Shown piece after piece: positions 1 through 64,000 of a stretch of 64,000 nucleotides of DNA. Where the stretch lies: positions 186,001 through 250,000 of the forward strand of contig WHVD01000105.1 in NCBI GenBank assembly GCA_015178975.1. The letters run 5' to 3'. The position numbers and the translations under genes were made by a program. The notes beneath the pieces were generated by a model. The model had not been told where the DNA came from, ran no database searches, and worked only from the letters and a program-made list of their open reading frames with translations. The number at the start of each line of letters is the position of its first letter. The stretch's first letter is position 1. This stretch comes from Hysterangium stoloniferum (taxonomy: Eukaryota; Basidiomycota; Agaricomycetes; Hysterangiales; Hysterangiaceae).

Positions 1-108
1 GTTAGTTGGGATAGCATGAATCCAGTCATTGAATACCAAACAAGCAACACCCGCAGCTCACTAATCCATGCAGAGGGGTCAGATTCACGTAATCTTCAAC
101 ATGTTTGT

Positions 109-940
109 TCAATCTCCTGATTGGCTATCATGAGGCACAACCTCTGGAATGCAAGGAGGAACCTTGAAAACGTACAGCGACTGGGCTGGGCGCATTCTAT
201 TAAGTATTTTCCTCCATTCGAAACCTCCCCTCGATCCTGGAGCGCCTCGCTCCCATGGGATCAGATTTGAGGACAAAGACAAGGCGAATATTGCAAAAAA
301 GGTCAACCAGTATCCAAAGGCACTTGTGAGAGCGCTATAAGGTATAACTGATGCGTAGCGATACAGCAGACATGCGAGGAAGCCAGAGGCCATGACCACT
401 TGATAGCCAACGGGTGTAAATTTGGTATAGCAAGCCTACCGAATGACACACCTGTATATCCCCGATATTCAGTGACCGCGGCTTGAAGGAGGAAAATGAA
501 GAGGAAGAAGCCCCAAGCACACAGGATGTCTTGAAGAAGACGAATCATCGGTAAATTGGTATTTGATTCGGGCCGCTCATGGAAGGAAGGCCTCGTAATC
601 TGGAATGCGCGCTTGGACATGGTGTAGGGTCTGGAACAGCCTGGAGCATCCCAGATAGCCGTTCTTCCTCCGAGCGCCTGAAACCATTGTAGTGATGAGT
701 CTTCCAATCGAACAAGTCTTTTATTTTATTTAAAGGGAACCCTTTTGAGCACCTGGCTGGACTGGTGCTGCTATTACCACAAACAGGCAACTGAATGAAA
801 CATGATGTCGTCATTATCGAGGTGAATACGGTTTTCAGCGTCCGAGCACGTTTTGCCATCTCTGACCCACCTTTGTACGATTCCTGGCGATTCAGAGTTC
901 TCGTTAGTATGTATCTAAGGTTCGTTGGCCTCATCACGTG
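109..940 (-). pseudogene. Family B membrane-protein gene, copy B1 (decayed N-terminus)
   Basis: Unknown family. The last two exons are clear: one runs 707 to 440, then a 41-nt GT..AG intron (439-399), then 398 to 109. The joined frame gives a soluble N-terminal part, a hydrophobic stretch (IRLLQDILCAWGFFLFIFLL), and after the intron two more hydrophobic segments (ASGFLACLLY and YWLTFFAIFALSLSS). The tail contains IPWERGAP and PPCIPEV, which recur in other B copies. Upstream of 707 the frame is closed by a TAA, where the 17.2-18.1 kb copy has a tyrosine codon, so this copy is probably inactive. The gene reads away from the A copy at 1968, and a TATATATA run near 996-1003 is a candidate promoter. 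Function unknown. Confidence 0.5.
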
Positions 941-993
941 GGTTTAAAATGACTATACTCCAGGTTAGATTCCCAGCCACTCTTGAATTGACA

Positions 994-1005
994 AAGATAT
1001 ATATA
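994..1005 (-). promoter_or_regulatory. TATA-like element upstream of B1
   Basis: A TATATATA run lies about 55 nt upstream of the first in-frame ATG of the B1 region, in the shared space between divergent B and A. Assignment is by position and motif only. Confidence 0.3.
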
Positions 1006-1409
1006 CAAAATGCCGGCCAGGCACGTCAAGTGAGATACCCAGCTGTCAGCTTCTGAACTTGCATATAATAATCAAGTTAATTATGTACTAATACACATAC
1101 ATCAGCAAGTTTCAAAGCATTAAAAAATATGTCCTCTTTACACAATTTATTAACAAAAATAGGTAGAAACATGAAAATGCCACGATCAGCCAGACGGGCA
1201 GGATATTACATATGATGTTTTCATCATGAACCTTGCAGGTCCAGGACGTGAAATGAGGAGCAAAACCATGATACCATTCAACCATATGAGGGGTTCCCCA
1301 TTACTCCGCTCACACGGACCGGGTAATACTAATTCTAGCGTGTACTTAATTATGAATATAGATTACATGCACAATTTGCTAATGAAAACCTGACGGACTC
1401 GCCACAAAC

Positions 1410-1920
1410 AGGCATATTTACTTTCTACGCCAATTATCCCAAGTAAAGAATTATTAAAATGGGATACTCGTTGGAATTCTGAAATAATTGAACACGAAGC
1501 GGATGCTTCAGCTAAATATAGCCAGAGTGGCGGGGCTGTACCTGAGAAGCGCTGTCATGGATAGCATCCACTGCATTTACATATTCTATCAATTGACATG
1601 TCACTTCTCAACTAACGTAAGAGATTAATTCCCAAAAATCTAGCGCTCGAGAAGTCGGAAGTTGCCACAATATGCGGTGAAAGTTCATCGAACTATTCAT
1701 AACTGCCACATCTACTCTCCGCCGTAGACAATCTGTTGAATACCAAGGAATTGGTGTATACCATAGTGAGAGAACTTGAGACAATCCTGGAGCATGTATT
1801 AATGAAGGAGGTTGAGGTTTGAGGTTGTGTAAAAAGAAGGGATGAATAGCTGGGTATCCTGTACAAAGCACCGCCACAATGCGATACCTTGAAATTTATT
1901 CCCTTGATAACTGTAACTTA
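1410..1920 (+). other. Conserved coding-like segment upstream of gene A
   Basis: Most A copies carry a homologous ~500-bp segment just upstream. In the better copies (31352-31074, 35022-34834, 13045-13239, 58426-58380) a shared frame reads roughly SERIEHEADVSVRYSPSG, then CIYIFYQ, STNVKAELP, EVATLCGE, LPYV, DLLKSKELVYTIVSELESIL and MKEVERLQVV. It could be an older exon of A or a third gene relic. Here it is closed by TAA in the VKAELP region (GTAAGAGATTAATTC). The copy before the intact A gene at 19024 is closed too, so it is not needed for the A reading frame starting at Met-Ser-Thr-Ser-Asn. Confidence 0.4.
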
Positions 1921-1967
1921 AAAGCGCAGCATCCCCTTCCGGTATCACAACCACCTGCTACCCACCA

Positions 1968-3947
1968 ATGTCGACTTCAAACGAGAGGACGCTGAGCAGC
2001 AACGATGTCGTACGGGCTGAAAGCCTCCTACAAGAAGTTGAGTGGCTACAACCCTTGGTCTCCCCAGCTGCATTGAGCGCAGAAGAACGGGAAGAGAGAT
2101 TTGACGCGGTGGGAAGGGAAATATTCCGGGTAAAGCTTCGAGACCAATGGAACTGTATCGAAGATGGGCATGGCGTGTGTTATCGAGGTCCCGAAGACGA
2201 CGAGCATATACCACTGTCTGAAGAAGACGTGGAAGTTTGGGTTGACGAATGGGTGCGCACAATACAATAGCCTTTCATGTACACTGTTGAAAAACTGGAC
2301 GCTTTTAGTGCCTAGGAGAAGCACATTGTCATGACCCACCGACTATAATTAAAATGCGAGGTAGATCCACCAACACGACATCGAACATGAACCCATATTG
2401 CAGTCATCATGAGATCCACTGGGGAGTGGTTTCACGGGCTGATAGCTCGTCTTCAAGTGTTGAAATTAGCCCCGGGTATTACCTAGGTGTTGGCATGGAC
2501 AGGATTGGGATGGGCGTGCTTCACAGCGCACAGAGAGCTTTGCTGATGGCAAAGTTGACGATATACGGGGGAATGGCCCGTGGATATGGAAGCAACAAGG
2601 CTTTTAACAAGTGTCTAGAGAAGTATCTCACTCTTCCAAGACTTGGAATGGTAATTCAAGAGACCATCGATTTGATGAAGTAGGGATACAACCGCGTCAA
2701 CCATTGATTACTCAACATACTCACGTCTTTCTAGACCCACCTATCCCCTTCGAATTAGACAACAGGCGTGGGTGGTCTTACGGGAGTGGACGTTCTTACA
2801 CCGAATGCGTTATTCAAGTGGTATACAGCGGAGAAACCGAGTTCACACTGCCAAGCTTATGACATATTTGGCTTGGGCCTTCCTCTGGTGTCCCGGCGCT
2901 CGATGGTCAGATGTAGATCGGCGATCAACTTCAATTACGTCTTCCCTTTACAAGGCTGTCATCAGATCACCACTACACACCAACGTGGATGAGGCTGCGT
3001 CCACATTCATTGTACAAATCGCCGAATATCATTCATTATCTTTTCCTTCTCCAAATTTCATCACCAGTGGCCTTGGGTATATCGTGGAACACATCTCCCA
3101 CGTGCGTCAATTGTCTGCAGTGGAGCTCGCTGCGATCAGAGTTTACATTGAATTCTGGTTAAAACCGTGCGTCGCGACATCACATTATTGCATCCTGCCC
3201 ACCAAAACCAGAACAGACAAAATTACTCACACCGAATTTCCTCGTTTGAATCTCCTATAAGGATTCTCGTGTGTTGCATCCACCAAGATTCCTGGTTTCG
3301 AAATATTGCTAGAGATTTATTGAAGCTTATTGTAGACGACGCAAGCCTCCATATAGCAACATTGACACTTCATATCGATGAGAACATGTCAGATTCACTT
3401 GTTCACCGTATCTGCGACCTAGAAACCTTCTTCGATGACAGCACGCTTCTCAGGCATCATATCAACCAGCTGAATGTGGTTTCTTCGCTCATTGAACCCC
3501 TCCTAAGGTATGTTGACAATGTTTGACATTGAAGCACAATCTCATATCCGCCCATTCAAATATCCTACCAGTCTGATTATGACACACACGAGTGAAACCT
3601 TTTCTCTCCTCTTTTCAGGCAGGAAAATAATCCAGGTCACTCTGAAGCTGATAGCTGCATCTCCCGACATCGAATCCGCGTGTACCATAGTGCGCAGCCT
3701 CAATATAATCGACATTCTCGCTCGTCTTCTTCCACATTGTGACCCAATGCATGGCTCAATCAACGGTCGATACTTCGTTACCGACCTTGAACAGTTTTAC
3801 CTCGTGTCGCATTCCTTCCTTTGTGTCATCGCCACACCTTTCACCGGTGTGTGCGTATCGTCTCATTCAAGCTCCCGATCCGTGTTGGAGAATCATGGTT
3901 GGTCTGCCGATGCTCTTCTTCCATCCACTACGCACAACATATCATAA
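1968..3947 (+). CDS. Family A gene, intact copy A1 (584 aa, five exons)
   Basis: Unknown family. Exons are 1968-2252, 2309-2679, 2735-3166, 3217-3507 and 3572-3947. All introns are GT..AG (56, 55, 50 and 64 nt), and the exon sum of 1,755 nt is a multiple of three with no internal stop. Exon 1 (95 aa) is acidic and holds LLQEVEWLQPLVSP, then C-x3-D-x-H-x2-C around residues 62-70, the position of the C-x2-H-x-H-x2-C motif of sister copies. Exon 2 has CLGEAHCHDPP, a serine run and a helical stretch (QRALLMAKLTIY). Exons 3-5 look all-helical, ending HNIS. There is no signal peptide or membrane segment, so it is probably cytosolic or nuclear. It is divergent from B1. The ATG has a CACCAATGT context shared by all copies. 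ARM/HEAT-like folding is a guess. Confidence 0.75.
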
Positions 3948-4099
3948 TTTCTCCTTGGTAACACCGACACATTGTCCACCCAGGAGGAAGAATACTACTA
4001 TTACTCTTCAGTTAACTCCCCTTTGGCAATATTTCCAATTTATGTAAAGATACATAGTTTGAGGGCATTCAAAAGCGCATATAGTCACTTTTACTTTGT

Positions 4100-4640
4100 G
4101 TGCTTCACAGCTTCTCGTTGATTCTATACATACATTGCATATATTGGTAGGCGTTAGTGGTGGCTAGAATCACATCCAATTTATCAAGGAGAATCAGTTC
4201 AAATAGAATACGACTCGGAGCTTTCAAAGAATGCAGCGTATCAGTTAGTTGAGATAGCAGGAAGCACGAGCATCTATTGCCATCTTTCACCCACCATTGC
4301 ACGATTTCTGGGCATTCTGAGTTCTCGTCATTATGTATCTAAGCATAGTAGGTCTCATCAGGTCAGTTACAAGCGACTATAATCCAATTTAGACCACCAG
4401 CTGCTCTTTAAATGACAATGATATAGACAAAAATCCGGGTCTGGCAGTGCAATGAGATACCCAGCTTTCAACTATGAACTTGCATATAATAATCTATGTA
4501 ATTATGTACTAATACACAAACCAGCATGCTTCAAACATTAAAATACATCCACTGTACACAAATATATTAACAAAACTAGGGCGATAGAAACATGAAAATA
4601 CAACGATAAGTGACGCAGGCAAGATATTACATATACCTTT
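4100..4640 (-). pseudogene. Family B fragment with B/A intergenic flank (copy B2)
   Basis: Homologous to the 3' flank, N-terminal part and upstream flank of B1 (compare 760-1250). The C-terminal membrane exons are missing. The shared stretch includes the 'cattatgtatctaag' block and the 'acttgcatataataatc' block. No open frame remains. Confidence 0.4.
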
Positions 4641-4744
4641 TTCATAATGAACCTTGAAGGTGCAGGAAGGGAAACGAGGAGCATAACCATGACAACATTT
4701 AACCATATCGGGGTTTCCGTCATGATCCAAGTTTCTGGGAAAAG

Positions 4745-5697
4745 ACAAAGGACTCCAACTCAAGCTTGGGGATAAAAGTACTTTACAGAGCAAAGAAATA
4801 TTCGTTGATGACAAAGTTGATGATACACAACCGAATGGTGCGTGCACGATGGGAAGGCCAAAATCTCGTTGATGGGTTTCGGCTCAGCTATCTCACTCCG
4901 CTCAAGCTGGGAATAGTAATTCAAGCGAGCATTGATTTATTGAGGTAGGGATACAACAGCATCAATCAGCGAGTACATTCAAAATACTCACGTCCTTCTA
5001 GACCCACCTATCCCCGTCGAATTCGAAAACAGGCGTGGATGGTCTTAGAAGGGTTCTGGGTTTCAAATGGTGGATCGCAGAGGAACGGATGACATACTGC
5101 CAAGCTTCTGTTAAATTTTGGTTCGGCCTTCTCCTCATCTCCCGGCGCTCGATGGGACGATATAGATCGGCCATCAACTGCAATTACGTCTTCGCTGCAC
5201 AATGCTGTAATCACATCAACGTTACCAACGTGGATGAGATTGCGTCCACATTTATTCTTCAAATCGCCGGATATTTCTCATCTCCATGCATTGCAGTTAT
5301 TGTGCATCAGGAAAGTGGGAAGATCAGTAAGTATGCCGTCTATATTGGCTCGAGCCATCTAGGAGAGCTAGCTCGACTCGGCTAGACACACTACTTTGCG
5401 AGATCCCTATTTACTAGTCGGTATAAAAGCTTACTATGGATCTAGTGAGTCTAGGGAGGTTAGAGAGTCTACATAATGGGTGTAGACATTCCCTGTAGTG
5501 GAGCTCACTGCGATCAGAGGTTACATTGAATTATGGGGGCAATCGTGCGTCGCGATATCACATGATTTCATCCTGCCCACCAAGCCCACAACAGACAAAA
5601 CTACCCACACCGACGTTCCTTGTATGAATCTCCTGTACGGCGTTTCATATTTTGGCTGCACCAAGACACCTTGTTTCGATATTTTATTCCAGAAGGG
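4745..5697 (+). pseudogene. Family A fragment A2 (exon 2 middle to exon 4)
   Basis: Begins inside exon 2 (GIKVLYRAKKYSLMTKLMI at about 4766-4825). It keeps the exon 2/3 junction (donor near 4947, acceptor near 5001) and the exon 3 ending, including the 50-nt intron 3 (ACCAAGCCCACAACAG before ACAAAACTACC). About 190 bp of unrelated DNA (about 5305-5490, with TATAAAAGC) replaces part of exon 3. After about 5695 the sequence turns into the inverted upstream flank of another A copy. Exon 1 and exon 5 are absent. Confidence 0.55.
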
Positions 5698-5699
5698 AT

Positions 5700-6290
5700 G
5701 CTGCGAGAGTCGACTACCAGGCTTAGGATTGTGGCCGTGTTCCTACAGGATACACACTGTTCTGTCCTTTCCTTTTAACCAACTTGAAGGCCCACTAATC
5801 CTTCTTGTATAATACAGACAGGATATTCTCACGTCACTTTACCATTTTGACACTTATACCTTGGACTTCATCATATCATTTTAAAGGCCTCTAATTTTGT
5901 TCCAATTTCTGTGCCTTATGATAACCAATCCGGGAATTGAACAGATTTTGAAGATTAGATGAATCTGACCGAGATCAATGCCGGTATGCATTAGTGGATG
6001 TTTGATATGGGTGTCTTTTGCTACTCTTCAATCACTTGCTTTATCTATCCCAGCTACCTGACATGCTGCTTGTGATCTCTCAGTGGTAGTTTATTTGAAG
6101 TGATTCTCGTTGATAAATAGGACGTGATTCTAACCACGAGTAGCGCCCACCAGTATGCAAAATGGTGTCTAGCATCGACGAGAAGCTGCCAAGCACACAC
6201 AGGCGGTACAAAGTCACCATATGCGGTCTTGAATGGTCTTAAACTATGTATCATTACATGAATTAGATATATTGCCAAAAGGGGAGTTAA
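5700..6290. other. Mosaic spacer: inverted A upstream flank joined to B 3' end
   Basis: 5700-5890 matches the reverse of the A upstream flank (compare 10830-10990). 5890-6060 matches the 3' end of a B copy read on + (compare 8515-8600). 6060-6290 is the usual A 3' flank on the minus strand. No gene can be supported here. Confidence 0.45.
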
Positions 6291-6298
6291 GTAAAGCG

Positions 6299-8057
6299 TC
6301 ATAATACTATCCCTCCTGGTTTGGATTGTGTATTGGTGTTATCCAAGAGAAATTGGGCTGGCGCAATGGATGGAACAAGAGCATCGGCACGCCAATCATG
6401 GTCTTCCAACACTGATCTGCAGTTTGAATTAAATGTTAGGCACACACCAGTGAAAGGTGTGGCGATGACACAAAGGAAGGAATGGGCCGCGACAGTTACG
6501 CGTTTAAGGCAGCGACCGAGGTATTGATCGTTGATTGAACCCCGCATTGCGTCACAATGTGGAAGAAGACGAGAGAGAATGGGGATGATATTGAGGCTGC
6601 GCACTATGGTACACATGGATTCGATGTCGGAAGATCCAGCTATCAGCTTCAGGGTAACCTTGATAAGTTTCTCCTCTGACGAGAGGTGGAGGAGCCAGAT
6701 ATTTTGATTCGTGTGTGTCGTAATCAGACTGGTAGGATATTTGAATGAGCGGATATGAGATTATGCTTGAAGGTCAAACATTGTCAACATACCTTAGGAG
6801 GGGTTCAATGAGCGAAGAAACCACATTCAGCTGGTTGATATGATCCTTGCGAAGCGTGCTGTCGTCGAAGAAGGTTTCTAGGTCGTAGATATGGTGCGAA
6901 AGTGAATATGACATGTTCTCATCGATATGAAGTGTCAATGTTGCTATTTGGAGGCTTGCTTATATGGTGCGAAAGTGAATATGACATGTTCTCATCGATA
7001 TGAAGTGTCAATGTTGCTATTTGGAGGCTTGCTTCGTCTAAAATAACCTTCAATGCATATGCAGCGATATTTAGAAACCAGGAATCTTGGTGGATGCAGC
7101 ACACGAGAATCCTTATAGGAGATTCAAACAAGGAAATTCGGTGTGAGTAATTTTGTCTGTTCTGGTTTTGGTGGGCAGGATGCAATAATGTGATGTCGCG
7201 ACGCACGGTTTTAACCAGAATTCAATGTAAACTGATCACAGCGAGCTCCACTGCAGACAGTTGACGCACGTGGGAGACTTGTTCCACGATATACCAAAGG
7301 CGATTGGTGAGGAAAATTGGAGGAGGAAAACATGATGAATAATATTTGGCGATTTGTACAATGAATGTGGACGCAGCCTCATCCACGTTGGTGTGTAGCG
7401 GTGATTTGATCACAGCATTGTAAAGCGATGACCTAATTGAAGTTGATCGCCGATCTACATCTGACCATCCAGCGCCGGGACACCAGAGGAAGGCCCAAGC
7501 CAAATATATCATAAGCTTGGCAGTGTGAGCTCCGTTTCTCCGCTGTATACCACTTGAATAATATATCCGTTGTAAGGACGTACACTCCCATAGGACCACC
7601 CACGCCTGTTGTCTAATTCGAAGAGGATAGGTGGGGCTAGAAAGACGTGAGTATGTTGAGTAATCAATGGTTGACGCGGTTGTATCCCTACTTGATCAAA
7701 TCAATGGTCTCTTGTATTACCATTCCCATTCTTGGCAGAGTGAGATACTTCTGTAGACACTTGTCAAACGCCTTGTTCCTTCCATATCCACGGGCTATTC
7801 CCCCGTATATCATCAACTTTGCCATAAACGAAGCTCTCTGTGCACTGTAAAGCACTTTCATCCCAATCCTGTCCATGCCCACTCCTAGGTAATACCCGGG
7901 GCTAAGTTCAACACTTGAACACGAGCTATCAGCCCGTGAAACAACTCCCCAGTCGATGTTCTGATGACTGCAATATGGTCTCATGTCCGATGTCGTGTTG
8001 GTGGATCTACCATTTTAATTATAGTCGGTGGGTCATGACAATGTGCTTCTCCTAGGT
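6299..8057 (-). pseudogene. Family A copy A3, lacking exon 1 and frameshifted
   Basis: Near-identical inverted partner of A1 exons 2-5. Exon 2 starts at 8057 and runs to about 7690, and exon 3 ends near 7207. Exon 1 is gone: at about 8058 exon 2 abuts a B fragment. A perfect 73-bp tandem duplication in exon 4 (6889-6961 and 6962-7034) shifts the frame. The last exon keeps VRSLNIIPILSRLLPHCDAM. It cannot make the family protein. Confidence 0.65.
6889..7034. repeat. 73-bp direct tandem duplication inside A3 exon 4
   Basis: Two identical 73-bp copies sit head to tail (6889-6961, 6962-7034). No other A copy has the second one, so it is a local event. The length is not a multiple of three, so the exon frame is broken. 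Confidence 0.85.
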
Positions 8058-8059
8058 AC

Positions 8060-8625
8060 TAATCAAATACCAATTTCCTGATGCTTCGTCTTCTTCAAGA
8101 CATCCCGTGTCCTTGGGGCTTCTTCCTCTTCATTTCCACCTCAAGCCGCGGTCACTGAATATCGGGGATATACAGGTGTGTCATTCGGTAGGCTTACTAT
8201 ACCAAATGTACACCCGTTGGCTATCAAGTGGTCATGGCCTCTGGCTTCCTCGCACGTCTGCTGTATCCCTACGCATCAGTTATACCTTATAGCGCTCTCA
8301 CAAGTGCCTTTGGATACTGGTTGACCTTTTTTGCAATATTCGCCTTGTCTTTGTCCTCAAATCTGATCCCATGGGAGCGAGGCGCTCCAGGATCGAGGGG
8401 AGGTTTCCAATGCAGCGAATTACTTAATATAATGCGCCCAACGCAGTCGCTGTACGTTTTAACGGCTCCTCCTTGCATTCCAGAGGTTGTGCCCCACGAT
8501 AGCTAATCAGGAGATTGAACATAGATTTTGAAGATTACGTGAATCTGACCCCTCGGCATGGATTAGTGAGCTGCGGGTGTTGCTTTCTGGTATTCAACGA
8601 CTGGATTCATGCTATCCCAACTAAC
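8060..8625 (+). pseudogene. Family B fragment B3 (membrane exons), inverted partner of B1
   Basis: The two last B exons are present with the same 41-nt intron (donor after GTGTCATTCG near 8188, acceptor before TGGTCATGG near 8230). The final frame, ending at 8506, holds VMASGFLARLLY, YWLTFFAIFALSLSS and IPWERGAPGSRGGF, differing from B1 at only a few residues. The 5' part of the gene is missing because the fragment is fused to A3 exon 2. Confidence 0.55.
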
Positions 8626-8883
8626 TGATACCCTGCTTTCTGTGAAACGTCTGATGGTCATTTCAACGTGCGTATAGCATCAACGAGAAGCTTCCAGGAA
8701 CACAAAGGCGGTCAAAAGTGACTATATGCACTGTATGTAGCTTTACATAAATGAGAAATATAGCCACAAGGCGAGTGAAGGAAAGTGTAATAGTACTATC
8801 CTTCCTCCTCGTTCGTATAGTGTATCAGTGCTATCCAAGAGACATTATGCGTGCGGAACGGATGGAAAAACAGCATATGCACG

Positions 8884-10744
8884 CTAGTCATGGTCTTCCA
8901 ACACTAATCTGGATGTTGAATTGCATGGTACGCACAGACCGGTGAAAGGTGTGGCGATGGCACAAAGGAAGGAATGAGTCGCGACAGTTACTCTTTCAAG
9001 GGAAGCACCGAGGTTTTGATCGGTGATTGAGCCGCGCATTGCGTCACAAAGTGGAAGAAGACGGGAGAGAATGGGGATGATATTGAGGTTGCACACTGTG
9101 GTACACGTGGAATTGATGTCGTAAGACGCAGCTCTCAACTTCAGAGTGACGTCAATTAGTCATTTCTCTAACCACAGGAACCACGAATTTGGACACATGC
9201 GTGTCAGAATCAGACTGGCAGGATATTTTGATGGGGCGGGAATCAGATGATGGTGGAAGGGAAAGAATCTCAACATACCTTAGGAGGGGCTCAACGAGTG
9301 AAGAAACTACATTCAGCTGGTTTATATGATCCATGCGGGGTGTCCTGTCATCGAAGAAGGTTTCTAGGGAAAATATATCGCGCCACAGTGAATGTGACGT
9401 GTTCTCATCGATGTGAAATGTCAAGGACGCTATATCTAACTTTATGTCGTCCACTACAACTTTCAATACATCACCAGCAATATTTCGAAACCAGGCATCT
9501 TGGTGGATGCAACATAAGAGAAGCTGTATAGGAGACTCATAGAAGGAAAGTCGGTGTGGGAAATTTTTCTATTGTGGTGTTGGTGGGCAGGATGAAAGGA
9601 TGTGATGTCGCGACGCTCGGTTGTACCCAGAATTCAATGAAACCTCTAATCGCAGTGAGCTCCAATACAGACAGTTGACGCACGTGACAAGTCATGTCCA
9701 CGATAACCGCAAGGTGCTTAAGGAGGAAGGGAGGTGGATTGCATGGGGATGATAAATATCGGGCGATTTGAAGAATAAGTGTCGATTCAACCTCATTAAA
9801 GTGTAGCGGTGATTTTATGACAGCATTGTAAAGTGAAGACGTAATTGCACCTGATCGCCGATCTACATCCGACGATGGAGCGCCGGGACGCCAGAGGAAA
9901 GCCGAACCCAAAGATACTATCAGTTTGTCAGTGTGTCCTCCCCCTAATACCACTGATGCCTGTTCTCAAATTCGGAGCGGGTATATGGGTCTACGAACAT
10001 TGAGTAAGTATGTCCGGTGTTTAATGATTGCCATGTTGTGGCCTACCTCATCAAATCAATACTCTCTTGAATGAATATTCCCAGTATTTGCAGCGGAATA
10101 TACTTTTGTAGAAGCTTGTTAAAGCCCTTGTCGTCTCCGTATCCACGCGCCATTCGCTTGTATAGCGTCAACTTTGCCATCAGCGAAACCTTCTTTGCGT
10201 TGAACAGCACTTTCATTCCAATCCTTCCCAAACCGACTCCTAAGAAATATCCTGGGGAAATTTTAATACTTGAAGATGAGCTATCAGGAAGTGAGCCCCC
10301 TCCCCAGTCGATATTATGGCTCTGATATGCACCGAGATTTGATGTCGTGTTGGTGGACCCCCCTCGCATCTTAATAATTGTCGGGGGGTCATGGTAATTT
10401 CTCTCTCCTTGGCACTGAAAGCATGAGGTTTGTCAAGAGTGCATGTAAGAAACATATTTCATTTTGCACACCCATTCTTCCACCCAAACTTCCACGTCTT
10501 CTTCAGACAGTAGTATGTGCTCGTCGTCTTCAGGTGCTCGGTAACATAAACCTTGCCCATGTTCCAGACAGCTCCATGGTTCTCGAAGTTTCATCTGGAA
10601 TATTTCCCTCATTCTCGTTTCATTGATATCCTGTCGTTCTACCCTCAATATAGCCGGTGAAACCAAGGGTTGTAGCCACTCAACCCCTTGTAGGAGTGGT
10701 ATTATATGTTGCCTGTTCACAGTTATCTCGTTGGAAGTTGACAT
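8884..10744 (-). pseudogene. Family A copy A4 (nonsense codon and lost splice donor)
   Basis: Exon 1 (10744-10460) is open for 95 aa and reads CLEHGQGLC at the Cys/His motif. Exon 2 (10414-10047, 368 nt) is open. Exon 3 starts at 9990 but has TGA at 9968-9966, where other copies have CGA, and lacks about 13 codons of its front. The donor of intron 3 is GA instead of GT (9618-9617). Exon 5 reads NLNIIPILSRLLPLCDAM and ends early at 8884. Every damaged site is a small change in an otherwise full-length copy, so loss of function looks recent. Confidence 0.7.
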
Positions 10745-11125
10745 TGATGATAGGAGTCATGCTCATCCCGTAAGGGAATGCTGCCCTTTAAGGTGCAGTT
10801 AGCCGGCGAGTCAATATTCAGCCATAGCTTTGAGGCTGTGCTCCTACAGGATACCCACTGGTCCATCGTTTCCTATTAAATGACTTGAAGGCCCACTCGT
10901 CCTGTTCCAAAAATACAGCCAGGATACTCTCAAGTTACTTTAATACTTTTTACCGATATTCCTGAACTTCATTAGATCGCATACTGCAGACAACACATGT
11001 GGCAGCTGGGAATTCATTGACAAGCTGTCAACGCATCATGTGGTAACTTCCTCAATTCTTGAGCGCTGGATTTCAGGCCAATCCAGCTTTCAGACGTGAC
11101 ATATCGATGGATACAATGTGTAAAT
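10745..11125 (-). other. Upstream flank of A4
   Basis: Shares the 'ctacaggatacccac' and 'atcgcatactgcaga' blocks with the flanks of A12 (28100-28330) and A16 (38690-38960), marking a subfamily of flanks. It has no intact frame of its own. Confidence 0.35.
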
Positions 11126-12545
11126 GGAGGATATGCTATCCATGGAAGTGCTTATCAGGTACAGCCTCAGGCGCTTCGTTTCAGCATTTCAACGAGGAAC
11201 CCATTTTAATAATTCCTTAATTATGCTAATTGCGGGTACACCTACATATCACGTTGTGTTTTTCCTTTTCAGTTTCTTGGGTTTGGAATCAATGAGTACT
11301 CTCAGTCGGAATGAACTTCTAAGGGGACATCTGGTGGTGTCTCTTGGGCTAGAACCACCATTTGGGCTCACGTTCCAACAGAATACTTGATGGGAGGGTC
11401 TGAAGCCTCATGGCCATATTCCCAGAGTTTTCTTCTCAAAGTTATATCATGCTTCTCGCTGCAGTATTTTAATCCCCACTATCCTTTCCCGATCCGTCCA
11501 TGCAATACTTAGAGTTCACCTGCGCATTTGTTTTGGCTACTTCATAGAAAGACACGGCACCCATGCCGGCTTTCCCGTATTATCTCGACTGGAATTGAGC
11601 ACCACCCCCCGTGTGTGCAAACGTTTGTGCCATTGATGATCCGTGGATTAGTGGAGGCTTGTATGCGTTGATCCAGAGTTTGACGATGCACAAGAGTTTC
11701 GTTGGTAAGTGCAAGTCCTAAGTCTTGCAGCTCACAATTTTTTAATTCTCTTAAATCTAGTCCAATGTCACAAGGTGATATTATTTATCCAGCAGATATT
11801 CCAGTCTATCTAAAAGCTGGATAATAGCTTCACGGCGATAGAGTCGTATTTGTGAGTTGAGAACTTGACATCTCGGGATCTGACTTGATGTGCTTGACTC
11901 GGATTGTTGATGTACTTCTATCAACATTAATGAGTGGCCGGTGGTCTTGAAGCCGAAGGAGTCGACCTTGTGTGCCTTCACCTTATATTATTATATCTGG
12001 AAGGACATACGAAAGGGATAAACCGACCGATCACTCCACGCAATGGAGGAAGAAAGCCTTCCTACGTTTATTCGCCGGCGTGTGACTGTTTTCTATTACA
12101 AAGGTGGATATAGTGAGTGCCACCATGGAGATCTTGCAATGGTCGGTGAGAGATATCGAAAGAGGCGCGGACGCCAAGGAACCTATTTATCAGGATAATG
12201 GAAGAACTTCTCCTACTTTGCGGTAGCCAGGTGGTCAAAGAGTGTCATTTTGGATAAAAGGGAGACTTGGTCAATGAGCAACGTCGCCTCGTTCAAGATA
12301 TTCGATATTCTGGATCTTAGGGGTCGTTCTTCGGATTTCTCGCTGGAGAACCACCAGCGTTGTCAGGCTCATCATCCGATAAGAAATCGAAATTTATGAT
12401 CGAGTAAATTCATGCCACTCTCTCACACACAATTCAGATGCGTGATATATATCCTATGCATCCCTTTCGGCTCAAAATCCACATCTTAGCAACAGTAGTT
12501 GTAGAACGAAAGCCATTTTTTATACATTAAGGGTGATGCCACAAC
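11125..12545. other. About 1.4 kb not belonging to the A/B unit
   Basis: I find no match here to A, B or the other repeats of the window beyond the first ~100 bp. The longest frames are under 90 codons (11124-11390 +, 11781-11981 -) and show no recognisable motif. There may be an unrecognised insertion, but I see no terminal repeats. Confidence 0.3.
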
Positions 12546-12870
12546 ATCGGCGATGGCAATGTGTGTCGTCGGACTCCTCCCTATAACCCTTGACAGATGC
12601 GCTCAATGGGAAGATACAAATCGGGCATCAACTGAAATTAGGTCACCGCTTTACAATGCTGTCATGAAATCACCGCTACACACCAACGTGGATGAGGTTG
12701 CGTCGACATTTATTCTACAAATTGCGGGATATTTATAATCCTCATGTACTAAGCCTCCCTCCTCCGCGACCTTGTGGGTATTGTAGAAAACATCTGCCAC
12801 GTGCGTCAACTATCTGCAGTGGAGCTCACTGTGATCAGAGGCTGCATTGAAATCTAGATACAACCATGCG
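12545..12870 (+). pseudogene. Family A fragment A5 (exon 3 only)
   Basis: Carries SPLYNAVMKSPLHTN and VDEVASTFILQIAGYL (frame at 12553-12738). A stop follows, then a frame-shifted remainder with HVRQLSAVELT-like sequence up to about 12870, where it joins a B/A spacer ('gataaataaggtgagcctggggcgaa'). Confidence 0.55.
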
Positions 12871-12879
12871 TCGTGACCT

Positions 12880-13590
12880 CTCAAAGTGCTTGATAAATAA
12901 GGTGAGCCTGGGGCGAATTAGTTTACTGGGAAGGTCAGGGTAATGCTAAGACTAGGGTGTAATTAATAGCCACTGAATATTAATTACACGCACAATTTGT
13001 TGATAAAAGCCTGACGGAGCCGGCACAAAGACGGATAGTCAGGGTTGACGCCCATTAGAATCAGTAATGACTTGTTGGAATGGATTCCTCGTTGCCATTA
13101 TGAAAGAATTGAACACGAAGCCCGGAGTTCCGTTAGATATAGCCAGAGTCGAGAGCGCCTGGGGCTGTACCTAATAACCACGGCCATGGATAGCGCCCAC
13201 TGCACTGACATATTCTATTCGTGGAGATGTCACTTCTGACGGGAAAGCTGGATTGCCCTGAAATCTGGCACTAAAGAACTCGGAAGGTAGCACAATGCGC
13301 GGTGACGGCCCGTCAATTTCTTCTCAGCTGCCATGTGTGTTTTCTGTGGGAGATGATCTGATGAAGTGGAAGGAATATGTGTAAGGATGGTAAGGTAACT
13401 TGAGAATATTCTGGGTGCATTATTCAAGAAGGATAAGTAGGACTTCAAGTTGGTTACAAAGAAAGGATTGAACGGTGTGTATCCTGTGGAGCACGGCCAC
13501 AATGCTATGCCTGGAAACCGACTCTCGGGCTAACTTCAGCTTCAAAAGCGCAGCATTGCCTCTTGGTACGAGTACGGCTGCTACCCACCA
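12880..13590 (+). other. Upstream flank of A6 with coding-like frame
   Basis: The conserved upstream segment is open from 13045 to 13239 (HYERIEHEAR, SVRYSQS, then FYSWRCHF) and stops at TGA. Nearer the gene, 13428-13500 keeps the frame seen as LQVGYKERIERCVSC, equivalent to LQVVYKEGMKRWVSC elsewhere. Confidence 0.35.
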
Positions 13591-15503
13591 ATGTCAACTT
13601 CCAACGAGATAGCTCCGAGTGGGCAGGATGTCCTATCCCTCCTCCAAGAGGTTGACTGGCTACAACCCTTGGTCCCCTGGCTGTATTGAGGATGGAGCGA
13701 CAGGAGATTGATGACACGGGAAAGAGGGAAATATCCCGGATGAAGCTTCGAAAGCGATGTAGCGGTCTCGAACATGGACACTGTTAATGTTACCGAGCAC
13801 GTGATGACAACCAGCACATAGAACTGTTGGAAGAAGACGTGGAAGTTAGTGTGGAGGAATGGGTGTGCAAACGAAACGTCCTTTTTATGGAGACTGTTCA
13901 CATACCGGATGTTTTCAGTGGCAAGGAGAGGGAAATTGCCATGACCCACTGAATAATATTCAAATTCGACCGAGCTCCACCAACGCCACATCCAAACTCA
14001 ACCCATATCGTAGGCGTGCCATAGACTGGGGAGTTGGCTCATCGCCGGATAGCTCATCATCCAGTCTGGAAATTAGCCCGGGGTATTACTGTGGAGTCGG
14101 TTTGGAAAGGGTTGGGAGGACTCAGCTGCACTGATGGCAAGGTTGATGGTATACAAGCGAATGGTGTACGGACACGACAGGGCGTTTAAAAAGTTAATAC
14201 GCAAGCATCTCACTCCGAGAAGAATAGGAATAGTAATTCAAGAGACCATTGACTTAATGAGGTGGGGATACTTCAGCGCCAATCATTGAATACACTCAAA
14301 ATCCTCATCATTATAGACCCACTTACCCGCGTCAAATTCGACAAAAGGCGTCACTTGTCTCAGACCTGTTCTGGGATTGTTATGTTTTAAAGCGGAGGAA
14401 CGACGGTCGGCTTATGACATATTTGGGTTCGGCCTTCAATTTGTGTCCCGGCGCTCGATGGTACGATCGAGATCGGACATCAACTGCAATTACGTCTTCG
14501 CTTTACAATGCGGTCATCAAATCACAGCTACACACCAACCTGAATGAGGTTGCGTCGGCATTAATTCTACAAATCACCGGATATTTATCATGCCCATGCC
14601 ATTCACGTACCTACCTCCTCGCCGACCTTGGGGATATCGTGAAACAAACTTGCCACGTCCGTCAACTGTCTGTAGAGGAGCTCACTGCGATTAGAGGTTG
14701 CATTGAATTCTGGGTACAACCGTGCGTCGCGACATCACATCATTGCATCTGGCCCACCAAAACCACAACAGACAGAATTGCTCACATCGACATTCCTTGT
14801 TTGGATCTCCTATGCAGCTTCTGGTGTGTTGCATGCACGAGGATGTCTGGTTTCGAGATGTTGCTGGAGATGTATTGAAGGTTATAGTGGCTGACACAAA
14901 CCACCATATAGCGTCCTTGACTCTTATTATGGACATGGAACACAACGGATTCATTGTGGTATGGTATCTCGGAGCTGAAAACCTTCTTCGGCAACATAAC
15001 GCTTCACATGCATCACATCAAACAACTGAATGTGGTCCCTTCACTCATTGAGCCCCTCCTACGGTATGTTGATAGTGGTTTAACTTCCAGCATCATCTAA
15101 TATCCGCGCTTGAAAATATCATACCAGTCTGATTATGACACACCCAAGTCAAAATGAGTACCTCCTCTCGTCAGGAGACAAACTAATTGAGGTCACTCTG
15201 AACCTGATCACTGGATCTTCCGACATCGAATCCGCGTGTAGCACAGTGCGCAACCTGGATATAATTGCCATTCTCCCTCGTCTTATCCCACGTTGTGACA
15301 CAATACGTGGCTCACTCAACGATAAATACCTCGTTTACTGGCTTGAAGCATTAACCCTCGCGGCTCAGTCCTTCCTTTGTGTCATCACCACACCTTTCAC
15401 CGGTGTGTGCGTAACATCTAATTCAAACTCCAGATCAGTGTTGGAGTACCATGGATGGCCTTCCAATTCTCTTGCACCATCCATTCCGTCCGATATTTCA
15501 TAA
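13591..15503 (+). pseudogene. Family A copy A6 (frameshifted exon 1, later exons largely open)
   Basis: The ATG at 13591 is in the usual context, but a 1-nt deletion before VSPA brings TGA at 13687-13689. Exon 2 remains recognisable (SSSSLEISPGYYCGVGLERVG near 14050) but also loses frame. Exon 3 from about 14318 and its long frame at 14414 give TSTAITSSLYNAVIKSQLHTN. The 50-nt intron 3 is kept near 14724-14773. Exon 5 runs open to the stop at 15503 (NLDIIAILPRLIPRCDTI, ending PSDIS). Confidence 0.65.
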
Positions 15504-15825
15504 TTTGTGTTGGATAACACTGACACATTATCCGAATCAAGAGGAGGGATAGTAATATTACTCTTGCCTTTGGAAATATTTCTAATTTATGTAAAGCGAC
15601 ATAGTTTGAGCCATTTAAAGAGCGCATATAGTCACCCCTTTCCGCCTTTGTGTTCTTTGCAGCTTCTCGTTGATGCTATATACACGTTGCATATATTCGT
15701 CGGCCGTGGTAGTGGCTGTAATCAAATCCGATATATCAACGAGAATCACCTCAAATAGAAGACCAGTCGAAAGTGTCAAAGGAAGCAATGTGTTAGTTGG
15801 TTGGGTAAAAATATACCCGTTACAA
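15504..15825 (+). other. A6 3' flank
   Basis: The standard post-A spacer: 'ttggataacactgacaca', then 'gcttctcgttgatgctata', then the 'atcaacgagaatcac' block. It recurs after nearly every A copy. No gene is seen. Confidence 0.4.
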
Positions 15826-16024
15826 TCACTTGATGGCCGATCTACATCTGACCATTGAGCGCCGGGAAACCAAATGAAGGCTCAATCCCCAGCCTGGCAA
15901 TGTGACCTTTATTCCTGTGAATGCCACAAGCTCATACAAACAACGGACGCCTTTTTCGAATTCCAGGGGGATACGTGACATATGCCCTTCGTGTTCAATT
16001 CTTTCGGAATTCATTGAATACACT
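15826..16024 (-). pseudogene. Inverted scrap of family A exon 3
   Basis: On the minus strand it reads an exon 3 piece (SLHLVSRRSMVRCRSAIK frame) joined to upstream-flank sequence (NSERIEHEGH). It lies back to back with A7 and marks an inversion breakpoint near 16020. Confidence 0.45.
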
Positions 16025-17041
16025 GAAAAGACTCACGTCGTTCTAGACCCACTTATCCCCCTCGAATTCAAAAACGAGCGTGGTGGGTCTTAGAAGGGTT
16101 CCGGTATTCAAAGCTTAGACACCGGAGGAACTGAGAAACTGCCAGGCTTCGGAAAACGTTGGTTTGGGCCTTCCAATCGTGTTCCCGTGCTCGGTGGCCA
16201 GATGTAGATCGGCCATCAACTGCAATGACGTCTTCGCTGTACAATGCTGTCATCCAATCACCACTACACACCAACTTGGATGGGGTTGCGTCGACATTCA
16301 TTCTGCAAATCGCCTCATAATTATCATCCTTTGAAAGTACCATCCTCCTCCGTGACCTTCAGGATATCGTCGAAAGTATTTACGACGTGCGTAGACTGTC
16401 TGTTGAGGAGCTCACTGCGTCAGAGGTTGCATTGAATTCTGGGTACAACCGTGTGTCGCGACATCACATCATTTCTTCCTGTTCACCCAAAACCACAACA
16501 GCCAAAATTCTCCACACCGACTTTCCTCACATATATATCCTATAGGGATTATTGTGTATTGCATTCACAAAGATGCCTGGTTTCGGGGTATTGCTGGAAA
16601 TGTATTTCAGGTAATAAGAGACGACACAACACTCCTTATAGCGTCATTGACACTTCATATCGATGAGGACACCTCACGTTCACTTTGGGATCATATCTTC
16701 GTCCTGAAAACCTTCTTCAATGACAGCCCGCTTCGCACGGATCATATCGACCAGCTGAATGTCGTTTCTTCGCTCATCGAGCCCTTCCTAAGGTATGTTG
16801 ACAATTTTTTACCTTCCAGCATCATCTCATATCCACCCATGAAAATATCCTACTAGTCTGATTCTGACGCACACGAGTCCAATTTGGGACGTCCTCAGGT
16901 CAGCCGATGCACTGATCGAGGTCACTCTAAACCTGATAGCTGGATATTGCGATATCGAATCCGCGTGTACCACAGTGCGGAGCCTCAATATCGTCTCCAT
17001 TCTGGCTCGTCTTCTCCCACATTGCGACGCAATGCTTGGCA
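16025..17041 (+). pseudogene. Family A fragment A7 (exons 3-5, truncated)
   Basis: Starts in intron 2 (acceptor before ACCCACTTATCC near 16047). Exon 3 has a shifted frame. Exon 4 (from about 16505) is open through SRSLWDHIFVLKTFFNDSPL and LNVVSSLIEPFLR to the donor at about 16794. Exon 5 breaks off at about 17041 in LPHCDAML, fused straight to the A 3' flank. Confidence 0.55.
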
Positions 17042-17154
17042 GCTTTTGTTGATGCTATACTCACCTTACACATATTAGTGGGCCCTAGTAGTCGTGAGAA
17101 TCAGATCCAAGTTATCACCGATAATCACTTTAAATAGAATGCTACTCGGCGGTC

Positions 17155-18110
17155 TCAAAGAAAGCAGCATTTCGGTTAAGATAGCATGAAGAGCAAGTCA
17201 TTGAAGAACACCAAAGACCACCCGCAACGATCACCAACTAATCCATGGCGACGATTGTGTCGGTTTCATCTAGTATTCACAACATATGTTCAATATCCTT
17301 ATTGGCCATCACGAGGCACAAAGCTCTGGAATAAAAGAAGGGGGCTGTACAAGGTACACGGACGGCGTTAGGCGGATTTTATAAAGTATTTCTCTCCCGT
17401 TAGAAACATTGACCCGATACGGGAGAGCCTCGCTCCGATGGGATCCTACTTGAAACAGGTACAATCGGGAATGTTTCAAGTAAGGCCAAATGAGCACCCG
17501 AAAGCACTTTTGAGAGCGGGTGGATCCATAACTGATGCTTAGCGATACAGGAGAATTGAGAGGAATTAAGATGCCATGACGACTTGATGGCAAACGGTTC
17601 TAAATTATATATAACAAAGCCTTCCCGGAGACACATGTTATGACCGACATGGTGTGATCGCGGCTTGCGTATCCTTCATCACAAGTATTTGATTTTGGTA
17701 TGGTAATTATTGAGGTAGGCATCTGAGGAAACAGGGCCAAGGACACGTGATGTCTTGAAGAAGAGGATGTATGAGCAAATTGGTATTTGATCTTCCCGGC
17801 TCACAGAGGGACGTCCCCGTAATATAGCATGCGCCTGGATATGGTGGAGCGTCTGGAGCATCACCGTCTTCCTCCCAGCGCTCAAAACCATTGTAGTGAT
17901 GAGTCTTCAATTCGACCAAGTTGTTTCTTGTATTTAAATGAAATCTCTTTGAGCACCTGGATGGCTTTGCTTTCCCATTCCCGAAAACAATGAACATTAT
18001 CCGGGTGAATATGTTCCTCGTCATCTGAGCACCTTGCGACTCCCATCAAGTATGCTGTTGGAAAGTGAGCCCGCATAGTGGTGTTAGCCAGGGAGACACC
18101 ACCAGATGTG
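17155..18110 (-). pseudogene. Family B copy B4
   Basis: The N-terminal half is the best preserved in the window. From 18076 it reads MRAHFPTAYLMGVARCSDDE, HIHPDN, VLKEISFKYKKQLGRIEDSSLQWF and then a TGA, where B1 has a glutamine. The C-terminal end keeps NGREILYKIRLTPSVYLVQPP and SFIPELCAS before the stop at 17309. The middle is frame-shifted. Together with B1 it shows that both halves belong to one gene. Confidence 0.5.
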
Positions 18111-18300
18111 CGAGAAGTTCACGTAACATCCCCGGATACGATACCGAATCAATATAGTGGTAAGGAATAAAGATCACTACGACAAGGACAGTGGAGTAGG
18201 CGGCGTCGTAGTGGTGGCAGGAGAAGGTCACGCAAAGCATAGCGAGTATGGTGAACCTTTACAAACTCGACGAGCTTCACATTGTCGCATCACACAAACA
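18110..18300. repeat. Intergenic repeat shared with 50.91-51.13 kb
   Basis: 'gataccgaatcaatatagtggtaagg' and the following 'ggcgtcgtag ... ggcaggagaaggtca ... caaagcatagcgag' blocks recur at about 50930-51070 in the same orientation and order, with a 40-bp length difference. Confidence 0.6.
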
Positions 18301-19023
18301 ATTCCCTGATAAATAACGTGAGTTTGGGGCGAAGTATTCTACTCAGAAGGACCTGGTAATAATAATACTTGCGTGTACTTAATTATGACTGGATAAAGAT
18401 TATATGCAGAATTTGTTAATGACAACCTGACGGACACTTCACAAACAGGTATATTAACGTCTGACGCCAATTAACCCAAGTAAAGAATTATTAAACGGGG
18501 ATTCCCGTTCTATTTCTGAAAGAATTGAACACGAAGCGGATGTTTCCGGAAGATATAGTCCGAGTAGAAGGCGCCCGAAGCTGTACCTGAGAAGTATTGT
18601 TATGCATAGCATCCACTGCATTTACATATTCTATCAATAGATATGTCACTCCTCAACTACCGTAAAAGCAGAATTGCCAAAAAAACCTAGCGCTCGCGAA
18701 GTTAGAAGTTGCCACATTATGCGGTGAAGGCTCATGAAAGTATTTGTAGATGCTATATGTGCACTCTGCCGTAAAATATCTTTTCAAGAGTCAGAAACTA
18801 GAGTATAACGTTGTGAATGAACTTGGGAGTATCCTGGAGCCCGTATGAATGAAGGAGGTTGAGCTGCTTCAAGTTGTTTAAAAGGAAGGGATGAAACACT
18901 GGATATCCTGTATCAAGCACCGCCACAATGCTATACCTGGAAATTAATTGCCATGATAACTTAATAACTTGAATTAAATGCGCAGCATCCCCTTCCGGTA
19001 TCACAACAACCCGCTACCCACCA
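18301..19023 (+). other. Upstream flank of intact A8
   Basis: Contains the conserved coding-like segment, but the frame is closed by TAG after the CIYIFYQ block (CAATAGATATGTCAC). Its presence before a fully intact A gene argues that it is untranslated leader or promoter here. Nothing else is recognised. Confidence 0.4.
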
Positions 19024-20939
19024 ATGTCAACTTCAAACGAGACGACTCCGAGCAGCCACGATCTCATACGGCCTGAAAGCCTCCTACAAGAGGTCGAGTG
19101 GCTACAACCACTGGTCTCCCCAGCAACATTGAGCTCAGAGGAACGGGAAGAGATCATTGACGCGGGGATAAGGGAACGATTGAGGATAAGGCTTCGAGAC
19201 CGATGGAGCTGTATCCAACATGGGCACGGATTGTGTTATCGAGTTCCCGAAGATGACCAGCATATACCACTATCTAAACAAGATGTGGAAGTTTGGGTTG
19301 AGGAATGGGTGCGCAAAAATGAGATAGCCTTTCATGTACACTGTTAACAACTGGACGTTTTCAGTGGTTAGGAGAGAGTAATTGTCATGACCCTCCGACT
19401 ATTATAAACACGCGAGGTAGATCCACCGACAGGACATCGAACCGCAGTCCATATCGCAGTCATGATAACATAGACTGGGGAGTGGTTTCGCTGGCTGGTA
19501 GCTCGTCTTCGAGTGTTGAAATTACCCCCGGGTATTATTTAGGAGTTTTCATGGATAGGGTTGGCATGAAAGTGCTTTATCGCGCAAGGAGAGTTTTGCT
19601 GATGGCAAAGTTGACGATATACCAGCGAATATCACGGAGATATAGCTTCAACAAGTTTCTGCAGAAGTATATTACACTTCCAAGATTGGGAATAATAATT
19701 CAAGAGAGCGTTGATTTAATGAGGTACGGGTACAACAGCCTCAATCATTGAATACACTCAAAATATTGACGTCTTTCTAGACCCACTTATCCCCTTCGAA
19801 TTCGAAAGCAGGCGTCGAGGGTCATGATGATGTTGTGGGCTGGAAATTATGGACCATGGAGGAAAGAACGCCACACTGAAAGTCTTATGATATCTTTGAG
19901 TGGGTTCTTCTGGTGTCCCGGCCCTGATGTGAGTCAGCCACCGACTGCAATTGCGTCATCACTTTACAATGCTGTCATCAAATCACCGCTACACACCAAC
20001 CTGGATGAGGTTGCGTCGACATTCCTTCTACAAACCGCACGATATTTGTCATGCCATCAATATCTCTTCCTCGTTAACGACCTTGTGTATATCGTGGAAA
20101 ACATCAGCCACGTGCGTCGACTGTCAGTAGTGGAGCTCACTGAGATCAGAGGTTGCATTGAATTCTGGGTACAACCGTGCGTCGCAACATCACATCACTT
20201 CATCCTGCCCACCAAAACCATAACAGACAAAATTACCCATACGGACTTTCCTTTCCTATACAGCTTCTCGTGTGTTGCATTCACCAAGATGCCTGGTTTC
20301 GAGATATTGCTGGAGATGTATTAAAAGTTGTGGTGGATAATATGAACATGAATATCACCTCATTGACACTTCATATCGACGAGGACACATCATCTGTACT
20401 GTGGGAGGGTTCCTGGGCCCTGACCACCTTCTTCGGCGACAAGACGCTTCGCATGGATCATATCAAGCAGCTGGATATGGTTTCTTCGCTCATTGAGCGC
20501 CTCCTAAGGTATGGTGAGAATGGTTTACCTTCCAGCATCATCTCATATCTACCCATGATGAATATACCTTACTAGTCTGATTATGACGCACACGAGTCCA
20601 AATTCGATGGTCCTCATGTCAGGCGAGGGACTAATAGAGGTCACTCTGAAGCTGATAGCTGGTTCTTCTGACATCGAATCCGCGTGTACCACAATGCGCA
20701 GACTCAATATCATCCCCATTCTTGCTCGTCTTCTTCCACATTGTGACGCAATGCGCCGCTCAATCAATGATCAATACCTCAGTTACCGCCTTGAAGGAGT
20801 AGCCCTCGCAGCTCATTCATTGCTCTGTGTCATCACCACACCTTTCACCGGTGTGTGCGTAACATCTAATTCAAACGCCAGATCAGTGCTGGAAGACCAT
20901 GACTGGCCTGCCGATCCATCCATGCCGCACCATATATAA
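19024..20939 (+). CDS. Family A gene, intact copy A8 (561 aa, five exons)
   Basis: Best reference copy. Exons are 19024-19308, 19365-19723, 19781-20176, 20227-20508 and 20576-20939. Introns of 56, 57, 50 and 67 nt are all GT..AG, in phases 0, 2, 2 and 2. The exon sum of 1,686 nt is divisible by three with no internal stop. Exon 1 carries LLQEVEWLQPLVSPATLSSE, the motif CIQHGHGLCYRVPEDDQHIP (C-x2-H-x-H-x2-C, a possible metal site) and VEVWVEEW. Exon 2 has SSSSSVEITPGYYLGVFMDR and LPRLGIIIQESVDLM. Exon 3 has ASSLYNAVIKSPLHTN, exon 4 AWFRDIAGDVLKVVVDN and LDMVSSLIERLLR, and exon 5 EVTLKLIAGSSDIESACTTM and LNIIPILARLLPHCDAM. The helical, repeat-rich look suggests a solenoid, but I recognise no family. 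Confidence 0.8.
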
Positions 20940-21340
20940 TAATGTTTCTTGGAAAACACCGACTCATCTTATGCGAACCAGGAGGAAGGGTAATAATATT
21001 ACTCTTTCTTTAACTCACCTTGTGGAAATACTTCTAATTTATGTAGGCTATATAGTTTGAGCCAATTCCAGAGCGCATGTAGTCACTTTTCACCGCCTTT
21101 GTGTGCTTTGCAGCTTCTCGTTGATGGGACACATACGCTGCATATGTTAATCCGGCCTAGTAGTGGCTAGAAATGACATCCGATTTACCCACTAGAGTCA
21201 CCTCAAATTGGATACTACTCCCAGGGTCTCAAAGAAAGCAGCGTGTGAGTTAGTTGGGATAGCATGAAGCAAGTCATTAAAGAACAGCAGAAAACACACA
21301 CCACAATCACTCACTAATCCGGTGGAAAAGCGCATGTCAA
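20940..21340 (-). other. A8 3' flank and 3' tail of a lost B copy
   Basis: Standard A 3' flank, followed at about 21245 by the 'gttagttgggatagcatgaag' block that normally ends a B copy. The B coding exons are missing: after 'actaatccggtgg' the sequence changes at about 21325 to unrelated DNA. Confidence 0.4.
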
Positions 21341-21680
21341 AGCATAGGGATGATACTGAATCTTTAAAAACATGAAGAACTCCGCCTAGAACCAAGCTAC
21401 GGTGACTCACAGTCCTTGATCTGCCTTGACATTGTCGTTTCGAACGGACAGGTGTCTGAGCCATAACGTGAGCAGGGGCGAGTAAGGACACTCAGCAGCC
21501 CAGGGTAATAATACGACAACGCCTCAATGAATTATGACTTAATATAGATTACACGCACAATTTGGTGATAAAAAATCTGATGGACTGTTCACCAACACGA
21601 ATATTCAGGTGTCCCCCAATTAGCCTAAATTAAGCATTACGCAAGTAGATTGCTCGTTTTTATCCTGAAATAATTGAACA
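21340..21680 (+). other. Spacer with B/A upstream flank
   Basis: After about 100 bp of unmatched sequence this resumes the usual A upstream flank ('ataacgtgagcaggggcgag', 'attgaacacgaagcgcatatttccg'). No gene is seen. Confidence 0.3.
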
Positions 21681-21684
21681 CGAA

Positions 21685-22060
21685 GCGCATATTTCCGTTG
21701 GAGATAGTTTGGAACGACAGGCGGTAATGACACGGGAATGAGGAAAATATTCCGGATGAAGTCCCGAGAAAGATGAAGCTGTCCCCAACATGGGCACGGT
21801 TTATGTTACCCAACACCTGAAGCCGACCAGCACATACCACTGTCCGGAGAGGTCGTGGTGGTTTGAATGGATGAATGGGTGAGTGAAACGCATTGTCCTT
21901 TTCATGGACAATGTTCATAGACTGGATGTAGTCAGTTCCAATGTTAGAGATTGCCATCACCCCCCGACGATTATTAAGATGGATGGGAGATCCACTAACA
22001 CCACATCCAACCTCAGTCTAAATACACCTTAAAGGCGGGGAATTCCCTTCCGGGATGAGT
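21685..22060 (+). pseudogene. Family A fragment A9 (part of exon 1 and start of exon 2)
   Basis: Begins abruptly inside exon 1 at 'gatagtttggaacgacag', directly after the upstream flank. It runs through a decayed Cys/His region and intron 1 to the start of exon 2, ending in another A upstream flank. The front breakpoint matches the front of A19 (59545), although the sequence before it differs. Confidence 0.5.
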
Positions 22061-22077
22061 ATGACTACTACCCACCA

Positions 22078-23935
22078 ATGTCAATGTCCAACGAGATAAC
22101 TCTGAGCCGGCAGGATATCATATCCCTCCTATGAGAGTTTGAGCGGGTACAGACCTTGGTTTCCCCGGCTGTATCGAGTTTAGAACAACAGGCGATCAAT
22201 GACACGAGAATGAGGGAAATATTCCAGATGAAGCTCGCAGAACGATGTAGCTGCCTCGAACATGGGGACTGCGTATGTTACCGAGTACCCGATGACGACC
22301 AGCACATGCCATTGTCTGAAAAAGACGCGGAAGTTTGTGTGGAGGAATGGGTGCGTAAAGCGAAATGTCCTTTTTATGTACACTGTTCACGAACCGGATG
22401 TTTTCAGCGTCAAGGAGAGAGAAATTGCGATGACCCACCGAATAATATTAAGATACGAGGGAGACCGACCACCGCTACATACAAACTCAGTCCATCTCGG
22501 AGGCATGGCATAGACTGGGGAGTCGTTTCAACACCGGATAGCTCATCTTCAAGTGTGGGAGTTAGCCACGGGTATTACTGTGGAGTCGGTTTGGAAGATG
22601 TCGGGATGAAAGTCCTTGACAGGGCAAAGAAAGCTTCACTGATGACAAAGTTGATGATATATGAGCGAATGACGCGAGGACCATGGGAAGGAGAGGATGT
22701 CGTTGACAAGTTTCTACTAAGGCATGTCACACCGCCATGACTGGGAATAATAATTCAAGAGAGCGTTAATATAATGAGGTAGGGATCACACAGTGTCAAT
22801 CAGTGAATACACTCACAATACTCACGTCTTATAGACCCACTTACCCGCCTCGAATTCGCAAACAGGCGTCAGTGGTATTAGGGGGGTTCTGGAATTAGAG
22901 TGATATCCGTTGGGCGAACCAAGGTCAGCTATGACATATCTGGCTTGGGCCTGCAATTGGTGTCCCGGCGCTCGATGGCCAGATAGAGATCGGACATCAA
23001 CTACAATTACGTCATCGCTTTACAATAGTTTAATCAAATCACCGTTACACACCAACTTGGATGAGGTTGCATCAACATTTATCACACAGATCGCATGATG
23101 TTTGTCATCCGATTACCAAACCTTACTCGCTGCCGGCCTTAGCAATATCGTGGAAAATATCTGCCATGTTCGTCAGCTGTCTGTACAGGAGCTCACCACG
23201 TTCAGATATTACTTTGAATGCTGGTTACAACGGTGCGTCGCACGATCACATCTTATCACCATGTTCACGACAACCATAAAAGACAAACTCGCCAGGGAGG
23301 ACGACGCTTTGATGTTTATCTTATACAGCCTTTCTTGCGGTGCATATACCAAGATGCGTGGTTTCTAGATATTGCTAGTGATGTATTGAAGGCCATAGTG
23401 GATGACGCGAACATCCATATAGCATCATTGACACTTTATATCAACGAGGACACCTCACATTCACTGTGGCGCTATATCTGGGCCCAGAAAACCTTCTTCG
23501 TGGACAGCACGCTTCGCACGAAGCATATCAACCAGCTTCATGTAGTTTCTTCGTTGAGTGCCCCCCTTCTACGGTATGTGAGCAATATTTTACTTATCAT
23601 CATCGTCTCACACCCACTCATGGAACTATCTTACCAGTCTGACTCTGACACACGTGGCCAAATTGGCCGCTCCCAGAGTCTAGCAAGGGACTAATAGAAG
23701 TCACCCTGAAGCTGATAGCTGGGTCTTCCGACACTGAATCCGCTTGTACCACAGTCTGCAGCCTCAATATTATCTCCTTCTCGCTCGTTTCCTTCCACAT
23801 TGTGACACAATGCGCCGGATCCCCACACCATTCACAGGCGTATCGGGAACGTCTAATTCAAACTCCACATCAGTGTTGAACAATCATGGCTCGCCCGTCG
23901 AAGGTCTTGTTCCATGACATATAATCAGTTCTCTG
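22078..23935 (+). pseudogene. Family A copy A10 (two nonsense codons)
   Basis: Full-length copy with ATG at 22078. Exon 1 has TGA at 22132-22134, where others read Gln (LLQEVEW). Exon 2 has TGA at 22738-22740 in the LPRLG motif (AGA to TGA). Otherwise the Cys/His motif (CLEHGDCVCYR), the intron 1 boundaries, exon 3 (TSTTITSSLYNSLIKSPLHTN) and exon 4 (LWRYIWAQKTFFVDSTL) are kept. Exon 5 has lost frame after ESACTTV. Intron 1 is 57 nt with no stop, so it happens to read through. Confidence 0.65.
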
Positions 23936-24239
23936 GATAACGCCGACACGTCTTCTCAAACCAGGAGGAGAGATAATGTGATTACTCCCTACTTAAATCG
24001 CTTTGTAACAGGAGTTACAAGTTGTATAACACTACATAGTGTGGGGAAATTTATAGCGCATACAGTCACTTTTTCCCATTTCCCGGTGTGTTGTAGCTTC
24101 TCATTCATGCCATGCACATGTAAAATAATATTCGCGAGCCTTAGGCGTGGCTAGAATCACCTTTGATTTATGAACGACAACTACGTCAAATAGAATCACA
24201 CTGATAATTCTCCAAAGACGGCCCCACCACCGTGGTTTT

Positions 24240-25230
24240 GGTGTCAGTTAGTTGGGATAGCATGAAGCACGTCAGTGAAGCAAAGCAAAGAATACCCACA
24301 ACAATCCTCACTAATACATGGCAACGTGCATCTCGGTCGGACTCATCTAATCTTCAAAGGCTATGTTCAATCTCGGGATCGGCTATCACGAGGCAACACA
24401 CCAGGGAATAAAAGGAGGGCCCTTTAGACCGTACAGGAACGGCGTTGGGTGGATTCCATAAAGGATATCTCTCAATTGGAAACCTGGACCCGACGTTGGA
24501 GCGCCTCGTACCCATTGTATTCGACTTGGAAAAAACGACAGTCGTAAGTGTTGCAGAGGAGCCAAACGAGCGCCGCGAGTCACTGTTGAGGCGCGTGTAA
24601 TGCATCACTGATGCTTTCCGATACAGGAGAAGTACGAGGAATGTAGATGCCATGACACTTGATAGAAAGCAGTTTTAAATTAGATATCACAAAGCCTGCC
24701 GGGTGACATCCCTGTATATGACCGATATTCTGACCGCGGCTTGAATATCTTTGATCACAAGGGGAGTTGATTGGTCGTCCGAATATTATTGAGTGAAGTA
24801 AATAAAGAGGAAGAAGCACGACGAAGACAGGATGTTTTGAAGGAGATGGAGCATCTGTAAATTGGGATTTGATCCGGACAGTTTACGCAGGGAAGTCCTT
24901 TCAATCTAGAATAGGCCCTGGCGGGAATACCTTGGAGCATCCCAGATGGTCGGACTTGCTCCGAGTTATCAAACCCATTTTACTCATGAGTTTTTACTTT
25001 AACCAACTCGTTTATTTTCTTTACACGAAACATTTTAGAGCACCTGCCGGGATTCGTGTTCCTAGTACCGCAAACAAGGACCAGAGTGAGAGATGTTGTC
25101 GCCATTATCCGGGGTAATACGTTCCTCGGCATCCGAAGTCCTTTTTACATTTCTCACCGATAATTTCACGATTCCTGGCAATTCAGAGTTCTCCCCATTA
25201 CATAGCTAAGGCTCTTAGGCCCCATCAGAT
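24240..25230 (-). pseudogene. Family B copy B6
   Basis: C-terminal exon (24653-24354 region) with MASTFLVLLLYRKASVMHY. In a neighbouring frame it has the tail FQLRDILYGIHPTPFLYGLK and PPFIPWCVAS. The N-terminal half (24870-25130) shows EERI-PDNGDNISHSGPCLRY-like sequence interrupted by stops. Several frameshifts separate the blocks. Confidence 0.45.
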
Positions 25231-26089
25231 CGAATTAAAGTGACTATCGTGCAAGATATAATTACTGGGGAGGTATAAGGCTCATAGGGAGAAACATTGC
25301 GACTGGTGCTTTGGGTACTCGCCTTGTGGAATCACATCTTGGCGTGGCAGACGTTCATTTCCAAACTTCGCCGCTGGGCGCCTGTTGCTTTCCATTGGGG
25401 CTTTACCCTTGTTAGCTGACCCAAATCACTTCAATCAGAAGGACCGTGAAATAATACTAGCGTGTAATTATTTATGACTGAATATTTGATTACATGCACA
25501 ATTTGTTCATGAAACCTGACGGACTCCCCACAAACAGGCAAATTCACGATAGACGCCAATTAGCTTAAATAAAGAATTATTGGTATTGGAATTGGAATTC
25601 GGAAAGAATTGAACACGGAGTGCTTATTTCTGTTGGAAATAGCCCGAGTGGAAAGTGCCAGATGATGTAGTTGAGAATCAGTGTCATGGATAGCACCCAC
25701 TGCATTTATATATTATATCAATCGAGATGTCAGGTCTCAACTAACGTAAAAGCCGAATTGCCGACATATCTAGCGGTCAGGAGGTGGGAAGTTGCCACAT
25801 TATACCGTGAATGCTTATCAAACGTTTCGTGGTTGCCATATGTGCTCTTCTTCAAACGATCTGTTGAAGAGTAATGAATTAATGTATACCATAGTGAGTG
25901 AACCTGAGAGTATCCTGGCGCCTATACGAACGAACAAATTGAGGGGCGTCAAGTTGTTTATAAGGAAAGGATGAAACGGTGTATATAAAGCACCGCCACA
26001 ATACTATGGCTGAAAATATCCCACCCTGATAACTTGACATTAAAAGCGCCGACTCCACTTCTGGTATCACAGCAACCTGCTACCCACCA
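25231..26089 (+). other. Upstream flank of A11
   Basis: 25231-25440 is unmatched and GC-richer. 25440-26089 is the standard A upstream flank, with the coding-like frame open from 25671 (ISVMDSTHCIYILYQSRCQV, STNVKAELP) and shifted later. No intact gene. Confidence 0.35.
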
Positions 26090-27703
26090 ATGTCAACTTC
26101 AAACGAAACGACTCTGAGCAGCGACGATATGGTACGCGCTCGAAACCTCCTACAAGAGGTTGAGTGGTTACAACCCCTGGTCTCTGCAGCTGCATTGAGC
26201 TGGGAAGAACGGGAGGAGATCATTGACGTGGGGATAAGGGAAAGATCACGGATGAAGCTCCGAGAGCGATGGACCTGTATAGAACATGGGGACGGTGTGT
26301 GTTATCGAGCTCCAGAAGACGACGAGCATATACCACTGTCTGAAGACGACGTGGAAGTTTGGGTTGAGCAATGGGTGCGCAAAATGAGATAGCCTTTCAT
26401 GTATTACTATTGAGCTGGGGCATTACTGTAGACTCGGTTTGGAAAGGGTTGGGAGGAATGTGCTTTACACTGCAAAGACAGCTGCACTGGTGGCAAAGTT
26501 GATGATATACAAGCGAATGGTGTATGGAGACGACAAGACAAGGCCTGTAATAAGTTCCTACGCAAGCATCTCACTCTGCCAAGACTCGGAATAGGAATTC
26601 AAGAGACCATTGACTTAATGAGGTGGGGATACTTTGAGGCCGTCATTCAACAAACTCAAAATACTCACGTTTTGCTAGACCCACTTACCCGGCTCGAATT
26701 CGAGAACAGGCGTGGGTGGTCTCAGAGGGGTTCTGGAATTCAAGGGCTGTACAGCGGAGGAACGGAGGTCACAACGCCAACTTATGGTATATTTGGGTTC
26801 GGCCTTCTACTGGTGTCCCGGCGCTCGATTGGGACATAGAGATCGAGTATCAACTGCAATTACGTCATCGCTTTACAATGCTGTAATGAAATCACCGTTA
26901 CACACGAACGTGGATGAGGTTGCGGCGACATTTATCCTAAAAATTGCACGATACTTGTCATGCCATCAATATCCCTTCCTCGCTGACGAACTTGTGTATA
27001 TCGTGCAAAACATCTACGAATTGCGTCAACTATCTGTAGAGGAGCTCACTGCGATCAGAGGTGCCATTGAATTCTGGTTACAACAGTGCGTCGCGACATT
27101 ATATCATGTCATCCTGTCCACGAAAACCACAACAGACAAACTTACCCATCCCGACCTGCCTTGTATGGCTTTCCCATATGGCTTCTCGTGTGTTGCATGA
27201 CCAAGATCCCTGGTTTCGAGATATTGCTGGAGATGTATTGCAGGTCATCATGGACGACACAAAACTCCATATAGCGTCATTGACACTTGATATCGATGAG
27301 GGCATGTCCTATTCACTTTTGATTCGTATCTGCTCCCTAGAAGCCTTCTTCCACGACAGCACGCTTCACACTGATCATATCAACCAGATCAATGTGGTTT
27401 CTTCGCTCATTGAGCCCCTTTTAAGGTATGTTGACAATGTTTTACCTTCCATCATGATCTCATATGCGCCCATTCAATATTCTACCAGTCTGATTCTGAC
27501 ACATCCGAGTCCAAATTACTGGCTCTTCTGGGGAGGCGAGGAACTAATTGAGGTTACTCTGAACCTGATAGCTCCATCGGCCGACGTAGAATCCGCGTGT
27601 ACCACAGTGCGCAGTCTCAATATAATCCCCATTCTGGCTGGTCTCCTTCCACATTGTGACGCAATAGGTGGCTCATTCGGCGATCCATTTACCCGTACCC
27701 GTG
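26090..27703 (+). pseudogene. Family A copy A11 (exon 2 front deleted, end fused to inverted A12)
   Basis: Exon 1 (26090-26374) is intact, with CIEHGDGVCYRAPEDDEHIP. Intron 1 jumps at about 26405 straight into mid exon 2 (GRNVLYTAKTAALVAKLMIY), so about 170 nt of exon 2 and the intron acceptor are gone. Exon 3 (from 26680), exon 4 (27136-27425) and exon 5 (from 27490; VRSLNIIPILAGLLPHCDAI) are open. At about 27703 the sequence turns into antisense of A12 intron 1, so the last ~60 codons are lost. Confidence 0.65.
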
Positions 27704-28023
27704 TGTACACTGGGTACAGAAAAATATTTTCTCTTACGCACCCATTCCTCGACCCAACCTTCCACGTCTTCTTCAGACGATGGTATGTGCTGGTCGTCAT
27801 CGGGTGCTCGGTAACATAAACAGTCCACGTGTTGGAGACAGCTACATGGTTCTCCAAGCTTCATCCGGAATATTTCCCTCATTCCCGTGTCATTGATCTC
27901 CTGGCGTTCCAAACTCAATATAGCCGGGGAAACCAAGGGTTGCAGCCACTCAACCTCTTGTAGGAGGCGTTCAGCCCGTCCGATATCGTGGCTGCTCAGA
28001 GTGGTCGCATTTGAAGTTGACAT
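27704..28023 (-). pseudogene. Family A fragment A12 (exon 1 only)
   Basis: Exon 1 is intact for 95 aa (28023-27739: RLLQEVEWLQPLVSPAILSL, CLQHVDCLCYRAPDDDQHIP, WVEEW) with a good GT donor, but intron 1 is cut after about 35 nt at the joint with A11. A tail-to-tail inversion has removed exons 2-5. Confidence 0.7.
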
Positions 28024-29040
28024 TGGGTGGTAACAGATTGTTGTGATACCGAAGAGGACGCTGCGCTTTTAAGGTACAGTTATAAGGGGAATGATTTTCC
28101 AGGCCTCGCATTGTGACGGTGCGGTATACATGATACCCAGCGTTCCATCCATTCCTTTGAAATGCCTTGAGGGCCCGTTCGTCCTTTTCCAATAATACAG
28201 CCAGGATACTCTCAAGTTCCCTTACCATTTTCCTTTGCCGCTATTCCTTAACCTCATCAGATCGCATACTGCAGATGCCACATGTGGCCACTGGGAATAT
28301 ATTGACAAGCTCTCACCGCATATAAATGTGGGAACTTCTCAGTTCATGAGCGCGAGATTTCATGTCAATCCAGCTTTTCCGTCAGTTGAAAAGTTATATC
28401 TCCATGGATGGAATATGTAAATGCAGGTATGGCCTTAGGCACTTCGGACTCCGGCTATATCTGACGGACCTATGCGCTCCGTGTTCAATTATTTCAGAAT
28501 TTCAACGTTCAACCACTTGAATAATTCCTTATGCTAATTGGATTCCAACCTGAATATTCTAGGTTGCGGCCAGTCCATCAGTGTTTCCACCAACACATTA
28601 TGTGTACTCTATATTCAATCATTACTGCTTAGACCCGAGCGTTCATTATTCCCCTGTCCTGTTGAACTGACACGCTACTTGCTTTGAGACCTCTGAGTGG
28701 TATTCTATTTGAAGTGATTCTAATTGGTAAATCGGATATCATTCTAATCACGACTAGGGCCCACCCATATATGCGACGTCTCTATCCCATCAACGAGAAG
28801 CTGCCAAGAACACAAAGGCGGTAAAAGGTGACTATATGCGCTCTTGATTTGGCTCAAACTATATAGCTTTACATAAATTAGAAATATTCCCAAAGCGATT
28901 TAAGTAAAGACTAATAACACCGTCCTTCCTCCTGGTTCGGATAATGAATCGGTGCTATCTAAGAGAAATTATGATATATCATGTGGAAGGGGTAGAGCAA
29001 ACGCATCGGCAGGCCAAGCATCTTCCTCTAACGCAGACAT
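28024..29040 (-). other. Upstream flank of A12 and A/B spacer
   Basis: 28024-28330 is the A12 upstream flank. It is open as ELESILAVLLEKDERALKAF on the minus strand from 28228, a variant of the coding-like segment. 28430-28900 holds decayed B/A flank blocks in minus orientation, then the 3' flank of A13. No functional gene is seen. Confidence 0.35.
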
Positions 29041-29145
29041 CCAGTTAGAGGTAGGGGCTACTGACACGCCGGTAAAGGGTGTGGCGATGACGGAAAGGAG
29101 GGAATGACACATGAGGTGGAATCTCTCAAAGGGATTATGGGGGGA

Positions 29146-30938
29146 TTAAACTTTGATGGAGCCACACATTGGGTGACAATGTGGGAGAAGACGTTCGATA
29201 ATGGCAATCATATCGAGGTTGCGCACTGTGGTACACGCGGATTCGAAGTTGGAAGATCCAGCTATCAGCTTCAGAGTGACGTGAAGTAGTTCTTCGCCTG
29301 AAGAGAGGAGCCAGTAATTTGGACGCTTGTGTATCAGAATCAGACTGGTAGGATATTTTCATGGGTGGATATGAGATGATGCTGGAAGGTAAAACATTGT
29401 CAACATACCGTACGAGGGGTTCAATGAGGGAAGAAATCACATTCAACTGGTTGATGTGATCCGCGCGCAGCGTGCTGTCGTTGAAGAAGGCTTTCAGAGC
29501 CCGGATACCACGCCACAGTGATTTCCTTGCGTCCTCATCCATAATAAGAGTCGAGGATGCTACGTGGAGGTTTGTGTCGTCAATTATCACCTTCAATAAA
29601 TCCCCAGCAAATTCACGAAACCAGGCATCTTGGTGGATGCAACACACGAAGAGGCGTACAGGACATGGATACAAGGTTCGTCGGTGTGGGGAATTTTGTC
29701 TGTTATGGTTTTGGTAGGCAGGATAAAATTATATGATGTCGCGACGCACGGTTGTACCCAGAATTCAATGCAACCTCTGATCGCAGTGAGCTCTTCTACA
29801 TACAATTCACGCACGTGGCAAATATTTTCCACGATAACCCCAAGTTCGGCGCAGAGGATTAAGGGAGATGGATTGCATGGGGATGATAGATACCCAGCGA
29901 TTTGTAGAATGAATGTCGACGCAACCGTATCCACGTTCGTGTATAGCGGTGATTTGATCACAGCATTGTAAAGCGAAGACGTCATTGGAGTTAAGCCGAG
30001 TCGCCGATCTGCATCTGCCCATCGAGTGCAGGAACACGTGACGAAGGCCCAAGCCAAAGTTGTCAGAAGCCTGGCAGTGTCTCCTCCGTTCCTCCGGTGT
30101 ATAAGCCTTGAATACCAGAACGCTTCTAAGACCCCATTCGCCCGTCTTTGAATTCGATCCGGATAAGTGGGTCTAGCAAGCCGTGAGTATTTTGACTGTA
30201 TGCAATGATTGGCGCTGAAGTATCCCCACCTCATTAAGTCAATGGTCTCTTGAATTACTATTCCGAGTCTTGACATAGTGCGGTGTTTGCGTCGGAACTT
30301 GTTACAGTCCTCGTCGTGTCCATACACCATTCGCTTGTATATCATCAACTTTGCCATCAGTGCAGCTGTCTTTGCAGTGTAAAGCACATTCCTCCCAACC
30401 CTTTCCAAACCGACCCCACAGTAATACCCCGGCTGAATGATAACACTTGACGATGTCGATGAGTTATCATACAGTGAGACCACTCCCCAGTCCACGTTGT
30501 CACTGTAATATGGACTGAGGTTGGATGTGGCGTTGGTGGATCTACGTCGCACTTTAATAAAATTCGGTGGATCATGACAATTTGTCTCTCCCAGGAACTG
30601 AAAGCGTCGGGTTTGTAAACGGCATACATTAAAGGTTATCCCATTTTTCGCACCCATTCCTCAGCCCAAAATTCCACATCTTCTACCGACAATGGTATAT
30701 GCTGGTCGTCTTCGGGAACTCGATAACACACACCGTGCCCGTGTTCGCTACAGCTCCATCGGTCTCGAAGCTTTCCCCTGAATATTTCCCTTATCGCCGC
30801 GTCAACCACCCCCTCCCGTTCTTCTGAGCCCATTGCAGCTGGGGAGACCAAGGGTTGTAGCCACTCAACCTCTTGTAGGGGGCTTTCAGCCCGTACGATA
30901 TCGTGTTTCCTCAGAGTAGTTTCGTTTGGAGTGTACAT
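29146..30938 (-). CDS. Family A gene A13 (five exons, C-terminus cut short; ~521 aa)
   Basis: Exons are 30938-30654, 30597-30230, 30172-29750, 29699-29409 and 29344-29146, all with GT..AG borders and preserved phase. The sum of 1,566 nt is divisible by three. Exon 1 reads CSEHGHGVCYRVPEDDQHIP. Exon 2 has YYSDNVDWGVVSLYDNSSTS. Exon 3 carries a CSCTRWADADRR variant of the usual CPGARW. The frame shifts in exon 5 after LPHCHPMCGSIK and ends at TAA 29148-29146, about 50 residues before the family stop. It may still make a protein. The upstream coding-like segment is open at 31352-31074. Confidence 0.55.
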
Positions 30939-31073
30939 TGATGGGTGGCAGGTTATTGTGATACCGGAAGGGGATGCTGCGCTTTTAAGTTGCAATTATC
31001 AGGGGTATGAATTTCATGGTATAGCATTGTGGCGGTGCTTCATGCAGGACACCCAGCGTTTCCTCCCTTCGTT

Positions 31074-31352
31074 TTAAACAACTTGAAGCCGCTCAACCTC
31101 CTTAATGCATACACGCTCCACGTTACTCTCAGGTTCACTCAATATTTTAGAGTCTAATTTCTTACTCTTCAACAGAGCGCCTACGGCAAAGCGCACATAT
31201 GGCAGCCACGATACATTTGAAGAGCCTTCACCACATAATGTGGCCACTTCCGGCTTCTTAAGCGGGAAAGTCTTGGGCAATTCAGCTTTTACGTTAGTTG
31301 AGAAGTGACATGTCGATTGATAGAATACGTAAATGCAGTGGATGCTATCCAT
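31074..31352 (-). other. Best open copy of the segment upstream of gene A (92 codons)
   Basis: Reads MDSIHCIYVFYQSTCHFSTN, VKAELP, EVATLCGE, SWLPYVRFAVGALLKSKK and ends EVERLQVV before TAA. The same frame is recognisable in most upstream flanks with scattered stops, which looks like a once-coding exon or gene. A linking splice site to A exon 1 could not be fixed. Confidence 0.35.
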
Positions 31353-31479
31353 TACAATGCTTGTCAGGTACAGTTTCGGGCGCTATCGATTCGGGCTATG
31401 TCTAAGAGACATGTGCGCTTCGTTTTCAATTCATTCTGAATTTCAACTTCGATAATTCTTTACTCATGCGAATTGGCGT

Positions 31480-32290
31480 CGATCGTGAATGCATGAGTAA
31501 GCACTGTAAGGAAGTCCGGCTATCTGGGATGCTCCAAGGTATTCTAGTTCGGCCGCATTCTAGATTGCCGGGACTTCCCTACCGTCCGGATCAAATACCA
31601 ATTTACAAATGCTCAATCTTCTTCAAAACATCCTGTGTCCTTAGTTCTTCATCCTCTCCATTTCCTACCCTCAAGAATTTTCGGTCAACCAATGAACTCC
31701 ACTTGTCATCAAAGATATTGCAACTGCGGTCACAGAGTATACAGGTGTCGTCAGGCAGGTTTTGTTTTGACTAATTTACCACCGTTTGCGATCACGTGGT
31801 CATGGCATCTAGATTCCTTGCACTTCTCCTGTATCGTGAAGCATCAGCTATACATTATGCCGGTCCAAATTACGAACGTTTGTAGAAAGTGATGGATGGT
31901 ATCTACATTCCTCCCAGTTCTCCCGTAGCGCTACCTGGGGGGTACATTTCTCTTTCTATGGGATATTTTGGTAGGAACAATTTGAGAAATATAATTGTAT
32001 TTTTTTCAAATCTGAACCCAAAGGGGAGGAGACGCTACAGGGTCGTGTTAAGACACATAATAGAGAGACATGCGTTATGAAATCCGACCCATGCTGTCCC
32101 CGTGTGCTTTGAAGGCCCTTCAGTTTATTCCGGAGTTTTTTATGTCAAGAACGCGGATTTGGAGATTGAACATTGGATTTTGATCGCAAGATGAGCTTGA
32201 ACGAGCGAATCATCGGCATGGATTTATGCGTGATTGTAGCCAGTGTTCTTTGTTGTTCTCCAATAACCTGTTTCGTCCTATCCCAAACTA
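31480..32290 (+). pseudogene. Family B copy B7
   Basis: 31560-31770 reads PYRPDQIPIYKCSIFFKTSC, equivalent to the B1 part before the first hydrophobic segment. 31800-32080 carries a decayed membrane exon (ASRFLALLLYREASAIHYAG-like, split between frames). The 3' end 'ggagattgaacat' to 'catcggcatggatt' is kept. Multiple frameshifts. Confidence 0.4.
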
Positions 32291-32589
32291 TCGCGCTGCT
32301 TTCTTTAAGAACTCCGAGGATATTCCATTTGACGTTAGTTTTTTTTCGTAAATCGCATGTGATTCTAGCCACTACTAGGGACCACGACTATGTGCAACTA
32401 CGTGTGGATAGGATCAGAAATAAGCTACAAAGCAGAAAAGGTGACTATATGCGCTCTTTAATTGGCTAAAATTATGTAGCTTTAAAGAACTTTGAAATAT
32501 TGCCAAAGGCGGATTAAGTAAACAGTGATAGCACTATCCTTCCTCCTAGCTCGGATAATGTGTCGGTGTATCCAAGGGACATTATTGTA

Positions 32590-34515
32590 TATCGTGCGGA
32601 ATGGATGGAACAAAAGCATGGGCAGGCTAGTCATGGTTCTCCAACACTGATCTGGAGTTTGAATTTGATTTTGCCCACACACCTGTTGAAGGTGTGGCGA
32701 TGACAGAAAGGAGGGAATGAGCCACGACGGTTATTCGTTCAAGGTAGGTACCGACGTATTGATCGTTGATTGAGCCACGCATTGCGTCACAATGTTAAAG
32801 AAACGGGATTATATTGAGGTTCCGCATTGTGGTACACCCTGATTCGATGTCTGAAGATGCGGCAATCAGCTTCAGAGTGACCTCGATTAATCTTTCGCAT
32901 GACCAGAGGAGGCACACATTTGCGCTCGTCTGCGTCATAATCAGACTGGTAGGATATTTTCATGGGCAGATATGAGATGATGGCGAAAGGTAAAACAATT
33001 CTCGACATACCATAGGAGAAGCTTAATGAGTGAAGAAGCCACATTCAGCTGGTTGATATGATTCGTGAGAAGGGCGCTGTCGTCGAAGAAGGTCGTCAGG
33101 GCCCGGATATCATGACACAGTGAATACGATGTGTCCGCATCGATATGAAGAGTCAAGGACGCTATATGGAGGTTTGTGTCTTCCACTATAACCATCAATA
33201 CATCTCCAGCAATATATCGAAACCAGTCATCTTGGTGAATGCAACACACGAGAAGCTGTATAGATGATTCATACAAGGAAAGTCCGCGCGGGTAATTGTG
33301 TCTGTTGTAGTTTTGGTAGGCAGGATGAAATGATGTGAAAATGCGGCGACGAACGGTTGTACCCAGAATTCAATGCAACCTCTGACCGCGGTGAGCTCCT
33401 CTATAGACAGTTGACGGACGTGGCAGATGTTTTTCACAATATCCCCAAGGTAGCCGAAGAGAACGGTACATTTCACAAAAGACGACAAATATCCGGCGAT
33501 TTGTAGAATAAATATCGACGCAACCTCATCCAGGTTGGTGGCGGTGATTTGATGACAGCATTGTAAAGCGATGACGTAATTGCAGTTGACAGCCGATCTC
33601 TATCTGCCCATCGGGCTCCGGGACAGAATACGAAGGCCCAAGCCAAATATGTCACAAGCTGGGCAGTGTGACATTCGTTCCTCCGCTGATAATGCCACAT
33701 CCTCCCTAAGACTACCCACACCTGTTGTCGAATTCGAAGGGGATAGGTGGGTCTAGAAAGACGCGAGTATTTTGAATGAATTCAATGATTGACGCTGTTG
33801 TGTCCCCACCTCAACAAATCAATGGTCTCTTGAATTACTGGTCCGAGTCTTGACAGAGAGAGATGCTTGCGTATACCTGTTAAAGGTCATGTCGTCTCCA
33901 TCCACCATTCGCTTGTATATCATCAACTTTGCTATCAGTGAAGCCTTCTTTGCGTTGTAAAGCACACTCATCCCAACCCTTTCCAAACCGACTCCACAGT
34001 AATACCCCGGTTCAATTTTAATACTTGAAGATGTCGATGAGCTCTCATAGAGTGAATCCACGGCCCAGTCCACGTTATGACTGTAATTTGGACTTAGTTG
34101 GATGTGGCATTGGCGGAACTACCTCGCATTTTAATAATAGTCGGTGGATCATGACAATTTGTCTCTCCCAAGCACTGAAAGCGTCGAATGGGTCAACAGT
34201 GTACTTGAAAGGCTATCTCATTTTGCGCACCCATTCCTCAACCAAAACGTTCACATCTTCTTCAGCCAATGGTATATACTGGTCGTCTTCGGGAACTCGA
34301 TAGCACACATCGTGTCGATGTTCGATACAGCTCCACTGTTGTCGAAGCTTTACCCGAAATCGTTCCCTCATCCCCGTGTCAATGATGCCCTCCCGTTCCT
34401 CTGAGCTCAATGGAGCTGGGGAAACCAAGGGCTGTAACCACTCAACCTCTTGTAGCAGGCTTTGAGCCCGAACGATATCGTGGCTTCTCAGATTCGTCTC
34501 GTTTGAAGTTGACAT
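32590..34515 (-). pseudogene. Family A copy A14 (frameshifts in exons 2 and 3)
   Basis: Exon 1 (34515-34231) is open: CIEHRHDVCYRVPEDDQYIP. In exon 2 a deletion in the SNLSP codons (near 34100) brings a stop. A second shift follows at FNRYTQ. Exon 3 (33721 region) reads YLAWAFVFCPGARWADRDRL but shifts after VIKSP. Exon 4 (VCCIHQDDWFRYIAGDVLM, 33276 region) and exon 5 remain recognisable. Exon 1 is nearly identical to that of A15 on the opposite strand. Confidence 0.65.
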
Positions 34516-35525
34516 TGGTGGGTAGAAGGTTGTTGTGATACCGGAAGGGGATGCTGCGCTTTTGAGGTGGAGTCATCAGGGGAATTTATTTCTAGGTATA
34601 GCATTGTGGCGGTGCTTTATACCAAGTGTTTCATCCCTACCTTTTAACCGACTTGAAGCCCCTCAACCACCTTCATTCATGCAGGTTCCAAGATACTCTC
34701 AAGTTTCCCAACTATGTGATACTATAATTTCTTAATCTTCAACAGCTCGTCTACGGCAGAGAACAGATATGGCAGCTACGAATAGTTTGATAGTCTTCAC
34801 CGCATAATGTGGCAACTTCCGACTTCTTGAGCGCTAGACCTTTGGGCAATTCGGCTTTTGCGTTGATTGAGAAGCGACATCTCGATTGATAGAATATGTA
34901 AATGCAGGGGGTGATATCCATGAAGTCCATCTTTTGTACAACCTTGGGCGCTGTCCACTCGGGCTACATCTAACGCAAACATCCGCTTCGTGTTCAATTC
35001 TTTCAGAATCCCAACAAAGCAATAATTAATTACTCAGGGTAGTTGGCGTCGAGCGTGAATATGCCTGTTTGTGGCGAGTCTCTCAGCTTTTCATTACCAA
35101 ATTGTGCATGTAATATATAATCAGTAATTAATAACTCATGTTATTTATCAGGGACTTGTTTTTATGATCATGGATGTGAGTAGGCAACGGAGCTCAACCT
35201 CTTGCATGCGGAGCTCGTCGGGCTTTTAAAGATTCGGCATTCTCGCTATGTTTTTGGGTGACCTTTTACTACCACCTTGTCGACCCCTACGGCGCTGCCC
35301 ACTCCATTCTTCCCCGGAACTTCACAAAAGTTCTTGAACTTTCATTGGTTGCCAAACGTGATCTCTGTTGTAGACGATCTGTTGAAGAGTAAGGAATTAG
35401 TGTATGCCCTGGTTAGTGGGCCTGAGAGTATTCTGGAGCCTGTATCAATGAAGAGGTTGAGAGGCTTCAAGTTGTTTAAAGGAAGGGATGAAACGCTGTT
35501 TATCCTGTCTTCAGCACCGCCACAA
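34516..35525 (-). other. Space between divergent A14 and A15
   Basis: 34516-35130 is the A14 upstream flank (minus), with the frame NTKRMFALDVARVDSAQGCT and SERIEHEADVCVRC. 35330-35525 is the end of the A15 upstream flank (plus), with DDLLKSKELVYALVSGPESI. The two flanks meet near 35150-35280. Confidence 0.35.
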
Positions 35526-35884
35526 TGTTAGAAAGTAGGATCTAATAGTGAACTCAGTCTCGTATAATAGATATAACGGACTGTATATAAAATACCTAAT
35601 AGTGAACTACAGTACATGTAAGCATACTGGAACACATAATAATAAAAAGCGGCTCACCTCAGTCTTGTATAATAGATATAACGGACTGAGTATTCTGGCT
35701 ATAGTATATATACTAAGAACAGCAATTAGTGATATGAACGAAGGTGATATGTAGTAAGGGGAATACGAGACAACGAGGCAACGAGACATGCGGGCCACAC
35801 CTTTGTTCCTTATGTGCCCGCATGGTCCCTGCATACTCTTGTTCGTCTAAATATAGCAAGAGGTTTTACGGTGTTATCCAACAC
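35526..35884 (+). mobile_element. Candidate solo LTR (about 359 bp) in the A15 leader
   Basis: Interrupts the conserved 'gcaccgccacaatgctat' block of A upstream flanks. It starts TGTTAGAAAG and ends near TATCCAACA, with CACAA before (35521-35525) and CACAA near the far end, giving an approximate 5-bp target duplication. Inside are two copies of 'ctcagtcTcGTATAATAGATATAACGGACTG', a motif shared with the element at 51284. The ends resemble Ty1/copia LTRs (TGTTRGA..YCCAACA), but this is inference. Confidence 0.5.
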
Positions 35885-35976
35885 AAAATGATATGGGTGG
35901 AAATTCATTCCCCTGATAACTGATCCTTAAAAGCAAAAAATGCCCTTTCTGTATCACAACAACCTTCTACCCACCA

Positions 35977-37890
35977 ATGACAACTTCAAGCGAGACTAAT
36001 CTGAGAAGCCACGATATCGTTCGGGCTCAAAGCCTGCTACAAGAGGTTGAGTGGTTACAGCCCTTGGTTTCCCCAGCTCCATTGAGCTCAGAGGAACGGG
36101 AGGGCATCATTGACACGGGGACGAGGGAACGATTTCGGGTAAAGCTTCGACAACAGTGGAGCTGTATCGAACATCGACACGGTGTGTGCTATCGAGTTCC
36201 CGAAGACGACCACCATATACCACTGTCTGAAGATGATGTCGAAGTTTGGGTTGAGGAATTGGTGCGCAAAATGAGATAGCCTTTCATGTACATTCTGGAA
36301 AATTGGACCCTCTCAGTGGCTAGGAGAGACAACTTGTCATGATCCACCGACGATTATTAACATGCGAGGTAGATCCACCAACGCCACATCCAACCTCAGC
36401 CCACATTACAGTCATGACGTGGACTGGGGAGTGGTTTCGCTGTACGAGAGCTCATCGACATCTTAAAGTATTAAAATTGAGCCGGGGTATTATTGTAGAG
36501 TCGGTTTGGAAATGGTTGGGAGGAATGTGCTTTACGCTGCAAAGACAGCTGCACTGACGGCAAAGTTGATGATATACAAGCGAATGGCGCATGGAGACGA
36601 CAAGGCCTGTAACAGGTTCCTACGCAAGAATATCACTCTGCCAAGACTGGGAATAGTAATTCAAGAGACCATTGACTTATTGAGGTGGGATACTTCAGAG
36701 CCAATGATTGAATACATTCAAAATACTCACGTCTTTCTAGACCCACTTATCCGCCTCGAATTCAAAAACAGGCGTCGCAGGTCTTAGAGGGGTTCTGGAA
36801 TTCAAGTGTTATATAGCAGAGGAGCGGAGGACAAACTGCCAAGCTTATGGTATCTTTGGGTTTGGCCTTCTACTGGCCTCCTGGCGGTCCATGGGGGAAT
36901 AGAGATCGCCCATCAATTTCAATTACGTCATCGCTTTACAATGCTGTAATCAAATCACCTTTTCACAACAACGTGGATGAGGTTGCTTCGACATTCATTC
37001 TGCAAATCGCCGGAAATTTATCATCCTTTTGTGAAAGTACCTTCCTCCTCACCCAACTTGGGTCCATCGTGAATGATCTTTGCTGGGTGAGTCAATTGTC
37101 TGTAGAGGAGCTCGCTGCTATCAGAGGATGCTTTGAATTCTGGGTACAACCGTGCGTCGCGACATCACATCATTTTATCCTGACCACCCAAACCATGACA
37201 GACAAAATTCACCACGCCAACATTCCTTGCGTCTCCTATACTGCTTCGCCTGTGTTGCATGCCCCAGGATGCCTGGTTTCGGGATATTTCTGGAGATGTA
37301 TTGAAGGTTCTAGTGGACGACACCAACCTCCATATAGCGTCCCGACTCATTATATCGATGAGGGCACATAGTATTCACTGTTTTGTGATATCTGTGCCCT
37401 GAAAATCCTCTTCAACGACAGCACACTTTTCACGGATTACATCAAGCAGTTTAATGTGATTTCCTCCCTCATTGAACCCCTCCTACGGTACGTTGACAAT
37501 CTTTTACCTTCCATCATCGTCTTATATCCTCCCATGAAAATACCCTGCCAGTCTGATTCTGACACACAAGCGTCAAAATGACTGGCTCCTGTGTGCAGGG
37601 GAAGCCCTGATTGATGTCACTCTGAAGCTGATAGCTGGATCTTCCGCCATGGAATCCGCGTGTACCACAGTGCGCACCCTCGATATAATCGCCATTCTCA
37701 ATATTTTTCTCCAACATTCTGACGCAATGTGTGGCCCCATCAACGATAAATTCACCCGTAGCCGCTTTGAGACATTACATCTCATTGGTCATTCCCTCCT
37801 TTCCGTCATCGCCACACCTTTTACCGGCGTGTCGGTAACCTCTAATTCGAACTGCGCATCTGTGCTAGAGTGTTATGGTTGACCTGCCAT
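35977..37890 (+). pseudogene. Family A copy A15 (two point nonsense codons)
   Basis: Exon 1 (35977-36261) is intact. Exon 2 opens at about 36317 but has TAA at 36464-36466 (TCA to TAA in the serine run). Exon 3 has TAG at 36814-36816 (CAG to TAG) and then continues open as ISITSSLYNAVIKSPFHNN and LSVEELAAIRGCFEFWVQP to the intron 3 donor at about 37155. Exon 4 is shifted at SRLIIS. Exon 5 reads VRTLDIIAILNIFLQHSDAM to about 37882. The few point lesions suggest recent loss. Confidence 0.65.
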
Positions 37891-38993
37891 TCCACACGTT
37901 GTTTCTCTTGGATAACACCGATCCATTATCCGATCCCGGAGGAAGGGCAGTGCTATTACTCTTTACTTAATCGCCTATGGGAATATTATTAATTTATGTC
38001 AAGCAACATAGTTTGAGCCAATTCAAGAACGCATATAGTCACTTTTTACCGCCCTTGTGTGCTTGGGAGCTTCTCGTTGATGGTATAGAGACGTCGCATA
38101 TATTGGTGGGCCCTAGTAGTGATTAGAATGATATACGATTTATCAACAAGAATCACTTCAAATATAATACCACTCGGAGGTCTCAAAGCAAGCAGCGTGT
38201 CAATTAGTTGGGATTACACACCCGAAGGGCTCCGCCTGCAAGAGGACCAAGCTACAGTGGCTCACAATCGTTGATCTGCCTTGACATTTTCGCATCGACA
38301 AGGGAAGTCCCTGATAAATAACTAGAGCCCCGAGAGAAGAGGTTCACTCATCGGGACAGGGGAATAATGAAACCAGGTGTCCAATTAAGAATGACTGAAT
38401 ATAGATTACACATAATTTGTTAGTCAAAACACTGATGGACTGACCGCAACCAAGAATATTCAGGGTTTGATCACAAGTAGCATAACTAATTAATTATTGA
38501 AATGGATTGATCTTTGGAATTCTGAAAGAATTGAACACGGAGCGCATATTTCCGTCGGATATAGCCGGAGTCGGAAGTGCTAAAGGCACGGACCTGCATT
38601 TACATATTCCATCCATGGAGATGTCACTTCTCAACTATTAGAAAACCTGGATTGCCGTGAAATCTGCGCTCATGAACTCAGAAGTTCCGACATTATGCGG
38701 TGAGACCTTTTCAATGTATTCCCAACGGCCACATGTGTCGTCTGCAGTATGCGATCTGATGAAGTTAAGCAATAGCGGCAAACGAAAATGGGAAGGTAAC
38801 TTGAGAGTATCCTGGCTGTATTTTTGGAAGAGGACGAACGGGCCTTCAAGTGATTTCAAGGGAAGGGATGAAACGCTAGGTATCCTGTATAACGTGCCGC
38901 CATAATGCCGTACCTGGAAAATTATTCCCCTCATAACTGCACGTTAAAAGGCGCAGCGTCCTCTTCGGGATCACACCAATCTGCTACCCACCA
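37891..38993 (+). other. A15 3' flank and A16 upstream flank
   Basis: 37891-38215 is the usual A 3' flank. At about 38215 the B copy is missing, as at 21.3 kb, with a similar joint ('agctacagtggctcacaatcgttgatctgcc' also occurs near 21400). 38290-38993 is the A16 upstream flank of the 'EDERAF' subtype. Confidence 0.4.
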
Positions 38994-39097
38994 ATGTCAA
39001 CCTCAAATGAGACGACTCTGAACAGCTACAGTATTGGAGGGGCTGAACGCCTCCTACAAGACGTTGTGTGGCTACAACGCTTGGTTTCCCCGGCTAT

Positions 39098-39536
39098 TGT
39101 AAGGCCACCTTACCACATACATCATCACCAACCTCTCCCATCAACCACTGATTGTTCCGCCACTTGATTGTTAAGTAGCGCCCTTGTGCCTGATCATGCG
39201 GTTCTTTGTTCTCCCGCCACATTCACCTTGTATCCTACTGATATTTAAAAATAAAGAAAACTTAGTCCTGTCCGTGTTGACCGAGTGAGTGTAAGACTGG
39301 TATCTGCTGCAGGTGCAGACAGACACTAGAATGAGTGATGGGGAATAAACCACTACTGTATTAAAATCCACATGTACATAATATATACTAGTGGAGAACA
39401 ATGGGATGTGAGCAACAATGGGATGTGGACTACAATGGGATGTGGACTACAATGGGATGTGGACAACAATAGAACTAATTATTACCAAATCACAGTGTAC
39501 CCTCCCTTACATGAGGCTGATACTGACAGCCTTACA
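39098..39536 (+). mobile_element. Solo LTR (439 bp) with 5-bp target duplication GCTAT
   Basis: Begins TGTAAGGCCACC and ends CAGCCTTACA, so the ends are TG..CA with a 7-bp inverted match (TGTAAGG/CCTTACA). It is flanked by GCTAT at 39093-39097 and 39537-39541, and removing it restores the A exon 1 sequence seen in A12. An AATAAA-type signal lies near 39252. Strand is assigned arbitrarily. Confidence 0.85.
39393..39470. repeat. Short tandem repeat, 17-bp unit, about four copies
   Basis: Unit close to 'ggactacaatgggatgt', repeated head to tail inside the 439-bp LTR. Confidence 0.8.
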
Positions 39537-39715
39537 GCTATATTGAGTTTGGAATCCCAGGACATCAATGACACGGGAATGAGGGAAAGATTCCGGATGA
39601 AGCTTCGAGAACAATGTAGCTATCTCCAACACCAGGATTGTTTATATTCTCAAGTACCCAATGGCGACCAGCACATACTACTGTCTTAAGAAGATGTGGA
39701 AGTTTGGAGGGTCGA

Positions 39716-40440
39716 CAAGCCCCCAGGGACTGGCAGTCCGTAGTGTTTCTAACTCTTTGAAGAAAAACAAAATTGCCACCTTGTGTGGTGAAAGCTTGTC
39801 AAATCATTACTAGCCACATGTATTTATTAGCATAGAAAATAATAGGGGAACTGGACAGTATCAGAGTCTATATGGTTGAAAGAGGGTGAGTGGGGTGCCA
39901 AGGTATTTAAAAGGCAGGGATGAAGCCCTAGGTATCCTGGTCAAGAAGTCAAGACATACATCTCATTTTATATGGGCTAGAGCATGTGTAATGATGTTTG
40001 TAATATAACCACCTTTTCTGGCCTTTCTCTATGAGTTGTCACATATCTGGAATTGGAGTAGAAATCAATTGGGACAAGTCTTTTCTTTTATTTAAATGGA
40101 ACCTCTTTGAGCACTGGCTGGCATTATGCTCCTAATTCCACACACAAGCAACAGAGTGAGACATCCCATCACCATTATTCAGGTGAGTGCATTTGTCATT
40201 GTCTGATTTTGCCATCTTACACTAACCATTGTACAATTCTTGGAAATTCAGAGTTGTCATCATTATGTATCTAAGGTTAGTAGGCCTCCTTGTGTGGGGT
40301 TCAAGTAACTATCCTTCAATTTGGGCCACCAGCCACTCTCTAATTGACACAGATATGTATAGATATACATACCACGTGGGTAAGGCATGGCAAGTGAAAT
40401 TCCTAACTGTCAACTTCTGAACTTGCATATAACAAGCAAT
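39716..40440 (-). pseudogene. Decayed A upstream flank and B N-terminal fragment (B10), CpG-poor
   Basis: 39740-39960 is a diverged A upstream flank. 40070-40440 matches the N-terminal and 5' flank part of B (compare 720-1075). Where other copies have CG (gcggtgaa, ttcgtag, tccgggtgaa) this one mostly has TG or CA, as expected after methyl-cytosine decay. No frame remains. Confidence 0.45.
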
Positions 40441-41285
40441 GGAATGATAGGCTAATACACACACACACATAAGCTGTTAAGAACAGAAAACTGACTAATG
40501 TTGGTTGGCCAACAGGGACTGATCAGAAGGACTTGGCTTCAGCTTACGTGCTGCACCCTCACAAGTTACCATCAGGTGTCCTTAAATTTTGGGTGGGCAA
40601 AGACTAGTCCTAATGAGTTCCTCACAGTGAGTTACCAATTGGAATCGAAGGATAAGTCATGTGTCAGGCCAAGGGGTCAGAAGCCGAAGAGAGGTGAGCA
40701 CATGCAGAGGTGGGGAGTGGGATACTTAGTGGAAGGCTTATAGAGATGTATGTGGGTGTTCTGAGTCGATATTCTGATTTCCTAGTAACTACAGCTACAG
40801 TGGATTTATATACGAGTCATTGGCATCTAGAAAATACTAACTAAGGGAAGAGTGGAAAATGCTATTGACAAATAAGCTTGACTAGGAACTGGAAGGTTAT
40901 GATACATTTGGAGGCTGTGATTTATCTGAGAGAGGAGTTATGAGAAAAGAAAATAGTCCATGGGTTACAAGTATATACAGGCATATGTGAAACATAGAGT
41001 AGAACAGATCATCATAATAAAGAAAGGGACGTATCAAAACATAACCAGATAGTACGAGTATAACTTGACAGGGGCATAAATGGGTTTGATCGCCATGAAA
41101 GCATACATCAGCATTGGGCAACTGACGGTTTCCGATGCGATGACTTGATTGATAACTTAAAATATCGATAGGCAGCAATAACCTCGAAGACCATTGGGTT
41201 GCAACACAGTTGCAACACGGTCATAACACAAGCTCAGAGCATTAAAATATAACCACTTTACAAAATATTTAAAAAATCAGTCATG
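40441..41285. other. Unassigned DNA
   Basis: Not homologous to the A/B unit as far as I can see. An 81-codon frame at 40498-40743 has no recognisable motif. No terminal repeats found. Confidence 0.25.
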
Positions 41286-41286
41286 G

Positions 41287-41570
41287 TTTGGTCATGGTAG
41301 TGGTATTGGTCATGGTAGCAGTATTGGTCACAGTAGCAGTATTGGTCACAGTAGTGGTATTGGTCATGGTAGCAGTATTGGTCACAGTAGCAGTATTGGT
41401 CACAGTAGTGGTATCAGTCACAGTAGCAGTATCAGTCATGGTAGTGGTTTCAGTCATGGTAGCAGTATCAGTCATAGTAGTGGTTTCAGTCAAGTAGCAG
41501 TATCAGTCATGGTAGTGGTCATGGTATTGGTATTGGTAGTGGTAGTGGTAGTGGTAGTGGTAGTGGTAGT
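41287..41570. repeat. Minisatellite, ~18-bp unit
   Basis: About 14 variants of GGTCATGGTAGTGGTATT and GGTCACAGTAGCAGTATT, ending in a run of GGTAGT. The repeat is a multiple of three, so both strands are open for about 70 codons. Those frames are by-products of the repeat and are not called as genes. Confidence 0.9.
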
Positions 41571-44256
41571 ACTGGCCCAGACAGTGTACTTTGCCTTGGA
41601 AATATTGAGGCAGTAGTTTGGGGATGCTAACAAGGTGGCTGAAGACTGTGAGAAGTAATCCATGGCCTAGATGGAAACCACCCTTGTTGGGATGCTAGGT
41701 ATGTTGCTGATAAATGCTGTAATTCTGTACTATTTGGCTGCATTAGTGGTGCTGCTGACAGATAAAATGCAGGGTGGTGCAAAGGTGTTGCTTTGACATC
41801 TGAACTTAATATACTGGTACATCACGTTGGACCTTTTTGTTACCATAATAGTGCAAGTGTCCAGGGATGTTATTTTTCTGAGTCAGAGCAGTGTCACTGC
41901 ACTTACATTAAAGGAGTGTCATGTTGATTGGGCTGGGACCCTGGTGAGGGTGTGTAATCCACACTACATACATAGGTTAGCTATCTATTGTAAAGGGAAC
42001 CCCAACTTCCTTTGAGTCCCATAGAGTAAAATGAATTTTGAGGTTTGAGTGACCTAGGTTGTCAATATAATCTATTTATTTACTGTCAGATCCCTGACAT
42101 TTGAAGTGATGCACTTAGTCAGGCAGGGTACAAAAAACTGGTTATTAACAGGTGGGATGTTTTTTCAATAGTACTTCCAACCTATACTGTATGGAGGATA
42201 GTCACAATTCATTGAATACACAAAATCTTATGAAAAACTCCTCATATTTTTAAGTGAGACTATTTCTCCTGGCTATGATTACATGTTTTAGGGATTTATA
42301 TTTCATTAACCCAAAACTTCATCTTTAAGACTTGTACACTCCCTTAAAATATGCACAGATGTCATGGTTATACAAGATTATCTGGGTTGTTATCTAATCT
42401 TTGGGATAAAATACATTCTCTAGTATCTCCATGACTTTTAAAATGTCCACAAACATTATAGTTAACCAAAATTATTTGGGTTATGACTTAATCTTTGGGA
42501 TGAGATGCATTCTCTTGTATATTATACAAACTTTCAAATGTAGTTCATATAATTTAAATTTATTTGGTTAAGAAAGTTAACCAGAACTATCTGGCCAACC
42601 AATCCTTGTTGTGGGATTTATCCCCAAAAGGATAATCTATATATGTTTGTTTGACTAACTTTTGTCTGATACAAGATAAATATTAATATTTCCTTATTCT
42701 CCAGAATATTATCTGATAGGCTGAATTTGATTAAATATTAATTTTACAACAAACAATATAAATATATATACTTTAGTGGATAAATAACTTTTAAAGTTTT
42801 GGGTTATCCTCCTATGGAGGGTGTTTATAATTACTATAATCTCAAATATTTACTAATAAAAGTCTTATTTTTACAAAACTCCATCTTTAAATAGTGATAT
42901 CTATTCTGAAACAATTATATCATCAAAAAACAACCATCAGAAATAGTTCTCCATATTACATCTTATACAACCCATAGTTATTTAACAAATTCCATTGTAT
43001 ATAATTTCCTTCCTTTTACAGATGCCTACTAATACTTTTATTGGTACTTTGTTTTTTAAAAGTTGTAATGTAGTTATTTCCATGTAAAATATGTAAAATA
43101 TTATTGGAAATTTGTCACACCACAGCTGTCTTTATTAAGTAAAACCCCCTATATATTCTGGGTATGTTGAATCAAGTAGAAATCTGTTTAGATTGACAGA
43201 TCCATTCCAAAGTAATACATATGTATTTAGAGGTGCCAATGATATACATATGCATGGAATGGACTATCTAAAAGTATCTATTTTTTAAAAGCATTAGTGT
43301 TTCAAACTACTAATTTTTTTTATTGTCTACTCGTGTCCAGAAAGATTCTTTAGTTTGTAATGTATGAGAGAGTTTAAAAGTTTTAAAAAGTTTTAAAAAC
43401 CAAATTATGTTTGAATCACATCTCAGATGTTTAAATGACCTTTAGAGTATATTAGAATTTGGTATACTTAATAGTTTTCAGATATCCTCCTATGTTTATA
43501 CAGGTTTTTTGCACTATAATAGAAGGAGTGTCACGACAATACATATCTAGTAAATTGGATGGTAAATTGGACATATTATGCTTGTATTGCTGTTGTCAAG
43601 TTGTGGTAATTTATCATCAATTAACAATCCAGTGGAATTGAGTAAATGTCAGTATTATTTTATTTTATTTATGTATTTTTAAATGGAAGCACTATGCTCT
43701 GCAAAATGATTTACCTGTGTTGCTTTATTAATTTCTTTGGAATCATTACCATTTGTCTAATTCATTGATTCCTCACCTTGACCCATTCCTCCATTTTCCT
43801 GTATTCCACTTTTCTGTTAGTTGCTTAAACTCTGTTTCGGAATTCAACCATGTTCTGTATCACTCCATTTTTCCATATCTTGTTAGTATAAAGTCTCTTA
43901 TCTGTATTTTGCTATTCTTTAGCTTGGATATCAACTTAGGTATTCCCTGCTCTGTCTTTAATGTCTTGCACCTTGGTCTTGTGCAAGCTCAAGACTATAA
44001 TCACTTTTGACCTTAGACTCTAGCCCTCCATATAATGGCTAAGTGTTGATCTTTTCAGTTAGAATGTACTTCTTGTTTGTTCTGAAATGCTGGGGCACAA
44101 TACATACATTGAAGCTAAGCTCCACCTGTCTATAGAACCAGACCCTTTGTCTTCTGCCCCTCCTGTATTACAATACCTTCACACTTGCCTTATGTATGTA
44201 AGACAAGGCTTACACTGTCACTCACAAAGCATATCCAATGTTTTGCAGTTTCAATA
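41571..44256. other. AT-rich, CpG-poor stretch without recognised genes
   Basis: Base composition drops strongly in G+C from about 42.1 kb. Three diverged copies of a ~100-bp block ('gttaaccaaaattatttgggtt' with 'taatctttggga' and 'cattctc') lie near 42360, 42460 and 42570. Frames are short and lack motifs. It is probably old mobile DNA. Confidence 0.35.
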
Positions 44257-44258
44257 TA

Positions 44259-44624
44259 CAGTGGCTTCCAAAACTGTCCCAATGTTTTGGTAATTCTCAA
44301 TAAATGCTTTATAACCTACCAAATAAATTTCTTAAAATAGTGAAATTATTCTCCCATATACCTTAGCATGCTAGCGTTGATATACCCAAAGGGTTTAGAT
44401 CTGATTCAAAAGGGTGGTTGCAAAACTGTCCCAATGATTGGTCATTTTTAAATATTCACTGTGACACCAATATCCATCTATATTATGTCATATTTGGGTA
44501 TAACAAAGCTAGTATGTTAAGGTATATGTGAGAATAATTTCACTATTTTAAAAAATTCATTTGGTAGGTTATAAAGCATTTATTGAGAATTACCAAAACA
44601 TTGGGACAGTTTTGGAAGCCACTG
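44259..44624. mobile_element. Tc1/mariner-type MITE, 366 bp, TA target duplication
   Basis: Terminal inverted repeats of 132 bp (44259-44390 and 44493-44624) begin CAGTGGCTTCCAAAACTGTC and are over 90% identical. The element is flanked by TA on each side (44257-44258, 44625-44626). The interior of about 100 bp has no frame. TA duplication and CAGT ends fit the Tc1/mariner superfamily. It is non-autonomous. Confidence 0.9.
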
Positions 44625-44766
44625 TACATACCTTATACCTCATTAGATAAAATAGCAAAAATCACCAAAGTATTTGTCAACATGCTCTATTATGCATACA
44701 TATGTCAAACAATCTACCATAATCACCTCTTCTGCCCTTGTACTGTAAGATGTTGTATGTTCCAAA

Positions 44767-46550
44767 TATCCATCTATTGATCCCAACTTTGGACATAGAT
44801 TTATGTCTCAATGTGGGAGTCCGTTGCCACATAAATCTATGATGAGATCTCTGATCTCCCTCACTCGTGAATAATTCCTAGCTAAATCTCAGTAATTCCA
44901 GTACCTCCTACCAGTCACCGGCAACTCGCTCGGTCTGGTCAATGCTCTATCCCCTGCAGCGCCTGCCACTGATGCCGCACAGCCAAGTTGCCTCGGCTAC
45001 CGACCTCTGGCACTGTGGCCCGCCTGGGGCGCCCCTCCCCAATGCCCGCCCCCTCGTCACCACCACCACTACCACATTTCTCAACCGGTTTGCTTGACTT
45101 TTTTTTCGCTTTTTTTTTTCGTGTTATTATAACTATTCTTGTGTCTAATTTTAGTGTATTGTAATACACATTATGAATCATTCATGATTGGCTTTTTTGG
45201 CTTTCATGCAATACTGCATGAATATGTGACAGAACTATCTATAGCTCTGTCACGTGTGAGAGAGGGTACCCAGCTATTGTCAGGAAGTGGAAAACCCGCC
45301 AGCCTCCGGGCTCCCGGACCCCATCCTACATGCTCCCGACCCTCTATATTGTATCGTTACAACCGGAGCTCCCACGGGAGCCTGCATGTCAACTTGTTTA
45401 TGCCTGACTCTCTGTACGCACCCCACCTGTCTGCCGCTAACCCACTATGTCTCATACACCAGTCCTCGGACTCCGGACTCCACCCTACATACACCCGACA
45501 CTCTGTGTCTTATGTACCAGTCACCGGACTCCGACCGGACTCCTGGAACCCCTCTAACAGAGCATAGAACCACGCTCCTGTTATGATCTGTCTCTGCATC
45601 TCATACACCAGTCATCGGAAAACCCACCGGACTCCACTGGACCTCCTGCACATCAAGCCTGTCTATACCCGACACTATCTTGTGCACCAAGTCACCGGAC
45701 TCCGACCGGACTTCCGGAACCCCTCTAACTGAGCCCCGCTCCAGTTATGGTTAAATGATCTGTCATGGTTCGTTCTCCGCTCCCGTTCCGTTCCGTCCCT
45801 AATTCCCAGTTTAGTATTTACTTGTTTCATTTTATGTTTCATAGTTCTGCCTCTCATTAATGCCGGATTTGGTATTATTACATTTCACAGTCTATATAAG
45901 TCTGCTATGTTCATGTACTTAGAATCCAGTTTCAATCTCAAACTAGTTTTCCCCCGAACAGGTTTGATCCTTGAACAGTCTCTAGTCCTCTTGTCTGTCT
46001 GCACACTCAATTCCCGGAACTCCCACGGGAACTCCGGAATCTATATCTTCCTGTATGCATTCTGTCAGCTCGAAATATGGACACCTGAATGAGTGTATGA
46101 GGGTGCAGCCTATAAGCTGAAGCCAAGTCCATCTCAGTCGTATCACCATACTTTCTGGTAATTATTCTGATATCACCATTCCTTGTACTAATAATCCCCG
46201 GAACTTTCCCGGGACCTATTACCCGGGGACTCCGTGGGACTATTCCCGGAAGCAAGTGTGTGTTCAGAATAGTTACTGGAAACCTCTGCGGGACTATCCG
46301 TGGAGCTTTGTTTGGGAACTTAACAGCTATGCTCAGTTCTCCCACCAGGCAATCCTCCAAAGAAGACTGTCAGAGGGTCACCAACCTGACTAAGGCCCAC
46401 ATACTGGCTAGGTCATCATCCCATATTATCATTTTTACAGATGGGTCGCAAAAGCAATATGAGGGCCACAAACAGACAGGATGCAGTTTCTCAGCAGTTT
46501 ACTGCAAGTTGCCTCAGGTTAGTAGGGTCTCAGCTGCAGAGCTAGCATCT
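44767..46550 (+). mobile_element. LINE-derived fragment, left copy, split by a solo LTR
   Basis: Matches the reverse complement of the 48575-50410 element. The 5' part (44767-45277) includes a hairpin (44798-44806 with 44829-44837), a GC-rich leader and a T-rich run. After the LTR it resumes at 46326 with the RNase H start (ARSSSHIIIFTDGSQKQYEG, with the first catalytic Asp in TDGS). Homology stops at about 46550, where the pirin relic begins. No reverse transcriptase region is present between leader and RNase H. Confidence 0.7.
45278..46325 (+). mobile_element. Solo LTR (1,048 bp) with target duplication GCTAT, nested in the LINE fragment
   Basis: Starts TGTCAGG and ends CTTAACA (TG..CA), with GCTAT at 45273-45277 and 46326-46330. 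The undisturbed LINE sequence, with a single GCTAT, is visible in the right copy near 49905. TATATAAG at 45893-45900 is a likely promoter. Internal near-repeats of 'caccggactccgaccggact' occur about 180 bp apart (45510 and 45690). Confidence 0.9.
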
Positions 46551-46590
46551 TCAATGAAGTGTGTCTTTGCACTCATTCCAGTCTTGTCGT

Positions 46591-47881
46591 TGACAACCAT
46601 TGCTACAGTGACATACATGGCCCACAGTTCTTCTCGTCAGGAAGATTTAGCAGGGCATCGTGGTGAAATAGTGACTGGGGGAGTTCAATGGATGTGTGCT
46701 GTCAGTTGATTTGGAGCTTTTGCATGCTGACAAGGCTGATACTCATGTTATGAAGGGCCGCGGGAGTAAGTCACATTCATACAATGCATCCACAAAACAA
46801 TTTTATTTCAGTATTTCAATACAGTCATACATGCAGAGATGCCTGTATGTGGGCCCGGAATCCCGGATCCCCAGGGTCTTCAGTTATGGGTGAGCCCGCT
46901 ATTTCAGAGTTGTTGATTAAATTATTGAGCTCTTATGGCTGCTAGATTGACCTACCCAAAGAGGTAATTTTGAGTATAATTTAGGGAAAGTTCACATCAA
47001 TTATACTGTCACAGCACAAAATGATGGTGAATGCGTTTCTGAGTCTGAAAGAGATACCTGCTGAAACTTTCAGAAAAGGAACCCACTTATCAAGAACTTG
47101 GACCTTCAGAGTACATCGATCGTTTGTTAGATATACAACCTTCCTTCTAATCAAAGCTTTTTTAGAATCCCCAGTGCTTTCTCAGAAGGGCCCGAAGGAC
47201 CCATTGAAATCAAGGTCATCAGTGGCAAAAGTCACAGTGTTGATTCTCCTGTTCACCCCCAAGGCAGTTGCTGGTACTTCCATATCAAATTTAGGAAAGT
47301 AGGTTCGATGTTCCAAGATATCCATGAGTTCAATAGTATTGCACATGCCATCTCTCACACATCTGCATACATAGCTGTCGGATGGACAGCATTTATCTAC
47401 AGTAGGTTGTTCATTACTGCTGAAAGCATCGTCACACAAAAATCTATTTGCAGCCATGAAGGGTAACCTCATAGTAAACGTGGGATCTAGTTCATTGAAG
47501 GAGGAACCGTTTCACACACTGGTGCTTTCCTCAGGACAAAATGAAACAGGTGTAGCCCTACCGAAGATGAAACTGAAGCTGTCCTCGTATGTCAAACAGA
47601 GAAATTTGACCTCATGCAATGATCTGATGAGATTGCTGGTGAATCCCTAGACCAAATGGTCTTTCAATATGGGCCTTTCGGTAAGTTCATGACACTTTGT
47701 TTGACTACAAAGACATTGGAATACCGGACTAGTTATGACTATGAAAGAAGAAATTCAGAAGACTTTGATTGACTGTACATTTCATCCCTTGAGGCCAGTT
47801 GCCTAATTGATAGTCGATTAGACCAAATGGGCCGAAATGGATTTGAGAAAGCACACTTGGCAGTCTGAGATTGGCAATTAA
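46591..47881 (+). pseudogene. Pirin-family gene relic (5'-truncated, still split into exons)
   Basis: Pirins are cupin-fold iron proteins. Exons can be chained: to 46700 (ATVTYM, GHRGEIVTGGVQWMCA), 46756-46765, 46825-46889 (IIHAEMPV, GIPDPQGLQLW), 46946-46963 (IDLPKE), 47015-47026, 47079-47110 (EPTYQELGPSE), 47166-47323 (GPIEIKVISGKSHSVDSPV), 47375-47401 (GWTAFIY), 47454 on (GNLIVNVGSSS, PFHTLVLSS), then IAGESLDQMVFQYGPF and YQMGRNGFEKAH. All introns but one are GT..AG. Lesions are a donor GT to AT at 47324, a frameshift near 47560, and a small deletion before the stop near 47857. The N-terminal third is cut off by the LINE fragment. Kept introns mean it is not a retrocopy. Confidence 0.85.
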
Positions 47882-48020
47882 GGAAAGTTCTCTTTTTGCA
47901 TTTCAATCACATATATATATGGCTGTCTCCACTACGTACAAATGATACAAATGATACTGTATACTACACGGGAAACACTTGTGATTCAAAATGAGGATTG
48001 CTTCAAGTAAGAAATAATGT

Positions 48021-48330
48021 TCAGAAATGTACCCGTAACGAACTGCTAGTGAAGGACTCAGCCGGGCAGTATGGAGACTTGACACGAATTGGACATCGTT
48101 CGCAGAGTCAATTAATATGACATAAATTATTAATTATGGACCACTCACCCAACTACTTTCTTGAGTTTCTCCAGGCTGTCTTTGTTAACAACATGTCCAC
48201 AACCCATCATCATGGGGGGATTAGCTTCTGTTGACTGCTCCTTCGAGACAGGACAGGCAAATATTGAGTGATAGTGATTCTCGGGTGGTATGTTAATAGA
48301 TGTGTTGTGGTTGTCACATTCGGTGCACAT
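48021..48330 (-). pseudogene. RMD5: RMD5/GID2-type RING gene, 3' end relic
   Basis: RMD5/GID2 is a RING-like subunit of the GID/CTLH ubiquitin ligase. The exon at about 48330-48149 reads [20 protein letters not shown], then [20 protein letters not shown], followed by a GTGAGT donor. The last exon reads VKSPYCPAESFTSSSLRVHF and stops at 48023-48021. The family has Cys where this copy has Ser in VKSPYC. No AG acceptor is visible just before the last exon. The 5' part is missing. The pirin relic ends 140 bp away on the other strand. Confidence 0.8.
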
Positions 48331-48574
48331 TCAACCATTGAACATGACATATCCAGTCAATGGTATAGCTACAGTAGTTGAACTACATACATTAGTCTAC
48401 ATAAAGGAATTATTGAGCTATTTACAGAGAATTAGTTCTGCATTAAATACATCGAAATTAAACACAAGCGCTTTGTGTTGTGTGGCATGAAGGTGAAATA
48501 GAACTTGTAAGACTGAAGACACAGCAGGTGTGCTTCGTATCGATCTGCATGAACACATGACAAAACTTGTATTT
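48331..48574. other. Unassigned DNA between RMD5 relic and LINE 3' end
   Basis: May contain a further decayed RMD5 exon on the minus strand, but no family motif can be read. Nothing else is seen. Confidence 0.2.
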
Positions 48575-50410
48575 TTTATTTTTTTAATTACATTTGTATC
48601 CTGCTTCAAATAACAAAGACTAACTGCGGCCAGGGCTTGAGGGCCCCCAATAGAGCTATGCTATGGGAGTACAGAGTTCTGAGTGAGCTATATGTCTACA
48701 ATGGATTTTAGGGGGCTTGAGTCAGGATTGGTGCAGTGGGGGAATTGGCATGTAGATTCAATTAGTTGGGGGGGAGAGAAACTGAGGGAAGGATATATAC
48801 AGCAGCCATATCACTTGGGATCTGTTATGAAGAGATTGTGAGAGAGGTGCGGGGTGAGCAAGGGATATGGCGTCATCATAGAGGTGACTCTAAGGGGGTT
48901 CATAGGGCTGCGGGTCGTCATGAGTGTTCGGTAGTGTCGCAGATTGGTTCAGAGGTCAGCTGGGTTGTTGGGCAAAGGCTGAGGTTTGGCAAATAAACTT
49001 AGCGACTGCTCTGAGCCCAGACTTGGTGCCCAGCAGGAATGGCTTGTAAAGGGGACAGCTCATTAGGATATGTTCACGCATTTGGAGAGGTGCAGATCCG
49101 CAGGGGCATGCAGTAGATACACTGGGGGAAAAAGTGACTATAGTACTCCCTAAAGAAACCATGCCTGGTGATTGCTTGTATGAGGTGGGTGTGCTGTGCG
49201 TGAAAGCCGGAAAGATTCTTGTGAATAGCAGAGAGTCTGACTGAGGGTGGTCCAGTAAGGGCGAGGGCTGATGCATCAGTGTATGGCTTGGCTGCCCACT
49301 CTTTGCCCCATTCTTTGACTGCAGTGACTTTGGCCATCTGCTGGGCCCAGGTCAGGGTTGAGTGTATTACTGACTTGGCAGTTGTGGCCTGATTAGCTAG
49401 CTTGTCAGCACATTCATTACCCTGAATACCTACATGTCCCGGGACCCAGGATACTTTGATAGCGGTGCAACAGTGGGAGGACAGTAAAAATCAACGTGTT
49501 GCAAAAGAGTGCTGAAAAGAGCTGGGCTGGATGTGGGGACAGGTCAAATATGGAAGATATAGCAGCCTGGCTGTCAACTGACCGCACCGACTACATGGCT
49601 TACTACCCAAATGGTCAATGATGCTGGTGAGGTGGGCAGCAGCACCTGCAAGAGCGAGCATCTCTGCATCAAAGACGCTAGCTCTGCGGCTGAGACCCTA
49701 CTAACCTGAGGCAACCTCCACATTGCAGTAAACTGCTGAGAAACTGCATCCTGTCTGTTTGTGGCCCTCGGATTGCTTTCGCAACCCATCTGTAAAAATG
49801 ATAATATGGGATGATGACCTAGCTAGTATGCGGGCCTTAGTCAGGTTGGTGAACCTCTGACGGTCTTCTTTGGAGGATTGCCTGGTGGGAGAACTGAGCA
49901 TAGCTGGGTACCCTCTCTCACACTTGACAGAGCTATACATAGTTCTGTCACATGTTCATGCAGTATTGCGTGAAAGCCAAAAAGGCCAATCATGAATGAT
50001 TCATAATGTGTATTACAATACACTAAAATCAGGCACAAGAATAGTTATAATAACACGAAAAAAAAAAAAGTGAAAAAAAAGTGAAGCAAACTGGTTGAGA
50101 AATGCGGTAGTGGCGGTGGTGGTGATGAGGGGGCGGGCATCGGGGAGGGGTGCCCTGGGCGGGCCACAGCACCAGAGGTCAGTAGCCGAGGCAACTCGGC
50201 CACACAGCATCAGCGGCAGGCGCTGCAGGGGATAGGGGACCAGACCGAGCAAGTTGCTGGTGACCGGTAGGAGGTACTGGAATTACTGAGATTTAGCTAG
50301 GAATTATTCACGAGTGAGGGAGATCAGAGATCTCATCATAGATTTATGTGGCAACGGACTCCCATGTTCAGACATAAATCTATGTCCAAAGTTGGGATCA
50401 ATAGGTGGAA
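48575..50410 (-). mobile_element. LINE-derived element, right copy, with RNase H and A-rich tail
   Basis: On the minus strand: leader (50410-49905), then RNase H in several shifted frames. IIIFTDGLRKQSEGHKQTGC near 49800 holds the first Asp. AEMLALAG near 49650 gives the Glu. IKVSWVPGHVGIQGNECADK at about 49470-49400 is the classic C-terminal RNase H signature. A CPCGSAPLQMREHILMSCPL zinc-type motif (49100-49050) is typical of fungal LINE C-termini. The 3' end runs into an A-rich tail (48600-48575). Reverse transcriptase is absent, and frameshifts make it inactive. Confidence 0.8.
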
Positions 50411-51283
50411 TATCAGTGAAAATATCTTCTGGGTAGCGAAGCTGAGCAGGCCTGCATGTGTAAATCCTAACAGAAGGTATTCCGTAGCATCAATTCAAGT
50501 CAAGTCAGTTCAACTTTGATCTCTGCGTGAAGAACCCAGAACAGGGGTTCAGAAACTTGGGAAGAAATAAACCTTTGTGGAAATAAAGTTGTTAATGAGG
50601 AGAAGAGATGATCGCCAGATGAATTCACAAATGAAGCTTTAATTATTCCTTGGATAGATAGTGTAGGGATAGTGGGTTTGAAAATGCTGCAAGGAGAAGT
50701 ATGATATAACTTTGAGAAGAAAGCTCCAGGAATAATATACCATGAGGGTTTCTGCCCCTTCGATCAAATATTCTGGTGGTAAGTTAGCCCACAAAATGGT
50801 TCTAGCTAAGGAGGCACCGCAGATGTGAGCATAGAAATTCATAGGGAGTCACACTACTCATTGATCCTGAATCCAGATTCTTGAAAAACCTTGACATGGA
50901 AAGGTTCAACTGAGGTAACGAACCCGGATATGATACCGAATCACTATAGTGGTAAGGAATAAAGATTACTACAACAACATTGTGAAGTTCCAGGGGACAA
51001 TGGAATGGGAGGCGTCGTAGAGGTCGACATGGTGGCAGGAAAAGGTCATGCAAAGCATAGCGAGCATGCTGAACCATTACAAACCAGACGAACTCCGCAT
51101 TGCCGCATCACACAAACAAGTCCTTGATAAGTAACCTCAGCCCGGGGTGAATTTATCCACTCAGCAGGATCGGGTAAGACTAATACAAGTGCATATATGC
51201 CTGAACATAGATTATGTACATTCACAAGTTGTTAATGAAAACCCAATGGAGTCACCAACAACAGGCATGTTCACGGCCGACGA
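50411..51283. other. Junction from LINE copy back to array DNA
   Basis: 50411-50900 is unassigned. A 68-codon frame (50842-50639 -) has no motif. 50910-51130 is the intergenic repeat shared with 18.1 kb. 51130-51283 is the start of the A17 upstream flank. Confidence 0.3.
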
Positions 51284-51572
51284 TGTTGAATACGATACCC
51301 TAGAATGTAGTTCTCAGTCTCGTATATTTGTAGTATTAAGGAAATGGTCTATTTGATAAATAGACAGCTCACCTCAGTCTCGTATATTCGTAGTATAACG
51401 GACTGAGGAAAAGCTATAATTGACGCCCGATATCTATGTTTGTGACGGTCGATGTGACTGTGATTAGTACAGAGGATGTGATGGGGGCAAAGGGAATATA
51501 CATTTGCCTAATTTCGGATTCAATAGTCCCTAATGCATATAGAAGTATATGTGGTGTTCCCTCTTACTCAAC
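51284..51572 (+). mobile_element. Candidate solo LTR (about 289 bp), relative of the 35.5-kb element
   Basis: Interrupts the 'caggcatattcac..gacgccaatta' block of A upstream flanks. It starts TGTTGAATAC and ends near TTACTCAAC, with an imperfect GACG repeat at the borders. It carries two copies of 'ctcagtctcGTATATTYGTAGTAT', the second in 'gctcacctcagtc..acggactgag', as at 35.65-35.69 kb. Confidence 0.5.
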
Positions 51573-51924
51573 GGACGCCAATTAAGCGAAGTAAAGTAAA
51601 GAATTATAAAAATGGGATGCTTGTTCGAATTCTGAAAGAATTGGACACGAAGCGGAGGTTTCCGTTGAATATAACCCTAGTGGGAAGTGCGCGAGGCTGT
51701 ACGTGAGAAGCACTGTCATGGATAACATCGAATGCATTTCAATATTCTATGAATGGAGACGTCACTTCTCAACTAACGTAAAGGCTGAATTGCCCAAAAA
51801 TCTAGCACTCAAGAAGTCGTAAGTTGCCACATTATGCGGTGAAAGCTCATCAAACTATTCGTCGGTGCCATATGTGCACTCTGCCGTAGACGATCTGTTG
51901 AAGAGCAAGGGATTAGGGTACAAG
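51573..51924 (+). other. A17 upstream flank, first part
   Basis: The conserved coding-like segment with frameshifts, cut at 51924 by the 271-bp insertion. Confidence 0.4.
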
Positions 51925-52195
51925 TATTAAAAATAGTATGAGTTGACTCTATTGCAATACACAATATACAAGGGTTTAATAAGCTTGGAATAAAAGTATT
52001 TGTTTCTCAATATCTTGTGTCAGTTAGTGTAGCACCTCCTGACAATATAGGTTGGATGCTCTGGGAGGTGTATAGTGGTTCTGACACACATTAACCTCCA
52101 AAAGCATGGTCCACAATTAGCATCTTCATATGAAAAGTTGCAATAATTGGTGGACTCCCCCTATAAAAAGGTGTGTTTCATCATCAAATTTAACA
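51925..52195. mobile_element. 271-bp insertion with 5-bp duplication ACAAG
   Basis: Sits between ACAAG at 51920-51924 and ACAAG at 52196-52200. Other A flanks read straight through here ('gtgtataccatagtgagtgaacttg'). It is AT-rich, contains CTATAAAAAGG near 52161, and has no coding frame. The ends (TATTAAAA..TTTAACA) are not TG..CA, so the class is unclear. Confidence 0.6.
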
Positions 52196-52296
52196 ACAAG
52201 TGAGTGAACTTGAGAGTATCCTGGAGCGTGGATACATGAAGGAAGTTGAGGGCCTCAAGTTGTTTCAAGGGAAGGGATCAAACGCTGGGTATCCTG

Positions 52297-52303
52297 TATA
52301 AAG
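52297..52303 (+). promoter_or_regulatory. TATA box candidate for A17
   Basis: TATAAAG lies 106 nt before the A17 start codon, in the block 'cctgtataaagcac' found at the same spacing in many A copies (for example 61880 and 36.0 kb, with changes). Confidence 0.35.
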
Positions 52304-52402
52304 CACAGCCACAATGGTATGCGTTGAAATGATTGCGCCTGATAGATGCACGTTAAAAGCGCAGCATCCACTTCCGGTAACACAAGAGCCTGCTACCCAC
52401 CA

Positions 52403-54281
52403 ATGTCCACTTCAAACGAAACGACTCTGAGCAGCCACGATTTCGTACGGGCTGAAAGCCTCTTACACGAGGTGGAGTGTCTACAACCTTTGGTCTCCCC
52501 AGCTGAATTGAGCTCAGGAGGACGGGATGAGAGAATTGACGCGGCGATAAGGGAAAGATTCCAGGTAAAGCTTCGAGACCAATGGAGCTGTATCGAACAT
52601 GGGCACGGTGTGTGTTTTCGAGGTCCCAACGACGACCAGCATATACGACTCTCTGCAGAAGATGTGGAAGTTTGGGCTGAGGCATGGGTGCGCAAATTGG
52701 ATAGCCTTTAATGCATACTGTTGAAAACTGGACGCTTTCAGTGGCTAGGAGAGACGAATTGTCATGATCCACCGACTATTATTACTATGCGATGTAGATT
52801 CACCAAAGGCACATCCAGCCTCAGTCCATATTACAGTCATGACGTGGACTGGGGAGTGCTCTCACCGTATGGGGGCTCATCGAGATCTTCAAGTGTTGAA
52901 ATTAGCCCCGGGTATTATTGTGGAGTCGGTTTGGAAAGGGTTGGGATGAATGTGCTTTTCAACGCAAAGAAAGCTTCACTGATGGCAAAGTTGATGATAT
53001 ACAAGCGAATGGCATATGGAGACAACAGGACCTTCAACAAATTCATACACAAGCATCTCACTCTGCCGAGACTCGGAATAGTAATTCAAGAGACCATTGA
53101 CTTAATGAGGTGGGAATACTTCAGAGCCAATCATTGAATACACGTAAAACTATTCACGTATTTATAGACCCGTTTACCCCCGTCGAATTCGAGAACAGGC
53201 GTGGGTAGTCCTGGAGCGGCTCGGGTATTCAAGTGTCATACAGCGGGGGAACGGAGGACACACTGCCAAGCTTATGGCAAATTTGGGTTCGGCCTTCTAC
53301 TGGTGTCCTGGCGTTCGATCGTCAGATGTAGATCTGGCATCGACGACAATGACGTCATCGCTTTACAATGCTATTATGAAATCACCGCTACACACCAATC
53401 TGGATGAGGTTGCATCGACATTCATTCTACAAATCGCCGGATATTTATCATCCTTTTCTCAGCCGACCGTCCTCCTCGGGAACCTTCGCAATATTGTAGA
53501 AAACATCTGCCAAGTGCGCCAAATGTCTGTAGAGGAGCTCACTGCGATCAGAGGTTGCATTGAATTCTGGGTACAACCGTGCGTCGCGAGATCACATCAT
53601 TTCATCCTGCTCACCAAAGCCACAACAGACAGAATTATCCACACCGACATTCGCTGTATGGCTCTCATATACAGCTTCTCGTGTGCTGCATGCACCAAGA
53701 TGCCTGGCTTCGCGATCTTGCTGGAGATGTATTGAATGTTGTAGTGGAGGACACACATCTCAACATAGCGTCCTTGACGCTTCATATGGATGAGGTCACG
53801 TCCCATTCAATATGGTGTTACATCTGCGACCTGAAAACCCTCTTCGACGACAGCACGCTTCCCACGGATCATATCAACCAGGTGAATGCGGTGTCCTCGC
53901 TCATTGAGCCCCTCCTAAGGTATGTTGACAATGTTTTACTTTCAAGCATACTCTCATATCTGACCATTCAAATATCCTCCCAGTCTGATGCAGACACACA
54001 CAAGTCTAAATTTCTGGCTCCTCTGGTCAGGCAAGGAACTAATTGAGGTTACTCTGAAGCTGTTAGCTGCCTCTTCCGACGTCGAATCCGCATGTACCAC
54101 AGTGCGCAGCCTCAATATCATCCCCATTATCGCTTGTCTTCTTCTACATTGGGACGCAATGGGCGGCTCAACCAATGATCAATACCTCTGTGCCGAGCTC
54201 GAACGATTAACCCTTGCGGCTCATTCCTTCCTTTGTGTTATCGCCACACCTTTCACCCGTGTGTGCGTAACAACTAATTAA
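52403..54281 (+). CDS. Family A gene A17 (550 aa, last ~20 residues lost)
   Basis: Exons are 52403-52687, 52742-53109, 53168-53578, 53629-53919 and 53984-54281, with introns of 54, 58, 50 and 64 nt (GT..AG). The sum of 1,653 nt is divisible by three, without internal stops. Exon 1 has CIEHGHGVCFRGPNDDQHIR. Exon 2 has the SSRSSSVEISPGYYCGVGLE stretch. Exon 5 reads VRSLNIIPIIACLLLHWDAM and FLCVIATPFTRVCVTTN, then TAA from a small deletion where others continue with NSRSVLEDHDW. Likely still functional. The flank upstream carries two insertions (51284 and 51925). Confidence 0.7.
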
Positions 54282-54640
54282 AATCCAGATCAGTTTGGAA
54301 TACCATGACTGGCCTGCCGATGCGCTTGTTCCATCCATTCCCCACGCATAATTTCTCTTGGATAAACCCGATATACTATCCGAACCGAGAGGAAGGATAG
54401 TACTATTACTCTGTTCTTCACTCGCCTTTTGGCAATATTTCCAAATTATTTAGCTGCATAGTTTGAGCCAATTAAAGAGCGCATATAGTCACTTTTACCA
54501 TCTTTGCGTGCGTGGAAGCTTCTCTTTGATGCTATTCACACGTTTCATATATTGGTGGGCCTAGGTAGTAGCCAGAATCACATCCGATGTATCAACGAGA
54601 ATCACGTCAAATAGAATACCACTCGGAGGTCTCAAAGAAA
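54282..54640 (+). other. A17 3' flank
   Basis: Remnant of the lost C-terminal codons (CCAGATCAG..) followed by the standard A 3' spacer with 'gcatatagtcacttttacc' and 'atgtatcaacgagaatcacg'. Confidence 0.4.
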
Positions 54641-55480
54641 GCAGCGTGTCAGTTGGTTGGGATACCATGGAGCCGGTTGAAGAACAGCAAACAACACCCG
54701 CGACAATTAATCCATGACGACGTTTATTTGGTCAAATTCGTCTAATCTTCAAAATCTATGTTCAATTACGGGATCGGCTACCATGAGGCACAACGCTCTG
54801 GAATACACAAAGGTGGCTTTAAAACGTACAGCGACGGCGTTGGGAGGATTACATACATCCATTAGAAACCTTAACCTACCGCCAGAGGACCTCCTTCCCA
54901 TAATGTCGAATATTTAACAGAAGGTCGAACGAGCACCGCAAGGCACTTTGGAGATCGGTATAATGGGTAACTGCGAGGAATCTAGGTTCCATGACCACGT
55001 GATAGAAAACGGTTCTAAATTAGGATACACACATGTATATGACCGATATTCTGTGAGAGTGGCTAGAATGTCGGTCATCACATGTGTAGTTGAGTTTTGT
55101 CGGATAATTCTTGATATACGAAAAAGAGGACGAAGCACCACGGACACGGGATGTCTTGAAGAAGATGAATCATCAGTACATTGGTACTTGATCCGGAGGG
55201 TTTACGGAGGGAAGTCCCGGCAATCTAGAATGCGCCTGGATTGGACACCTCGGAGCATCCCAGATAGCCGGACTTCCTCACAGCGCTTAAAACCATTTTA
55301 CTCGTGAGTTTTCAATTTGACGAACTGAATGATTTTCTTTAAACGGAACATTTGTGAGCACCTGCCGGGATTCGTGTTCCGAGTACCGCAAACAAGGACC
55401 AGAGTGAGATATGTTGTCGCTATTATCCGGGAGAATACGTTCCTCGGCGTCCGAGAACCTTGTAATACGGGGACTTCCCT
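54641..55480 (-). pseudogene. Family B copy B8
   Basis: From 55470 the minus strand reads DAEERILPDNSDNISHSGPC, then EHESRQVL and VPFKENHSVRQIENS, a good N-terminal half. The membrane part is damaged: the C-terminal region near 54850-54950 keeps only fragments of the usual frame. Its 5' end abuts B9 on the other strand at about 55470. Confidence 0.45.
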
Positions 55481-56070
55481 CCGGGACCCGGACAAATCAA
55501 ATTCCAAGTAACGGATGCTTCGTCTCCATCAAGGCATCCTGTGTCGTTGGTCTTCTTCATCTTCATTTTCCTTCCTCAAGACCTATCTGATAAAAAATCA
55601 ACTACTCTTGTGATCAAATATATTCCAGCCGCGCTCACAAAATATCAGTCATATACAGGGGTGTCACCCCACAGGCTTTGCGATATCTAATTTAGACCCG
55701 TTTGTTATCGGGTCACGAAGTGCCTTGAGCTGCTCGGTTGACCTTCTGTTCAATATTTGTAATTGTCGAATTTTTTTTTTTAAGTCGGATTCCATGGGAA
55801 CGAGGCGCTCCGGCGTCAGGGCAAGGTTTCGAATGGACAGAAATACTTTATGGAATCCACCCTGCACCGTCCATGTCCATTCTCAAAAGCCCTCCTTTGA
55901 TTTTAGAGTTTGGCGCCTCATGATCGCTGATCCGGAGATTGAACGTAGATTTCGAATATTAGATGAATCTAACCGAGATAAACATCGGCATGGATTAGTG
56001 AGTGATTGTTGCGGGTGTTGTTTGGTGGTCTTCAATGTCTTGGTTCATGCTATCACCTAACTGACTGACA
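55481..56070 (+). pseudogene. Family B copy B9, head to head with B8
   Basis: Reads VFFIFIFLPQDLSDKKSTTL, then LTKYQSYTGVSP with the conserved intron donor position, and after a shifted stretch SRIPWERGAPASGQGFEWTE and ILYGIHPAPSMSILKSPPLI, stopping at 55923. The N-terminal half is missing. The B8/B9 joint at about 55470-55490 is an inversion point inside two B copies. Confidence 0.5.
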
Positions 56071-56307
56071 GGATGCTTTCTTTGAGACCGTCCAGTGGGA
56101 TTCTAATTTACGTGATTCTCGTTGATGGATCGGATGTAATTCCAGACACTACATGGGGCCACCAATAAATACGCGTGTACAGCATTAACGAGAAGCTGCC
56201 AAGCACACAAAGGCGGTAAAGAGTGACTATATGGGCTCTTGAATTGGCCGAAACAATGTAGCTTTACACATCCTTCCTCCTGGTGTATCGGTGTTATTCA
56301 AGAGAAA

Positions 56308-58257
56308 TTATGCGTACGGAATGGACGGAAGAAGGGCATCGGCAGGCCAGTAATGGTGCTCTAAAGCGGATCGGGACTTTGAATTAGATGTTGCGCACAC
56401 ACCGGTGAAAGGTGTGGCGATGACATAAAGGAAGGAATGAGCCACGAGGGTTAGTCTTTTAAGGTAGCGACCGAGGGGTTGATCGTTGATTGAGGAGCGC
56501 ATTGCGTCACAATGTGGAAGAAGACGAGAGAACATGGTGATCATATCGAGGCTGCGCACTGTGGTACATGCGGATTCGATGTCGGAAGATCCACCTATCA
56601 GGTTCAGAGTGATCTTAATATGTTGCTCGCCTGACCAGAGGAGCCACGAATTTGGACTCGTGTGCGTCAGAATCAGACAGATTGGATAGTTTCATGGGCA
56701 TATATGAGACGATTATGGAAGGTAAACCATTTTCAACATACCATAGGAGCGGCTCAATGAAAGAAGAAACAACATTCAGCTGGTTTATGTGATCGCTGCT
56801 GAGCGTGCTGTCCTTGAAGAAGGTTTGCAGGGCCCAGATATCATGCTGCAGTGAATACGATGTGTCCTCATCGATATTCACACTCGAGGACGTTATATGG
56901 AGGGCTGTTTCGTCCACTATACCCTTCAAAACATCTCCAGCAATGTCTCGAAACCAGGGATCTTGGTGCATACAACATACGAGAAGCTGTATCGGAGATT
57001 CATACAAAAGACCTCGGTGGGGGGATTTTGTCTGTTGTGGTTTGGTGGGCAGGATGAAAGGATGTTATATCGCGACGCATGGTTGTAACCAAAATTCAAT
57101 ACAACCTCTGATCGCAGTGAGCTCCTCTACAGACAATTGCTGCACGTGGCTGACCAATTTCATAATATCCCCAAGGTCGCCGAGGAGAACGGTACTTTTA
57201 GACAAGGATGATAAATATCCGGCGATTTTTACGATAAATGTCGACGCAACGTCATCAAGGTTGGTGTGTAACGGTGATTCGATGACCGCATTGTAAAGCG
57301 ATGACGTAATTGCAGTTGATGGTCGATCTACATCTGACAATCGAGCTCCAGGACAAAATAGTAAGGTAAAACCTAAACAAGTCATCAGTTTTGCAGTGTG
57401 ACCGTCCCCCCTCCACTGTTAAACACTTGAAAACCAGAACCCATCTAAGACCACTGACGCCTGGTGTCGAATCCTAGACGGGTAAGTTGTTCTACAAAAA
57501 CATGAGTGTTTTGAGTGTATTCAATGATTGACGGTGCTTTATCCCTACCTCATCAAATCAACGCTCTCTTGAATTATTCTTCCCAGTCTTGGCGGCGTAA
57601 GATACTTCTGTAAAAACTTGCTAAAGTGCTTGTCATTTCCATATGCACGTGCTATTCTCTCGTATATCGTCAACTTTGCCATCAGCGCAGCATTCTTTGC
57701 GGTGAAAAGCACTTTCATCCCAACCTTTTACAACCCGACTCCTAAGTAATATCCTGGGCCAATTTCAATACTTGAAGATGAGCTATCAGCCAGGGAGCCC
57801 ACTTTCCAGCCGATTTTATGGCTACGATATGGACTGATGTTTGATGTCGTGTTGGTGGATCTTCCTCGTGTTTTAATAATACTTGGTGGGTCATGTCAAT
57901 TTCTCTCTCTTTGACACTGAAAATATTTGTTGTTAACAGTGTACATTTGACAGGAAATTTCATGTTGCGCACCCATTTCTCCACCCACACTTCGACTTCT
58001 TCTTCAGACAGTGGTATGTGCTGGGCCTCTTCAGCTTCTCGGTAACATAAACCGTGCCCATGTTCGGGACAGCTCCATCGTTGTCGAAGCTTCACCCGGA
58101 ATCTCTCCTTTATGCACGCCTAAATTATCTCCTCCCGTTCTTCTGCGTTCAATGCAGCTGGGGAAACCAAGGGTTTGAGCCACTCAACCTCTTGTAGGAG
58201 AGTCTCATCAGGTACGATATCGTGTCTGCTCAGAGTCGTCTCGTTTGACGTTGACAT
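56308..58257 (-). pseudogene. Family A copy A18 (nonsense in exon 1)
   Basis: ATG at 58257, but TAG at 58122-58120 closes exon 1 after 45 codons (ALNAEEREEII then stop). Downstream the Cys/His motif is CPEHGHGLCYREAEEAQHIP. Exon 3 (57385 region) is open as STAITSSLYNAVIESPLHTN, with YLSSLSKSTVLLGDLGDIM following. Exon 4 (57007 region) is open to LNVVSSFIEPLLW. The last exon ends near 56308 with LDMITMFSRLLPHCDAM. An internal start at the MKLRQRW methionine is conceivable but unlikely. Confidence 0.6.
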
Positions 58258-58960
58258 TGGTGGGTAGCAAGTCGTACTCACACCGGAAATGGATGCTGTC
58301 GTTTAAGGTGCAGTTATCAGGAGGTAAATGTCCAGCTATAGCATTGTGGCGGGACTTTATACAGGATACCCAGGGTTTCATCCCTTCTTTGTAAAATAAC
58401 TTGCAAACCCACTCAACCTCCTTCAATAATACAGACTCTGGGATACTCTCAAGTTCCCTTTCTATTTTCTAAACTAATTTCTTCTGATAGTCTACCACAA
58501 AAACACCCATGGCAGCCAGGAATAGTTTGACAAGCTGCTGCCACCGCATAATGTGGCGATTTCAGTGTTCTTCAGTGCTATTTTTGTGGACAATCCAGCA
58601 TTTTGCGCAGGCAGACGCAGAGCCGGTTTCAAGCTATAGCCTCGCGGCTGTTCTTGCACCGGGTATTGAAGCGGTCCGTTCACCCTTCTTGAATCATCCA
58701 CCTGCAGGATAGTCTCAAATGAACTTCCTAATTTCTTATACTAATTTCTGATCCTTCGTGAAATAGACTACCACAGGATGCACACATGGAAACTAATAAT
58801 AGTCTAGTGAGTTGACATCGCATAATGCAACAATTCTTTGGAGTTCTTGAGCGCCAGAAGCCTAGAACGAACGCCAGTCGGCCTGTTCTGATGTTTGAGA
58901 AGTGGCATCACCATGGATAATACGTATGAATGCAGTGTATGCTATCCTGAGCGATACTCA
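58258..58960 (-). other. A18 upstream flank
   Basis: Keeps MKEVEWVCKLFYKEGMKPWV on the minus strand from 58426, the best copy of the end of the upstream coding-like segment (Tyr where most copies have TAA). Further out the block is duplicated and shifted (58640-58960). Confidence 0.35.
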
Positions 58961-59540
58961 AAGGTCACTTTAACCATATTTGTATTCAATTCTCTCTATA
59001 TTTTCACCCTACAAAATCTAGGTTAAATTATCCCCATCCGCCCAATGCGAATGCGGTGCTTCGTGAACTCTTATCAAATTATGCGCACAACAACTGGGCC
59101 GCCATGAAAACGACCCACAGTCTCGAACCTGCATTGGCCCACGACCTCGTCGATATGATTTACGGCATGGAAAAAATATATATGGGACCACGAGAAGTCG
59201 ATATCAGGGACACCGTCATGCGAAGAACAGTGGCGTGGCCGTCATTGATGCATTCCAGTGGTTTTCTATTTAAAGTAATTGTCGCTCATAAATCGGATGT
59301 CAAACTAACGCTCAATATTATTCCATATGTAGTGCATATAGTCACTTTTGACCGCCTTCAGTTGCTTGGCAGCTGCTCGTTCATGCTACACACACGTGGC
59401 ATATATTCGTAGGCCGTAGTAGTGGCTAGAATCACATCCGATTTATCCACGAGAATCACTTAAATGGGATACCACTCGGAGGTCTCAAATAAAGTAGCAT
59501 GTCAGTTAGTTAGGATAACATGAAGAAAATATCTCCATGG
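58961..59540 (+). other. Unassigned ORF-bearing spacer and B 3' tail
   Basis: A 118-codon frame (59056-59412) starts in unmatched DNA (LVDMIYGMEKIYMGPREVD) and runs into the ordinary B/A 3' spacer, so its second half is not a real gene. The first ~180 bp is unique in the window. Function unknown. Confidence 0.25.
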
Positions 59541-59544
59541 CAGA

Positions 59545-60590
59545 TAGTTTGGAATGACAGGCGTTCAATGATACGGAAATGAGGCAAAGGGAGGTAAAGC
59601 CTGGATAACTATGGAGTTGTCTCCAACATGGGCACGGTTTATGTGACCGAGCACCTGAAGACGACCGGTCAAACTGTTTGAAGAAGTTGTGGCGGTTTGG
59701 GGGGAAGAATGGATGCATAAAACGAAATATCCTTTTTATTTCCACTTTTCACATACCGGATGTTTTCAGTTCCCAGGAGACAGAAATTACCATGACACCC
59801 CCAGCGAGTATTAAGATGCGAGGGATATCTACTAACAACACATCTAACCTCAGTCCACATGAAAGACATAACATGGACTGGGGAGCGGCCTCATTGAATG
59901 AGAGCTCATCTTCAAGTGTTGAAATTGGCCGGGTGTTACTGTGGAGTCGGGTCGGAAAGGGTTCGGATGAATGTCTTTACAACGCCAAGAGCACTTCACC
60001 TACTGCACAGTTGACGATATAAGAGCGAATTGCGCGTGGACCAGGGCGAGACCAGAAGGTCATCGACAAGTTTCTACACAAGTATCTCAATCTGTAAGAC
60101 TGGGAATACTAATTCAAGAGACCGTGGATTTCACGGGGCAAGGATACAACAGTGTCACTCATTAAACACGCAGAATATACTTAATGTTTGTAGACCCATA
60201 TACTTTCCGAATTCGACAACAGGCGTCAGTTGTCTTAAGGGGGAGGTCTGCATTCCAGATGATATACAGCGGAGGAACGAGGGACACACTGCCAAGCTTT
60301 ATGACAGCTTTGGGCTTTGCCTTGAATTGGTGTCCCGGCGCTCGATGGTCAGATACAGATCGGCCATCAACTGCAATTACGACATTCCTTGATAATATTA
60401 GAAGCAAATCACCGCTACACACCAGGTTGCATCAAGGTTTATCGTAAAAATCGTTGGGGATTTGTCATGTAATACATCCTTTCCTCGCAAAACCTTCCGT
60501 CTAATTCGAACTCCACATCAGTATTGGAGGCCCATGCATGGTTGCCCTGCAGAGGGCGTTGCACCAGCCATTCGGCACAATATATAATCG
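59545..60590 (+). pseudogene. Family A fragment A19
   Basis: Starts inside exon 1 at 'gatagtttggaatgacag', the same point as A9. A deletion removes the Cys/His motif end. Exon 2 (from about 59770) shows LSPHERHNMDWGAA and SSSSVEIG, then shifts. Exon 3 reads FALNWCPGARWSDTDRPSTA and breaks at 60450. Scraps of exon 5 (SNSTSVLEAHAW-like) end near 60590. Confidence 0.5.
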
Positions 60591-61981
60591 TTTCTTTTTG
60601 ATCCCGCAGGCACATGTCATCCAAACTAGAAGGAGGAATAGTATTATTGCTTTTCAATTAACTCGGTTTGTAACAGGATCTGTCTAACCCACATAACTTG
60701 AGCCAATTTAAGAGCGCATACAGTCATATGGTACCATCACCCCGTGCTTTCAGCTTCTCCTTAATGACATTCATATGCAGAATAATATTGACGAACGTTA
60801 GTTTGACTCCCGATTTATTAACAACAATTATTTCAAATAGAACACCACTGGAAGGTCTCAAAGACAGCCACGCCACTGTTATGCACATGTGCCTTAGTTA
60901 GGATAGCACCAAGCAAGCCATTGACGAAAAACACAGGACATCGGCCATAATAATTCCAATCCAACTACCAATCACCCAGCTCTGTCATCGAAGAATCATT
61001 CGGCTCTGCTCTCTTCCCCCGTCACGCCTTCTTCATCCTATCCTTCGAAAAGCCGCCATTGGGATTAAATCTCATGAAGCCCCAAATATATGACCTCCTG
61101 GAGACGCTCCCTATTGGGCAGACACCGACACCGGGGGAAACTATAGCTGCGATCAGAGTTCATCTGCCATGATGCAGGAAATTCATCACATGTGTCGATG
61201 CGCCAGAGGAGGCTGCCATAATTACAATTCATGATCTGTCGTCACATCTTCGCGTCACCCAAACGAGTCCCTGATAGATAACGTGAGCCTGGGGCGAATT
61301 ATTCTACTCATAAGGACCGGGTAATAAAAATACTGGCGTGTATTAATTAGGACTGAACATAGACTACATGCATGATTTATTAATGAAAATCTGACGGACT
61401 GGCCACAGACAGGCATATTCACTTTCAATGCTAATTAGCCTAAGTAAAGAATTATTAAAATGGGATGCTCGTTGGACTTCTGAAAGAATTGAATGCGAAG
61501 CGGATGTTTCCGTGAGATATAGCCGAGTGGACAGCGCCCGAGGCTGTACCTGAGAAGCACTGTCATGGATAGCATCCACTAAATTTATATTCTATCAATG
61601 GAGATGTCACTTTTCAACTAGCGTAGAAGCTGAATTGCGCAAAGATATAGCGCTCAAGAAGTCGTAAGTTGCCACATTATGCGGTGAAGGCTCATCAAAC
61701 TATTCGTAGGTGTCATATGTGCCCTCTGCCGTAGACGATCCGTAGACGATTTGTTGAAGAGCAAGAAATTATACATAGTGAGTGAACTTGAGAGTATCCT
61801 GGAGCGTGTGTACATGAAGGAGGTTGAACAGCTTCAAGTCGTGTAACAGGAAGGGAAGAAACGCTGTGTACGCTGCATAAAACACCGCCACAATGCTATA
61901 CCTTGGGATTCATGCTCCTGATAACTGCAACTTACAAGCGCAGCATCCCCTTCCGGTATCACAACAACCTGCTACCCACCA
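60591..61981 (+). other. A19 3' flank, unmatched block, and A20 upstream flank
   Basis: 60591-60920 is the A 3' spacer. 60920-61230 is unmatched. 61230-61981 is the A upstream flank, including the coding-like segment with several stops and a small duplication ('cgtagacgatc' twice at 61731-61750). No intact gene. Confidence 0.35.
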
Positions 61982-62705
61982 ATGTCAATTTCAAACGAAG
62001 CGACTCTGAGCAGCGACGATGTCGAAGAGGCTGAAAGTCTCCTACAAGAGGTTGAGTGGCTACAACCCTTGGTCTCCCCAGCTGCAATGATCTCAGTAGA
62101 AGGGGAGGAGGGAGTTGATGCGGCGATAAGGGAAAGATTCCGGGTAAGGCTTCGAGACCGATGGAGCTGTATCGAACATGGGCACGGTGTGTGTTATCGA
62201 GTTCCCGAAGACGACCAGCATATACCACTGTCTGCCGAAGATGTAGGTTTGGGCTGAGAAATGGGTGCGCCACATGGGATAGCATTTAATGCGTACTATT
62301 GACAAACTGGACGCTTTCAGTGGCTAGGAGAGACAAATTGTCATGATCCACCGATTATTCTTAAAATGCGAGGTAGATCCACCACCGCCACATCCAACCT
62401 CAGTCCGCATTATAGTCATGACGTGGACTGGACTGGGGAGTGGGTTCACTGTATGAGAGCTCGTCGACATCTTCAAGTATTAAAATTGAGCCGGGGTATT
62501 ACTGTGGAGTCGTGTTGGAAAGCGTTGGGAAGACTGCTGTGCTTTACAGTGCAAAGACAGCTGCACTGGTGGCAAAGTTGATGCTATACGAGCGAATGGT
62601 GTATGCAAACGACAAGGCCTGCCTTCAATTGGTGTCTCAGCGCTCGATGGGCAGATAGAGATCGGACATCAAGTGCAATTACGTCATCGCTTTACAATGA
62701 TTTAA
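61982..62705 (+). pseudogene. Family A copy A20 (frameshift in exon 1, then chimeric)
   Basis: Exon 1 is open through CIEHGHGVCYRVPEDDQHIP but loses 2 nt at DVEVW, giving a stop near 62257. Exon 2 (from about 62328) is well kept (SLYESSSTSSSIKIEPGYYC) to about 62620. It then jumps to an exon 3 scrap (LVSQRSMGR, then TLYNDLIKS-like) ending at about 62712. Confidence 0.6.
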
Positions 62706-63717
62706 TCAAATCACTGTGTGGAGGAATGGGTGCGTAAAAAGAAATGCCATTTTTATGTACACTGTTCACAGACAGGATGTGTTCAGTCCCAAGGAGACAA
62801 ATTGCCATGAACCACCGAATAATATCAAAGGATGAGGGAGATCCACAACGCCACATGGATACTGTAAGGTTCGGCTTTTAAGATAGCGTAATCCTTCGGT
62901 TTGAGGGTCTTACGAAGAGGAACTAACAGAGTAGGAATAGGCTCCAATTCGAAATAACTGCTGTAGCTAATGGGTGGCTTCCCTATTTATGCTAACATTC
63001 GTAGACTAAACCCCCTAACGACAGATAATAGAAATGAAACAGTGTAATGATCGGAAAATTATCTACACTCTCTTTACCCCCTGAGACAACGGCGGTAGAC
63101 CGCTCCGTGCCAAGTCCGCCACCAGGTCCGCTCCCGTTACAGATACTTAGTCCATCTCACACGCATGACATGGCCTGGGGAGTCGTCTCATCGCCGGATA
63201 GCTCATCGTCCAGTGTGTAAATTAGCCCTGAGTATTCCTGTGGAGTCAGTTTGGAAAGCATTGGGATGAAAGTGCTTTACAGAGCAAAGAAAGCTTCGCT
63301 AATAACAAAATTGATGATATACGAAAGAATGACGTGTGGACCACGGGAAGGCCATAACTCGTTGACATGTTTCTCCTCAGGTCTGTCACTCCGCCACAAC
63401 TGGGAATAATCGTTCAAGAGAGCGTTGATCTAATGAGGCAGGGATAACACAGCATCAATCAGTGAATACACGTACAATCCTCACGTTTTTCTAGACCCAC
63501 TTACCCCCCTCGAATTCTACAACAGGCGTCAGTGGTATTAGGGGGGATCTGGAATTCGAGTGATATGCAGTGGACAAACCATGGCTTGGGCCTTCAATTG
63601 GTGTCCCGGCGCTCGATGGGCAGATAGAGATCGGACATCGACTGCAAATACGTCATCGCTTTAATCAAATCACCGCCACACACCAACTTGGATGAGGTTG
63701 CATCAACATTAGATGAC
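62706..63717 (+). pseudogene. Family A fragment A21, split by a solo LTR
   Basis: Starts with the very end of exon 1 ('gtgtggaggaatgg', then the GTGCGT donor) and intron 1. Exon 2 begins at about 62792, is interrupted by the 279-bp LTR (62863-63141) and resumes (YLVHLTHDMAWGVV-like, SSVSPD). Exon 3 is a partly deleted remnant that breaks off at 63717 inside VDEVAST. Confidence 0.55.
62863..63141 (+). mobile_element. Solo LTR (279 bp) with target duplication GATAC
   Basis: Starts TGTAAGGTTCGG and ends CCCGTTACA (TG..CA, inverted TGTAA/TTACA), flanked by GATAC at 62858-62862 and 63142-63146. The TGTAAGG start is shared with the 439-bp LTR at 39098, but the bodies differ. Confidence 0.85.
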
Positions 63718-64000
63718 TCTCCGTAGCGCTAGAATTCTAAATTCCCAGTTCTAAGTGATACTGCCGGTATGCCGATGGTGAAGCGACGACAGGGAAGCTG
63801 TCACGTCACCTTTCGAAGGTGGATGATTCGTCCTAAACGAAAAATTATGAACGAGGGTCAGGACCCTCGTGCATAATTTTTGTGGGTACCTAATTCTCAA
63901 TGTGTCATATATTAATCTATACATCCTTTTCAGTCATTTGCTTCCACTGCTGCCACCTGGCTGCCCTCTATGTATTGGTCTGCAGCTGCGACTCCTGCTT
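63718..64000. other. Array edge with a strong hairpin
   Basis: A-family homology ends at 63717. At 63840-63859 and 63862-63881 two 20-bp arms (aaaaattatgaacgagggtc and its complement, one mismatch, 2-nt loop) form a hairpin. The rest is unassigned. It may be the tip of another mobile element running out of the window. Confidence 0.5.

Follow-up and report, generated by a model that had tools for sequence, protein, structure and literature searches.

A large array of a spliced orphan gene in Hysterangium stoloniferum, tentatively read as a diversifying recognition repertoire

Gene A and its copies in the window

The 64-kb window analysed here comes from contig C8 of the genome of Hysterangium stoloniferum, a truffle-like fungus described as ectomycorrhizal in a portion of PMC7550596. 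The window carries many copies of a spliced gene, called A, which has five exons and GT-AG introns. A sequence-only reading of this DNA had counted about 21 copies of the five-exon gene in both orientations, and that count was borne out: tblastn with the copy at 1968-3947 found 21 copies or pieces on both strands, with the matches clustered by eye and a 78-bp match at 15804-15881 left uncounted. The start exon is kept in 14 of these copies and all five exons in 10. Chance is excluded as the source of the repeats because a degenerate motif from exon 3 matches 15 times in the window, where 0 matches were expected, and 348 times in the genome, where the reversed-motif control gave 0.

Copy 1 (1968-3947, forward strand; exons 1968-2252, 2309-2679, 2735-3166, 3217-3507 and 3572-3947) is intact, with an open frame of 584 amino acids. 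The five-exon structure first proposed for it holds, while two of the acceptors needed correction; the corrected exon-4 and exon-5 starts are matched by the deposited models P0003-P0007, read by eye. Once the corrected exon model had been projected by splicing and translation, the 12 longer copies modelled in the window fell into 2 that are open, 1 with an early stop, 1 with a late frameshift and 8 that are more damaged. The second intact copy (19024-20939, forward) encodes 561 amino acids, has no frameshift, with its stop after codon 561, and is 79% identical to copy 1 in nucleotides. Two copies are near-intact, one with a single early stop at codon 521 (28972-30938, reverse) and one with a late frameshift and a stop near codon 550 (52403-54278, forward). 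The projected exons are broken on the forward strand at 13591-15500, 22078-23914, 26090-27750 (with large deletions) and 35977-37879, and on the reverse strand at 8851-10744, 32588-34515 and 56323-58257. Another copy, at 6368-8055 on the reverse strand, has no exon 1 and adjoins an inverted piece of B-like sequence at 8061-8625. The tblastn matches also include three truncated forward copies between 59612 and 63711 (59612-60444, 61982-62713 and 63164-63711) and smaller pieces at 4766-5286, 12601-12875, 16045-17043, 21729-22014 and 38994-39707 on the forward strand and 27742-28023 on the reverse. Upstream of copy 1, on the same strand, lies a conserved region (1311-1950) that is a putative promoter and that also occurs beside A copies without B.

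Between about 40.5 and 52 kb the window has a low CpG content and an RNase H fragment; this part is transposon remains and not A. An Rfam search for structured RNA gave 0 matches in the window, and a WD40 search placed all of the 150 candidates scored, out of 801, on other contigs.

The array and the family across the genome

The tandem unit at 1-4266 (forward) consists of B-like sequence, an upstream spacer, A copy 1 and a 3' flank, and is about 85-94% alike to 20 other places, complete or partial. Those 20 loci were taken from the matches of a B search, so they are uninformative on how often A has B. The main units adjoin one another head to tail, and their left neighbours are alike at 18 of the 20 loci (85-96%). 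Units of about 4 kb that are about 75% alike are grouped into blocks that repeat at about 90% identity; the main array was thus enlarged by duplication of multi-gene blocks, forming higher-order repeats.

Hundreds of copies of A exist in H. stoloniferum, and they form a genuine family of spliced genes. Among the places listed, the exon-3 motif matches lie mainly on contigs C522, C8, C106 and C149. Related copies also occur scattered over many contigs, a third type is met at intervals of roughly 10 kb on C162, C528 and C174, and three dispersed copies (L038, L040 and L041) have long flanks in common, the main pieces of which are 79-93% alike. Among the matches listed, 27 deposited A-family proteins were found, against the 348 exon-motif matches, so the family is probably mostly hidden by annotation. 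All the relatives among the matches listed in protein searches were hypothetical proteins of H. stoloniferum, with none from outside the species.

The B-like sequence

The sequence-only reading had paired A with a putative membrane-protein gene, B, in a fixed divergent order, and had suggested that the two co-duplicate and that their proteins act together. The B-like sequence of the unit (1-1253, reverse strand) proved to be non-coding in the unit type studied, by tests of frame and codon periodicity. Its consensus, translated in all frames, has no conserved frame, no consistent codon periodicity was found in it, and frame-breaking indels are as frequent in B (40/kb) as in intergenic DNA (44/kb; p 0.82). 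When two of the B frames were scanned with Pfam, the sole match, to DUF4096, was below threshold (E 0.18). A coding gene was therefore rejected for this unit type, and B is non-coding sequence carried along with the array. Comparison with the B core identified related pieces at 4267-4674, 17180-17967, 24247-25247, 40065-40465 and 54652-55461 on the reverse strand and at 8061-8625, 31509-31858 and 55466-56054 on the forward, plus three under 180 bp.

Nor is the divergent order fixed. A B-core piece of any size lies divergently within 3 kb upstream at just 6 of the 14 A starts in the window, and one of at least 300 bp at 4 of the 14. The core is also absent from four of the five dispersed A loci read (L037, with about 1.6 kb of upstream DNA read, L038, L040 and L041); at the fifth (L039, on C335) there are two B pieces, and one of these is placed divergently to a second A that is only partial. 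What stands of the proposed pair is a fast-turnover protein A, and the second protein is unsupported. The thought that B might belong to a transposon was raised as well. A dispersed transposon found no support: the 50 matches among the 40 candidates scored, out of 294, were all on C522, C8, C106 and C149, with the pieces on C335 beyond these.

Frame conservation, replacement changes and gene conversion

In unit-type A, the main copy type of the window, the reading frame is conserved despite the large number of broken copies. Distinct frame-breaking indels number 8.5/kb in its exons versus 40-44/kb in B, intergenic DNA and the 3' flank, giving rate ratios for flanking DNA over exons of 4.7-5.1 (p 3e-5 to 6e-10). 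Indels in multiples of three make up 10 of 25 in the exons versus 14 of 114 elsewhere (p 0.002). Nonsense changes are depleted (23 of 962 distinct exon substitutions versus 4.1% expected; p 0.003), and 66 of 68 introns in 17 copies have the expected splice dinucleotides. The left-neighbour type differs in exon 5, where 8 of 8 indels break the frame (16 rows) versus 0 of 3 in the unit type (17 rows; p 0.002), a test that covers exon 5 only and leaves out L035 and L033, as well as L022 and L031, in which the left flank differs. Figures for all exons of the left-neighbour type (indels at 90/kb in "exons", nonsense 41/983, missense/silent 1.00) were set aside as unreliable because the 5' end is unaligned in several rows and L035 can scarcely be aligned at all.

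The protein sequence itself changes quickly. The observed/expected ratio of missense to silent changes is 1.05 in unit-type exons, about the neutral level. The missense/silent ratio is 1.04-1.09 in sets of 8 and 5 near-intact copies, and it is near 1 in broken as well as in open copies. Codons ~231-282 have an excess of missense over silent changes, with a scan-corrected p of 0.0145 in 8 copies and 0.0055 in 16 copies (the latter without the truncated units L018, L019, L025 and L033, and without L034). Between five copies of four types, dN/dS is 1.65 at codons 239-278 and 0.42-0.89 in the other windows. The dN/dS sets likewise omit the four truncated units. This stretch of about 50 codons with excess replacement was seen both within and between copy types.

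Gene conversion also moves sequence between the copies, in tracts no longer than a few hundred bases. Among the 16 paralogues of the recombination test (the same five units omitted), site incompatibility is 0.30 below 25 bp and about 0.50 at 400-1600 bp; below 100 bp, 0 of 500 permutations gave a value as low. The r2 among these paralogues also changes with distance.

The predicted A protein

No Pfam family was found for A, and a scan of A and six relatives gave no NACHT/NB-ARC, effector, transposition or retrotransposition domain above the cut-off. AlphaFold predicted a low-confidence N-terminal half and a mostly confident ARM/HEAT-like helical domain. An intact A would combine a small Cys/His-containing module at its N-terminus with a predicted ARM/HEAT-like helical domain at its C-terminus. 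A likeness of the module to Cys/His motifs in other agaricomycete proteins gained no support from a protein search, among the matches listed; its fold search gave 21 matches, the best at E 3.0, none of which assigns it a fold. No secretion signal was obvious at the N-terminus when it was read by eye.

What the array may be for

Several features of A that would be expected of recognition or conflict survive the analysis: the kept frame, unreduced missense change, the stretch of excess replacement, and gene conversion. Copies that swap pieces and proteins that change quickly would suit a job in molecular recognition. Our preferred reading, put forward tentatively, is that each intact A is a predicted intracellular binding protein and that the array may serve in a recognition conflict as a repertoire that diversifies. 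Duplication and gene conversion would assort and renew the binding surfaces, and the array might act, for example, in self/non-self recognition after hyphal fusion or in the detection of parasites. Such a repertoire would be like NLR/het or killer families in function and not homologous to them. A bolder form of the idea, and an unlikely one, is a new non-NLR repertoire in fungi: hundreds of orphan-gene copies, each combining an ARM/HEAT-like domain with a Cys/His module, would lie in arrays of megabase scale, and gene conversion between dead copies and intact ones would continually write new binding surfaces, much as antigens or receptors diversify, and so mark nuclear individuality or detect parasites.

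A serious rival, which we rate as somewhat improbable, is a largely neutral amplicon: an orphan gene would have been multiplied into a satellite-like array by unequal exchange and gene conversion, with few copies functional and the others dead weight. Most of the longer copies are indeed broken, the block repeats are satellite-like, missense/silent ratios stay near 1 whether copies are open or broken, and an A type with frame-breaking indels has been amplified alongside. Against it stand the roughly fivefold rarity of frame-breaking indels in unit-type exons, the depletion of nonsense changes, and a CpG content near that of genes (ratios of 0.80-0.91 at 20 of 20 unit loci and 0.83-1.05 at 10 of 10 chaperonin loci). 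The A copies do not show the CpG loss typical of old transposons in the same genome, though it is missing at two of six reverse-transcriptase loci too. With the head-to-tail adjoining of the main units and the lack of a transposition domain, this makes it very unlikely that A is the cargo or a part of a mobile element, an idea that draws on the dispersal of copies, the 10-kb spacing of the third type and the long flanks shared by dispersed copies, the ends of which lie outside the DNA read.

Quite unlikely, too, is a killer/antidote family, a meiotic driver or nuclear killer like wtf or Spok that spreads by killing spores or nuclei without its duplicates. In sections of PMC6526906, wtf genes too are marked by numerous dead copies, by nonallelic gene conversion and by rapid change, and conversion among A copies fits. 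The same sections, however, give 25-38 wtf genes per isolate against hundreds of A copies, and A has no known domain and no kinship to any named family among the matches listed. As unlikely as the mobile element is a family that serves dosage or symbiosis, in which copies of an intracellular protein would have multiplied to raise its expression or to interact with the host in ectomycorrhiza; lineage-specific symbiosis-induced genes have been reported in such fungi (part of PMC7550596), but the divergence in amino acids between copies argues against pure dosage, and the lack of an obvious secretion signal speaks against the reading as well.

Should A prove to be a recognition repertoire, it would represent a fungal system for defence or self/non-self recognition that has no relation to NLR and HET proteins and draws its variation from gene conversion and a reservoir of dead copies. 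Even a mostly neutral array would present fungal higher-order repeats made from a spliced gene, with CpGs kept, unlike those of old transposons in the same genome.

Comparison with known systems

Fungal NLR/STAND proteins, as treated in portions of PMC4986451, form large intracellular families whose C-terminal repeats, of WD, ANK or TPR type, are under positive selection, with a mean of 72 hits per agaricomycete and up to 274 in one species. A is likewise a large family and would be intracellular, but it has none of their NACHT/NB-ARC or effector domains in the Pfam scan, its replacement excess lies in one stretch, and its predicted helical domain holds no repeat found by Pfam. The wtf meiotic drivers of fission yeast are multi-exon, fast-evolving genes with pseudogenes and nonallelic gene conversion (sections of PMC6526906), all of which has its counterpart in A, where conversion was seen among 16 paralogues; Pfam and protein searches found no sequence kinship between the two among the matches listed, and the copy number of A is far larger. 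With ARM/HEAT proteins such as SYS-1, beta-catenin, importins and WAPL, A would share a predicted all-helical superhelix, though its sequence has a single match to solved structures, at the chance level (E 1.2), and the structure scores are generic. In higher-order-repeat satellites and ampliconic gene arrays, units are grouped in repeated blocks. The A array resembles them in its 4-kb units, about 75% alike, within blocks repeated at about 90%, and differs from satellites of this kind in that its units hold a spliced gene with a conserved frame.

Gene A and Its Copies

The five-exon structure that the sequence-only reading gave to gene A was compared with deposited models and followed through splicing and translation. 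The structure was right except at two acceptors, which were corrected. The first copy (window 1968-3947, +) has exons at 1968-2252, 2309-2679, 2735-3166, 3217-3507 and 3572-3947 and reads 584 amino acids; by eye, its exons 4 and 5 start at the same places as in five deposited A-family models (P0003-P0007). Clustering by eye gave 21 A copies or pieces in the window. When 11 further longer copies were projected onto the copy-1 exons, one was open (19024, +), two had a single late defect and eight were more damaged. Several adjoining copies between 13591 and 23914 are truncated or stacked (e.g., 16045-17043 and 21729-22014), which suggests repeated unequal exchange. A broken copy also carries a 73-bp exact tandem duplication (6889-7034).

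The genome of H. stoloniferum, an ectomycorrhizal member of the Phallomycetidae, has been published (PMC7550596). Copies were counted in the 111-Mb assembly (554 contigs), in which the window corresponds to C8:186001-250000, with a degenerate 29-base motif from a conserved part of exon 3. It matched at 15 window sites (0 expected) and 348 times genome-wide (164 forward, 184 reverse), with no match to the reversed-pattern control. By extrapolation from the 15 of 21 window copies that the motif detects, the family may number near 490. The first places listed included runs along contigs C8 (8 to 296 kb), C106, C149 and C522 (from 10 kb) and a few on C335, C90, C135 and C146; on C522, A-like sequence persists to about 1.29 Mb (loci L042 and L043). 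Separate clusters on C420 (442-585 kb), C539 (230-362 kb) and C198 hold a long A relative (P0001, P0002, P0014, P0020-P0024), in which the N-terminal Cys/His module is present several times over, and a third A type lies at a spacing of roughly 10 kb on C162, C528 and C174. Three dispersed copies (L038, L040, L041) have long flanks in common, whose main pieces are 79-93% similar, and may therefore belong to a larger unit that was duplicated or is mobile. Protein searches, each scoring about 8,000 candidates, found no A relatives outside this species (13/13, 17/17 and 21/21 matches were its own), and a literature search on Hysterangium and orphan genes, mostly at listing level, found no account of the family.

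The B-like Sequence

Beside A, the sequence-only reading had placed a putative membrane-protein gene, B (B-like sequence at window 1-1253, -). In the unit type studied, B is not a gene. Its distinct frame-breaking indels (40.1 per kb) are as frequent as those of intergenic DNA (43.5; p 0.82) and close to the 43.9 of the 3' flank, against 8.5 in the A exons (p below 1e-4 versus each other region). Multiple-of-three indels made up 2/32 in B and 10/25 in the A exons (p 0.003), and a search for consistent codon periodicity in B found none. Of the 14 A starts in the window, six have the B core upstream, four of them as a piece of at least 300 bp; four of five dispersed A loci are without it, the fifth (L039 on C335) having two pieces. 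B could have been coding in an ancestor.

Growth of the Array

The 4266-bp unit (window 1-4266) was set against 20 further places on C522, C8 and C106, chosen for carrying B. Complete or partial, these were about 85-94% alike, and the head-to-tail neighbours of the unit belong to other types and are about 75% identical. Similarity extended into the left-hand kilobase (85-96%) in 18 of the 20 loci, and the right-hand kilobase was 88-97% alike among 12 loci, a thirteenth (L028) being 72-75% similar to these. Because the flanks are alike as well, the array must have grown by duplicating blocks of several units. In 16 full units with 280 informative sites, site incompatibility rose from 0.30 at <25 bp to about 0.50 at 400-1600 bp, while r2 fell with distance from 0.175 to 0.07; none of 500 permutations gave incompatibility as low for site pairs <100 bp apart. 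This dependence on distance shows that paralogues on three contigs, up to 1.1 Mb apart, exchange short tracts.

In basidiomycetes, CpG-to-TpG mutation of transposons through methylation has been proposed (PMC4352252). CpG observed/expected was 0.80-0.91 in all 20 unit loci, 0.83-1.05 in all 10 chaperonin-gene loci (two adjoining), and 0.02, 0.04, 0.60, 0.79, 1.08 and 1.29 in six reverse-transcriptase loci. The array is free of methylation-type CpG decay, which we take as no more than supportive, because two or more of the six transposon loci are undecayed too. Window 40500-52000 is transposon-like: CpG observed/expected is 0.44 over 41000-52000, a fragment of RNase H lies at 49074-49490 (-), an ORF at 46116-46709 (+) matches pirin below threshold, and an 18-bp sequence is repeated in tandem at 41284-41570. 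The C522 array has, at its far end, an open Tc1/mariner-type transposase frame (L043 6823-7779; HTH_Tnp_Tc3_2, DDE_3), where CpG observed/expected is 0.02 (L043 6501-8000).

Selection on A

Expected splice dinucleotides were found at 66 of 68 introns in 17 full-length unit copies, five of them open (one, L020, with a non-standard intron 3 acceptor in the model used). Nonsense changes were 23 of 962 distinct substitutions versus 4.1% expected (p 0.003), and missense/silent was 1.05 times the neutral expectation. The counted ratio was 1.09 in the five open copies (1.04 when three with one or two internal stops join them), 0.93 in nine broken copies and 0.90 in all 17. The introns (225 bp) had just three frame-breaking indel lengths, fewer than in the rest of the non-coding DNA (p 0.014) and with no significant difference from exons (p 0.45), so the exon deficit may be partly regional or from splicing. 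In exon 5, all eight indels of the left-neighbour A type were frame-breaking versus none of three in the unit type (p 0.002); this neighbour is damaged rather than simply neutral, as its missense/silent ratio there is 0.64 and its nonsense count 5/104 (p 0.23).

Replacement versus silent change differs along A (p 0.0475). The top 40-codon windows were 243-282 in 8 copies (p 0.0145 after scan correction) and 231-270 in 16 (p 0.0055); the lowest, at codons about 63-108, did not pass the scan (p 0.06-0.09). Other C-terminal bins equal this stretch in replacement density, and it is distinct through few silent changes. When five copies that represent four types and are open or almost so were compared with one another, dN/dS was 0.58-0.76 overall and 1.65 at codons 239-278, where replacement divergence also peaks, versus 0.42-0.89 in other windows. 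Positive selection on the stretch is suggested by these comparisons, not proven, and gene conversion and relaxed selection can imitate part of the excess replacement.

Possible Roles and Known Analogues

The turnover, the conversion and the rapid change of the protein are consistent with a putative repertoire of intracellular binding proteins engaged in a conflict, a reading of A that we hold tentatively, as possible and short of probable. A serious rival, somewhat less likely, is that A is a largely neutral amplicon. Broken copies have nearly the same missense/silent ratio, frame-breaking indels are scarce in introns too, and within the unit type the codon 231-282 stretch does not have the highest replacement density; these three points take weight from the binder repertoire and add it to the neutral amplicon.

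For such a binder repertoire, the closest functional counterpart is found in fungal NLRs (PMC4986451) and the closest evolutionary one in the wtf drivers (PMC6526906); by the defining features tested, A is outside both. Elsewhere in the genome, a WD40 search (best 150 of 801 candidates) found proteins on C24, C301, C416, C517, C535 and other contigs whose long open frames hold many high-scoring repeats, as do NLR-type receptors of fungi in which the repeats are conserved.
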